Origin: Caulobacteraceae bacterium
GTDB lineage: Bacteria; Pseudomonadota; Alphaproteobacteria; Caulobacterales; Caulobacteraceae
NCBI GenBank assembly: GCA_003164925.1
Contig: PLRV01000012.1
Location: forward strand, 78,812-126,080
Direction: 5' to 3'
Length of the DNA stretch: 47,269 bases
Part shown: one piece after another, positions 1 through 47,269 of the stretch
Position numbering within the stretch: position 1 is the stretch's first letter
How the letters are laid out: each line of letters opens with the position of its first letter
Notes under the pieces: model-generated
Database searches by the model: none
The model's input: the letters and a program-made list of their open reading frames with translations, nothing else
Told to the model about the DNA's origin: nothing
Translations under genes and position numbers: made by a program

Positions 1-33
1 GAACCCCCGGCCGAACCGGTCGCCTCGATTCCG

Positions 34-744
<711 letters not shown>

Positions 745-746
745 TC

Positions 747-995
747 ATGGGCCGCATCGAATTCGACAAGGCGACCGGCGCGGCCCTCGCCCGGCGCATC
801 AGGGACCACCTGAAGGACGAGGCGGGCGTGGAGATCGATCCGGTCGACGCCCACAGACTACTCGACTTCCTCGCCGAGATTCTGGGTCCGCACTATTACA
901 ATCAGGCGCTGACCGACGCCGAGGTGGTGCTCAAGGACCGGGTCGACGCTATCGCCGACGCCATAGCGGGGCTGTCGCGGCCGATGCCGAGGTAG
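747..995 (+). CDS. DUF2164 family protein
   Basis: This is an 82-aa soluble acidic protein of the DUF2164 family, whose function is unknown. The family pattern is visible as a central LLDFLAEILGPHYYNQALTD segment, the conserved tyrosine/asparagine region, followed by a helix rich in Asp and Val. ATG 747 lies 2 bases after the mtgA stop. An in-frame GTG at 741 overlaps that stop (GTGA) and would add two residues, so translational coupling is likely with either start. No signal peptide or membrane segment is present. The pairing with mtgA does not by itself indicate a role in cell-wall metabolism. Confidence 0.8.
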   Translation: MGRIEFDKATGAALARRIRDHLKDEAGVEIDPVDAHRLLDFLAEILGPHYYNQALTDAEVVLKDRVDAIADAIAGLSRPMPR

Positions 996-1107
996 GCTGG
1001 CTGGCCGCCGCCGCCGGAGGGAGGGGCAGGGCTCAGTCCCCACCACTGAATCCCATCAAGATCGACCGGTCGCTGGCCCCATCGGCGTGGCCGCGCTAGG
1101 AGTAGGC

Positions 1108-1251
1108 ATGGCCAAGAAACCCGAATCCAAGACTGTCGACCCCGATGCCGCTGAACCCCCGCCGAGCGAAGCGGTGAAGGCCAAGGCCGGCGCTCCGATC
1201 CAATTCGGCCCCTCGCCGTCAGCACCCGGCTCGCGGCTCAAAAAGCGCTAG
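1108..1251 (+). CDS. Small basic/proline-rich hypothetical protein (47 aa)
   Basis: This short frame starts at an ATG preceded by a good Shine-Dalgarno sequence (AGGAG, 1098-1102). The product is hydrophilic and probably unstructured. It starts MAKKPESK, is rich in Pro, Ala and Glu in the middle, and ends in RLKKR. Nothing in it points to a function. Its TAG stop lies inside the CTAG (1248-1251) that begins the 167-bp palindromic element, so the element's edge coincides exactly with the end of the gene. Support is the ribosome-binding site and plausible codon use; it is too short for a stronger claim. Confidence 0.55.
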   Translation: MAKKPESKTVDPDAAEPPPSEAVKAKAGAPIQFGPSPSAPGSRLKKR

Positions 1252-1414
1252 TGTGGCGATTCAGAAATTCGCCCCCGGCTTGTGGAGAGCGCGGAGCGAA
1301 TTTCTGAATCTACAGCCACGCTAGAACTATATGATTCTAGTGTGCTTTTTTGAATCTGAAGTTCGCTCTGAGGCTTACCCAATGTGCAGGCGAACTTCAG
1401 ATTCAGCACGCTAG
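1248..1414. repeat. 167-bp double-hairpin element bounded by CTAG, copy 1
   Basis: The element begins and ends with CTAG. It contains two hairpins: arms GATTCAGAAATTCG / CGAATTTCTGAATC (about 1258-1310) and GAATCTGAAGTTCG / CGAACTTCAGATTC (about 1352-1404). Internal CTAGs at 1320 and 1337 flank the 13-base spacer between the hairpins. The same sequence recurs inverted at 27089-27255, with about 14 mismatches in 167 bases and no gaps by eye. It fills the gap between the 47-aa gene and the TonB receptor and could also act as a two-way terminator. It has no coding capacity. The CTAG ends suggest a MITE-like element using a TA target. Confidence 0.88.
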
Positions 1415-1429
1415 GGCCAATATCGCGCC

Positions 1430-3652
1430 TTAGAACAGGTAAGTCGCCTCGAGGCGGCCGGAGATGGGCTCCAGCGGGTGAACCTGCAGGCCTGTGACTT
1501 CGGGGCTGCTCAGACCTGGAGTCAGGCGCGAGGTATAATAATAGGCCGCCGCGTCGGCGTGATCGTTCAGCAGGTTGTAGACGCTGAGCTGAACCTTGAA
1601 CTTGGCGGTGACCTTGTAGCCCAAATCGACATTGACCTCGCTATAGCCCTTGTCTTGCGGGTTTTGGGGGCCGTCGGTGACGGGATAGGGGCCTAGGTCA
1701 CGCCACTGCAGGCCGCCGAACCAGGGGCCGAGGTTGTCCACCAGCACGCCGAACGAGCCGATGAAGCTGGGAGCATTGGCGATGAAGGCTCCACCGACGA
1801 TGCCGAACTGGTTGGCAAGGGTCGTCAGGGAGTCCTGATAGCGGGCCTTGGAGAAGGCGAGGTCGGTGTTCAGCTCGATCCAGCGGAAGGGGCGATACTG
1901 TCCCGACAGCTCCACCCCCTGGCGCCGGCTGGGGGCGCTGGGCTGATCCTCGCCCTGGTCCTGGTCATATTTCAGCTCGGAGGTGAAGTCCTCCTGGAAC
2001 ACGGCGACCTGTACCTGGACCTTGGGAATGAGATTGGTGCGCAGACCGACTTCCTCACCGGTCGCCGGCGACATCAGGGGGGTCTTGATGTTGATGCCCT
2101 GAATCCCTTCCAGCGGCACGGTCTGGAATACGCCGCGCACGTCGTTGGAATGGAAGCCCTGGCCGGCGCTGACATAGAACTCGGTCTTGATGAAGGGGCC
2201 AAGGATAATGCTACCCTTGGGCTGGGGCAGGGTCAGCGAGCCCGAGGCGTTGATGGGTTGGGTCAAGCTGCGGTCGCTTGCCGCGTAATCCTCCTCCCGG
2301 AAGCCCGCCACCGTGCGCAGCCAGGGCGTCCAGCGGGCGGTGTTCTCCACATAGGCGCCCAGGTCGCTCAGGCTCACCCGGTCGGCGCTGCAGGCCCCGC
2401 CGACGGCGGCGTAAGGGATGCCATAGGTTCCGTCGGTGCTGGCCAGCTCGCAATAGTCGAGCACGACGCGCTGAAGGGTGTGGCGCCGGTCGATGTATTC
2501 GCTGTCGTAGCGTTCCTGCAGGCCGAAGGTGGTGTCGGTGTGGATGGTCCCGAAGTCGTGCGTCAGGGTCAGTGCCGCATCGCCGCCAAGGGTCGAACGC
2601 GTCTCGTCCTGCTGCTCCTGGTCGCCGTTGGTCGGGTCGAACAGGTAGTGGGTGAAGTCGTTCCACAGGGTCATGGTGCTGTGGATGGCGTAGGCGTTGG
2701 CGGTGAACTTCCACTGCTCGCCGATCGCGCCGTAATGACCTGACAGGCTGTAGCGCTCCGAGCGGCTGCCATCGGTGGGGTCCAGCACGCCGTAGCGGCT
2801 GATCAAGCCCTGCTGCACGGCATAGACCGACTGGTCGGTCTCAAGATGCCCCGCGCTTTGGTAATACATGGCCGTGACGCTGTAGCCGTCAGCATCCGTA
2901 CCGTGACTGAAGCGGGTCGCCAGATTGATCTTGTTGAAGCCGCCGGCCGGATCCCAAGGACCGTCCACGTGGCCGACCTCGGCCGCCGCCCACAGGCGGT
3001 CATCCGCGTCGAAATGCTGCGTGCCGCCGGCGAACAGGTCCTGATTGCGCAGGGTGCCGACGCTGGCCACGACCTGGTTGGGCAGATCGTTGGTCAAGTG
3101 CACATGGGCCGAGCCCACCGCGCCGTTATCGCCGATCGCGGCGTAGTAGGGGCCCTTGGTGTAGTCGATGCCGCTTAGGATCTGCGGCATGATGAAGTTC
3201 TGGTCCGAATAGCCCTGGCCGTGGGCGTTGGTTGGACGATTGATCGGCATATCGTCAACCGAGCTGGCGAAATCGGTGCCATGATCCAGGTTGAAGCCGC
3301 GCAGCAGGTACTGATTGGCCTTGCCTTCGCCCGAATGGATCGTGACCACCAGGCCCGGAACGGTTTCGTACAGCTGGCCGATGCGATAGATCGGGCGAAG
3401 ATCGATTTCCTTCTCGGTCACCTTGCCCTGGCTCGCGGTGGTCGCGACGCCCAGCAGATTTACCCGCGAGGCGGTGACCACCACTTCATTCTTGGCGGCG
3501 GCCGGCTTGGCTGGGGCGGCTTTCGATGTCGGCGCGACCGGTTGGGCGGTCTGGGCCGCGGCGCCAAAGGCCAGCGCCAGCCCCGCACTCCCGGCCATCA
3601 GGCCCACCAGCCCGTTGCAACGCAGAGGCGCGGAAAACTTTGACCGCGACAT
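1430..3652 (-). CDS. TonB-dependent outer-membrane receptor
   Basis: A 740-aa gated outer-membrane channel that imports an unidentified ligand using TonB energy. A signal peptide (about residues 1-33, ending in AAAQ) is followed by a TonB-box-like VVVTAS segment near residue 57. A plug domain follows, with the pattern YLLRGFNLDHGTDF and DDMPINRPTN. A long beta-barrel ends in EATYLF, a typical outer-membrane C-terminus with a final aromatic residue. There is no STN domain, so it is a plain transporter rather than a transducing receptor. ATG 3652 has an AAGG-type ribosome-binding site about 7 bases upstream. No transport or regulatory partner is adjacent, and the substrate cannot be told from the sequence. 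Confidence 0.9.
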   Translation of the reverse strand: MSRSKFSAPLRCNGLVGLMAGSAGLALAFGAAAQTAQPVAPTSKAAPAKPAAAKNEVVVTASRVNLLGVATTASQGKVTEKEIDLRPIYRIGQLYETVPGLVVTIHSGEGKANQYLLRGFNLDHGTDFASSVDDMPINRPTNAHGQGYSDQNFIMPQILSGIDYTKGPYYAAIGDNGAVGSAHVHLTNDLPNQVVASVGTLRNQDLFAGGTQHFDADDRLWAAAEVGHVDGPWDPAGGFNKINLATRFSHGTDADGYSVTAMYYQSAGHLETDQSVYAVQQGLISRYGVLDPTDGSRSERYSLSGHYGAIGEQWKFTANAYAIHSTMTLWNDFTHYLFDPTNGDQEQQDETRSTLGGDAALTLTHDFGTIHTDTTFGLQERYDSEYIDRRHTLQRVVLDYCELASTDGTYGIPYAAVGGACSADRVSLSDLGAYVENTARWTPWLRTVAGFREEDYAASDRSLTQPINASGSLTLPQPKGSIILGPFIKTEFYVSAGQGFHSNDVRGVFQTVPLEGIQGINIKTPLMSPATGEEVGLRTNLIPKVQVQVAVFQEDFTSELKYDQDQGEDQPSAPSRRQGVELSGQYRPFRWIELNTDLAFSKARYQDSLTTLANQFGIVGGAFIANAPSFIGSFGVLVDNLGPWFGGLQWRDLGPYPVTDGPQNPQDKGYSEVNVDLGYKVTAKFKVQLSVYNLLNDHADAAAYYYTSRLTPGLSSPEVTGLQVHPLEPISGRLEATYLF

Positions 3653-3761
3653 GAATACCTTTCATTCCGTTTGCCGGTTTAGGGCAGGCGTCTCGCATAG
3701 CAATACGGAGCCAAGAATGGTTCCCCCTCAGGGATCGCCATTTTTGCGCTGAAAAGGCCGC

Positions 3762-4589
3762 TCAGCTCGCTTTGACGGCCAGCGGATCGCCGTGCGCGCT
3801 GGCTTGAATGAAGCGACGGTCTTGGCCGAACAGGCGTGCCGCGGTCAGCACGCCGGTGGCGTAGGCGCCGGTGTCCAGTCCCATGCGCACCGGGCCCGCG
3901 TACGGCTCCGGCTCGGGGGTGTGGCCGTGCACCACCATTTTGGAAAAGGGGCGGCGTTCTTCCAGGAACTCGTTGCGGATCCACAGCATGTCCTGCTCGG
4001 TCTGCCGCTCGATGGGCACGCCGGGTCGCAGGCCCGCGTGCACGAAGATGTAGTCGCCGTATTCGACGCACAACTCCAGGTTCTGCAGGAACGCCAGGTG
4101 GCCGGGCGGCATAGCCCTTTCCAGAGCGTCTCGGGTTTCGGTCCACAGATCTGAGGTCGTGCGGGCCTGCGGTGCGGCCACGCCGTAGGACACCAAGGTC
4201 GCGGCGCCGCCATTCTGCAGCCAGGTCGGGCCGAATTCGGGATTGGCCAGGAAGGCCAGCATGGCCTGCTCATGGTTGCCCTTCAAGGCGCGCACCTCCA
4301 CGTTCTCCAGTGCGCAGATACGCATCGCGCATTCGATAACACCCCTGGAATAGGCGCCGCGGTCCACGTAATCGCCCAGGAACACCAGGACCGGCTTCTC
4401 ATCGGAGGGCGTGGCGGCCATGTCCCGTGCGATCTGCCCGAGCAAATCCTCAAGCAGGTCGAGCCGCCCGTGAATATCGCCAATGGCGTAGATCAGCGGC
4501 CCTCCGGTGGAGGGCGGGGATGCGCTGGATCGCCTCTTGGCTCCCCATCCAAACAAACCGACACCTTTCGCACTACGTTCAAGAGCCAT
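3762..4589 (-). CDS. Metallophosphoesterase, Ser/Thr protein phosphatase (PPP) type
   Basis: This is a 275-aa cytosolic phosphatase of the calcineurin-like PPP superfamily, related to PrpA/PrpB and ApaH. All metal-binding motifs are present in order: GDIHGR (about residues 37-42), GDYVDRG, GNHE, the histidine in FVHAGLRPG, and VVHGHTPEP. It could act on phosphoproteins or dinucleoside polyphosphates; the sequence does not decide. ATG 4589 is preferred, giving MALERSAKG at the N-terminus. A TTG at 4613 would add 8 residues. Either start lies within an arm of the palindromic element at 4582-4697, so the element supplies the start codon and untranslated leader. The neighbours, a receptor and a sugar transferase, suggest no pathway. 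Confidence 0.87.
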   Translation of the reverse strand: MALERSAKGVGLFGWGAKRRSSASPPSTGGPLIYAIGDIHGRLDLLEDLLGQIARDMAATPSDEKPVLVFLGDYVDRGAYSRGVIECAMRICALENVEVRALKGNHEQAMLAFLANPEFGPTWLQNGGAATLVSYGVAAPQARTTSDLWTETRDALERAMPPGHLAFLQNLELCVEYGDYIFVHAGLRPGVPIERQTEQDMLWIRNEFLEERRPFSKMVVHGHTPEPEPYAGPVRMGLDTGAYATGVLTAARLFGQDRRFIQASAHGDPLAVKAS

Positions 4590-4697
4590 TTCCGATCTGA
4601 CCGATTCGATCAAATCGGATAAAAATGGCTCTATTTCATATAGTTATAGCATTTTTTGATCCGATAACCGCGTCACACTGATCGGAAAATGCTCTAG
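4582..4697. repeat. 116-bp double-hairpin element related to the CTAG repeats
   Basis: There are two adjacent hairpins. The first has arms AGAGCCATTT (4582-4591) and AAATGGCTCT (4623-4632). The second has AGCATTTT near 4648 pairing with AAAATGCT near 4685-4692. The spacer between them contains TCATATAGTT, the same 10-mer found (as its complement) in the spacer of the 167-bp element at 1248-1414. The right end is CTAG (4694-4697) and forms the TAG stop of the sugar-transferase gene. The left arm contains the ATG of the phosphatase gene. Architecture and linker suggest a common family, although the arm sequences differ. Confidence 0.8.
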
Positions 4698-5269
4698 AAC
4701 CGCACATTCTGACGCCGCACGACCTTGGCCAGCGTCATCATCATAATTCGCAGATCGAACAAAAGACCCCGTCGCCGCAAATATTCGCAGTCGAGACGAA
4801 CCTTCTCGGAAATAGGCAGTTCGTCACGCCCATTGACCTGAGCCCAGCCGGTCAGACCCGGCCGCAAGGCATCCACCCCGGCCTGAACGCGCAGAGCCAC
4901 AAGGTCATCCTGATTGAACAAGGCCGGGCGCGGGCCGACCAGGCTCATCTGACCGACGAGTACGCTCCAAAGCTGCGGCAGTTCGTCCAGACTGCTTCGT
5001 CGCAGGAAGCCGCCGATGGGCGTGAGCCATTTGTCGGGGTCGGTCATCAGATGGGTGGCCACCTGCGGCGTGTCGATGCGCATGGTGCGCAACTTGGGCA
5101 TCAAAAATATCCGGCTGTTGCGCCCCACGCGCTTGGACCAGTGGATCGCCGGCCCCGGCGAACTCAGCCGTACAAGGGCGGCCAGCCCGGCCAATGGCAG
5201 CGCCAGCGTCAGCAGAGCCGCCCCCGCCACGAGCGCGTCGGTGGTTCGTTTAACGGCGTCGCAAGCCAA
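4694..5269 (-). CDS. Bacterial sugar transferase (undecaprenyl-phosphate phosphosugar transferase type)
   Basis: A 191-aa membrane enzyme of the ExoY/WcaJ family, which transfers a sugar-1-phosphate from a nucleotide sugar to undecaprenyl phosphate to start polysaccharide synthesis. One N-terminal membrane segment (about residues 13-33) precedes the catalytic domain. Family motifs are [36 protein letters not shown] and [14 protein letters not shown]. It is a short form without the long N-terminal membrane region of WcaJ. The only in-frame start is TTG 5269, with GAGGAT just upstream; an in-frame stop lies shortly before. Its TAG stop is the terminal CTAG of the neighbouring repeat. No other polysaccharide genes are in the window, so its product is unknown. 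Confidence 0.88.
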
Positions 5270-5416
5270 GCCCGATCCTCGTCATCCATTCCAGCCCGTC
5301 TCCGAACACGGCGATGGGTTAGATGTTTATGCATGAGCCGCGCCAATCGGAAAGTCGCGCGCGCTCGACAACCGGGCGATGGACCGCTAACTCGGCCGGG
5401 CCTTCGGAATGAAAAA

Positions 5417-6472
5417 ATGAACCAGGACGACGCCTCCGCTTCCCCGACCTACGCCGGCCCCGAACGCATCCTGTCCGGGGTGCAGACCTCCGGCGCGCTG
5501 CATTTGGGCAACTACCTGGGCGCCCTGGTCAAGTTCGTCCGGCTGCAGGACCAGGCCGAGTGCCTGTTCTTTCTGGCCGATCTGCATGCCATCACCGCGT
5601 GGCAGGACCCCGAATTGATGGTCCCGCAGATGCGCCAAATCGCGGCGGCTTATATCGCCTCAGGGGTCGATCCGAAAAAGGCGATCATATTTCCTCAGTC
5701 GGCCGTGCACGAGCACGCCGAGTTGGCTTGGATTTTCAATTGCGTGGCCCGTGTCGGCTGGCTTGAGCGCATGACCCAGTTCAAGGACAAGACCGGCAAG
5801 GACCGGGAAGGCGCCTCAGTGGGCCTGTACGACTATCCCGTGCTCCAAGCGGCCGACATCTTGCTGTATAAGGCCACCCACGTGCCCGTGGGCGAGGACC
5901 AGAAGCAGCATCTGGAGCTGACGCGCGATATCGCCCAGAAGTTCAACAACGACTTCTCCGCTCCGGGTTTCTTTCCCCTGGTCGAGCCGGTGATCGAGGG
6001 GCCGGGCGCGCGGGTCATGTCTTTGCGCGACGGCCTGTCCAAGATGTCCAAGTCAGACCCCTCGGACCAGTCGCGCATCAACCTGCTGGATGACGCCGAC
6101 GCCATCGCCCAGAAGATCCGCCGGGCTAAGACCGATCCCGAGCCCCTGCCTGAAACCGTCGAGGACCTGAAGGGCCGGCCCGAGGCGAACAATCTCGTGG
6201 GTATCTACGCGGCCTTGGCAGGGACCGCCAAGGCGCAGGTGTTGGCCGAGTTCGGCGGCAAGGGCTTCGGCATTTTCAAGCCGGCCCTGGCGGAGCTCAC
6301 CGTTCATAAGATCGCGCCGATTGGCGAGGAGATGCGCCGCCTGATGAATGAACCCGCGGAGATGGACCGAATATTGCTGGCTGGCGTGGAAAAGGCTCAG
6401 TCCATCGCCGCCCCGATCCTTGCCGAAACCAAGCGGCTGGTGGGATTCTGGTCGCCGAAGCGGAACGCCTGA
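5417..6472 (+). CDS. trpS: Tryptophanyl-tRNA synthetase
   Basis: This class I aminoacyl-tRNA synthetase charges tRNA(Trp) in the cytosol. It is 351 aa from ATG 5417, normal for bacterial TrpRS. The HIGH-like motif is LHLGNYLG near residue 29, and the KMSKS loop reads KMSKSDPS near residue 208. The Rossmann core between them includes [17 protein letters not shown]. The reading frame stays open a long way upstream, but homology begins only at about residue 14 ([11 protein letters not shown]). That supports ATG 5417 over any upstream start. The gene stands alone and converges on the response regulator, 17 bases apart. Confidence 0.95.
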
Positions 6473-6473
6473 A

Positions 6474-6493
6474 CACCGCGAATCCTGCTCTAG
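6474..6493. repeat. Half-site of a CTAG-ended palindromic repeat
   Basis: The short gap between convergent trpS and the response regulator contains CGCGAATCCTGCTCTAG. This matches the right arm of the hairpin at 20002-20055 (GTGAATCCTGCTCTAA). The CTAG at 6490-6493 includes the TAG stop of the response-regulator gene on the minus strand. Only one arm remains, so this is probably a truncated or solo arm of the same repeat family. Confidence 0.55.
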
Positions 6494-7287
6494 GCCCGTT
6501 TCACCGCCGAGACGAACATATAGCCTTCGTTGCGCACCGTGCGCACGAGATCGCCCTCCACGCGGCGCCCCTCGGTGAGCTTCCGCCGCAGCCGGCTCAC
6601 CTGAACGTCGACCGCTCGGTCGAAGGTGAAGGCCTCGCGCCCGCGCACCAGATGAAGCAGGTGGTCGCGGGTCAGCACCCGGCGAGGATGATCCAGGAAG
6701 GCGCGCAGCAGGGCGAACTCGCTGGTGCTGAGCAGGACAGGCGCGCCGTCCGGCGCCTTCAGTTCATGGGTCCAGACCGACAGGGTCCAGCCGGAGAATT
6801 CGTACCCCTCGTCCGTCGACGCTCGCGCCGGGTCGGTCGTATTCGGCGACGCCGACAGGCGACGCCGCAGGGCGCGAATACGAGCCAGCAATTCGCGCGG
6901 ATTGGCCGGCTTGGACATGTAGTCGTCCGCGCCCAGCTCCAGCCCGACAATCCGGTCGGTGTCGTCGCCGGCGGCCGACAGGATCAGGATCGCCGGCCGG
7001 GCCCTATGGCGTCCGGCGAGCCGCTTGCAGATGCTCAACCCGTCCTCGCCGGGAAGCATCACGTCCAGCACAACGACGTCGACGGCGTTCCGATCGACGA
7101 TCGCATCCACGCTCGCTCCATCGACCGCCCGGAACACCTTCAGGCCGTGTCGCTCGAGAAAATCGGCGATAAGGCCTTGCAAGGTCTCGTCATCGTCGAC
7201 AATAAGGACCGTGGGCGCAGGGGATAGGTCTACGCCATCCGCCCCGCCGCCGGGCTTGGGGTGAGGCCTTTCATCGACGCCTGTCAC
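6490..7287 (-). CDS. OmpR-family two-component response regulator (orphan)
   Basis: A 265-aa DNA-binding response regulator. The receiver domain (about residues 26-140) has acidic residues at DDD 31-33, the phospho-acceptor Asp near 75 in VVVLDVMLPGEDG, and the conserved lysine in MSKPANP. A winged-helix C-terminal domain follows, with LLSTSEFALLRAFLDHPRRVLTRDHLL and a final VRTVRNEGYMF. The start is GTG 7287. The first 25 residues are an unconserved Pro/Gly-rich extension. No histidine kinase is nearby, so its partner must be elsewhere. It is divergent from the autotransporter gene and could regulate it, but that is inference from position only. Confidence 0.9.
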   Translation of the reverse strand: MTGVDERPHPKPGGGADGVDLSPAPTVLIVDDDETLQGLIADFLERHGLKVFRAVDGASVDAIVDRNAVDVVVLDVMLPGEDGLSICKRLAGRHRARPAILILSAAGDDTDRIVGLELGADDYMSKPANPRELLARIRALRRRLSASPNTTDPARASTDEGYEFSGWTLSVWTHELKAPDGAPVLLSTSEFALLRAFLDHPRRVLTRDHLLHLVRGREAFTFDRAVDVQVSRLRRKLTEGRRVEGDLVRTVRNEGYMFVSAVKRA

Positions 7288-7432
7288 GCTGCATTACCCC
7301 GCGCCGCCACAATTTACACAACATGCGTAAGCCAAGCTGATCCGAGCGCCTGATCACCCCAGACCTTGACCAAAACATGTCCTGGTGGCTTGGGTGTCGC
7401 GGATTGTCATACCGGGATTGAATTGGGACACG

Positions 7433-10400
7433 ATGCCGAAAGCTGATCGACACGCCCTGGCGCCGCAGCGCGTTCTTGAACACAAGAGCGGGCGGAGCAT
7501 ACGGTTCCGACTGATGGCCGCTGCCGCCGTCACGCCCTTGTGTGTCTTCGGGCTGCATGGCGTGGCCCGCGCCCAAACGGACACCATCTCCAGCACGGCG
7601 ACCACCGAGCAGTACACCGCCACCGCGGTCAATGGCGGGCCCGGCAACATCGACGTGGCGTCCGGCGGCGCGGTCAATCCGGACGGCGGCACGGCCATCC
7701 TGATGAACAGCAATAACAGCGTGAGCGTCGAAGGCGCCATCACGATCAAGAACGCCAACAATTCGGTTGGCATCCAGGCCCTCAACGGGACGCAAGGTTC
7801 GATCACCGTCACCGGCTCCATAACCGAGACGGAAAGCTACACGCCGGCGACCAACGCCGACGGCTATACCCAGGAGCCCTACGCTTCAGGCTCAGGCCGG
7901 TATGGAATCCAGACTCAGGGATCCTTCATCGGCAACGTCACGATGAACGGTTCGATCTCCGTTCAGGGCAACAATTCCTATGGTGTCTACATCGCCAATG
8001 GTCTGGGCAACCTCTCGAACGTCGGCACACTGACCCTGGGCGCCGTCGGCACCGCCGGCAGCATCAGCGTCACCGGCGACAACAGCGCGGGCGTCTATAC
8101 CGCGGGCGCAATCTACGGCTCCGTGCAGATCATCGACAGCGTATCGGCCAAGGGCCAGAACTCGAACGCGGTCCAGATCACAGGCAATGTCAACGGGTCG
8201 CTGACGGTCTATTCGACCCTGTCGGCCACCGCCTACGCCTCGACCACGCGTCCCACCACCTCAACCCTGCTGAGCAAGGTCGAGGCTGTCCCGGCGCAAG
8301 TCGAACAGGGCGGATCGGCCCTGATCGTGGGCGGCAGTGTGACGGGCGGCATATTCCTGGGCGCGCCGCCGAGCGGCACCGCCACCGGCAGCACCGCCGA
8401 CGTCGATGGCGACGGCATCGCCGACGGCTCGGAAGGCACCTCCTCGTTGGTCACTTACGGCTCCTCCCCGGCGCTTGTGATCGGCCAGAACACCAGTCCG
8501 ATCACCATCGGTGAGTTCGGAGCGTGCAACGCCTCCAGCTCCGGTCCGGGCGACAACTGCTTCGGCCTGATCGTGGAAGGCACGATCTCGGGCAACGGAA
8601 TCTACGACGGGGTGTCCGCCACGGCGGTGGACATCGGACAGGGCGGCGCCGGCGTGACCTTCGCGGGCGGCGTTCGCATTGCGCCGACCTCCACCATCAG
8701 CGCGACCTCCTACGAGGCCAACGCCACCGGCATCCTGATCGAGCCGAACGTCACCATCCCGCTGCTTCAGAACGAAGGCACCATCGAGGCGTCGGTCACG
8801 TCCACCGGCGCGACAAGCGCGAACGCCATTCTGATCGATGCGTGGACCTCATCGACGCCGTTGCCTTCGACGCTGACCAACTATGGCACGATCAACGCCA
8901 CCTCGACCGGCACGGCGGGGTCGTCGTACGCGGTGGTCGATCACAGCGGATCGATCAGCACCGTCAACAACTACGGCACGATCGAGGCGACGATCGCGAC
9001 GCAGAGCCTGGGGGCTACCGCCACCGGCAGCACCGTCGCCATCGACCTGAGCGCCAACACCACCGGCGTCAGACTTTACCAGGCCGTCTTCGGGACGGGC
9101 GCGTCTCCCGTGATCACCGGCGACGTGCTTTTGGGCAGTGGGACCAATTCGGTGGATTTGGAAGCCGGTTCCATCACCGGCCAACTGTCCATGGGATCAG
9201 GCGCCACGGAATCCGCCAGCAACACCAGCAACGGCGTCGGCGGCAGCAGCGGCAGCAGCATCAGCAGTCTGACCATCGACGGCGGCGCCTATGTCCACGG
9301 TGCGGTGACCTATGGCGGGTCGAGCATCAACATCTCTGTCAACGACGGGCAACTGCTGAATACCGCGCCGACGATCATCACGGGGACCAACCTGACCGTC
9401 GGCAGCGCCAGCACCGTGAGTTTCGCGCTCGATCCGGGCCGGGTTTACGTCGCCCCGACCGGCGCAGCGTCGAACGCTCAGTATACGACGAACACCACCT
9501 ACAACATGTCCAAGGTGACGCTCGACAGCGGGGCTACCTTGGGCGTGACCTTCCTTTCGGTCCCGACCAGCATCGAGACCTTCACGGTTATCAAGGCGGG
9601 CGCGCTGTCGGCCGGGGCCACCAACTTTTCGGTCACGACCCCGTTCCTGTTCAGCGCCACCTCCCAGTCCAATCAGGCGGCGGGCACGGTCACCGTTACC
9701 GTCGCGCCCAGGTCGGCGACGGCCTTGGGTCTGAACAAGGCGGAGACCGCGGCTTTGCCGGCGATCTACGCCTCGCTTGGCCAGGACTCCGGCATCCTGA
9801 GCGCTCTGGCCAACGCACCCACCAGCAGCAGCTTCCACCAGTCCTATCAGCAGATGCTGCCGGACTCGGCGGGCGACGTGTTCCAGGTGGTCACGTCCAT
9901 GTCCAAGGCGGTGGCCCGCGCGTCTGTGGGTGCGGCCGGCTTTGACGGTTCCGGTTCGGTGGGCGTGCACGCCAATGCCGACGAAGCCGACGATGAGGAA
10001 GACGAAATCGCCGCGCCCGGCGGACTGTGGGCCAGCGAATATATCATCGGGCTGAATCAGAGCCGCCAGGACAACGAGGCCTACCGCGCGGTCGGTTTGG
10101 GCCTAGTCGCGGGGCTGGACCTGGGCGGCCTGGGGGCGGACGTCTCCTTCGGCAGCGCCAATGTGGTCAAGCCGCATGATCCGGGCGACAGCAATGTCTC
10201 GATCAGCCGGGTGGAGGCGGGTCTTTACGCGACGCCGCAGTTCGGCATCCTGCATACCGAAGCTCGCGTGGCGGGCGGCTACCTGAAGATCTCCGACCGG
10301 CGTGAATTCGCCGCCGACGTGCTCGAGGGCACCGACTCCGCCGTGACGGGGATCTCGCGCACGGCCAACTCGTCATGGAATGGCTACGACTTGAGCGCGC

Positions 10401-10861
10401 GCTTGGGCGCCAGCGCCCCCTTCGACATCACCAATCACTTCTTCCTGACGCCTCAGGCCCATGTGGACGTGTTTGACGTGAGCGAAAACGCCCATTCGGA
10501 GTCGGGCGGCGGCAGCGGTTTCGACCTCAACGTCAACGCCCGCAGCAGCAGCGAGAGCAGCGTGACCGCCAGCGTCATCGCGGGCTTGCGCTATGGGTCG
10601 TCGTTCGTGTTCAAGCCTCAGATCGAGCTGGGCTGGGACGACGTGGTCACCGGCGGGCCGGCGAACACCACGGCCCGTTTCGCCTACGGCGGCTCCAGTT
10701 TCACCCTCGCGCCGGATTCCGTTTCGGGCGGCGCGGGCGTAGCGCGCATCAGGCTGGATGGCGACGGCCAGTTCGTGCACTTCTCCTTGGAAGCTGGCGG
10801 CGAGTTCCGCAGCGACTACCAGAACGCCGACATCAAGGCCGTCTTCCGCATCAGCTATTGA
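7433..10861 (+). CDS. Autotransporter (type V secretion) with beta-helical passenger
   Basis: A 1142-aa outer-membrane/surface protein. A long signal peptide (about residues 1-47, ending VARAQ) is followed by a Gly/Ser/Thr/Asn-rich passenger. The passenger shows repeated strands of the type NNSVGIQ and GDNSAGVYTAGA, as in parallel beta-helices. A calcium-site-like loop, DVDGDGIADG, sits near residue 323. The autotransporter barrel begins near residue 863 (GLWASEYIIGLNQS) and ends in FRISY. ATG 7433 is preferred because the signal peptide follows directly; a GTG at 7385 would add 16 unconserved residues. Its 3' end overlaps the convergent FecR-like gene by 7 bases. The passenger's function (adhesion, aggregation) cannot be told from the sequence. 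Confidence 0.88.
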   Translation: MPKADRHALAPQRVLEHKSGRSIRFRLMAAAAVTPLCVFGLHGVARAQTDTISSTATTEQYTATAVNGGPGNIDVASGGAVNPDGGTAILMNSNNSVSVEGAITIKNANNSVGIQALNGTQGSITVTGSITETESYTPATNADGYTQEPYASGSGRYGIQTQGSFIGNVTMNGSISVQGNNSYGVYIANGLGNLSNVGTLTLGAVGTAGSISVTGDNSAGVYTAGAIYGSVQIIDSVSAKGQNSNAVQITGNVNGSLTVYSTLSATAYASTTRPTTSTLLSKVEAVPAQVEQGGSALIVGGSVTGGIFLGAPPSGTATGSTADVDGDGIADGSEGTSSLVTYGSSPALVIGQNTSPITIGEFGACNASSSGPGDNCFGLIVEGTISGNGIYDGVSATAVDIGQGGAGVTFAGGVRIAPTSTISATSYEANATGILIEPNVTIPLLQNEGTIEASVTSTGATSANAILIDAWTSSTPLPSTLTNYGTINATSTGTAGSSYAVVDHSGSISTVNNYGTIEATIATQSLGATATGSTVAIDLSANTTGVRLYQAVFGTGASPVITGDVLLGSGTNSVDLEAGSITGQLSMGSGATESASNTSNGVGGSSGSSISSLTIDGGAYVHGAVTYGGSSINISVNDGQLLNTAPTIITGTNLTVGSASTVSFALDPGRVYVAPTGAASNAQYTTNTTYNMSKVTLDSGATLGVTFLSVPTSIETFTVIKAGALSAGATNFSVTTPFLFSATSQSNQAAGTVTVTVAPRSATALGLNKAETAALPAIYASLGQDSGILSALANAPTSSSFHQSYQQMLPDSAGDVFQVVTSMSKAVARASVGAAGFDGSGSVGVHANADEADDEEDEIAAPGGLWASEYIIGLNQSRQDNEAYRAVGLGLVAGLDLGGLGADVSFGSANVVKPHDPGDSNVSISRVEAGLYATPQFGILHTEARVAGGYLKISDRREFAADVLEGTDSAVTGISRTANSSWNGYDLSARLGASAPFDITNHFFLTPQAHVDVFDVSENAHSESGGGSGFDLNVNARSSSESSVTASVIAGLRYGSSFVFKPQIELGWDDVVTGGPANTTARFAYGGSSFTLAPDSVSGGAGVARIRLDGDGQFVHFSLEAGGEFRSDYQNADIKAVFRISY

Positions 10862-11673
10862 GCCGGACGGTGCGGCGGGCCTGAGGCGGTCTTCCGCGCG
10901 ATCAAGGTCACGGTGTCGCGCCGGACCAGGGCGCGAACCGGCAAGGCCGCCTCGAGCCGTCGCAGGATGCGGTCCTCACGATCGATCGGCAGAGTCCCGG
11001 TGAATAGCATCCGTTCGACGGAAGGCTCGGCAATGGCGATCGGACGATCCAGATAACGGTTGAGGTCCGCCGCCACGTCAGACAGGGGAGACTGGGCGTA
11101 TACGAGCTTTCGCGTTTGCCAGGCGAAGGCGGCATTGGGATCGACCTCGCGGGTCGCCGATGCGGCTTGGCCGTCCGCCCACCTCATTTGTTCGCCGGCG
11201 TGCAGGATGCGCGCCGGGTCCCGTTGGCCGACCTGCCCCACCGCGACTTCGCCGCTGCGCACCGTCAGGACAGTGGTCAGGACGCCTTGGCGCGGATAGC
11301 GGGCGAGGTCCACATCGGCCGCCTGGGTGCGCATGAGCCGGTCCCCCGCGGTCAATTCGAACGCCCGCCCGCCCGGCGCCACCGTCAGCTCGGCCTCGCC
11401 GACCTCAAGCGTCGCCCGCCGCAGCCGATCATCGAACATGACGTGGACAAGGGTCGCCCCGCTCATCCACAGCAGGCTCGCGTCGGCCAGTTTAATCCGG
11501 CGGGTCTGACCTTTCATCGAGGCATAGGCCGTCGATGCGGGCGGAGGAGGTCGCAGCAGATTGGGACCCCACAGGCTCAACACAATCGCCCCGGCGAAGG
11601 CCGCTGGCGCCCACAGGCGTCGCAGGCGATCCGGCGGCCCGGCCCGCGGTTCACGCGGTGGTTCGTCACTCAC
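10855..11673 (-). CDS. FecR-like membrane protein without an adjacent sigma factor
   Basis: A 272-aa protein with a single membrane segment (about residues 23-42), then a FecR domain (QTRRIKLADASLLWMSGATL onward). A C-terminal part resembles the short domain that ends FecR proteins (PLSDVAADLNRYLDRPIAIAEP, then LFTGTLPIDRED). In the family, the periplasmic part reads receptor occupancy and the cytoplasmic N-terminus controls an ECF sigma factor. Here the cytoplasmic part is only about 22 residues and lacks the usual N-terminal FecR domain, and no sigma or TonB gene is adjacent. It starts at GTG 11673. It may be a stand-alone sensor or a remnant of a lost Fec-type locus. Upstream lie tandem 29-bp repeats. 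Confidence 0.8.
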   Translation of the reverse strand: MSDEPPREPRAGPPDRLRRLWAPAAFAGAIVLSLWGPNLLRPPPPASTAYASMKGQTRRIKLADASLLWMSGATLVHVMFDDRLRRATLEVGEAELTVAPGGRAFELTAGDRLMRTQAADVDLARYPRQGVLTTVLTVRSGEVAVGQVGQRDPARILHAGEQMRWADGQAASATREVDPNAAFAWQTRKLVYAQSPLSDVAADLNRYLDRPIAIAEPSVERMLFTGTLPIDREDRILRRLEAALPVRALVRRDTVTLIARKTASGPPHRPAQ

Positions 11674-11730
11674 GCTCGCAGCCCCGATCCTGTCCGATAT
11701 GTAGAGCCTGATTCAGCGTTTCGGCGTTCC

Positions 11731-11788
11731 GCCTAAACCCATCGTGCTATAGGCGCTGCGCCTAAACCCGTCGCGCTATAGGGCGCCG
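11731..11788. repeat. Two tandem 29-bp repeats upstream of the FecR-like gene
   Basis: Two adjacent 29-bp units start at 11731 and 11760. Both begin GCCTAAACCC and continue to a CTATAGG core; they differ at a few positions (ATCGTG versus GTCGCG). Each unit is weakly palindromic (GCCTA...TAGGC). They lie 60-115 bases upstream of the GTG start at 11673 on the minus strand, so they could be operator sites, or they may be a short extragenic repeat. A TAGAGC...GATTCAG half-site at 11702-11715 resembles the arms of the CTAG repeat family. Confidence 0.65.
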
Positions 11789-11836
11789 ACGCGCCGGTCG
11801 CTCGACACCTAGCACGCCCGGCGCCATCGGGTCATG

Positions 11837-12547
11837 TCACGTCTCCTCAGCCAGGAATCGGTAGCCGACGCCCGGTTCGGTGACGATCAGGCGCGGGCTC
11901 GAGGGATCGGCCTCGAGCTTTTGCCGCAGATGGCCGATAAACACGCGCAGGTATTGCACATCCTCGGCGTTGGCCGGGCCCCACACCGCCGTCAGCAGCT
12001 GGGTCTGGGTCAGCACCTTGCCCGCGCCTTCGGCCAGGCAGGTCAATAGATCGTATTCCCGGGGCGACAGGCGGACCGGCGATCCACCGCGGGTCACCAG
12101 GCGGCGCACAAGATCGATCTCCACATCGCCGGCCTTCAACACGCTCAAGGCCCCGATCCGGTTCAATCTGTGGCGCAGGGCCACCCGCAGCCGGGCCAGA
12201 AACTCACCGACGCCGAATGGCTTTTCCACATAGTCGTCGGCGCCTCGATCCAGGGCTTCGATCTTCTCGATCTCGCGATCCCGGGCTGACAGCACCACGA
12301 TTGGCCCGTCATAAAAGGCGCGCGCCTTCACCAGGGCGTCCTTGCCGTCCATGTCGGGCAGGCCCAGGTCCAGCACCACCGCGTCCGGCGGACGGTGCGC
12401 AATGGCTTTCAATCCCTCCACGCCCGTATCGGCGCGCACGTGTTCATAGCCCGCCGCGTCCAGGGCCGGCCCCAGGAAACGATGGATCTGCGGCTCGTCA
12501 TCGATCACCAGGATGCGCGGCCGATGGGCGCTGGAGTGAGTGCTCAC
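11837..12547 (-). CDS. kdpE: Kdp operon response regulator
   Basis: A 236-aa OmpR-type regulator that activates kdp transcription when phosphorylated by KdpD during potassium limitation. The receiver domain has DDE near residues 16-18, phospho-acceptor Asp60 in AVVLDLGLPDMDG, and lysine in VEKPFGVGEF. The winged-helix domain has RLSPREYDLLTCLAEGAGKVLTQTQLL and GVGYRFL. The GTG start at 12547 overlaps the kdpD stop (GTGA), indicating coupling. As last gene of the operon it closes the order F-A-B-C-D-E. An alternative role is unlikely given the context. Confidence 0.95.
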   Translation of the reverse strand: MSTHSSAHRPRILVIDDEPQIHRFLGPALDAAGYEHVRADTGVEGLKAIAHRPPDAVVLDLGLPDMDGKDALVKARAFYDGPIVVLSARDREIEKIEALDRGADDYVEKPFGVGEFLARLRVALRHRLNRIGALSVLKAGDVEIDLVRRLVTRGGSPVRLSPREYDLLTCLAEGAGKVLTQTQLLTAVWGPANAEDVQYLRVFIGHLRQKLEADPSSPRLIVTEPGVGYRFLAEET

Positions 12548-15222
12548 AGCAGCATCGCCGGGGTGGGCGTGTCCTTGGGCAGGCTGATCAGGACCCGCGT
12601 GCCCCGGCCCTCGTGGATCGGGCTGGCGGCCGCGATACGCCCGCCCATGGCCTCGATGAACCCCTTGGCTATGGTCAGACCCAGGCCGGTGCCCTTCATC
12701 CGATCCGAGGCGTCCTCCATGCGGCGGAACTTCTCGAATACGCGCTCCAGTTCGGCGGTGGGAATGCCTTTGCCCTCGTCCTCGATGCTGATCACCACAT
12801 TGCCCCGATCTTCGAACGCCGCCGTCTCGATGGTTGAACCGTCCGGACTATAGGCGATGGCGTTCTCCATGATGTTGACCAGCGATTGTTCGAGCAGGGC
12901 CGGGTCCGCCTTGATCATCGACAGTTGTTCGGGGAAGTCCTGCGCCAGCCGGCGGGCGCCCAGGCGCCGGCGCACACGGTCCGTGGCCAGGCCCAGCACG
13001 TCGCGCGCATCGATCAGGCTCTTGCGCGTAACCAGGGCCCCGCCTTCCAGCCGCGTGATGTCCAACAGATCGCCCACGTACCGGTTCAGCCGTTCGGCTT
13101 CCTCGCGGATGGACTGGAGCAGATCCGCCTGCACCTCCGGCTTGAGGGTCTCGTGGTAGTCGATCAGGGTGGTGGCCGCGCCCAGCACCGTGGACAGGGG
13201 CGTGCGCAGGTCGTGGCTGATGGAGTTGAGCAGGGCCGAGCGCAGCTTATCGGAGCGGCGCAGCGCCTCGTTCTCCACCGTCGCCGCCGCCAGCTCGGCG
13301 CGTTCCAGGGCCAGAGCGCCTTGATCGATCAGGGCGCTGACCAAGCGATCCTCGTCGCCTCCGGCGGCCAGCAGGATATCGATAGCCGCCACGCCGGCCG
13401 GCGCCCGCACGCCGATCAGGGGCCGGAAGGTCCAGCCGACCTGGGGTAGGGTGCCGGTGCCGGCGCCGGCCGCCTCGCGCTTTTCCCAGGCCCATCGTGC
13501 GGCGGTCATGGCCGCGGTGGAGAAGGTCTGCATCTCCGGCGCCGCCGCCGCTTGGGTCAGTTCGCCCTCGACGGGCAGGAACACCGCGGCCTGGCCCCCG
13601 GTCGCGGCGGACAGCTGCTCGGCCAGGGCCTGGGCGGTCGCCTCGATGCTGGGGGCGGACGACAAGCGCCGGCTCGCCGCCAAAAGAGCCGTGACCGCGG
13701 CGGCGCGGCGCGAGGACAGCAAGCCCTGGTCGCGCACGCGACCGGCCAGCCAGCCAGTCGCCGCGGCCACCGCCAGAAAGATGACGAAGGTCAGCACGTC
13801 ATGGGCGTGTCCGATGACGAAGGAAAAGCGGGGCTCCAGGAAAAAGAAGTTGTAGGTGGCCATGGCCAGGCCGGCGGCGAACAGGGCCGGTCCCAGGCCG
13901 AAGGCCAGGCCGCTGATCAGCACGGCGGCCAGAAAGATCATGGCGAGGTTGGAGCCGGCGGACATCCGGTCCAGCGCCGAGGACACGGCGCTGGCGAACA
14001 CAACCGAAACCGCCGCGCCGCCATAGCCGGTCCACGTCCGCAGGCCAATCGGCTTACGCACCGCCGGCGCCTCTGGCGCTTCGGGCGCCCCCTCGCTGAC
14101 GAAGTGCACCGCCGCGCCGCCCGAGCGCAGCAGCAGCACATGTCCGAGAGACCGCCCCGCGAGCGTGCGCCAGAAGCGGCTCTTGGACTTGCCCAGCACG
14201 ATCTGGGTCACATTGTTGCGGCGGGCGTAGTTCAGGACAGCGCCCGGCAGGTCGTCTTCGGTCAGCACCAGCGTCGCCCCGCCGAGCTGCTCGGCCAGCT
14301 TCAAGGCCTCCGACAGACGCGTGGCGGCCTTGCCGCCGGGCGTGGGTTTGCTTGGCCGCTCAACGTGGGCGGCCGTCCAGGGGGCGTCCATCAGGTCGGC
14401 CAGTCTGCGACCCGCGCGTACGAGGCCGGGCGCGGTGGCGTCCGCGGCGACCAGCACCAGGATGCGCTCCCCGGCGGCCCAGGGTCCCTCGATACCCGAC
14501 CGGCGCATGGCGCCCACGAGCTGGTCGTCCACCGTCTGGGCGGCGCGGCGCAGAGCCATCTCGCGCAGGGCGGTGAGGTTTTCTGTTTTGAAGAACTTGT
14601 CCGAAGCCAGACGGGCGGTTTCGGGCACATAGACCTTGCCCTCAGACAGGCGCTTGCGCAGCTCCTCGGGCGTCAGATCGACCAACTCGATCTCGTCGGC
14701 GACGGTCAGCACGGAGTCTGGCACGGTCTCGCGCACGCGGACGCCGGTGATCTTCCACACCACGTCCACCAAGCTTTCCAGGTGCTGGACGTTCAAGGTG
14801 GTCCATACGTCGATGCCGGCGGCGACGATCTCCTCCACGTCCTGCCAGCGCTTCGGATGGCGCGAACCGGGCGCGTTGGAGTGGGCGTATTCGTCCACCA
14901 GCAGCAGGCCTGGCTTGCGGGCCAAGGCGGTATCCAGGTCGAATTCCAGATAGACGCGGCCCTGATATTCCATGGGGCGGCGGGGCAGCACCTCAAGGCC
15001 CTGCAGCAGGCCCTCGGTCTCGCGCCGTCCATGGGTCTCGACCACGCCGACCAGCACCTCGCCGCCCTCGTCCTTGCGGCGGGCGGCTTGGCTCAGCATC
15101 TCGTAGGTCTTCCCCACACCCGGCGCCATGCCGAGGAAAACCTTCAGCCGGCCACGCCCCGCCTTCGCTGCTTCGGCCAGAAGCGCGTCGGGATCGGGGC
15201 GGTGGGGCTCGTCCGGAGTCAT
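12544..15222 (-). CDS. kdpD: Potassium sensor histidine kinase
   Basis: An 892-aa inner-membrane sensor kinase. The N-terminal KdpD domain has a Walker-type GMAPGVGKTYEML near residue 31 and DEYAHSNAPGSRHPKRWQDV. A universal-stress-like domain follows (ILVLVAADATAPGLVRAGRRL). Four membrane helices of the DUF4118 type lie around residues 395-500, followed by a GAF-like region. The kinase core has the phospho-acceptor His in SISHDLRTPLS near residue 670, then N (NIMENAIAYSPDG) and G boxes. The length agrees with E. coli KdpD. The ATG overlaps the kdpC stop by 4 bases. It senses low potassium/turgor and phosphorylates KdpE. Confidence 0.96.
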   Translation of the reverse strand: MTPDEPHRPDPDALLAEAAKAGRGRLKVFLGMAPGVGKTYEMLSQAARRKDEGGEVLVGVVETHGRRETEGLLQGLEVLPRRPMEYQGRVYLEFDLDTALARKPGLLLVDEYAHSNAPGSRHPKRWQDVEEIVAAGIDVWTTLNVQHLESLVDVVWKITGVRVRETVPDSVLTVADEIELVDLTPEELRKRLSEGKVYVPETARLASDKFFKTENLTALREMALRRAAQTVDDQLVGAMRRSGIEGPWAAGERILVLVAADATAPGLVRAGRRLADLMDAPWTAAHVERPSKPTPGGKAATRLSEALKLAEQLGGATLVLTEDDLPGAVLNYARRNNVTQIVLGKSKSRFWRTLAGRSLGHVLLLRSGGAAVHFVSEGAPEAPEAPAVRKPIGLRTWTGYGGAAVSVVFASAVSSALDRMSAGSNLAMIFLAAVLISGLAFGLGPALFAAGLAMATYNFFFLEPRFSFVIGHAHDVLTFVIFLAVAAATGWLAGRVRDQGLLSSRRAAAVTALLAASRRLSSAPSIEATAQALAEQLSAATGGQAAVFLPVEGELTQAAAAPEMQTFSTAAMTAARWAWEKREAAGAGTGTLPQVGWTFRPLIGVRAPAGVAAIDILLAAGGDEDRLVSALIDQGALALERAELAAATVENEALRRSDKLRSALLNSISHDLRTPLSTVLGAATTLIDYHETLKPEVQADLLQSIREEAERLNRYVGDLLDITRLEGGALVTRKSLIDARDVLGLATDRVRRRLGARRLAQDFPEQLSMIKADPALLEQSLVNIMENAIAYSPDGSTIETAAFEDRGNVVISIEDEGKGIPTAELERVFEKFRRMEDASDRMKGTGLGLTIAKGFIEAMGGRIAAASPIHEGRGTRVLISLPKDTPTPAMLL

Positions 15223-15809
15223 GCCCGCTTAGGTTGGCCTTTCGGAAGCGCCAGGTCGAGGGCTCTGTTGGTCATCAGCACATTCACGCGCGGTTGGCCA
15301 ATAAAGCCGAACAGGGGCGATTGGATATTGCGCTGGATCAGGGCGCGCACCTCGTCGGCTGCGGCGCCGCGGGCCTTGGCGATGCGATCGACCTGCAGCA
15401 AGGCGTATTGCGGCGAGATATCGGGGTCCAGCCCCGAGGCCGAGGTCGTGATGGCGTCGTCGGGGATTTGGACATGGCCGGTAGACTGGCGCAGGGCGGC
15501 GGCGTCGCCTTTGATGCGCTTGGCCAGGTCGGCCGATAACGGGCCGTAATTGGATCCGCCCGAGCTGGTGGGGTCGTAGCCGTTGCCGGCCGCCGACGGG
15601 CGCGGGTGCAGGTACTCGTCCTTGGCGAAGGGTTGGGCCAGGAGGGCCGAGCCCACCACATGGCCGGCGGAGTCGCGCACCAGGCTGCCTTCGGCCTGGT
15701 AGGGGAAGGCCAGCTTGGCCACGCCCGTGATGGCCAAGGGATAGACCAGCCCCAAGAGCACGGTGAACAGGATCGTCGAAACGATGGCGGGGCGAATGTC
15801 GGACAGCAT
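15219..15809 (-). CDS. kdpC: Kdp potassium-transporting ATPase subunit C
   Basis: A 196-aa single-pass membrane subunit that stabilises the KdpFABC complex. One N-terminal membrane helix (about residues 8-31, TILFTVLLGLVYPLAITGVA) is followed by a periplasmic domain. That domain carries the family segments RPSAAGNGYDPTSSGGSNYGP, TTSASGLDPDISP and LFGFIGQPRVNVLMTNRALD. ATG 15809 is chosen because the helix begins right after it and AAGGA lies just upstream; the frame is open further upstream without homology. The stop overlaps the kdpD start. Confidence 0.95.
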   Translation of the reverse strand: MLSDIRPAIVSTILFTVLLGLVYPLAITGVAKLAFPYQAEGSLVRDSAGHVVGSALLAQPFAKDEYLHPRPSAAGNGYDPTSSGGSNYGPLSADLAKRIKGDAAALRQSTGHVQIPDDAITTSASGLDPDISPQYALLQVDRIAKARGAAADEVRALIQRNIQSPLFGFIGQPRVNVLMTNRALDLALPKGQPKRA

Positions 15810-15840
15810 GACGGTATCCTTCGCGCTTAGACCCAGGCCC

Positions 15841-17904
15841 TCAGGCCAGGCCGATGGCGGTGACGATGAGATCGATGATCTTGATGCCGATGAACGGCGC
15901 AATGATGCCGCCCAGGCCGTAGATCAACAGGTTTCGCTGCAGAAGCTTGGAAGCGCCGATCGGACGATAGCGCACGCCGCGCAGGGCCAGAGGCACCAGG
16001 GCGATGATGATCAGGGCGTTGAAGATCACCGCCGACAGGATCGCGCTCCTCGGGTTGTGCAGGTGCATGACGTTGAGCGCGCCCAGCGCCGGCAGCGAGA
16101 CCACGAAGATCGCCGGGATGATGGCGAAGTACTTGGCCACGTCGTTGGCGATGGAGAAGGTGGTCAGCGCCCCGCGGGTGATGAGCATCTGCTTGCCCAC
16201 CTCCACGATCTCGATGACCTTGGTGGGGTCGGAATCCAGATCGACCATGTTGCCGGCTTCGCGCGCGGCCTGGGTGCCGGTCTGCATGGCCACGCCCACG
16301 TCGGCTTGCGCCAGGGCGGGGGCGTCATTGGAGCCGTCGCCGCACATGGCCACCAGGCGTCCCTTGGCCTGCTCCTCGCGGATCAGGCGCAGCTTGTCCT
16401 CCGGCGTGGCCTCGGCCAGGAAATCGTCGACGCCAGCTTCCGAGGCGATGGCGGCGGCTGTGACCGGGTTGTCGCCGGTGATCATCACGGTGCGCAAGCC
16501 CATGCGCCTCAAGTCGGCGAAACGCTCCTTAACACCGGTCTTGACCACGTCCTTCAGGTGGATGACGCCGACAAGCACGCCGTTTTCGGTTACCGCCAGG
16601 GGCGTTCCGCCGGAGCGGGCGATGGTGTCCACGGCGCTGTTCAATTCGGCGGGGACCTGGGCGGCGGTCAGACCCAGGGTGCGCAGGATGGCGTCGACCG
16701 CGCCCTTGCGCCAGCTTTCGAAGCCGGCGTCCAGGCCGGAGATGCGCGTCGTGGCGCTGAAGGGCACCGGGACGGAGTCCTTCGGCGGCTCGCCCGTCAG
16801 GCCGTGTTCCAGGGCCAGATCGACGATGGAGCGGCCTTCGGGCGTCTCGTCCGCCAAGGAGGCCATCATGGCCGCGCGCATGGCCGTTTCAGGCCGCACG
16901 CCCGGCGCGGGGATCACCGCGGTGGCCATGCGGTTGCCGTGGGTGATGGTGCCGGTCTTGTCGAGCAGCAGCGTATCGCAGTCGCCTGAGGCCTCCACCG
17001 CCCGGCCCGAGGTGGCCAGGACGTTGACCTTGAGCAGCCGGTCCATGCCGGCGATGCCGATCGCCGAGAGCAGACCGCCGATGGTGGTCGGAATCAGGCA
17101 GATGAACAGGGCGCCCAGCACCAGCGGGTCGAGGGAGACGCCGGAATATTTGCCCAGGCCCAGCAGGGTCGCCGTGGCGATCAGAAACACGATGGTCAGT
17201 CCAGCCAGCAGCACGGTGAGCGCCATCTCGTTGGGCGTCTTGCGCCGTTCGGCGCCCTCGACCATGGCGATCATCCGGTCAAGGAAGGTGTTGCCCGGCT
17301 CAACCGTGATGCGCACCTTGATCCAGTCCGACACGACCGTGGTGCCGCCTGTCACCGCCGAACGGTCGCCGCCGCTTTCGCGGATAACCGGGGCGGATTC
17401 GCCGGTGATGGCCGCTTCGTTGACCGAGGCCACGCCTTCGATGATCTCGCCGTCCGACGGGACCATGTCGCCGGTCTCAACCAGGACGATGTCACCGGCG
17501 TTCAACTTGTAGGCGGCGGTGGGTACGATCGTCCCCTTGTCGTCGATCAGCAGCTTGGCCTTCACATCCACGCGCTGGGCGCGCAGGGCGTCGGCCGCGG
17601 CCTTGCCCCGTCCCTCAGCGATGCTCTCGGCGAAGTTGGCGAACAGCACGGTGAACCAGAGCCACAGGGCGATCTGGAACGCCCACCAGGGATAGATCCC
17701 AGAGCGGAACGCCTCGATGGTTGATGCTGTCGCCAGGAATGCGACCACCTCGGTGGCGAGGATCACCGGATTGCGCGACAGTTTGCGCGGATCCAGCTTG
17801 ATGAAGGAGTCGACGATCGCTCGCGCCACCACGCTGGAGGACAGGGCGGTGGAGGAGACGGCTGAGCGGCGGTTTTCGCCGAAGTGGACGGAAGCGGCGG
17901 TCAT
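15841..17904 (-). CDS. kdpB: Kdp potassium-transporting P-type ATPase, ATP-binding subunit B
   Basis: A 687-aa P-type ATPase subunit that hydrolyses ATP to drive potassium uptake through KdpA. The phosphorylated aspartate is Asp315 in [13 protein letters not shown]. The actuator motif TGES appears in [11 protein letters not shown]. The hinge and nucleotide region contain [14 protein letters not shown] and [18 protein letters not shown]. Membrane helices lie near residues 45-90, 230-280 and at the C-terminus. The length is typical for the family. The gene sits between kdpA (18 bases upstream) and kdpC (31 bases downstream) in a tight operon. Confidence 0.97.
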
Positions 17905-17922
17905 GGAGGAAAGCTCCTGGGG

Positions 17923-19635
17923 TCAGTGCTGCGCGGCGACGGTTTGCAGCACTTGGAAGTGCTCGACGATGGGACCCAGCGCTTGGGCGGGGAAGAATTG
18001 CAGGCCGCCCAGGATCAGGATCACGCCTATCAACAGGCAGACGAACAGAGTCCCGTGCGCGGGGAGAGTGCCCTTGGTGGGCTCCAGCTTGGGCTTGGCG
18101 GCCAAGGATCCGGCCATGGCCATCACCGGCACCACATAGGCGAAGCGGCCCAGCAGCATGGCGACGCCCAAGGTGGTGTTCCAGTAGGGAACGTTGGCCG
18201 ACAGGCCGGCGAAGGCCGAGCCGTTGTTCCCTGCCGCCGACGAATAGGCGTAGAGGATTTCCGACAGGCCGTGCGGACCGGTGTTCTCCAGCGCCTTGAG
18301 CGCCACGGGCAGGACCGCGGCGACGGCGGCAAAGCCGAGGATCGTCAGGGGCAGGATCAGCACCGCCAGCATGGCGAACTTCACCTCCCGCGCCTCGATC
18401 TTCTTGCCGAGATATTCGGGCGTGCGGCCCACCATCAGACCGGCGACGAACACTGCGATTAGGGCCATCACCACTATGCCGTAAAGGCCCGAGCCGACGC
18501 CGCCCGGCAGGATCTCGCCGAGTTGGATCATGAACATTGCGACCCCGCCGCCCAGCGGCATCAAGCTGTCGTGCATGGCGTTCACCCCGCCGTCGGAGGC
18601 GCCGGTGGTGGCTGCGGTCCATACCGCGGTTGAGGGGGCGCCGAAGCGAACCTCCTTGCCTTCCAAGTTGACCGCGGTGGCGGCATGGACAGCGTGCATG
18701 GCCGGCGCCGGCTGTGTCTCAGTCCAGTAGACGATCGCCGAGGCGGCGACGACGAACGCCGCCATCACGACGACCAGGGCGCGGGCCTCGCGGCGGGCCA
18801 TGACGAGAACGCCGAAGGCCACTACGCAGGCGTAGCTCAGCACGTTCATCGAGACGATCTCGAGCAGGTTGGTGAGGGCGTTGGGATTTTCGTACGGGTG
18901 GGCCGAATTGGCGTTGAAAATGCCGCCGCCGTTGGTGCCGAGCTGCTTGATCGCTTCCTGGCTGGCGGTGGGATAAAGGATGATGGTCTGCTTGCCGCCT
19001 TCGATGCCGGCGGCGTCGATATGGCCGGTTAGGGTCTGGGGCATGCCTTGCGCGGCGTAGATCAGCGCCAGGATGATCGAGATGGGCAGCAGGACGTAGA
19101 GGCTGATGCGGGTCAGATCGACCCAGAAGTTGCCCAGTCCCTCGCCCCGGTTGGCCGCGAAGGCGCGGCTGACCGCCGCGGCCATGGCGATGCCCGCAGC
19201 GGCGGACAGGAAGTTATGGCTGGTCAGGCCCGCCATCTGGCTGAAGGCCGACGCGGCCTGCTCGGGCACATAGGACTGCCAGTTGGTGTTGGTGACGAAG
19301 CTGACGGAGGTGTTGAACGCCAAGTCGGGGCTCATGCCCTTGAAACCCTGCGGATTGAAGGGCAGCAGGTCCTGGAAGCGTAGGATCAGATAGAGCATGA
19401 TGAAGCTGGCCGTGCTGAACGCCAGCATGGAGATGGTGTAGCCCAGCCAGTTCTGGCTTTTCTTGCTATCGACGCCGAAGGCCCAATAAAGGGCGCCTTC
19501 CACGGGCTTGAGCACCGGATCGAGCCAGGTGCTTTGGCCTTGCCAGACGCGCGCCATGAAGACGCCTAGCGGCAGGGCCAGCACAACGCTGACGGCGATA
19601 GTGAACAGGATTTCGGCCCAGCCTGAAGCGTTCAT
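17923..19635 (-). CDS. kdpA: Kdp potassium-transporting ATPase, channel subunit A
   Basis: A 570-aa integral membrane protein, the potassium-binding channel-like subunit of KdpFABC. It has about ten membrane helices. The selectivity-filter-like loops include [35 protein letters not shown] and [17 protein letters not shown], each with the Gly/Asn-rich signature of the family. The C-terminus is hydrophobic. It starts at ATG 19635 and is followed 18 bases later by kdpB. It imports potassium at low external concentration, as part of the complex with the other Kdp subunits. Confidence 0.97.
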
Positions 19636-19647
19636 CGCTTGGGCTCC

Positions 19648-19734
19648 TTAGAATTTATCGGGACGGAGTAGGGCGGCGACCATGTAGCCGGCGATAATGA
19701 TCGCGGCGGCGCCGTAAAGCAGGGAAATGATCAC
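19648..19734 (-). CDS. kdpF: Kdp potassium-transporting ATPase, small subunit F
   Basis: A 28-residue single-helix peptide starting at GTG 19734, with AGAGGATC as ribosome-binding site. The sequence runs MIISLLYGAAAIIIAGYMV and ends in ALLRPDKF, the typical KdpF C-terminus. KdpF is a lipid-like stabiliser of the KdpFABC complex. The start lies 2 bases after the stop of the preceding 27-aa peptide, and kdpA begins 12 bases after the stop. It is easily missed because a longer open frame runs upstream without any similarity. Confidence 0.9.
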   Translation of the reverse strand: MIISLLYGAAAIIIAGYMVAALLRPDKF

Positions 19735-19736
19735 GG

Positions 19737-19820
19737 TCAGATCCTCTTGAGCGCGAGGGCGTACAGGCCGAATGCGATGAATATCGCGCAGCCCGAGACG
19801 AGGTAGATCAGGTCGAGCAT
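19737..19820 (-). CDS. 27-aa membrane peptide at the head of the kdp operon
   Basis: A short frame starts at ATG 19820 behind GGGAGCC and ends at a TGA 2 bases before the kdpF GTG. The peptide begins MLDLIYLVSG, has one hydrophobic helix through residue 20, and ends in the basic tail ALKRI. The ribosome-binding site, the packing against kdpF and the membrane-helix composition support a real gene. It may be an extra small subunit or a translational-coupling leader for kdpF. I know no characterised function. Confidence 0.7.
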   Translation of the reverse strand: MLDLIYLVSGCAIFIAFGLYALALKRI

Positions 19821-20236
19821 GGCAGGCTCCCGTGTGAGTGCGCGGTCTTACGTCGGCCGACCGTAAAGGTTCGCCGCGCCATCGCAGCTTGCCGAATAAA
19901 GAAAACATAAAGGTCGACGCCGCGCCGCAGTCGCGGATTCACATTTGTGTTCCGTACCCCTTTGCGTCCGGCGCCATCTTGATACCGATCAAATCGCCGG
20001 CTTAGAGCGGGATCAGTTTACGCTGAATCAGCCCGAACCGTGAATCCTGCTCTAAATCAAAAATGCAAAACCTGATTCACGCCCCGAGCCATTCCGGTTC
20101 GAGGCGATCAGGCTCCAGCTTGATGGGCTCTTTATGGCGCCGCCCCGCGCTGCGGATGGAGCCTTTACGGTCCCTTTGCGCATAAGACCGCTCGCTGCGC
20201 TCGTCTTCGGCGGGTGCGGACAGATCGGAGAGTCTT
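19821..20236. other. Intergenic region upstream of kdp, with a palindromic repeat
   Basis: No gene is seen in these 416 bases. The left part should hold the kdp promoter (minus strand) and includes the T-rich box at 19894-19912. At 20002-20055 lies a hairpin with arms TTAGAGCGGGATCA and TGAATCCTGCTCTAA (one mismatch and a one-base offset). A further GTGAATC ... GATTCAC pair spans about 20040-20090. These are single-hairpin relatives of the CTAG repeat family. The right part, 20090-20236, carries the leader of the gene at 20237, with GGAGAG at 20228. Confidence 0.6.
19894..19912 (-). promoter_or_regulatory. Candidate KdpE binding box
   Basis: On the minus strand the sequence reads CTTTATGTTTTCTTTATTC. 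It has two TTTAT half-sites 11 bases apart, in direct orientation, in an otherwise GC-rich region. This resembles the T-rich direct-repeat box bound by KdpE in enterobacteria. It lies about 75 bases upstream of the first peptide start of the kdp operon. The assignment rests on resemblance and position only. Confidence 0.5.
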
Positions 20237-20737
20237 TTGAACAAGTCCCCAGCTTCGCAAGCAGCCTGCGCCGAACCTCCTCAGTGTCCATCGCCCGAGG
20301 TCCAATCTTTCGAGGACGAACCTGCCCAGGTGTGGCGCCGGCTGGTGCGCCTGGCCGGCGGCAGGCCCGACATGGCTATCAGCGTGGCCGGGCCCAACAG
20401 TCTGGACGCCATGGTGGCCCTGTGTCGCGACGGGTTCGAGCGGGTGGAATGCGCCCGCCAGGCCACCTGCGCCTGCGCCGACGAGACGAGCGATGTGCTG
20501 CTGATCGACGGCGGGCGCGACCCAAAGAATCTCGCGGAACTGATCGGCCGAACCGTGCGGCTGCTGCGCGATGGGGGCGTGCTGGGCCTGAGGCTGGCGT
20601 CGGTGAAGGATCAGAGGGCGGCCACAGCGTCGCTGGCGGCGGCAGGGTTCCATATCGTCGGCTGCGCCCAAGGACAGGGCGGCGGCCTTGCGGCCTTCAC
20701 GGTCAAGCGGGCGCAAGCTCTGCGCCTGGCGTCATAA
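20237..20737 (+). CDS. Uncharacterised protein with a Rossmann/methyltransferase-like fold
   Basis: A 166-aa soluble protein starting at TTG 20237, with GGAGAG just upstream. The N-terminal 30 residues are Cys/Pro/Ser-rich and probably flexible. From about residue 35 the pattern (NSLDAMVALCRDGFERVECA, then SDVLLIDGG, then IGRTVRLLRDGGVLGLRLAS) resembles the second half of SAM-dependent methyltransferases. A clear glycine-rich SAM-binding loop is not visible, so catalytic activity is doubtful. It is followed 76 bases later by a small membrane-protein gene on the same strand. No specific function can be given. Confidence 0.65.
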   Translation: MNKSPASQAACAEPPQCPSPEVQSFEDEPAQVWRRLVRLAGGRPDMAISVAGPNSLDAMVALCRDGFERVECARQATCACADETSDVLLIDGGRDPKNLAELIGRTVRLLRDGGVLGLRLASVKDQRAATASLAAAGFHIVGCAQGQGGGLAAFTVKRAQALRLAS

Positions 20738-20813
20738 CCGTCGCAGGAATCCTGAAGCTGGCCACAACCGGCGCCTCGTGTCAGAAGGTTGCGGCCCGCA
20801 CAGGAGTCCCCTC

Positions 20814-21041
20814 GTGAAAGTCGCTACCGCCTTGACCTTGTGCCGGATCGGCGCGGGCCTGACCACAGCAATGCTCGCCGTGGAGTTCTGCGCCTTCTAT
20901 CTGCATCTTTTCGTGCTGCCGGTGGTGGGCATGCCCTTCACGATCGTCCTGACCTTGGCGCCGTCCTTGGCGGGCATATCCGTCTACCAGCGCGCCCTGA
21001 AGGCGGACGCGTCGCAGGCCGAAAAGACCAAGGGCGGCTAG
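20814..21041 (+). CDS. Small two-helix membrane protein (75 aa)
   Basis: It starts at GTG 20814 behind AGGAG (20802-20806). The product has two hydrophobic stretches (about residues 8-32 and 35-54, the latter including FTIVLTLAPSLAGISVY) and a charged C-terminal tail ending EKTKGG. This is consistent with a small inner-membrane protein. No family is recognised. The reading frame extends upstream, but there is no better ribosome-binding site. The next gene, ppa, follows after 132 bases. Confidence 0.6.
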   Translation: MKVATALTLCRIGAGLTTAMLAVEFCAFYLHLFVLPVVGMPFTIVLTLAPSLAGISVYQRALKADASQAEKTKGG

Positions 21042-21173
21042 CGCCTGCCGCAGACGCCGGCGAATTTCTAAATCGCCACGCAGCAGCGCGCCGAGGCCGT
21101 GTCCGAAAACCTTTGTTGCATCGCAAAAGCCGAGGCGATACCCAGGCGGCATCTCGTCTTGTGAAAGCTTTCC

Positions 21174-21707
21174 ATGGACATTAACCGCATCCCTACCGGG
21201 GCCAACCCGCCCTATGACGTCAACGCCGTGATCGAGATTCCTCAGGGCGGCGAGCCTGTGAAGTACGAGATGGACAAGGCGTCCGGCGCCCTGTTTGTCG
21301 ATCGTTTCCTGCACACCGCGATGTTCTATCCGGGCAATTACGGCTTCATCCCCCACACCCTGGCGGCCGACGGCGACCCTTGCGATATCCTGGTGGTCGG
21401 TCCGACCCGCGTGGTGCCTGGCGCGGTCATTCGATGCCGCCCCATCGGCGCCCTGCTGATGGAGGACGAGGCGGGCATGGACGAGAAGATCCTGGCCGTG
21501 CCCGTGGACAAGTTGCACCCCTTCCATTCGGGCATCAGCTCGTGGCGCCAATTGCCGTCGATCATGACTGAGCAGATCGCCCACTTCTTCCAGCACTACA
21601 AAGACCTGGAAAAGGGCAAGGTCACCCATATCACGGGCTGGGCCGAACCTGAGGAGACCGCCGAACTGATCCGCCGCGGCATGGAAGCGGCCAAGAACGC
21701 CGAGTAG
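21174..21707 (+). CDS. ppa: Inorganic pyrophosphatase, family I
   Basis: A 177-aa soluble enzyme that hydrolyses pyrophosphate to two phosphates, pulling biosynthetic reactions forward. The signature DGDPCDILV is present at about residues 64-72. Other conserved segments are NPPYDVNAVIEIPQG, KYEMDKASGALFVDRFL and PGNYGFIPHTL, with the metal-binding aspartates and active-site lysines and tyrosines in place. Length and start fit bacterial family I enzymes. It appears to be a single-gene unit. Confidence 0.96.
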   Translation: MDINRIPTGANPPYDVNAVIEIPQGGEPVKYEMDKASGALFVDRFLHTAMFYPGNYGFIPHTLAADGDPCDILVVGPTRVVPGAVIRCRPIGALLMEDEAGMDEKILAVPVDKLHPFHSGISSWRQLPSIMTEQIAHFFQHYKDLEKGKVTHITGWAEPEETAELIRRGMEAAKNAE

Positions 21708-21868
21708 CTGTGATTGGGCCAGCCGGGCGCCGTGGGGCGTCCGGCGCGCACGGGAACAGCGCAAGCCAGCAGGCTCTGGGAACCCCGTGGCCAAATACGG
21801 CTCGTTCGTAATGAATACGGCGCATGGGTTGCGCCACGCCTTCGCCGCCTTTTAAGCTGGGCGATCAA

Positions 21869-21908
21869 CGAGAAACGCCGGATAGCGTGAGCTAGCCGAC
21901 GTTTCTCG
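21869..21908. terminator. Hairpin downstream of the MucR-like gene
   Basis: A perfect 9-bp inverted repeat, CGAGAAACG / CGTTTCTCG, encloses a 22-base loop. It lies just past the stop of the minus-strand MucR-like gene and about 160 bases after ppa. There is no long T-run, so it may be a weak or factor-assisted terminator serving either direction. Confidence 0.5.
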
Positions 21909-21920
21909 GGTGCGGTTCTG

Positions 21921-22358
21921 CTATTTCTTAGCGGCGGCGCGGGTGGCGCGCGGCTTCTTGGAGGTGCCGCCGCGGCCCAGACCCATGCTCTTGGCCAGGG
22001 CTGAACGGGAGGCCGCGTAGTTCGGCGCCACCATCGGATAGTCCTTTGGCAGCCCCCATTTGGCGCGATAGTCCTCGGGGCTCATATTGTACTGGGTGCG
22101 CAGGTGCCGCTTCAGCGACTTGTAGGACTTTCCGTCCTCAAGGCTGATCAGGTAATCGGGCGTGATCGACTTGCGGACGGGCACCGCCGGCTTGCGCGCT
22201 TCCGGCGCCGGCTGAAGATCCGCCTTACCGAGCGATCCCAAAGCTTTATAGATGGTTTGGATGACCGCGGGCACGTCGGAGGCCGCCACGCTGTTATTGG
22301 ACACATAGGCCGCCGCTATATCGGCAGTCAGGCTAAGAATATCGTTGTTTTCGTCCAT
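21921..22358 (-). CDS. Ros/MucR-family transcriptional regulator
   Basis: A 145-aa DNA-binding protein of the Ros/MucR family, which in alphaproteobacteria binds AT-rich promoters and controls surface, cell-cycle and motility genes. The core SITPDYLISLEDGKSYKSLK is followed by RHLRTQYNMSPEDYRAKWGL and PMVAPNYAASRS, all family hallmarks. Of the Ros zinc ligands, both Cys positions are Ser and Asp (SLED), and the last His is replaced (RTQY); only the His in KRHL remains. Zinc binding is therefore unlikely, as in known zinc-less homologues. ATG 22358 is chosen over an upstream ATG because a strong GGAGGAAG precedes it. A basic C-terminal tail ends RAAAKK. Confidence 0.9.
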   Translation of the reverse strand: MDENNDILSLTADIAAAYVSNNSVAASDVPAVIQTIYKALGSLGKADLQPAPEARKPAVPVRKSITPDYLISLEDGKSYKSLKRHLRTQYNMSPEDYRAKWGLPKDYPMVAPNYAASRSALAKSMGLGRGGTSKKPRATRAAAKK

Positions 22359-22749
22359 CGGCTTCCTCCGAGGTTCCATGCTTGGGCAGATGTCGTCACG
22401 CTTTGGCGTAATTCGCAACTAAAACCAAGCGCAAAATACGACTATTTACAAGAATAGAGCAAAAAGGGTCTCGGGTCTATCCTGGGTCCGCCAAGCGTGG
22501 CCGTCCAGCTGGGATATGCAATGTTATGGCGCCGTCCCTTTTCAAGGAGGTCCGAGCAGAGCGGTCAGCATCGGAAGATGCTTGAGTTTAAGGGATTCTG
22601 GCTGAACCGAAACGGCTGGAGCTCTGCGCCTAAGCCAACGATTCCAAGTTGGGGGTTCGCGGGCCAGTAATATTCGTCCTGACCTTTCTCGTCCATCGCG
22701 CGGCCGGTTCCAGATGAGATCGGTCGCCCTTGCCGGTGGAAGCGGGGCC
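22359..22749. other. Intergenic region with the MucR-like gene promoter
   Basis: No gene is supported here. The part near 22415-22470 is clearly more AT-rich than its surroundings, with several TA steps and a small palindrome (CTATT-6-AATAG at 22442-22457). That suits the minus-strand promoter and possibly autoregulation by the MucR-like protein, whose family favours AT-rich DNA. The rest, up to the TonB receptor stop at 22750, shows no clear hairpin or repeat. Confidence 0.4.
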
Positions 22750-25221
22750 TCAGAACTGCTTGGACAGGACGCCCCGTATGGTGGTCGGCTGTTCGGGCGT
22801 GATTTCCTGGGCTTGCCGGAAGTTGAAAGGGTTGCCGTAGGCGAAGGTGTTGCCACGGGCGTTGGTCGGATTGGACAGGAAGAAAGCCACGCGCCAGCTA
22901 TCCTTCTGCAATTGCGCCGACAAGCGCGTCAGGACGTAGCCGCCTTGGGTTGGAGAGTTTAGACCAAAGGTCAGATGGGAGCGCCCGACGTACTGCGACT
23001 CGGCGAAGGCCAGCGCGGTCAAGTCTCCCCGGAGTCGCCAGCGATAGGCGGCGCGGGCGCCTAGAGACACGTCGGGCACGCCAGGCAGGCCGGCGCCGGC
23101 GGTGAAGCCGGGAGCGGGCCGGATCAGCTCGGGGTGGTCGACCAGGGCCGTGCCCTGTAAGGTGAAACCGGTTAGCGGACGCGCGATCAACTCCAACTCC
23201 GCCCCCACGTTGCGTCCATCGCCCGCATTGGCGGTGTAGGACAGACCCGAGCTCATGAACTGATCTGTCTGGATGTTGCTCCACAGGTCGTAGAACACGT
23301 CCGCGTTGACGCTGAGGCGTCCGTCAAAGGCCGACGCCTTCGCTCCGCCTTCGAAGTTCCACAGATGGTCGCCGCCGAAAAAGCGATGCACGCTTGGCGG
23401 GTTGGACGAGGTGAGGAACACCGTGCCGATTGGGCCTCCGGTGTTGACGCCGCGGGTGCGGCGACCTTCGGCAGCCGTTACATAGAGCGTTTGGGCCGGC
23501 GCCGGCTGGTAGGCCAGGGCGAATTTGGGCGTGAAGCCTGCGCCGCTTAATTGCCCCGAATAGAGGCGATCAGCGTTCTGCAGAGGCGCTGTCACATCTG
23601 ATTTGGTCTCGGCATGGGACCAGTTCAGGCGCCCGCCCGCGGTGGCGGTCAGTCGGGCGGTGATGGCATAGGAGGCGTCCCCGTAGGCGGCCGCGCTGTC
23701 GCGTTGGTCGGTCCGGTTTTCGAGATAGACGGTCTGCGCCCGGACGGAGTTCGTCAGGGCCGCGGAGTCTCCGGCGCGGACAATCGACAAGGTGGTTTCA
23801 TCGGTGGACGATGCGTTCAGACCCGTCAGCCACTGCAGGCGTCCCGTAGAGGCCGAGGAGAGCACCAAATCCTCCGCCAGCATGTTGATGTCTATCGGCT
23901 CCATGTAGGAGCCCGCGGCGGGTGAGCCCAGGCCGAACAGCGGCAGGGCGTTGGAGGCGTCCGAGCGACTGTCGTACTTGTGCTGAACGAAGGAGGTGGT
24001 GGACTTCAGATCGCCCCACAGCGCGTTGTGCTCGACATCCAGCGCGGTGGACGTGAAGTAGTTGGTGGAGCTTTCGAGAATCTGATTGGCGACGTGCAGG
24101 CGCCCGCCGCCCGGCGTGACATATTGGGCGTTCGTGGCATCGATCGACTGGACGGCGGTCGTGAGCGTGACCAGCCAGTCCTGACCCAAAGCCGCGCGCA
24201 CGGCCGCGCGCCCGCCCTCGCGCACGGTCTGGTCGACATTGTTCAGGCGCAGGGCGCTTTCGTCGATATAGCCGCCATCGACCGTCTTATAGGCCACCGC
24301 CCGGACGCCGATCTGGTCCACGCTCAAGGGCGCGTTGACCATGGCCTCGTATTCCTGGCTCGGCGCGCCCGCGTTTGTCAGGCTGGCGCCCGCGCGCGCA
24401 TAGCCCGACCAGGCGTCCAGCGAGGGCTTGTTCGTGATGATTCTGTAGATGCCGCTGATCGCCCCGCCGCCGTACAGGGCGCCCTGGGGGCCGCGCATGA
24501 CCTCTATCGCCTCCACGTCCGCCAGCTGAAGGTCCGGGTCGGGGGCGTTGTAGGTGATCGGCGCGTCGTCCAGATAGATGCCGACCGTGGACTGGGTGCG
24601 GCCGGTGAACACGCCGTCGGACAGGCCGCGCAGGAGGATTTTGTCCCGGCCCAGGCCCAGATTGGTGGTGGATAGCCCCGGAATCTGCACAGCCACGTCC
24701 CCCACGTCCAGCGCCCCGGCTTCCTCCAGCTGGGATTGGTTCAGGGCGCTGACGGCATAGGGCAGCGAACCGATCATGGCGGCGCGCTTGGTGGTGGTCA
24801 CCACCACCTCGGGCGTGTCCGGCAAGTCCACTGCCGGGGCCTGCCTGGACCCAGGTCCCGGCGCGGCGGGCGCTGGCGGCGCGGGGCGGGACAGGGCGAA
24901 CACTCGCACCGTGTCCGGCGCCACCCGTCGAAAGCCACACCCGGTCTTGGCCAGCAAGCGGGTCAGCCCGTCTTCGACCGTGAATCGGCCGCTCAGGCCA
25001 GCTGTGGTCCCGCGGCAGGCATTGACGCCGCCGATCGATATATTGGCCTGTACGGCGAAGTCTATCAGGGCCTCGGACGCGCTCATGGGCCGGATCGAAA
25101 AGACCGATAGCCTGGCAGGCTGGGCCTGGGCCTGGGCGATTGCGATGGCCGTGCCGACGCAATGGGCCGTAAGCAAGCGGGCCGGCCAAGCCTTTGCCTT
25201 GAAACACCGCCCTATCGTCAA
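22750..25221 (-). CDS. TonB-dependent receptor with N-terminal STN signalling domain
   Basis: An 823-aa outer-membrane receptor of the FecA class. A signal peptide (about residues 1-34) is followed by an STN domain (about 45-110, FAVQANISIGGVNACRG and DGLTRLLAKTGCGFRRV). This is the domain that contacts FecR. A Pro/Ala linker and TonB box (EVVVTTTKRA) lead into the plug (LRGLSDGVFTGRTQS, VEVMRGPQGALYGGG-type motif at IEVMRGPQGALYGGGAI). The barrel ends RGVLSKQF with a final Phe. The start used is TTG 25221, 16 bases after the fecR stop. The STN domain and the fecR neighbour imply substrate-triggered signalling; the ligand (siderophore or other) is unknown. Confidence 0.9.
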   Translation of the reverse strand: MTIGRCFKAKAWPARLLTAHCVGTAIAIAQAQAQPARLSVFSIRPMSASEALIDFAVQANISIGGVNACRGTTAGLSGRFTVEDGLTRLLAKTGCGFRRVAPDTVRVFALSRPAPPAPAAPGPGSRQAPAVDLPDTPEVVVTTTKRAAMIGSLPYAVSALNQSQLEEAGALDVGDVAVQIPGLSTTNLGLGRDKILLRGLSDGVFTGRTQSTVGIYLDDAPITYNAPDPDLQLADVEAIEVMRGPQGALYGGGAISGIYRIITNKPSLDAWSGYARAGASLTNAGAPSQEYEAMVNAPLSVDQIGVRAVAYKTVDGGYIDESALRLNNVDQTVREGGRAAVRAALGQDWLVTLTTAVQSIDATNAQYVTPGGGRLHVANQILESSTNYFTSTALDVEHNALWGDLKSTTSFVQHKYDSRSDASNALPLFGLGSPAAGSYMEPIDINMLAEDLVLSSASTGRLQWLTGLNASSTDETTLSIVRAGDSAALTNSVRAQTVYLENRTDQRDSAAAYGDASYAITARLTATAGGRLNWSHAETKSDVTAPLQNADRLYSGQLSGAGFTPKFALAYQPAPAQTLYVTAAEGRRTRGVNTGGPIGTVFLTSSNPPSVHRFFGGDHLWNFEGGAKASAFDGRLSVNADVFYDLWSNIQTDQFMSSGLSYTANAGDGRNVGAELELIARPLTGFTLQGTALVDHPELIRPAPGFTAGAGLPGVPDVSLGARAAYRWRLRGDLTALAFAESQYVGRSHLTFGLNSPTQGGYVLTRLSAQLQKDSWRVAFFLSNPTNARGNTFAYGNPFNFRQAQEITPEQPTTIRGVLSKQF

Positions 25222-25237
25222 CTCATCCGCCCTCGGG

Positions 25238-26251
25238 TCAGCGCTGGGGGGTGCGCTCCCGAAGGGTTATGACGCCATCTTCCGCGTTTGCCGAGACCGG
25301 AAGCAGCCCTGTCAGGCGGTTAACGACCGCAGATTCGCCGGCCATCGTCAGAACGCCTGAGAACCGCAGGGCGCTGGCGGCGCCCTCGGTTTTGATCGGC
25401 GCCGAATAGTAGCGGCTCAGGTCGGAGGCCACCTGGGTCAGCGAACGGTTTCGATAGATAAGGCGGCCCTCACGCCAGCTGAACGCGTCGTCGGCCGTGA
25501 CCTCGGCCACCTGCGATGTCGGGCTGCCCTGACGGTGGTTGAGCTGACGTCCAGCCGAGAGCGCGACTGTCTGGCCCGCGGCGCCGGCAGTGGGAGCAAC
25601 CTCGACCTGACCTTCGCGCACCGTGACATGGAGCATGTCGTTGGCGCGCAGGACATCGAACTGGGTCCCCACGTCGCGGATTGTACGGTCGCCGACCTGA
25701 ACTACGAACGGACGGGCGGGGTCATGGACGACGGTGAACGCCGCCTCCGAGCCTTCGACAAGGTCGACCTCGCGCCGACGACCGTCGATCAGGACCGAGA
25801 CCTTCGAGCCGCTGTTCAAATCGATCCGGGTGCCGTCAGCGAGGTTCAAGACGCGACGTTCGCCCTTGGCTGTGGCGTAGACAGTTGGCGGCGGGACGCG
25901 GAAAAGGCTGAATGGACCTACAAAAAGCAACAAGGAGGCGGCTGCGGCGGCTGCGGCGGCCCACCACGCCGGACCTGCGGATGGGCGGCGCGCCCGAAAA
26001 GAAAGGCTGATTGCGGAAGGGGCGACGCCCATCCGGCGCAACGTGGGCGATTGGCTGCCGATTTCGGTCCACAGCGCCTCAGCGGCGTCGAAGGCGGCCC
26101 GGTTGCCTTGGGCCGCCCTCAGCCAAGCTTCGAACGCCTGCCAATCCCGTTCCGCTTGCGAATCGGATACCGCCGCGTGCAGACGCACCACCCATTCGGC
26201 CGCGGCCTCATAGGTCGGATCCTGCCAATCAATGTCGTTATGCGACGGCAT
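25238..26251 (-). CDS. FecR-family anti-sigma/regulatory protein
   Basis: A 337-aa single-pass membrane protein. The cytoplasmic N-terminal domain (EAAAEWVVRLHAAVSDSQAERDWQAFEAWL) is the family's sigma-binding part. A membrane helix lies near residues 93-112 (WWAAAAAAAASLLLFVGPFS). The periplasmic FecR domain follows (YATAKGERRVLNLADGTRIDLNSGS), ending in the short C-terminal domain (SLTQVASDLSRYYSAPI). ATG 26251 is preferred, as homology begins at about residue 12. It relays receptor occupancy to an ECF sigma factor, but the adjacent sigma gene is decayed, so the partner is either lost or encoded elsewhere. It lies between the sigma remnant and the receptor gene. Confidence 0.9.
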   Translation of the reverse strand: MPSHNDIDWQDPTYEAAAEWVVRLHAAVSDSQAERDWQAFEAWLRAAQGNRAAFDAAEALWTEIGSQSPTLRRMGVAPSAISLSFRARRPSAGPAWWAAAAAAAASLLLFVGPFSLFRVPPPTVYATAKGERRVLNLADGTRIDLNSGSKVSVLIDGRRREVDLVEGSEAAFTVVHDPARPFVVQVGDRTIRDVGTQFDVLRANDMLHVTVREGQVEVAPTAGAAGQTVALSAGRQLNHRQGSPTSQVAEVTADDAFSWREGRLIYRNRSLTQVASDLSRYYSAPIKTEGAASALRFSGVLTMAGESAVVNRLTGLLPVSANAEDGVITLRERTPQR

Positions 26252-26343
26252 GTTTTGCTTGAGCGCCCAGCACGACCCTACCGGTACAGTTTGATTGACG
26301 CCACCGAGACAATATTTCCCCCATAACCACCCGCGCCGATTCA

Positions 26344-26601
26344 TCATTCGGCGCCTCGCAGCTTTTTGAGCAGTTGTTTAAGCGCTGCGCCGACCTGCTT
26401 TTCCACCGTTTTGCGCGAGACGCCAAGAGTCGGCGCCGTCTTCTCTCGGCCCAGCCCTCCAATCTGTGCATTTCGAAGGTGCGGCGGGTGCGCGGCGGCA
26501 GGCTCCGGATGGCTTCCAGCGTCCGGCGCGCCCAGATGGGGGCGCATCAGCTCGGCTAACGGCCCCTCATCCGGCTGGCGACTATGTGAAACGCTATCCA
26601 C
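26344..26601 (-). pseudogene. Remnant of a FecI-type ECF sigma factor gene
   Basis: The 3' end encodes a clear sigma region 4 helix-turn-helix (GREKTAPTLGVSRKTVEKQV, then ALKQLLKKLRGAE). Directly upstream, the matching sequence TLEAIRSLPPRTRRTFEMHR continues in another frame (about 26457-26522), then the first frame resumes. Two compensating frameshifts are therefore needed to restore homology. Region 2, which binds the -10 element and RNA polymerase, is absent; no trace is seen in the 250 bases upstream. The position in front of fecR and the receptor is the usual place of the sigma gene. The remnant is likely non-functional. Confidence 0.78.
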
Positions 26602-26741
26602 GAGGGAGCTTCTTCACCGTTTCAATAGGGCCGATAGCGCGGAGCTCGGACACAGCCTAGACCTCTCGGGTTGGGTTCCCGGCTTTGAGGATGGGAACCT
26701 ATGGGCCGTTGGCGCGATCCTTCAAGCCCAGCCGTTCGCCG

Positions 26742-26759
26742 CACCCCCGATAAATTTCC
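26742..26759 (-). promoter_or_regulatory. GGAAAT promoter-like element, site 1
   Basis: On the minus strand GGAAATTTATCGGGGGTG lies about 140 bases upstream of the sigma remnant. A similar sequence, GGAAATATTGTCTCGGTGG, occurs at 26301-26319, 50 bases upstream of the fecR start. GGAAAT-like -35 elements are used by several FecI-type sigma factors, so these could be old autoregulatory promoters of the cassette. The evidence is similarity between two short sites only. Confidence 0.35.
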
Positions 26760-26849
26760 TTTGATGCGACGAGACGTTACATTCCGGTTATCTTGCTGGA
26801 ACAGGGACCCCCTACATTGCGCTTGCCGCAGCAAGGCAGGAGACGCGGA

Positions 26850-27092
26850 ATGCTCCGAATGATTTCGGTGACCCCGGCAGGCGACGGCTGGACGGTCAGC
26901 GCCGAGCCCTTTGATAACGAGATGCTGTTCTTCAGTGGGGCCAAGGCGGAATCCGCCGCGCGTCGCATGGGCCGAACCATCGCGAAAGGCGGGGAGACGG
27001 CTGAAATCAGCATTTTCCTGCGCGACGGCAGTCTGGCCGCTCGTTTTGTCTGTCCCGCCATCGATGGCGTTGCGGACGAACGAGCCATCTAG
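26850..27092 (+). CDS. Small DUF2188-like protein (80 aa)
   Basis: It starts at ATG 26850 behind AGGAG (26838-26842). The protein has the layout of the DUF2188 group: an N-terminal strand with GDGWTVSAEPFDNEM, a helix AESAARRMGRTIAK, and a strand pair ending SIFLRDGSLAARF. The family has no known function; members are small soluble proteins, sometimes stress-related. The TAG stop is part of the CTAG that begins the second 167-bp palindromic element. It is divergent from the sigma remnant. Confidence 0.65.
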   Translation: MLRMISVTPAGDGWTVSAEPFDNEMLFFSGAKAESAARRMGRTIAKGGETAEISIFLRDGSLAARFVCPAIDGVADERAI

Positions 27093-27255
27093 TGTGCTGA
27101 ATCTCAAGTTCGCCTGCGCTTTGGGTAAGCCGTGGAGCGAACTTCAGATTCAAAAAAGCACATTAGAATCATATACTTCTGGCGTGGCTGTAGATTCAGA
27201 AACGCGCTCCGCGCTCTCCACAAGCCGGGCGCGAATTTCCGAATCGCCACACTAG
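27089..27255. repeat. 167-bp double-hairpin element bounded by CTAG, copy 2 (inverted)
   Basis: This is the reverse complement of the element at 1248-1414, the same length, with about 14 substitutions and no gaps by eye. It begins and ends with CTAG. The two internal CTAGs of copy 1 are mutated here to TTAG and CTGG. The spacer reads AATCATATACTT. It sits between the DUF2188-like gene and degP, and its first CTAG forms the stop codon of the former. Both hairpins keep their stems: changes are few and several fall in the loops. Confidence 0.88.
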
Positions 27256-27467
27256 GGCCTGATGGCTTTCCGGCGCCGGAGCCTGAACCTTGCCGCCGCT
27301 CGAATTCGGCGGTTAAATAACGGCTTGGTCGGCGCCAGGTGTCGTTCTTACGGAGCCAGCGGCGCGGCCGCAGACCTGCCTCAATCCCGCCAAGGATTTG
27401 ATCCGACCCGGCCCTATAAAGTCCATTCAGATTCCGTTTTTTGCAAACCCATAGCGAGATCTCCAAC
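27256..27467 (+). other. Leader and promoter region of the HtrA protease gene
   Basis: Together with the repeat, this makes a 375-base gene-free stretch upstream of the protease. It is expected to hold the promoter; the more AT-rich parts are near 27312-27322 and 27415-27445. A short inverted pair, GAATTCGGCGG with CCGCCGCTCGAATT, lies around 27290. A TTG at 27441 could be an alternative, longer start of the protease. No other gene is seen. Confidence 0.35.
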
Positions 27468-29006
27468 GTGTCCCAGAACAAGAAAAGCTCTTTAACCGCC
27501 AGCGTAGCCATCGGCGCCCTGGCGGCGGTGCTGGTCGGCGCCGGCGGCTATTTCGCCGAGGCGGGCGCCCAGCCCGGACACCCGGTGAACGCGCCGCCTT
27601 CCGCAGCGACGGGCGCCTCCGTGGCCCCGCCCGGCGCGCCCGCTTCCTTCGCCGACATCATCGAGCGGGTCGCCCCCGCCGTGGTGTCGATCGATGTGGA
27701 GGGTAAGCTCGGCCCGGACCGCGCCGCGCTCGAAGGCGCTGCGCCCTTCGGCGGCGGCGATGATCAGGACGACCAGGGCGGCGGCGCGGCGCCATTCGAC
27801 TTCCGCGCGGTTCCGCAACAACCCGCCAAGCCTGAGCCGACACAGGCCACGGGCTCGGGCTTCTTCATCTCGCCCGACGGCTACATCGTCACCAATAACC
27901 ACGTGGTCGAGGGTGCGGACAAGATCACCGTGCGCACCAACGACAAGCGCACCTTGAAGGCGCATGTGGTGGGCCGCGATCCGGCCACCGATCTGGCGGT
28001 GATCAAGGTCGAGGCCGGCGAATATCCCTATGTCAGCTTTGAAGACCGCGCCAAGCCGCGCGTCGGCGACTGGGTGGTGGCGCTGGGCAATCCGTTCAAT
28101 CTGGGCGGCACGGCCACCGCGGGCATTGTCTCGGCCTTGGCGCGCCAGAACGTGTCCGACAGCAGCTACGTCGACTACATGCAGATTGACGCCCCCATCA
28201 ACCGGGGCAATTCCGGCGGTCCGACCTTCGACCTGTATGGCCGCGTGGTAGGCGTGAACACCGCCATCTTCTCGCCTTCAGGCGGGTCGGTGGGCATCGG
28301 TTTCGACATTCCCGCTGACGTCGCAGCGTCGATTTCCCGTCAGCTCATCGCAGACGGCAAGGTGACCCGGGGCTACATTGGCGCGTCTATCCAGGATGTA
28401 ACGCCCGACATCGCTTCCAGCTTGGGCATGAAGGCGCGCGATGGCGCGCTGGTGGCGGATCTGACCCCCGGCGGGCCGGCTGAGCAGGCAGGCCTGAAGG
28501 CGGGCGACCTGGTGACGAAGGCCGATGGCCACGACATCACCTCGGCTTCGGACCTGACGCGCCAAGTGGGCCTGGCCCGCGGCGGAGACACTATCCATCT
28601 GCAGATCCTGCGTGACGGACAGGTGCGCGAGATCCCAATCAAGTCCGGCATCCGTCCCGAGGAAGCCTCTTTGCGCAAGGGCTTCCAGCAGAAGGACGGG
28701 CCCGACGCCTCCGGCGAGGTCGCGCACATCCTGGGCCTGCGCGTGGTTCCCAGCGATGGCGGCGGTCTGGCTATTCAGGGCGTGCAGCGCAATTCCGACG
28801 CCGCTCAAAAGGGCCTGCAATCGGGCGATGTGATCGTCCAGGCCAACGGGCGCGAGGTCGGAACGACCGGCGCTCTGTCCGCCGCCGTGGCGGAAGCCAA
28901 GAAAGCCGGGCGCAAGGACGTGCTCCTGCTGGTGGCCCGCAGCGGGCAGCATATCTTCGTGCCCGTGCAGATCGATCCGAACGCCGCCAGCGACGACAAC
29001 GGCTGA
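27468..29006 (+). CDS. Do-family periplasmic serine endoprotease (HtrA/DegP type)
   Basis: A 512-aa envelope protease that degrades or refolds damaged periplasmic proteins. The N-terminus has one hydrophobic segment (about residues 8-26) acting as signal or anchor. The trypsin-like domain carries the triad His145 (TNNHVVEG), Asp175 (PATDLAVIKVE) and Ser249 (NRGNSGGPTFD). Two PDZ domains follow (GYIGASIQDV... and HILGLRVVPSDGG...). A Gly/Asp-rich loop near residue 90 precedes the protease domain. GTG 27468 is chosen over TTG 27441 because GAGAT precedes it. It stands alone and ends at a strong terminator hairpin. Confidence 0.93.
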   Translation: MSQNKKSSLTASVAIGALAAVLVGAGGYFAEAGAQPGHPVNAPPSAATGASVAPPGAPASFADIIERVAPAVVSIDVEGKLGPDRAALEGAAPFGGGDDQDDQGGGAAPFDFRAVPQQPAKPEPTQATGSGFFISPDGYIVTNNHVVEGADKITVRTNDKRTLKAHVVGRDPATDLAVIKVEAGEYPYVSFEDRAKPRVGDWVVALGNPFNLGGTATAGIVSALARQNVSDSSYVDYMQIDAPINRGNSGGPTFDLYGRVVGVNTAIFSPSGGSVGIGFDIPADVAASISRQLIADGKVTRGYIGASIQDVTPDIASSLGMKARDGALVADLTPGGPAEQAGLKAGDLVTKADGHDITSASDLTRQVGLARGGDTIHLQILRDGQVREIPIKSGIRPEEASLRKGFQQKDGPDASGEVAHILGLRVVPSDGGGLAIQGVQRNSDAAQKGLQSGDVIVQANGREVGTTGALSAAVAEAKKAGRKDVLLLVARSGQHIFVPVQIDPNAASDDNG

Positions 29007-29033
29007 GTTAGCCTGGCTATAGACGAAGGCCTG

Positions 29034-29058
29034 CGGCCCCGCCTCGGCGGGGCCGTTT
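29034..29058 (+). terminator. Rho-independent terminator after the HtrA gene
   Basis: An 8-bp perfect GC stem, CGGCCCCG / CGGGGCCG, with a 6-base loop is followed by TTT. It lies 28 bases after the protease stop codon. The short T-run is usual for a GC-rich genome. Confidence 0.75.
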
Positions 29059-29184
29059 GCTATAGAGGTCGGGTCCGTTGCATCGCCACGCCGGACTCGG
29101 TACGCCTCCAACACGGTCAAGGCGCCCTGGTGGAACATCCGGACCGCCCCACCCACAACCGCACCACCGCGGCGGACAAGAATC

Positions 29185-30180
29185 ATGCGTTTGAGGGTTC
29201 CTGGACTCGACCCGTTCCTGCTGCTCTTGATCGGTACGGTCGCCGTGGCCAGCATCCTGCCCTGCCGGGGTCAGGGCGCTGTAGCGTTCGGCTGGATCAC
29301 CAACGCCGCCATCGCCCTGCTGTTCTTTCTGCATGGGGCCAAGCTGTCGCGCGAGGCCATGCTGACGGGCATCGGCCATTGGCGGCTGCACCTGCTGGTG
29401 GCCGCTTCAACCTTCGTGCTGTTCCCAGTTCTGGGACTGGCCTTCCGCAGTGTGGGCGGCGGGCTGATGAACCCGGGCATGGTCGCGGGCGTGTTGTTCC
29501 TGTGCCTTCTGCCCTCCACCGTGCAGTCCTCCATCGCCTTTACGTCCATCGCCAAAGGCAATGTGCCGGCGGCGGTGTGCAGCGCCACCCTGTCCAATGT
29601 GGCCGGCATCTTCATCACGCCGGTGCTGGTCGGGTTGTTCATGGGCGCGCGGGTCAAGGGCGGCGGGATCTCGCTCCACTCCATCGAATCGATTGCCCTC
29701 CAACTGCTCCTGCCGTTCCTGGCTGGGCACCTGTCGCGCCCGCTTACCGCAACCTTTCTGGCCCGGCACAAGACCTTGATGGGACGGGTGGACCGCTCGT
29801 CGATCCTGCTGGTGGTCTACACCGCATTCAGCGCGGCGGTGGTGCAGGGCATCTGGCGCAAGGTGTCGGCGGCCGATCTGGCCATGGTGCTGGCGGTCGA
29901 CGCCGTCCTGCTGGCCGCGGTCCTATGCGCCACGACCTGGGCGGCGCGGGCGTTTGGCTTCTCGCGCGAGGATGAGATCGCCATCGTCTTCTGCGGCTCC
30001 AAGAAGAGCCTGGCCTCGGGCGTTCCGATGGCCGGGGTGCTATTTCCCGCCGCGGCGGTGGGCGCCATGATCGTGCCGCTCATGCTGTTCCACCAGATGC
30101 AGCTCATGGTGTGTGCGGTGTTGGCCGCCCGTTACGCCGCCGAGACCGAGACGCCGGCAGCCGAGTCTGGTCCGGCATGA
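29185..30180 (+). CDS. Bile acid:sodium symporter-like transporter (SBF-like family)
   Basis: A 331-aa inner-membrane protein with nine to ten predicted helices and short loops. It belongs to the SBF-like branch (YfeH type): it begins GLDPFLLLLIGTVAVASILP, with the conserved ALLFFLHGAKLS, the SNVAGIFITPVLVG core, and AIVFCGSKKSLASGVPMA near the end. Substrates in this branch are mostly unknown; sodium-coupled uptake of organic anions is inferred from the family. The stop overlaps the start of the next gene (ATGA), so the two transporters are probably co-expressed. Confidence 0.88.
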   Translation: MRLRVPGLDPFLLLLIGTVAVASILPCRGQGAVAFGWITNAAIALLFFLHGAKLSREAMLTGIGHWRLHLLVAASTFVLFPVLGLAFRSVGGGLMNPGMVAGVLFLCLLPSTVQSSIAFTSIAKGNVPAAVCSATLSNVAGIFITPVLVGLFMGARVKGGGISLHSIESIALQLLLPFLAGHLSRPLTATFLARHKTLMGRVDRSSILLVVYTAFSAAVVQGIWRKVSAADLAMVLAVDAVLLAAVLCATTWAARAFGFSREDEIAIVFCGSKKSLASGVPMAGVLFPAAAVGAMIVPLMLFHQMQLMVCAVLAARYAAETETPAAESGPA

Positions 30181-31568
30181 CGGCTTTGCTCAAACAGAGC
30201 ATGCATCGTCTGGGCACGCTGCTCATCACCGTGTCCGCCATCACGCCCGCCGCTTCGGTTTTCATCATGGGCCAGGATGTGATCCGCCAGGCCGGGACAG
30301 GCGCGCTGTGGTGCTTTGTGGCGGCGGGGATGCTGGCTCTGGCCACGGCCTATGTCTACGCCGAGCTGTCCTCCGCCTTTCCCCTGACCGGGGGCGAATA
30401 TTCCATGATCGGCGCTACGCTGGGTCCTTCGTGCGGGTTCATGGCCCTCGGCCTCAACATCGTGGGCGGAGGGCTGGGTCAGGCCGTCACGGCCCTGGGG
30501 CTGGCCGAATACCTCGGCGTGGTCATCCCCGGGGCGCCGGCCATGCCCGTAGCCCTGGCGGCCTGCGCCCTCGTCACCGTCCTGTCGGTGCTGCACGTGC
30601 GCATCAACGCCTGGATCACCGGCGTCTTCCTGGCGGTGGAGCTGGCCTCGGTGGCCCTGCTGTCGGGTCTGGGGGCGCTGCACGCGCATCGCGGGGTTGA
30701 GGCGGTGCTGCTCCACCCACAGATGCTCGACGCCGCAGGCAGGCTCGGGCCCACCCCGCTGGCCGCGATCGGCCTGGCGACTGCGGGGGCGATCTACGCG
30801 TTCAATGGCTATGGCGGCGCCTGCTATTTTGGCGAGGAGATGTACGAGGCCCGCCAGCGCATGGCCTGGGTGATCTTCTGGTCTCTGGCCCTCGCCGCCG
30901 TTGCCGAACTCACGCCTGTCGCCGCCTTCACCACGGGTGTGGGCGACCTGAAGGGGGTGCTCGGCGCGGACAACCCGCTCCCGGCCTTCGTCCTGGCCAA
31001 CGGCGGCGCCTGGCTGGGCGAGGCGATCAGCCTGGGGGTGGCCTTCGCCATCGTCAACGCCATGATCGCCATCGCCCTGATCAATGCCCGACAGCTCTAC
31101 GCCAGCGCGCGCGACGGCGTGTGGCCGCGGGTGTGGAATCGCGCTCTGGGCGCGGTGCATCCCCGATTCGGCTCCCCCTGGATCTCGGCCCTGATCATGG
31201 GAGCGATCACCGCGGCCTGCTGCTTTTTGAATCTGGACCTGCTGGTCATGCTGACCGCCAACGGCCTGGTGCTGATTTATGCGGGGGTCTGCATCGCGGC
31301 GATGGTCGGTCGCCGCACCGGGCGCACGGCCCGGGCCTGCTACCGCATGCCGCTCTATCCCCTTGCGCCCATATTCGCCCTGCTCGCCCTGGCGGGGGTG
31401 GCGGCCGCCGATCTGGCGGACGCCAAGACGGGCCGCCCGAGTCTGCTGTTCAATGTCGCGGTGATGGGCCTGTTCGCCGCCTACTATGTCTTTTATCTCA
31501 AGCGGCGCGGCGGTTGGACCTTGCGGGGCTCCGACGGCCAAGCCCTCGGGCTGTCTGACGCCGCCTGA
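30177..31568 (+). CDS. APC-superfamily amino acid permease
   Basis: A 463-aa integral membrane transporter with about twelve helices. The APC helix-1 pattern is seen in SAITPAASVFIMGQDVI, followed by AELSSAFPLTGGEYSMIGATLG, the consensus region of the family. Helix 6 includes IYAFNGYGGACYFGEEM. ATG 30177 overlaps the preceding stop, which fixes the start despite an open upstream frame. It probably exchanges or imports amino acids or amines; the sequence does not show which. The pairing with an SBF-like carrier is unusual but does not define a pathway. Confidence 0.88.
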   Translation: MTALLKQSMHRLGTLLITVSAITPAASVFIMGQDVIRQAGTGALWCFVAAGMLALATAYVYAELSSAFPLTGGEYSMIGATLGPSCGFMALGLNIVGGGLGQAVTALGLAEYLGVVIPGAPAMPVALAACALVTVLSVLHVRINAWITGVFLAVELASVALLSGLGALHAHRGVEAVLLHPQMLDAAGRLGPTPLAAIGLATAGAIYAFNGYGGACYFGEEMYEARQRMAWVIFWSLALAAVAELTPVAAFTTGVGDLKGVLGADNPLPAFVLANGGAWLGEAISLGVAFAIVNAMIAIALINARQLYASARDGVWPRVWNRALGAVHPRFGSPWISALIMGAITAACCFLNLDLLVMLTANGLVLIYAGVCIAAMVGRRTGRTARACYRMPLYPLAPIFALLALAGVAAADLADAKTGRPSLLFNVAVMGLFAAYYVFYLKRRGGWTLRGSDGQALGLSDAA

Positions 31569-31674
31569 GCCTCTAGACGTCTCGCGGCCCGCCGCTTGCA
31601 GATAAGGCCTATGGCTCTGGCGATCCGCCGCCAGGGCCTGGACCTCATCGGATGGCGCGGAGGACGCGATTGCC

Positions 31675-32214
31675 ATGCAAATCTCAACCAATTCAGTGCA
31701 GTACCTGATCTCCGAGATACAGTCGGCGATGAGCAGCTCACCGTTCAGCGGCATAGCCTCGGCATTCGGCGCCGGGCAGGATGTGCCGGGCGGCTCGACC
31801 AGCTCGACCGGTTCGACTTCGTCCTCGACTTCCGGGTCCGCGCCCAGCAGCCTGTCCGTGCAGCTCTCGCCCGACCTGTTGGCCAGCCTGATCGCGGCCC
31901 AAGCCGACTCCTCCGGCGGCGCTTCGGCCTCGGGTTCGACCTCGACCCAAACGGCCCAGACCAGCTCGACCCAGACCAGCTCGACCCAGACCAGCTCCAC
32001 CCAGGCCGGCTCGACCCAGACCGATCCCACCCAGAGCACGACGCCCGCCGTTCATCATCACCACCATCACCACGGCGCCGATCAGGACTCGTCCGCCAGC
32101 GCAACGTCGAACGCCGTCGCCGGGTCCGCGACCCAAAGCGCCGTCGCCGCCAATGAGTCGGAAGACGAGACGTCGGAACTCGCCACGGCCCTGTCCACCG
32201 CCACCGCCGCCTAG
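31675..32214 (+). CDS. Ser/Thr-rich low-complexity protein with a His7 tract
   Basis: A 179-aa protein starting at ATG 31675 behind GGAGGAC. The first 35 residues (MQISTNSVQYLISEIQSAMS...) form a possible amphipathic helix. The rest is dominated by Ser, Thr, Gly, Ala and Gln. Residues 95-119 are five copies of a QTSST-like pentapeptide. Residues 127-133 are seven consecutive histidines written with both His codons, so this is not a cloning tag. There are no cysteines and no classical signal peptide. It may be secreted by a non-Sec route or bind metal through the His tract; both are inference. The TPR-sulfotransferase gene follows after 14 bases. No family is recognised. Confidence 0.7.
   Translation: MQISTNSVQYLISEIQSAMSSSPFSGIASAFGAGQDVPGGSTSSTGSTSSSTSGSAPSSLSVQLSPDLLASLIAAQADSSGGASASGSTSTQTAQTSSTQTSSTQTSSTQAGSTQTDPTQSTTPAVHHHHHHHGADQDSSASATSNAVAGSATQSAVAANESEDETSELATALSTATAA
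31957..32031 (+). repeat. Five 15-bp tandem repeats inside the His-tract gene
   Basis: Five in-frame units of CAGACCAGCTCGACC type encode QTSST, QTSST, QTSST, QAGST and QTDPT. The first two are identical and the last two are diverged. Copy number could change by slippage without breaking the frame. Confidence 0.85.
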
Positions 32215-32228
32215 GCTGAACGTCCGTC

Positions 32229-33659
32229 ATGTCGGCGCCCGACACCGGCGGCCTGAAGTCCCTGGCCGAGGCGGCTCTCGCGCGCTTGGCCACCGGCGAT
32301 GGGCTCGGCGCGCTGCAATTATTCACCCAAATTCTGCAGCAGGACCCCGGTCTGGCCGAGGCCTTCTTCGGCGCGGGCCTGGCCCTGGAGATGATGGCCA
32401 ACGACGAGGGCGCCGCCGCCAGCTTTCGCCATGCCGTCGAACTAGCGCCGGGGCTGGCGGATGCGCATGGCGCCTTGGCGGCCTTGGCCGCCAAGCAACA
32501 CCGGTGGGAGCAGGTGCGGCCGAGCGCCGAGCGCGCCCTGGCGCTGTGTCCGGGCCAGCCGGCGGCGTCGATCGCCCTGGCGCAGCTTGAGCTGCACGCC
32601 AGCCGCCCTGAAAAGGCCGTGGCCCAGCTTCAACCCGTCATCGACGGCCGCCTGGCCGCGCCCTTGCAAAAGGCCCAGGCGCTGCGCCTGAGCGGCGAGG
32701 CGGTGGACCGGCAGGGCCGGCCGGGCGAGGCCTTCGCCCGCTACGCCGCTTCGGCCCGCATTTTTCGTGATCTTTACGTCGGCGAATGCGCTGGGCCCGA
32801 GCCCATGGCCGGCTTGGACCTTTGCCAAAGCCTGGCGCGCCAATATGCGGCGGCCGATGGCGCCCTTTGGACCCCCGCGGCCGGCGCGCACCGTCCGCCC
32901 GCCGCCGGCCATGTGTTCCTGCTCGGCTTTCCGCGCTCGGGCACCACCCTTTTGGAACAGGCGCTGGCGGGGCATGGCGACATCGTAGCCCTGGAGGAGC
33001 ACCCAACCCTGGCGCCGGTCATCGACGCCTATCTGGATCCGCCCGTGGGCGTGGGCGCCCTGGCGCAGATGGACGCGGCGGACGCCGATCGCTGGCGCGA
33101 GGTCTACTGGAGCCGCGTTCGCCAGCTTGGCGTGGAGCCCCAAGGCAAGGTGTTCGTCGATAAGCAGCCCTTCTACAGCCTGTGGCTGCCTCTGATCGGC
33201 AAGCTGTTTCCGGACGCCAAGATCATCGTGGCGCGGCGCGATCCGCGCGACGTGGTGTTCAGTTGCTTCCGCAATCCGTTCAAGATGACCCCCGTCACCT
33301 ATGAACTGATGGATTTGGAGCGCGGCGCGGCGCTGTACGTCGCCGCCACGCAGATCATTGATCTGTTCATGGCCCGGGCCGGCAATCCGGTGTTCGTCTA
33401 TCGGCATGAGGACTTGGTGCAGGACTTCGATGGGACCCTGCGCAGGCTGTGCGCCTTCCTGGGGCTCGAATGGAGCGACGCCATGACCGATTTCGCGGTG
33501 ACCGCGGCCCGGCGCAACATCCGCACGCCCAGCGCCGATCAGGTGCGGCGCGGCCTGAACAGGGACGGCCTTGGCGTGTGGAAGCGGCACGCGGCCAGCC
33601 TTGCTCCGGTGCTGCCGCTGCTTGAACCCCTGGCCCAACGTTTCGGCTACGCCGTGTGA
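32229..33659 (+). CDS. TPR-domain sulfotransferase
   Basis: A 476-aa protein with two parts. Residues 5-190 are TPR-like helical repeats (GDGLGALQLFTQILQQDPG, GLALEMMANDEGAAASFRHA and so on). Residues 225-460 are a PAPS-dependent sulfotransferase: the 5'-phosphosulfate loop is FLLGFPRSGTTLLE (about 230-243) and the 3'-phosphate motif is VARRDPRDVVFSCF (about 334-347). It should transfer sulfate to a hydroxyl on protein, glycan or lipid. It lies between two Ser/Thr-rich secreted-type proteins, one FlaEY-like. A TPR/sulfotransferase-type protein (FlbA) is, as I recall, encoded near flaEY in Caulobacter. A flagellin-related role is therefore possible but unproven. Confidence 0.87.
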   Translation: MSAPDTGGLKSLAEAALARLATGDGLGALQLFTQILQQDPGLAEAFFGAGLALEMMANDEGAAASFRHAVELAPGLADAHGALAALAAKQHRWEQVRPSAERALALCPGQPAASIALAQLELHASRPEKAVAQLQPVIDGRLAAPLQKAQALRLSGEAVDRQGRPGEAFARYAASARIFRDLYVGECAGPEPMAGLDLCQSLARQYAAADGALWTPAAGAHRPPAAGHVFLLGFPRSGTTLLEQALAGHGDIVALEEHPTLAPVIDAYLDPPVGVGALAQMDAADADRWREVYWSRVRQLGVEPQGKVFVDKQPFYSLWLPLIGKLFPDAKIIVARRDPRDVVFSCFRNPFKMTPVTYELMDLERGAALYVAATQIIDLFMARAGNPVFVYRHEDLVQDFDGTLRRLCAFLGLEWSDAMTDFAVTAARRNIRTPSADQVRRGLNRDGLGVWKRHAASLAPVLPLLEPLAQRFGYAV

Positions 33660-33686
33660 GCCGCGTGTTTCTTAATCGTTCCTAAA

Positions 33687-33713
33687 GCCCCGCGCGCGAC
33701 ACTGGCGCGGGGC
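33687..33713 (+). terminator. GC-rich hairpin after the sulfotransferase gene
   Basis: A 9-bp perfect stem, GCCCCGCGC / GCGCGGGGC, with a 9-base loop lies 28 bases after the stop and 18 bases before the next start. The following GGATTTC has no strong T-run. It could terminate upstream transcription or act as a 5' leader structure for the FlaEY-like gene. Confidence 0.55.
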
Positions 33714-33730
33714 GGATTTCGGAAAGCTTC

Positions 33731-36661
33731 ATGGTTAGTTCGCTCTCAGGCGCGTCCCTCATCAGCTACTATCAGGGCCAGGCTGCGCTGAGCCTGTTTG
33801 GCGCGTCGAGCAGCAGCAGCACCTCCAATTCCGTCGCCACCTTGACCGCCTACTACGACGCCAAGGAGGGCCTGGGCTCCTCCAGCGCCTCAAGCGCGGC
33901 CGCCAATGCGCCGGCGGCCCCATGGAACACGGGCGCCACGCCGGCCGTCTCCACCGCCGTGCAGAATGCGGTGGAGGGCACGCCGTTCATCAACACAAGC
34001 GCCGCCACCCTGAGCGCCTCGGGCGGCTCAAATTCGCAAGACTACAAGAATCTGTTCGCGCTCTATCAGGGCCTGAACACGCTCAACGATCTGGCTCAGA
34101 CGGCTGTTTCCAACGCCTCGTCCAGCGCCTCGTCGTCGGTATCCAACACTCAACTGCAGACCGCGTTCTCGTCCGGCCTCAGCCAGGTGGAAAGCTACCT
34201 GAATAGCGCGCCTTTTCAGAGCTTCAACGTGACCTCGGGCAAGGTGTCCACCTCCGCGCAGTCGAGCGTGGGCATCCCCAACGGCGCCAACAACAGCTAC
34301 CACACCGGCATCGTCTACACCGGCGACCCGTCCGCCGCGGTGCCGTCCCTGCAGGGCGCTGTTCAGTTCACCGTGAGCGTCGCCAATAGCTATGCGACCC
34401 CAGGTACGGCGCCGACGGTGGTGAACATCGACCTGAGCGGCATGGGCTCCACGCCGCGGACCATGAGTAACGTGGCTGGCTACATCAATACCCAGCTTAG
34501 CGCGGCAGGCGTGGGAAGCACCTTCAGCGTGGCCGGCCTGGGCAACGCGACCGCCACCACCTACGTCAACGGCCAGCCCACCTCCACGGCCGGCGAGCCC
34601 CAGTACGGCTTCACCATCAACGGTTCGGCCGGTGAAAGCCTGAGCTTCTCATCGCCATCCACCGCCGCCGCTGTCTACGTCGCCCAGGCCACCGGCGGCG
34701 CCAAAACGATGTCGGCCACCGGGACCCCCACGGCCACCGCCGCGGGCGAGCAGTTGGTGGGGCTGCAGACGGCCAACAGCGCGGTGGGGACGCCGCCGGC
34801 GGCGAACAGCGTGTCGGCCAACAATGCCAATGTGCCCACTGGCGGGATCTTCGCCCGCGGCCTGCCGTCCGGGGTCAACGCCGTGGATGCCGAAACAACG
34901 GGGTCGGACGGTTCAGTCTATATGGTGGCTAACGTGTCCAGTTCAGTGTCTGGCGTCACCGTGCCGGGCGACCAGGGCGTGGCCCTGCTCAAGTACGATT
35001 CCACCGGCAACCTGATCTATACCAAGGTGCTCAGCGACGGCAGCGACGCCTCGGGCTATAATCTGGCGGTCAATACTGACGGCACTGTGGCCGTGGTCGG
35101 CTCCAACGCCAGCAGCGCCTCCACCACCAACGCCTACGGCGTATCGAACTCAGGCAAGAGCACCGCCTTCGTCCAGGTGTTCAATCCCGATGGCTCGCCG
35201 GGCTGGAACGCCACGATTCCCGCCTCGGGCGGTACGACGACTTCGTCGGGCGTGGCCTTCGGTTCGGACGGTTCAGTCTATGTCAGCGGCTCCACCACCG
35301 GCTCGGTGGGCGGCCAGACCCCGCAGGGCTCGTCGGACGAATACATTCAGGGCTTCAGTTCCACCGGCTCGCCCACCTTCGCCACCCAATACGGCGCGGT
35401 GGGCGGCCAGAGCACGTCGGGCGGGATCGCCTACAACGCCGCCAACAACAGTCTGTACACGGTGGGCCAGGAAAATTCCCAGGCGGTGGTGCGCAGCTTC
35501 GCCCTGAACGGCGCCAATATGCCAACCGCCACGGGCTCTCAGACCTTGGGCCAAGTCTTGAGCGTGGCGGGTATTGGAATCAGCGGCAACCAGGTTCTGG
35601 TGGGCGGCACGGTGGTCGCCCCCACGATCAAGGCGGCCAATGTCGGCCAGAGCTTCACCGGCGAGCAGGACAGTTTCGTCGCCTCGGTTTCCGCCAGCCT
35701 GACGCCCTCGTCCAGCAACAATGTCACCTATATGGGCGTATCCGGGGCGACCGAGACAGCCACGGGCATGGCGGTTGCGGGCGGCCAGGCCTATCTGACC
35801 GGAACCATCGCCAACGATCCCTCGACGTTGGCCGACGCCGGCGCCACCGAGGGCTTCGTCAACGGCGTGGACGCCACGAGCGGCGCGGTGACCTACACGG
35901 ATCGTTTGGCGGGGAGCAACGGCCAGTCGGCTCCGACGGCGATCGCGGCCTCGGCGACCGGCACCTCCGCCCTGAACCTGCTGGGCCTGCCGCAGGGCAC
36001 GATCAACGCCGCCGGTTCGACCCTGATCGTGGGCAATACCGCCATCCAGGCCGGCGATAGCTTCTATATCCGCACCTCGCCGGGCGGTCCCCAGACCGCC
36101 ATCACGGTCGGCGCGACCGACACGCTCACCACCTTGACCGCCAAGATCAACGCGGTGTTGGGCTCGGACGGCACGGCCGCGGTGGAGCCCATGGGGTCCA
36201 CCAGCGAACTCAGCATCACACCCACCGACACCAGCTCCTACATCGAGCTGGACTCCGCGCCGTCCAATCCGGGCCTGGCCTCGGTGACCAACAACTCCAC
36301 CGACGTGCTGGCTTCGCTGGGGCTCAACGCGGGGGTCATCCGCACGGTTCAGACGACCAACGGCCTGACTAACCCCAGCCAGTTACGCGAATATGGCCTC
36401 GACCTGACGTCCACCATGAATCTCAACTCAGCCGCCAGCGCTCAATCGGCGGCCAACACCCTGAACGTCGCCATCACCACCCTCAAGCAGGCCTATCAGG
36501 ATCTGGTCAGTCCGCCGACCCTGGCCTCCGAGGCCGCCGCCAAGGCCGCGGCGCAAGGGGGCACGGCGCCCGCCTACCTGACATCCGAGTTGGCCAACTA
36601 CCAAGCCGGCCTGCAGCGCTTGACCGGCGGCTCGAGTTCGGGGTCGTCCTCGGTGGCGTAA
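33731..36661 (+). CDS. FlaEY-like protein with beta-propeller-type repeats and flagellin-hook IN motif
   Basis: A 976-aa Ser/Thr/Gly/Ala-rich protein, almost free of Cys. The N-terminus is MVSSLSGASLISYYQGQAAL, with no Sec signal. The middle (about residues 380-740) has repeated strands such as GSDGSVYMVANVS and GSDGSVYVSGSTT, as in SBBP/delta-60-type propellers. Near residue 785 a segment TAITVGATDTLTTLTAKINA resembles the flagellin-hook IN motif of FlgK/FliD-type proteins. Size, composition and the N-terminus resemble what I recall of Caulobacter FlaEY, named as a regulator of flagellin expression; the match is from memory. It may be a flagellar-exported protein. The upstream sulfotransferase gene supports a flagellar or surface context. 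Confidence 0.65.
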   Translation: MVSSLSGASLISYYQGQAALSLFGASSSSSTSNSVATLTAYYDAKEGLGSSSASSAAANAPAAPWNTGATPAVSTAVQNAVEGTPFINTSAATLSASGGSNSQDYKNLFALYQGLNTLNDLAQTAVSNASSSASSSVSNTQLQTAFSSGLSQVESYLNSAPFQSFNVTSGKVSTSAQSSVGIPNGANNSYHTGIVYTGDPSAAVPSLQGAVQFTVSVANSYATPGTAPTVVNIDLSGMGSTPRTMSNVAGYINTQLSAAGVGSTFSVAGLGNATATTYVNGQPTSTAGEPQYGFTINGSAGESLSFSSPSTAAAVYVAQATGGAKTMSATGTPTATAAGEQLVGLQTANSAVGTPPAANSVSANNANVPTGGIFARGLPSGVNAVDAETTGSDGSVYMVANVSSSVSGVTVPGDQGVALLKYDSTGNLIYTKVLSDGSDASGYNLAVNTDGTVAVVGSNASSASTTNAYGVSNSGKSTAFVQVFNPDGSPGWNATIPASGGTTTSSGVAFGSDGSVYVSGSTTGSVGGQTPQGSSDEYIQGFSSTGSPTFATQYGAVGGQSTSGGIAYNAANNSLYTVGQENSQAVVRSFALNGANMPTATGSQTLGQVLSVAGIGISGNQVLVGGTVVAPTIKAANVGQSFTGEQDSFVASVSASLTPSSSNNVTYMGVSGATETATGMAVAGGQAYLTGTIANDPSTLADAGATEGFVNGVDATSGAVTYTDRLAGSNGQSAPTAIAASATGTSALNLLGLPQGTINAAGSTLIVGNTAIQAGDSFYIRTSPGGPQTAITVGATDTLTTLTAKINAVLGSDGTAAVEPMGSTSELSITPTDTSSYIELDSAPSNPGLASVTNNSTDVLASLGLNAGVIRTVQTTNGLTNPSQLREYGLDLTSTMNLNSAASAQSAANTLNVAITTLKQAYQDLVSPPTLASEAAAKAAAQGGTAPAYLTSELANYQAGLQRLTGGSSSGSSSVA

Positions 36662-36670
36662 GCTGGGGCT

Positions 36671-38572
36671 CTACGGCCCGATCGCGCGCAACGCCAGCAG
36701 GACCAGGCGCCCGAGGATGCGCTCCTGCAGGCTCTTTGGCGTGTCCAGGCTCAGCCGCGCCAACCGCTGGCGCTCTTCCGCCGAGGGCGCGGGCAGGGTC
36801 AGGGCGCGGGCGATGGCGCGGGCGCGCGACGCGGGCGTGGCGGTCATGGCCTTCAGCCGCTCCAGGGCTGAGGCGAGGGCTTGCTCATCCGCATCCAGGT
36901 CCGAGCCGAAAGGATAGGCCGGCAAGATCCCGTTCGCGCGCGTCTGGCCCAGTTTGCGCGCCAGGCTTTCGGGGGTGTTGTCGCGCTGCCGGGCAGGAAT
37001 CTCGTAGCCCGGCTCCACCTTGCCAGCAGTCTTGGCCTGGGCCAGCAGGCCCTCCTGGAAACGGGAATCGGCGATGCCGATCATCGCGCAGACCACGTCC
37101 CGGTCGGACTTGCCGCGCAGGTCCGCCACGCCGTATTCGCTGACCACGATGTCGCGCAGGTGGCGGGGGATGGTGCAGGCGCCATAGGCGTAGCGGATGT
37201 TGGATTCGGTCTTGCCGTCGCTTTGGCGCACGGCGTTCAGGGCGATGATGGCTCTGGCGCCCTCCAGCATGTGCGCTTGGGCGACGAAGTCGAACTGGCC
37301 GCCCACGCCCGACACCACCTTTCCGTTCTCGAGCCGGTCGGAGACCACGTCGCCGAACACCGTGGCGATCATGGCGGCGTTGATGAAGCGGGCGTCGCGC
37401 CGGTCAACCCGCTGCTGCTCCTCGTCCTGGTGGTTCAAGCGGTTGGTGAAGGAGACGCTGGTCATGCGGAAGCCCGCGCGATCCGCGTCCGGCATCTCGC
37501 GCAGAGTTCGGTAGAAATCCTTGGAGCCGACGAAGAAACCGCCGTGCGCCACCGCGCCGTCTCCCGCCCGCCGTTTCAGCACCCCGGCCCGCCACAGGTC
37601 CACGAAGGCGGGGACCAGCATTTCGGTGACCCCGTAAAGCCCCTCGGCGAAGGGCTGCAGGGCGCCGTCGTCCGCTGCATGGGCGCCCAGCCTGGCGAAG
37701 GCTTCGCGGAAGGCCGCGTTGCGCGTGTGGCGCAGCGTCAGGGCCCAGGCGATCGCGTCGCCCAGGGCGCCGATGCCGATTTGCAGCGCGCCGCCGTCCT
37801 TCACCAGGCCGGCCACGTGTAGGGCCATGGCGTGTTGAGCCAGGCTCACCGCCTCGCGCGGCGGCGCGTGGAGCTGGAAGGCGTAGCGGGGCGCATCCAG
37901 GATGTGATCGAAGGCCGAGGCCGGCAGATCCGCCGGGCCCAGCATATAGGGCAGCTCCTGGTTCACCTGACCGGCCAGGACCAGAGGCTCGCGCGAGCCG
38001 CGCCGCCGGCGGATGACCGGCAACTCGTCGAGGGTGACGTCGGCGTTGCAGCTCAGGCTGTAGCGCGCCTGCGCGCCCTCGCCGCGCCGCGCCACCAATT
38101 GGGCGATCACGTTGATGCCCCGGTCGGCGAGCAGGCCGAAGGCCTCGGTATAGTTGACGCTGATATAGTTGCGCTGGGCCAAATCGGCGTTCAGCCAGCG
38201 GCCTGGCGTCAGGAAGAACTCCGCTACCTCGATGTTGGGCGGCAACCGGCCCGAGCGCACGGCCTGTGCGTAGGTCAGGTCCTCATAGCCGCCGAACAGC
38301 CGCTCGATAATCGGGTCCACCAGGCGGTGGGCGATGTCGGGCAGGGACTGATGTTTCTCCAGCGTCAGGGCGGTGAGGATGCGCAGGCTGATGGAGGGGT
38401 CGGCCACGGCGCGGGCGAACAGGGCGTTGGCGATCGAGTTGGCCTTGCCTAGACCCAGCGGCAAGCCCATCACCACCGACTTGCCGATCTGGCTGAGAAG
38501 GGCGTCGACGCAGGCTTCCACGTCCTGGTGCACGACGGGCGAATGTTCCAGTCCCGGCGTGGGCGCGTTCAT
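36671..38572 (-). CDS. Acetyl-CoA hydrolase/transferase family protein
   Basis: A 633-aa cytosolic enzyme of the acetyl-CoA hydrolase/CoA-transferase family. The C-terminal domain carries the family signature segments VVSGVGGQFDFVAQAHMLEGA, SNIRYAYGACTIPRHLRDIVVSEYGVADLRGKSDRD. The N-terminal half (about residues 1-300) contains VVMGLPLGLGKANSIANALF and TALTLEKHQS. The protein is longer than the usual 450-550 aa because of a longer N-terminal half. It may hydrolyse acetyl-CoA or pass CoA to another acid. It is the last gene of a four-gene beta-oxidation operon; its ATG overlaps the preceding stop (ATGA). This suggests handling of the acetyl-CoA produced, but the true acyl substrate is unknown. 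Confidence 0.87.
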   Translation of the reverse strand: MNAPTPGLEHSPVVHQDVEACVDALLSQIGKSVVMGLPLGLGKANSIANALFARAVADPSISLRILTALTLEKHQSLPDIAHRLVDPIIERLFGGYEDLTYAQAVRSGRLPPNIEVAEFFLTPGRWLNADLAQRNYISVNYTEAFGLLADRGINVIAQLVARRGEGAQARYSLSCNADVTLDELPVIRRRRGSREPLVLAGQVNQELPYMLGPADLPASAFDHILDAPRYAFQLHAPPREAVSLAQHAMALHVAGLVKDGGALQIGIGALGDAIAWALTLRHTRNAAFREAFARLGAHAADDGALQPFAEGLYGVTEMLVPAFVDLWRAGVLKRRAGDGAVAHGGFFVGSKDFYRTLREMPDADRAGFRMTSVSFTNRLNHQDEEQQRVDRRDARFINAAMIATVFGDVVSDRLENGKVVSGVGGQFDFVAQAHMLEGARAIIALNAVRQSDGKTESNIRYAYGACTIPRHLRDIVVSEYGVADLRGKSDRDVVCAMIGIADSRFQEGLLAQAKTAGKVEPGYEIPARQRDNTPESLARKLGQTRANGILPAYPFGSDLDADEQALASALERLKAMTATPASRARAIARALTLPAPSAEERQRLARLSLDTPKSLQERILGRLVLLALRAIGP

Positions 38573-40650
38573 GGGCTCAGCGCCTTCCAGCCCTCGTCAG
38601 GCGCAAAGCGTGGACCGCAACTGGCCTCAAGTCCCTGCAGGGCCGCCACGACTTCGGCGACTCCGCGCTCGCGGGCATATCGCATCGGGCCGCCGCGGAA
38701 CGGGGCGAAGCCCGTGCCGAACACCATGGCGCCGTCGATCGTTTCCTCGTCGGCGACGACGTCCTCGCGCAGGCAGGCCACGCAGGCGTTGAGCATGGGC
38801 AGGATCAGGCGGTCGACCGCCCTGTCGTCCAGCGGCTTGGCCACGGGACGCTTGACGGGCTTGCCTTTCCGATAGGCGTACAGGCCCTTATCGGTCTTTC
38901 GGCCAAGTGCGCCGTCCTTGACCTTGACGGTCAGCCAGTCGGGGACTGCGGGCAGGGGGGTCTTGAGGCCCAGCGATAGGATTTCGGCCACGTCCAGACA
39001 GATATCCAGGCCCACCTGGTCGGCCAGTTCTATCGGCCCCATGGGCATGCCGAATCGTTCTGCCGCCTCGTCGATCGCCTCCAGGGGCAAGCCTTCGTCG
39101 GCCATGACCATAGCCTCGAGCACATAGGGCATCAGAGCGCGGTTCACCAGGAAGCCCGGGGCGCTATTGACCCGCGCGGGCAGGCGCGAAACGCGGTTGA
39201 CGAAGGCGCCTGCGGCCGCCAGCGCGGCCGGATCAGCCTGGTCATGTCGGACCACCTCCACCAGCTGCATCTGCGCCACCGGATTGAAGAAGTGCACGCC
39301 CACCAGCCGCTCTGGCCGCGCCAGAGTCGCGCGAAGGTCTTCCAGGCGCAGGCTGGAGGTGTTGGAGGCCAGGATCGCGCCAGGCTTCATCACCGCTTCG
39401 AGCCCGGCGAAAATCTTTTGCTTCAGCTCCAGTTTTTCAGGCGCGGCCTCGATCACCAGATCAGCGCCCGCCGCGCCTTCGCCCTTAGGATCGGGGATCA
39501 GCCGATCGGCGGCCTCGCGCAGCAGCTTGCCTTTCAGGTGACGTCGGTCGAACAGCTTGGCCGCCCGTTTCATCGCCCCGCCCAGGGCCTTGGGGCTGAT
39601 GTCGGCCAGGGTCACGGTCAGGCCGCTATAGGCGCACCAGGCGGCGATGTCTCCGCCCATGGCGCCGGCGCCGACCACGTGCAGCCGTTCGATCGCTCCG
39701 CCGCCCTTGGCCCAGCCTTTGAGGCCTTCGCGCAGGAAGAAAAGGCGCACCAGATTCTGCGCCTGGGGCGTGACCAACAGGCGGGAGAAGGAGCCGATCT
39801 CTTCCGCCTTGAGGGCCTTGAAGTCGCCGCCGTGCTTTTGCCAAAGGTCGATCAGGGCGTAGGGCGCCGGATAATGCTCTGGTCTCGCCTTCTTGGCCGT
39901 CTGAACCTTCAGCAGGTCGGCGAAGATCGACCGGCCAAGGCCTGACCCCAGCGCCCGGTCGAGCCCCTTCAGCGGCCGGCGCTGGAGCTTGCCGTCGATG
40001 GCCGCGCGCACGGCGGCGGCGACATGGCGCTCCTCGACCACCGCATCGACCAGACCCATGCGGCGGGCCTGCGGCGCGCGCAGGGTGCGGCCGGTCAGCA
40101 TCAGGGGCAGGGCCTGGCTCGGACCGACCAGACGGATCGAGCGGCCCACGCCGCCCAGGCCCGGATGTAGGCCAAGCTGCACCTCGGGAAAGCCGAGCTG
40201 AGCGCTGGACAGGGCGATGCGGTATCGGCAAGCCAAGGAAATCTCCAGCCCGCCGCCGAGCGTATGGCCGTGCACCACCGCCACCGTGGGGAAGGTCAGG
40301 GCTTCCAGGCGGTCGAACACGGCGTGCAACTTGGCCAGTTCGGTGGCCATCAGCGCCGCATCGCTCACCGCGCGGAACTGGGCGATGTCGGCGCCGACCA
40401 TGAATCCCGAGCGCTTGCCCGAGCGCAGCACCAGGCCCCGAGGCGGATCGGCCTCCAGCCCGGCCAGGATGTCGTTCAGCGCCGTCAGCATGGCCGCGTC
40501 AATGCGGTTGGTGGATAGGCCCGGCGCGTCGAGCACCAACCAGGCGATACCGTCGGGCCGCCGCGTGAGGCTCCAGCCGCTCGGGCCGGCCTCGTTAACC
40601 GGACCGCCCAGCTCAAGCCGGTCGCCATCGATCTTGTTCCAAATCCCCAT
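38569..40650 (-). CDS. Fatty-acid oxidation fusion: enoyl-CoA hydratase / 3-hydroxyacyl-CoA dehydrogenase
   Basis: A 693-aa FadB/FadJ-type enzyme catalysing hydration and then NAD-dependent oxidation of acyl-CoA. The hydratase part (about residues 20-280) keeps both catalytic glutamates, in GGGLEISLACRYRIA and GFPEVQLGLHPGLGG. The dehydrogenase part begins with the NAD loop HVVGAGAMGGDIAAW (near residue 300), with the active-site His in VGVHFFNPVAQMQLVEVV. The C-terminal domains end with FAPFRGGPMRYA. ATG 40650 starts 2 bases after the thiolase stop. A long open frame upstream has no similarity. It works with the adjacent thiolase and acyl-CoA dehydrogenase. Confidence 0.94.
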   Translation of the reverse strand: MGIWNKIDGDRLELGGPVNEAGPSGWSLTRRPDGIAWLVLDAPGLSTNRIDAAMLTALNDILAGLEADPPRGLVLRSGKRSGFMVGADIAQFRAVSDAALMATELAKLHAVFDRLEALTFPTVAVVHGHTLGGGLEISLACRYRIALSSAQLGFPEVQLGLHPGLGGVGRSIRLVGPSQALPLMLTGRTLRAPQARRMGLVDAVVEERHVAAAVRAAIDGKLQRRPLKGLDRALGSGLGRSIFADLLKVQTAKKARPEHYPAPYALIDLWQKHGGDFKALKAEEIGSFSRLLVTPQAQNLVRLFFLREGLKGWAKGGGAIERLHVVGAGAMGGDIAAWCAYSGLTVTLADISPKALGGAMKRAAKLFDRRHLKGKLLREAADRLIPDPKGEGAAGADLVIEAAPEKLELKQKIFAGLEAVMKPGAILASNTSSLRLEDLRATLARPERLVGVHFFNPVAQMQLVEVVRHDQADPAALAAAGAFVNRVSRLPARVNSAPGFLVNRALMPYVLEAMVMADEGLPLEAIDEAAERFGMPMGPIELADQVGLDICLDVAEILSLGLKTPLPAVPDWLTVKVKDGALGRKTDKGLYAYRKGKPVKRPVAKPLDDRAVDRLILPMLNACVACLREDVVADEETIDGAMVFGTGFAPFRGGPMRYARERGVAEVVAALQGLEASCGPRFAPDEGWKALSP

Positions 40651-40652
40651 GG

Positions 40653-41939
40653 CTAAACGGCCTCCAAAAGCATCGATCCGCCTTGGCCGCCGCCGATGCA
40701 TTGGCTGGCCATGGCCAGCTTGCCGCCGCGCTGCTTCAGGGCGTGGGCGGCGTGCAGCACGATCCGCGCCCCGCTGGCGCCGACCGGGTGGCCCAGGCTG
40801 ATGGCGCCGCCGTCTAGGTTCAGCTTGGCCGGATCGATAGCGCCGACCGGCTCGTCCCAGCCCAGCACGTCCTTGCAGAACTTCGCATCGGCCAGGGCCT
40901 TGACGCAGCCCAGAACCTGGGCGGCGAAAGCCTCGTTCAGCTCCCACAGGGCGATGTCGTCCAACGTGAGATTCTGCCGCTTCATGAGATTGGCGCTGGA
41001 AATGGCCGGTCCCAGTCCCATGATGCGTGGATCAAGGCCCGCCCATGTGCAGTCTAGGATGCGGGCGAGCGGCTGAAGCCCGTGCTGTTTCACCGCCGCC
41101 TCCGAGGCCAGGACGGTCCAGCAGGCGCCGTCGGTGATCTGGCTGGAATTGCCGGCGGTGACCTTGCCGTAGGGCTTCTCGAACACCGGCTTGAGTTTGC
41201 CCAGGCTCTCCAGGGTCGAGTCCGGACGCACCCCATCGTCGCGGTCGTAGGCGGTTCCATTGGCGGCGAACATGGGTTCGATCTCGCCGAGCCGTCCTTC
41301 GGTCTGGGCCGCGGCCAAGCGATGGTGGCTTTGCATCGCATAGGCGTCGGCGTCCGCGCGGCTGATGTCGAACAGGTAGGCGACGAGCTCAGCGGTCTGG
41401 CCCATATTCAGATCACTGACTATATCGGTCAGGCCCTTTTCCAGCCCGATCACCGGCTTGAAGAAGGACAGGCGCAGACCCAGCAGGGCCAGCAGCTTTT
41501 GCCCCGGAGTCCTGGCCCCGTTCAGGCGGGCGAACCAATCCACCGCCGTGCGTGGCCACAGCAGGGGCGTGTGGCTCAGCGCCTCGGTCCCGCCGGCCAG
41601 AACAAGGTCCGCGTCGCCTGCCTGGATCAGCCGCCGGCCTTCGTCGATCGCCTGCATGCCAGAGCCGCAGTTGCGTTGAACGGTGTAGGCGGGGGTCGCC
41701 TCGTCCAGGCCGAGCCGCAGTTGGGCGATGCGCGCTGGGTTCACCTCCTCGGCGATGGGATTGACGCAGCCCAGCACCACCTGCTGGAAGGCGTCCGCCT
41801 TCAAGGGCTGGCGCAGGAGCAGGGGGCGGCCACAGGCGACGGCCAAGTCCACAGGACTGAACGGGCCCGGTCCGCCGCGAGCCTTGATGAAGGGCGTGCG
41901 GGCGCCGTCGATCAGATAGACGGGGGGGCGGCCGTTAAT
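40653..41939 (-). CDS. Acetyl-CoA C-acyltransferase (thiolase), probable ATT start
   Basis: A 428-aa thiolase cleaving 3-ketoacyl-CoA in the last step of beta-oxidation. The nucleophile is Cys91 in QRNCGSGMQ. The other catalytic motifs are NEAFAAQ, GHPVGASGARI and QCIGGGQGG. Homology to the family begins at PPVYLIDGARTPFIKARGGP, but no ATG, GTG or TTG precedes this segment in frame. The first standard start (41852) would cut off 29 conserved residues. ATT at 41939 lies 6 bases after a good AAGGAG and gives MNGRPPVYLIDG, so it is chosen. The frame overlaps the end of the upstream dehydrogenase gene by 28 bases. If ATT is not used, a base error should be considered. Confidence 0.85.
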   Translation of the reverse strand: MNGRPPVYLIDGARTPFIKARGGPGPFSPVDLAVACGRPLLLRQPLKADAFQQVVLGCVNPIAEEVNPARIAQLRLGLDEATPAYTVQRNCGSGMQAIDEGRRLIQAGDADLVLAGGTEALSHTPLLWPRTAVDWFARLNGARTPGQKLLALLGLRLSFFKPVIGLEKGLTDIVSDLNMGQTAELVAYLFDISRADADAYAMQSHHRLAAAQTEGRLGEIEPMFAANGTAYDRDDGVRPDSTLESLGKLKPVFEKPYGKVTAGNSSQITDGACWTVLASEAAVKQHGLQPLARILDCTWAGLDPRIMGLGPAISSANLMKRQNLTLDDIALWELNEAFAAQVLGCVKALADAKFCKDVLGWDEPVGAIDPAKLNLDGGAISLGHPVGASGARIVLHAAHALKQRGGKLAMASQCIGGGQGGSMLLEAV

Positions 41940-44218
41940 GGCGCTCTCCTTTTCGAGCCAGGCGTTTTTGTGACTGCAACCGGCTTGGCCTGAGGTTCGC
42001 TGGGGTCCGGCCCTGCCCGGTGCGGCTCCAGCGCGCCCGGCGCGAACGCGTCCACCGCGCAGGCCAGGCGCACGGCCGCCTCGGCCGCTTCCAGCGCCTC
42101 GGCTTCATCAGGAGAGACCAGCCCTTGGATCTTCGCTTCGCGCCAGTCCTTGATCCTGGCCTGCCGCAGCCGCCGACGGATAGGTTCGACGGCGACCGTC
42201 AAGGCGAAAGCGTGCTCCACCTGGGCCACGCCGTCGTCGTCCGGCAGGAATACGTTGGCGGTCAGCCTATCGCGCGCCGGCCCCGGCTCGGTGATCACCG
42301 AAGCGGCCTTGAGCAGCAGAGCGTCGTTGGCGCCGCGCCGGGCTCGCGCGTCGCCGGGAACCACAAGGCGCATCAGCCAGGCCACCGGCCGAGCGGGCAG
42401 GTTGGCCAGAATCTCGTCCGTCGCCCGTTCCATGCGGGCGATCCCGTCGGCCATGGCCGTGTCAAGCAGCGGCTCGTCCGTGCTCTGACGGCCCTCGTCC
42501 TCGAAGCGCTTGAGCGCGCCGCTGAGGAGATAGAGCTCGCTGAGCAAGTCGCCCAGGCGCGCCGAGATCAATTCCTTGCGCTTGAGCCCGCCGCCCAGGC
42601 TGAGGAAGGCCATGTCGCTGAGAAAAGCCAGCACAGCTGCATAGCGCGACAGCTGGCCGTAGTGGGCTCCAAGCGGACCGCCAAAAGGCCGGGGCGCGAA
42701 GGCGCCGCGGGTCCAACTGCGGCCGAGCGCGCGCAACAGGGTCGCTACGGCATGGCCCACATGGGCGCGGAAGGCATTGTGGAAGCCGTCCTGGTCTTCA
42801 TTGGCCAGGGCCGTCATCTCCTTGAGCAGGAAGGGATGGCAGCGGATCGCGCCTTGGCCGAAAATCATCAGGTTGCGCGTGAGGATGTTGGCGCCTTCCA
42901 CCGTGATGCTGATCGGGATCGCGCGGTAGAGGTCTCCTATGTAGTTGTGCGGTCCGTCGATCACGCCCTTGCCGCCGTGGATGTCCAAGGCGTCGATCAC
43001 CGCCGTGCGCATGCGCTCGGTGGCGTGGGCCTTCATGATGGCGGCGATGACGGCGGATTTCTTGCCCTGCCCCAGACCAACGCAGGTGAGGCGGCGCGCC
43101 CCGTCCACGAGATAGGTCGCCGCGGCGATGCGGCCGAGCGGCGCGGCAACACCCTCGAAACGGGCGATGGGCAGGCCGAATTGTTCGCGGATGCGGGCGT
43201 AGGCGCCGGCGGTGCGTGCGCTCATCGCCAGGCCCGCGGCCGACAATGAGGGCAGGGAAATGCCGCGTCCCTCGGCCAGGGCGCTGGTCAACATGCGCCA
43301 GCCTTGCCCGATCTGGGCGCGGCCGCCGATGATCGCATCCAGCGGCAGGAACACGTCATGACCCTGCGTCGGTCCGTTCTGGAACACCTGGTGGGCGGGA
43401 TAGTGCCTGTGGCCGGTAGTCACCCCCGCAGCGTTGGCAGGAACCAGAGCCACGGTGATGCCCAGATCGACCTTGTCGCCGATGAGGCCATCAGGATCGG
43501 CCAGGCGGAAAGCGAGGCCGATGAGCGTGGCGACCGGGCATAGGGTAATGTAGCGCTTGGACCAGTTCAGCCGCATGCCCAGCACGCGCTGGCCCTCATG
43601 CTCGCCCCAGCAGACCACGCCGGTATCGGTCATGGCCCCGGCGTCCGAGCCGGCCTCAAGGCTGGTCAGGCCGAAGCAGGGGATTTCGCGCCCGTCGGCG
43701 AGGCGCGGCAGGTAGTGCTGCTTTTGCGCCTCCGTGCCGAACTTCATCAAGAGTTCGCCGGGTCCCAACGAGTTAGGCACCATCACCGTCACCGCCGCGG
43801 TCAGGCTGCGGGTCGAAATCTTGCGCACCACCTCCGAGTGGGCGAGCGGGGAAAAGCCCAGGCCGCCAAAAGCGCGGGGAATGATCATGCCCAAGAACTT
43901 ACGGTCCTTGATGAAGGCCCAAACCTCAGGGGGCAGGTCGAACCACTCGAAGCGCACCCGCCAGTCGTCGATCATCCGGCAAAGCTGCTCGACAGGGCCG
44001 TCGAGGAACGCCTGCTCCTCGGCGGTCAGCCGGGGGGGCGGCAGGTTCAGCAGATCGCGCCAGGGCGGATCGCCCGAAAACAGGGAAGCGTCCCACCAAA
44101 CGTCGCCGGCCTCGATGGCGACCCGCTCTGTTTCCGACATTTGCGGCAAAGCCCCTCTCGCCCAGGCGTAAAGGAGCGAAGACTTTGATCCCTCTTTTTG
44201 ACGCCCGGTGGACGCCAT
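41912..44218 (-). CDS. fadE: Acyl-CoA dehydrogenase, FadE type
   Basis: A 768-aa flavoprotein oxidising acyl-CoA to trans-2-enoyl-CoA. The N-terminal segment MSETERVAIEAGDVWWDASL, the FAD/substrate region GLTSLEAGSDAGAMTDTG, and the C-terminal ALDIHGGKGVIDGPHNYIGDLYRAIPISITVEGANILTRNLMIF all match FadE. The long C-terminal part is the extra domain (DUF1974) that separates FadE from short acyl-CoA dehydrogenases. ATG 44218 has an excellent GGGAGGA at 7 bases; an ATG at 44140 is a weaker alternative. It is the first gene of the beta-oxidation operon and is divergent from the YiiX-type gene, with about 150 bases between them for promoters. Confidence 0.93.
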   Translation of the reverse strand: MASTGRQKEGSKSSLLYAWARGALPQMSETERVAIEAGDVWWDASLFSGDPPWRDLLNLPPPRLTAEEQAFLDGPVEQLCRMIDDWRVRFEWFDLPPEVWAFIKDRKFLGMIIPRAFGGLGFSPLAHSEVVRKISTRSLTAAVTVMVPNSLGPGELLMKFGTEAQKQHYLPRLADGREIPCFGLTSLEAGSDAGAMTDTGVVCWGEHEGQRVLGMRLNWSKRYITLCPVATLIGLAFRLADPDGLIGDKVDLGITVALVPANAAGVTTGHRHYPAHQVFQNGPTQGHDVFLPLDAIIGGRAQIGQGWRMLTSALAEGRGISLPSLSAAGLAMSARTAGAYARIREQFGLPIARFEGVAAPLGRIAAATYLVDGARRLTCVGLGQGKKSAVIAAIMKAHATERMRTAVIDALDIHGGKGVIDGPHNYIGDLYRAIPISITVEGANILTRNLMIFGQGAIRCHPFLLKEMTALANEDQDGFHNAFRAHVGHAVATLLRALGRSWTRGAFAPRPFGGPLGAHYGQLSRYAAVLAFLSDMAFLSLGGGLKRKELISARLGDLLSELYLLSGALKRFEDEGRQSTDEPLLDTAMADGIARMERATDEILANLPARPVAWLMRLVVPGDARARRGANDALLLKAASVITEPGPARDRLTANVFLPDDDGVAQVEHAFALTVAVEPIRRRLRQARIKDWREAKIQGLVSPDEAEALEAAEAAVRLACAVDAFAPGALEPHRAGPDPSEPQAKPVAVTKTPGSKRRAPLTAAPPSI

Positions 44219-44367
44219 TGAAGTCCTCCCTGGAGCTGCTCAGGCGCCGCGGTTGCAGCGGAGCGCTCCGTGTCTATGTTGTATGTGGGAGACTAACCCT
44301 GGACGATAAAGAGGCAATCGGCAACTTTGATTGCGGGAGGACGGGTCTCGGGCCCGGGGCGCAGGTG

Positions 44368-45297
44368 ATGATGATCTTCAGCGGTCTGAACGAGAAAATC
44401 GGCGCCAGGATCGTCAAATACCTGGATCAGCCGATTCATGGCTACACGCCGTTCTTCGCGCCGCCCGCCGACGTGCTGGCCCGCTCGCTCAAGCCAGGCG
44501 ACGTGCTTCTGATCGAGGGCAACACCCGCATCGCCAGCATCATCAAATACCTGACCCAATCCACATGGTCGCATTCGGCGATCTACATCGGCGAGGGCGT
44601 GCTGCCGCCCGATCCGCAGACCGGCGAGGCGCGGGTGCTGATCGAGGCCCTGGCCTACGAGGGGGTGATCGCCTCGCCCCTGTCCAAGTACGCCAGGTTC
44701 AACACGCGCATCTGCCGCGCGATTGGCCTGAACGCGGCCGAGCGGCGCAAGGTGGTGGATTTCACCGTCTCCTATCTGGGGCGTCAGTACGACCTGCGCT
44801 ACATCATCGACCTGATCCGTTTCCTGGTGCCCTATCCGCCGGTGCCGGTTTCCATGCGGCGCAAGATGCTGGCCTTCGGCCACGGCGACCCGACACGCGC
44901 GATCTGCTCCACCATGATCGCGGCGGCGTTCCACGCGATCAATTACCCGATCCTCCCCGATACCGCGCTGAGCAGTCCGGACGCCAAGGAGCCCTACGAG
45001 GTGTCGCCCTATGTGCAGAACGAGGTGATCAGTCTCCGGCGGGACGGCCTGTTCACCCCCCGCGACTTCGACATTTCGCCCTTCTTTGGAGTGATCAAGC
45101 CGACCATCGAAGGCGGTTTCGACTTTCGCCGCTGGCCGGCCGCCAAGCGACGGTCCTTCGACCTAAGTTGGGCGCTGAAAAGCCTTGGTTTCGGGGCCAA
45201 AACGGGGGCGGCGCCAGTCGTCCAGGCGTCGGGAATCCGGACCTTGACGGCCGATCAAGCTGGCGTTGCGGCGGGCGGGAATAAAGGCCAGTCTTAG
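44368..45297 (+). CDS. YiiX/YebB-type permuted papain-like protein
   Basis: A 309-aa soluble protein of the permuted NlpC/P60-papain (YiiX-like) family. The catalytic His is His69 in TQSTWSHSAIYIG, and the Cys is Cys180 in TRAICSTMIAAAF. The order His-before-Cys is the permuted one. Conserved GDVLLIEGNTRIASIIKYL and SYLGRQYDLRYIIDLIRF flank them. Members are lipid- or peptide-acting amidases or acyltransferases; the substrate is unknown. ATG 44368 follows GGGGCGCAGG; longer in-frame starts back to 44185 would overlap the fadE promoter and start, and are not conserved. A 15-base duplication (AAAGGCCAGTCTTAG) spans the stop codon. Confidence 0.85.
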   Translation: MMIFSGLNEKIGARIVKYLDQPIHGYTPFFAPPADVLARSLKPGDVLLIEGNTRIASIIKYLTQSTWSHSAIYIGEGVLPPDPQTGEARVLIEALAYEGVIASPLSKYARFNTRICRAIGLNAAERRKVVDFTVSYLGRQYDLRYIIDLIRFLVPYPPVPVSMRRKMLAFGHGDPTRAICSTMIAAAFHAINYPILPDTALSSPDAKEPYEVSPYVQNEVISLRRDGLFTPRDFDISPFFGVIKPTIEGGFDFRRWPAAKRRSFDLSWALKSLGFGAKTGAAPVVQASGIRTLTADQAGVAAGGNKGQS

Positions 45298-45340
45298 TTC
45301 AAAGGCCAGTCTTAGGCCTTGCGTCCTGGAGGAGCCGGCC

Positions 45341-45403
45341 ATGACCAAGCTGCGTCTGGTCGCCACAACCTCGACGATCGCCGCAACCCGCGCCGTCGCC
45401 TGA
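45341..45403 (+). CDS. Possible 20-aa leader peptide
   Basis: ATG 45341 is preceded by a very strong GGAGGAG (45328-45334) and followed by a 20-codon frame (MTKLRLVATTSTIAATRAVA) ending TGA at 45401. It lies 7 bases before the GTG of the NRDE gene, so re-initiation or translational coupling is possible. It may equally be the degraded start of a longer gene. Only the ribosome-binding site supports it. Confidence 0.35.
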   Translation: MTKLRLVATTSTIAATRAVA

Positions 45404-45410
45404 CCCGGCC

Positions 45411-46163
45411 GTGTGCGTCCTGGCCCTCGCTTGGCGCACACATCCGAACTGGCCGCTGGTGCTGGCGGGCAATCGCGACGAACGCCACGACAGGCCCTCC
45501 GCGCCGCTCGGCCGCTGGGCCGAGGCCCCGCAGGTTCTAGCCGGGCGCGATGAGCAGTCCGGCGGAAGCTGGCTGGGCGTTTCTGAGGAGGGCCGGGTCG
45601 CCGTGGTGACTAACCTCAGCGGCTACGGCGCGCCGCAGGCGGCGCGGCCGTCGCGCGGGGACCTGGTGAAGGACGCGCTCCTGGCTGAGGGCTCCTATGC
45701 GGAACTCACGGCCGAACAGGCGGGCCTGTTCAATCCCTTCAACCTGATCGTGGCTGACGCGGCCCAGGCGCGGCTTTGGCGAAACCGGCCAACGATCGAA
45801 TGTCGCGTTCTGGAACCTGGGCTGCACGGCCTGTCCAACGGCGACGCGGGCCGCCCGTGGCCCAAGACCCGGCGGCTCATGGACGCGCTCTCGCTATGGC
45901 TCGAAGGAACTTCGCCGCCCGAGGCGATGCTGGGGCCCCTGGGCGACGACGTCTCTCCGCCCGGCGCCGCGGCCATGACCGAACGCGGCGCCCGAACCGG
46001 CGTCTTCGTCCGCAACGCGGTCTATGGGACCCGTTGCAGCACCGTCGTGGCGATCGACGTTTTGGGACGAGGCGTGATCGTCGAGCGGCGGTTCGACGCC
46101 GAAGGCCGCCGGACGGGGCAGACCCGGCTGGCCTTCTCCTGGCCCCTAGCGCTGAGACTCTGA
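45411..46163 (+). CDS. NRDE/TANGO2-family protein
   Basis: A 250-aa protein of the NRDE (Ser/Thr-rich TANGO2) family, identified by the N-terminal MCVLALAWRTHPNWPLVLAG followed by NRDERHDRPSAPLGRW. Further hallmarks are GGSWLGVSEEGRVAVVTNLS, PFNLIVAD and GLHGLSNG. The start is GTG 45411, so Cys is residue 2; this N-terminal Cys is conserved and fits an N-terminal nucleophile fold after removal of Met. Bacterial members are not biochemically defined. The start is reinforced by the preceding 20-codon frame with its strong ribosome-binding site. Confidence 0.9.
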   Translation: MCVLALAWRTHPNWPLVLAGNRDERHDRPSAPLGRWAEAPQVLAGRDEQSGGSWLGVSEEGRVAVVTNLSGYGAPQAARPSRGDLVKDALLAEGSYAELTAEQAGLFNPFNLIVADAAQARLWRNRPTIECRVLEPGLHGLSNGDAGRPWPKTRRLMDALSLWLEGTSPPEAMLGPLGDDVSPPGAAAMTERGARTGVFVRNAVYGTRCSTVVAIDVLGRGVIVERRFDAEGRRTGQTRLAFSWPLALRL

Positions 46164-46303
46164 TCCGTGGCGCCCGCCGATATTTACCCCTGCGGCTGTC
46201 TGAAGGGCGTCGCGGCGCTGGCCCGGAAACAGACGTTGCGAAGGTCGCAGGAGGGGGGGAACCGGAAGTTGCCGAGGCCCTCAACCGAAGCTAGCGTCAC
46301 TTG

Positions 46304-46672
46304 ATGGAGACGCCCAGCTCATTCGAAGAGAAGCTGAACGAGCGTGTCCTTCAAGGGATGCGTGAAGCGGGCGATGACCTTTCGGTCGTTCGTCCAGTGT
46401 TTTTCCAATTCGTTTTCCCTTCCAGGGAGTTGGCTCAAAGCTTCGCGGAAGAAATCCTGGCGTCTGGATTGGCGGCAAAGGCCGAGAATGAGGGCGGTGG
46501 CCCGGCTCCCGAGTTGCCATGGGACGTGAACGTCACCATTGAAATGATCCCGGAGCGCATGACCATCACTGACTATGAGTGCAGCCTTGGCGAGAAGGCC
46601 ACTGTCTACAATGGACGCGCGGACGGTTGGTATTGCCAGCGGATCATCGGCACCGAGAATGTGAGACGCTAG
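46304..46672 (+). CDS. RraB-like (regulator of ribonuclease activity B) domain protein
   Basis: A 122-aa acidic cytosolic protein. The pattern GDDLSVVRPVFFQFVFPSRE, then a helix AQSFAEEILASGLAAKAE, strands DVNVTIEMIPERM, and the C-terminal ATVYNGRADGWYCQRI matches the RraB fold, including the DGW motif. RraB in enterobacteria binds RNase E and lowers its activity; here the role is inferred from the fold only. ATG 46304 is chosen; a TTG lies immediately upstream. No toxin or RNase gene is adjacent. Confidence 0.72.
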   Translation: METPSSFEEKLNERVLQGMREAGDDLSVVRPVFFQFVFPSRELAQSFAEEILASGLAAKAENEGGGPAPELPWDVNVTIEMIPERMTITDYECSLGEKATVYNGRADGWYCQRIIGTENVRR

Positions 46673-46741
46673 GTGAGCTTGGGTTCGGGTGCGGCCGGAC
46701 CGCCAAGGCCGCGACGCCCCCGTTCGGCAGCCATGCCGGGA

Positions 46742-46779
46742 AGCGGACGTCCGCAAGGGCTCAAACGGGGGGCGAGCGG
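46742..46779 (+). repeat. 38-bp spaced repeat, copy 1 (AGCGGAC-N18-GGGGGGCGAGCGG)
   Basis: AGCGGAC at 46742 is followed 18 bases later by GGGGGGCGAGCGG. The same two blocks with the same spacing recur at 47221-47258, in the same orientation, on the other side of the small membrane-protein gene. The spacer is not conserved. Confidence 0.6.
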
Positions 46780-46865
46780 ACCTTGACCCTGGGAGCGGCG
46801 CCAGATGGACATTCGCGGAAACTCAGCGCTTGCTAGACCTCGGGCGCGCAAATGCAGGGGCTTCA

Positions 46866-47210
46866 ATGACTTTGGCAGCGATCATCGCATTGATCGTTTT
46901 GGTCGTAATCGCAAAGCTGACAGTTGACGGTCTGCTCCTGCTATTCGCAAAGGATCACGTGGCGAATTGGCCTGAGCTTCGGAAAGAGTGGCTTGGCGGG
47001 GGGTCTTGGGTAGCGTTCTCCCGTCGCTTTGGGCTCCCGTACGCAGTCGCGATGATCATCGGTTCTTTCGCCTGGGTTCTCGCTGCCGCAAGATTTATGC
47101 CCAACACAAATAGCGGCGTTTGGCTGCTCTTCGGCCCGAGCATCTCAATGCTCGTTGTCGGCGTCGTGCTCGCGGCGCTTTGCACGGCTCGTTGGATAGC
47201 TCGATCCTGA
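46866..47210 (+). CDS. Small membrane protein with three predicted helices (114 aa)
   Basis: It starts at ATG 46866 behind AGGGG. Three hydrophobic stretches are visible (about residues 2-27, 56-75 and 83-108), separated by a polar segment HVANWPELRKEWLGGGSWVAF. This suggests an inner-membrane protein. No family or motif is recognised. The gene is flanked by two copies of the AGCGGAC-N18-GGGGGGCGAGCGG repeat, and its codon use looks a little less GC-biased than its neighbours. The frame is open far upstream without a plausible earlier start. Confidence 0.6.
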   Translation: MTLAAIIALIVLVVIAKLTVDGLLLLFAKDHVANWPELRKEWLGGGSWVAFSRRFGLPYAVAMIIGSFAWVLAAARFMPNTNSGVWLLFGPSISMLVVGVVLAALCTARWIARS

Positions 47211-47220
47211 CGAACCGCGG

Positions 47221-47258
47221 AGCGGACACCCCAAAGTTCCGCGTTGGGGGGCGAGCGG
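47221..47258 (+). repeat. 38-bp spaced repeat, copy 2
   Basis: This is the second copy of AGCGGAC-N18-GGGGGGCGAGCGG, beginning 10 bases after the stop of the small membrane-protein gene and close to the window edge. See the copy at 46742. Confidence 0.6.
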
Positions 47259-47269
47259 GCGTCAGACCC

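Follow-up and report, generated by a model that had tools for sequence, protein, structure and literature searches.

Palindromic elements and gene ends in the window

The window, the whole 47,269-nt stretch of Caulobacteraceae DNA that was analysed, contains palindromic elements of families A, B and D (Table 1). A sequence-only reading had reported that the TAG stop codons of four genes lie in the CTAG that ends a palindromic element or its half-site. All four positions are exact: CTAG occurs at 1248-1251, 4694-4697, 6490-6493 and 27089-27092, and in each case holds the TAG stop of an ORF. Three of these CTAGs end full elements (A, B and an inverted A), whereas the fourth, at 6490, belongs to a probable half-site where an adjoining inverted repeat was looked for and is not present. 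The left end of the family B copy is CAAG in place of CTAG, and the family D element has no called stop at its ends. An Rfam search of the window gave no match reaching the gathering threshold.

Table 1. Elements and associated stop codons in the window
Feature	Position	Strand	Remarks
Family A element, 167 bp	1248..1414	+	CTAG-hairpin 1-CTAG, linker, CTAG-hairpin 2-CTAG; five GANTC sites
Family A linker AACTATATGATT	1325..1336	+	joins hairpin 1 to hairpin 2; from sequence
TAG stop, 47-aa ORF	1249..1251	+	at left end of family A element; doubtful gene
Family B element, 118 bp	4580..4697	+	two hairpins and linker; one GANTC
TAG stop, sugar transferase	4694..4696	-	ORF 4694-5269; in right terminal CTAG of family B element
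Probable half-site, 18 nt	6476..6493	-	17/18 identical to the full-element end at L187:14225
TAG stop, response regulator	6490..6492	-	
Family D element	20002..20118	+	two hairpins, same plan; ends TTAG / CCAG; three GANTC sites
Family A element, inverted copy, 167 bp	27089..27255	-	
TAG stop, 77-aa gene	27090..27092	+	gene 26859-27092; in the element's terminal CTAG

The four genes are not equally secure. The sugar transferase matches Bac_transf over 178 of 179 positions, and the response regulator at 6490 is likewise well supported. The 77-aa gene scores as coding in the codon-usage script; it matches no Pfam or NCBIfam family, so the analysis did not bear out its earlier label as DUF2188-like. 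The 47-aa ORF is doubtful: its coding signal is close to nil (score 1.4), it matches nothing in Pfam or NCBIfam, and no convincing homologue turned up in the fetched loci. The initial observation is partly confirmed, with two of its four examples weak. Its premise that CTAG is rare holds for the window as a whole, where 28 copies are observed against a shuffle mean of 63.5, but not for stop codons: CTAG forms the gene end in 39 of 342 well-scored genes of a 447-kb sample.

Element families in the genome

Two CTAG-ended two-hairpin families, A (167 bp) and B (118 bp), were catalogued at 37 places genome-wide, 27 of family A and 10 of family B. The two have a common architecture, related linkers and very stable hairpins, and most A copies have CTAG at both outer ends. 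For the catalogue, BLAST places were collected and their ends assigned manually on printed copies. Where one place was hit a second time the extra hit was dropped, as were weak B hits of 15-17 nt, one linker hit of 12-14 nt and A hits shorter than ~45 nt; truncated copies (e.g. L015, L070, L072 and L074) were kept. A strict inverted-repeat scan missed these elements because their arms carry small gaps; in a looser scan the yield was 8 of 95 CTAG pairs, compared with 0 to 2.2% when 15 different palindromic tetranucleotides were used. Ten plasmid records have partial matches to A (72-78% identical) and two match part of B, none of these matches lying under an annotated transposase.

Comparison with IS630 transposons

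IS630-family transposons of the same order were used for comparison, the sample being the 12 of 29 places that gave distinct paired ends. The ends read TA-GAGC in 20 of 24 cases, and each of the 12 copies has one GANTC-bearing end. Their targets are CTAG (seven), TTAG (three), TTAA (one) and TTAT (one). Three of the 12 copies lie at a stop, and one of them, L330, at two convergent stops, according to a gene model trained on G019 and applied to copies from several genomes. The family B end is identical to the IS630 end L308 at 17 of 20 positions, and none of 3,965 TAG 20-mers does as well; L308 belongs to another genome of the family, not to the host genome. For family A the best agreement with an IS630 end is 10 of 20, which 60% of TAG 20-mers equal, and the ends of families C and D show no match to IS630 ends beyond chance. 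A search of the host genome for an autonomous copy with CTAGTGT ends gave 75 sites (289 for a control pattern) and no transposon-like pair outside the catalogued elements, although contig ends could hide one. In G019, which has IS630, no MITE ends of its own IS630 were seen in 400 kb of the largest contig, where there are 4 CTAG-AGC sites in all.

A less probable alternative is that an IS5-type enzyme moved the elements, family A at least, with a 4-bp duplication of CTAG or YTAA. Such an enzyme would also rebuild a stop, since with CTAG duplicated there is a TAG on either side. The outer pair of CTAGs in most A copies and the lack of a DDE_3 match in 5 of the 8 genomes with A-type elements are consistent with it. 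There is also a precedent in MITEPsy1 of Pseudomonas, a short IS5-like MITE that, according to excerpts of its description, inserts at CTAG or YTAA with a 4-nt duplication (PMC3189936). The ends of MITEPsy1 are different, however, and the same excerpts mention no effect on stops. Family B argues against an IS5-type enzyme, since it shares the two-hairpin architecture and a related linker with family A yet has IS630-like ends.

Frame-specific overlap with stop codons

Gene calls came from a codon-usage script of our own that had been trained on the host genome. At 18 of the 37 places a terminal CTAG coincides exactly with the TAG stop of the adjoining gene, and two of these places serve two convergent genes at once. 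Counted by ends, 20 of the 39 that face a gene 3' end are at a TAG stop. Coding sequence enters 18 of 57 intact CTAG ends, and the frame is that of TAG in all 18 and another frame in none (18:0:0). No element lies inside a called gene (0/37), compared with 121 of 265 plain CTAGs. Among the 45 element-like CTAGs of the 447-kb sample, a set that includes internal ends and some chance matches, 11 have an outer stop and none an inner stop. These values place the overlap beyond coincidence, as the sequence-only reading had suspected from its four cases.

The genome-wide comparison it had proposed gave a divided answer. Elements are at a stop about twice as often as the genome's own plain non-coding CTAGs (18/37 versus 34/144, or 36/146 under slightly different edge rules; p = 0.004), but the excess is not significant against the CTAGs of G019, a relative almost without such element ends (47/135; p = 0.13). 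Much of the stop preference probably follows from CTAG targeting together with the loss of insertions that break genes. The twofold excess and the very stable hairpins could instead mean that the elements actively seek stops or 3' ends, or are retained there as hairpins that end or protect mRNA. This is unlikely given the G019 comparison and the 6 of 37 copies that lie between divergent genes; a scan for terminators found 4 terminator-like sites against 2.7 expected, only one of which touches element A.

The overlap also recalls the GTAG REPs, palindromic repeats lying close to gene 3' ends; in excerpts of one account, their terminus "often provide[s]" the TAG stop of flanking ORFs (PMC3733652). 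Movement of REP-like repeats by a RAYT (Y1) transposase would fit the conserved tetranucleotide on which the hairpins stand. It is very improbable here, because the GTAG of REPs is a one-sided tag, whereas these elements of 117-167 bp have CTAG at either foot within symmetrical, DDE-like ends, and the family B ends resemble those of IS630.

Stop codons in element-free relatives

Stop codons were compared with those of same-genus relatives that lack the element; L016, L020, L023 and the window A site gave no stop that could be compared, and codons at gltA, tolQ and 6490 were compared by eye. The stop is at the same codon position in element-free relatives for L011, L019, L024 and the gene at 6490. 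At the empty response regulator/lysC site of G002, the response regulator ends in GCT TAG with the same length as in G000, and the convergent lysC ends in the same TTAG. The gltA gene of G002, which has no element, carries GGC TAG at the same codon. TGA is found at the homologous place in tolQ of G002 and G003 and at the same codon in three same-genus orthologues of the 6490 gene. Since TGA is neither TAG nor TAA, a switch of stop codon before insertion must be assumed for these two genes. Empty sites have one NTAG where G000 has two, a pattern in which a 2-bp TA duplication and a 4-bp CTAG duplication look alike. For L071, both ends of which are at stops, there was no syntenic relative among 12.

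Protein ends are consistent with these comparisons. Several stop-overlapped proteins match their Pfam family through to its end, and the F[KR][GA]R-stop ending of rlmE, which 25 of its 42 nearest relatives have, is likewise found in the element-bearing gene. The exception is the L009 protein, whose counterparts in G001 and G002 are 7 residues longer. The central proposal of the sequence-only reading, that an insertion hitting the TA of C-TAG restores TAG without altering the protein, draws support from the frame control, the empty sites, the Pfam ends and the IS630 targets. That the element instead supplies its own stop, inserting near gene ends and truncating or extending proteins, would account for L009 but is extremely improbable, being contradicted at the sites tested by the shared stop positions at L011, L019, L024 and the 6490 gene, the usual C-terminus of rlmE and the 18:0:0 frame control.

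Discussion

The CTAG ends, their exact and frame-biased overlap with stops, the conserved stops at empty sites and the existence in the same order of IS630 transposons with similar ends and target are direct observations. The account that probably explains them is that these are small non-autonomous elements, that family B at least is moved in trans by an IS630-type transposase at YTAR, that stops are rebuilt, and that gene-breaking insertions are lost. The mobile units would consist of two hairpins and a linker, of the CIR kind of Caulobacter, and the candidate enzyme for family B would be of the IS630/Tc1-mariner type. Insertion would occur at the TA of YTAR, CTAG being favoured, and would probably duplicate TA rather than CTAG. 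Judged from its sequence, the element starts with G and ends with C; the left junction would read TA+G, giving TAG, and the right junction C+TA, giving TAG on the other strand. Because of these G...C ends around TA, a TAG or TAA stop hit by an insertion would be rebuilt as TAG at the same codon. Where convergent genes have a common site, both stops would be rebuilt, as seen at response regulator/lysC. No insertion that breaks a gene is seen; such insertions are presumably lost, and their removal by purifying selection would produce the bias. Stops would thus be among the few gene-adjacent landing places that leave the protein unchanged. Family A is provisionally assigned to this scheme by architecture and target alone.

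Chen and Shapiro in 2003 are said to have described CIRs as CcrM-associated intergenic repeats. The palindromes studied here can be read as CIR-like repeats, and family B as a putative IS630-type MITE. Excerpts of published descriptions give CIRs two long inverted-repeat arms with a linker, GANTC motifs, a length of ~110 bp and an intergenic location in Caulobacter and relatives (PMC2229807, PMC10969869). The likeness, drawn from these descriptions of architecture and not from the CIR1-CIR4 sequences, extends to the two long arms joined by a linker, to GANTC motifs in A, B and D (five, one and three per element) and to the intergenic location, although 18 copies overlap a stop codon. Families B (118 bp) and D (117 bp) fit the CIR length, whereas family A, at 167 bp, is longer. 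The excerpted CIR descriptions mention no CTAG ends, stop overlap or transposase (PMC2229807, PMC10969869), and CIR mobility is called unsettled in the part of the review that treats it (PMC2229807). The same excerpts classify RUP of pneumococcus as a MITE of the IS630/Tc1-mariner family (PMC2229807), and the preference of IS630 for the TA in CTAG is known from a title cited in PMC2170065 and from an excerpt of PMC6811581. The elements resemble this family in the IS630 ends of the same order, the YTAR/CTAG targets and the 17/20 family B end, and differ from it in their two-hairpin architecture and the unmatched family A ends.

We tentatively suggest that a class of alphaproteobacterial CIR repeats may be IS630-type MITEs, in which G...C ends around TA would build in harmless insertion by converting TAA or TAG to TAG on both strands, and that the hairpins may become 3' ends. 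This would assign a proposed transposase class to at least one such repeat family and offer a simple sequence logic for the gathering of palindromic repeats at gene 3' ends, in which the target combines with the element's first base to regenerate the stop. It predicts that any transposon targeting YTAR/CTAG will form frame-specific junctions with stop codons, and that TA-targeting transposons elsewhere will leave the same stop-codon footprint if they have a terminal G. TAG stops next to repeats should be read with caution, as they may mark old insertions. If the interpretation is true, these elements can settle in gene ends, even in a stop common to two convergent genes, with the protein unchanged.

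Structure and families of the CTAG-ended elements

Coordinates of two-hairpin elements in the window
Feature	Coordinates	Length	Organization
Family A element	1248-1414	167 bp	CTAG-hairpin-CTAG, AACTATATGATT, CTAG-hairpin-CTAG
Family A, inverted copy	27089-27255	167 bp	
Family B element	4580-4697	118 bp	Plan as in family A; related linker core CATATAGTT
Family D copy	20002-20118		

Families A and B fold as RNA into two hairpins and a linker with z-scores of -11.6 and -6.0, respectively, against shuffled sequences, and C and D are additional families built on the same plan. Besides this D copy, its family is represented by at least five further close copies in G000, the 3.44 Mb genome in 100 contigs that includes the window, among them copies on contigs C52, C55, and C74. 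The closest named relatives of the G000 rlmE are Caulobacteraceae.

Seven family A places (L019-L023, L026, and L028) hold single hairpins of ~72 bp in which one arm from each hairpin is fused. Four of the seven share a junction, which suggests that the shortened form has moved in its own right. A minus-strand CTAGTGT site (L114, contig C74 of G000, ~93.4 kb) is a ~28-bp remnant consisting of only the family A outer ends, CTAGTGTGCTGGATC joined to GCCACACTAC. Elements of different families adjoin in the flanks of L013, L065, and L197, as if older elements had been landing sites for others. A separate set of A-type elements (L088-L099, 10 matches) occurs in G010, a genome from a different genus. 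Their hairpin arms differ, and a few or more seemingly lie at gene ends; G010 has no match to DDE_3, the IS630-type transposase domain.

Element ends that coincide with stop codons

The sequence-only reading held that four genes in the window end in a TAG formed by the terminal CTAG of a palindromic element. All four stops (1249-1251, 4694-4696, 6490-6492, and 27090-27092) are present, each TAG inside a CTAG. Full elements account for three of them; the response-regulator stop at 6490 has instead a probable 18-nt half-site, identical at 17 of 18 positions to the end of an element located elsewhere. The case for the 47-aa ORF being a gene is unconvincing, and no family match was obtained for the 77-aa gene. 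The claimed rarity of CTAG was borne out in the window but is weaker at stops: of 342 genes with good scores, 39 close with CTAG.

Genes around the 37 catalogued family A and B copies were called from codon usage, with a gene finder trained on G000. The terminal CTAG is the exact TAG stop of the neighboring gene in 18 copies (13/27 for A and 5/10 for B), and at L011 and L071 the two element ends are the stops of two convergent genes. Ends facing a gene 3' end coincide exactly with it in 20 of 39 cases, and the others are spread from 2 to 1,058 bp away. The reading frame was analyzed at the 57 intact CTAG ends (out of 74) by requiring at least 60 open, coding-like codons leading into the CTAG. 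Coding enters 18 of the 57, always in the TAG frame and never in the other two. A 447-kb sample contains 45 noncoding CTAGs followed by AGC, TGT, or TGC; 11 of them have an outer-side stop, and an inner-side stop never occurs. No element copy lies within a called gene, compared with 121 of 265 plain CTAGs.

Protein ends at element-free sites

The element at L011 is absent from the same-genus genome G002, where the response regulator ends in ...DEMTA-TAG, equal in length to ...ERLLG-TAG in G000. The convergent lysC of G002 ends in the same TTAG four bases as the response regulator; in G000 both genes are TAG-ended, with the two stops at opposite ends of the element. The citrate synthase gene at L019 ends in GCC TAG plus the element in G000 and in GGC TAG at the matching codon in G002; TGA or TAA occupies this position in other relatives. 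The tolQ gene at L024 ends in TGA in G002 and G003, three bases ahead of the next ATG, and G000 has TAG and the element at this place. Three same-genus orthologs of the 6490 gene have TGA at the same codon. These sites fit the idea that insertion leaves the protein intact. Counting against strict conservation, the L009 protein falls 7 residues short of its length in G001 and G002.

The element-bearing rlmE (L065) ends in ...FKGR-TAG. Among 80 relatives, the 42 closest were compared, and 25 of these end in F[KR][GA]R-stop (12 TAG, 11 TGA, and 2 TAA). In L235, one of the 25, the stop is C-TAG and the flank examined shows no element. Pfam matches of stop-overlapped proteins extend to the family end for citrate synthase (357/357), FtsJ (181/181), Nramp (356/357), and sugar transferase (178/179). 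The scan covered 20 proteins, three with no match or one below the cut-off, and some matches were to internal domains that are uninformative on the C terminus.

IS630 transposons and element mobility

A search of 61 genomes for IS630-type DDE_3 genes was positive in 16. The 29 DDE_3 places examined yielded TA-anchored inverted ends at 15 loci, corresponding to 12 distinct copies. Twenty of the 24 ends start TA-GAGC, and each copy has a GANTC within 40 bases of one end. The targets were CTAG (7), TTAG (3), TTAA (1), and TTAT (1); a preference of IS630 for the TA in CTAG is already known from PMC6811581 and a title cited in PMC2170065. Three of the 12 copies lie at a stop codon by a gene model trained on G019, a relative. 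One of the copies, L330 in G019, is a complete transposon that sits between two convergent genes and supplies TAG to both, like the small elements.

One family B end is identical to the L308 IS630 end at 17 of 20 positions, a score equaled by none of 3,965 TAG-anchored 20-mers in a G000 sample; the other family B end scores 15/20, with 0.3% of 20-mers as good. Similarity to IS630 ends is unremarkable for families A, C, and D (60%, 15%, and 5-35% of 20-mers as good, respectively). Among the eight genomes that carry A-type elements, five lack a DDE_3 match, which makes movement of family A by an IS5-type enzyme a fair rival to IS630. G000 itself has two DDE_3 places, and its L319 ORF (contig C20) matches NCBIfam transpos_IS630 over residues 10-299 of 299. 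This ORF ends 21 bases before the end of the sequence, presumably the contig end, and its terminal repeats are out of view.

The elements share their plan, GANTC, and intergenic location with the CcrM-associated intergenic repeats (CIR) of Caulobacter, a likeness drawn from descriptions of these repeats. CIR repeats are treated as strictly intergenic MITEs (PMC10969869), more is said to be needed on their mobility (PMC2229807), and GTAG REPs are already described as often supplying TAG stops (PMC3733652). No paper that connects rebuilt stops with both CIR-type repeats and IS630 was recognized among the matches listed in the open-licence literature, as judged from titles and abstract openings.

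Possible origin of the stop preference

The sequence-only reading expected element ends to be enriched at stops. The 18/37 count exceeds that for plain noncoding CTAGs of G000 (34/144, p = 0.004) but is not significantly higher than that for noncoding CTAGs in 400 kb of G019 (47/135, p = 0.13), which has only 4 CTAG-AGC sites. Most of the stop preference may therefore result from CTAG targeting together with the loss of insertions that break genes.

The junction sequences lead us to infer how stops could be rebuilt. Insertion of an element 5'-G...C-3' at a target TA would create TA+G at the left junction and C+TA at the right. Both junctions would read TAG on the strand entering the element, irrespective of the base that originally followed TA, and TAG and TAA stops alike would be retained, as TAG.
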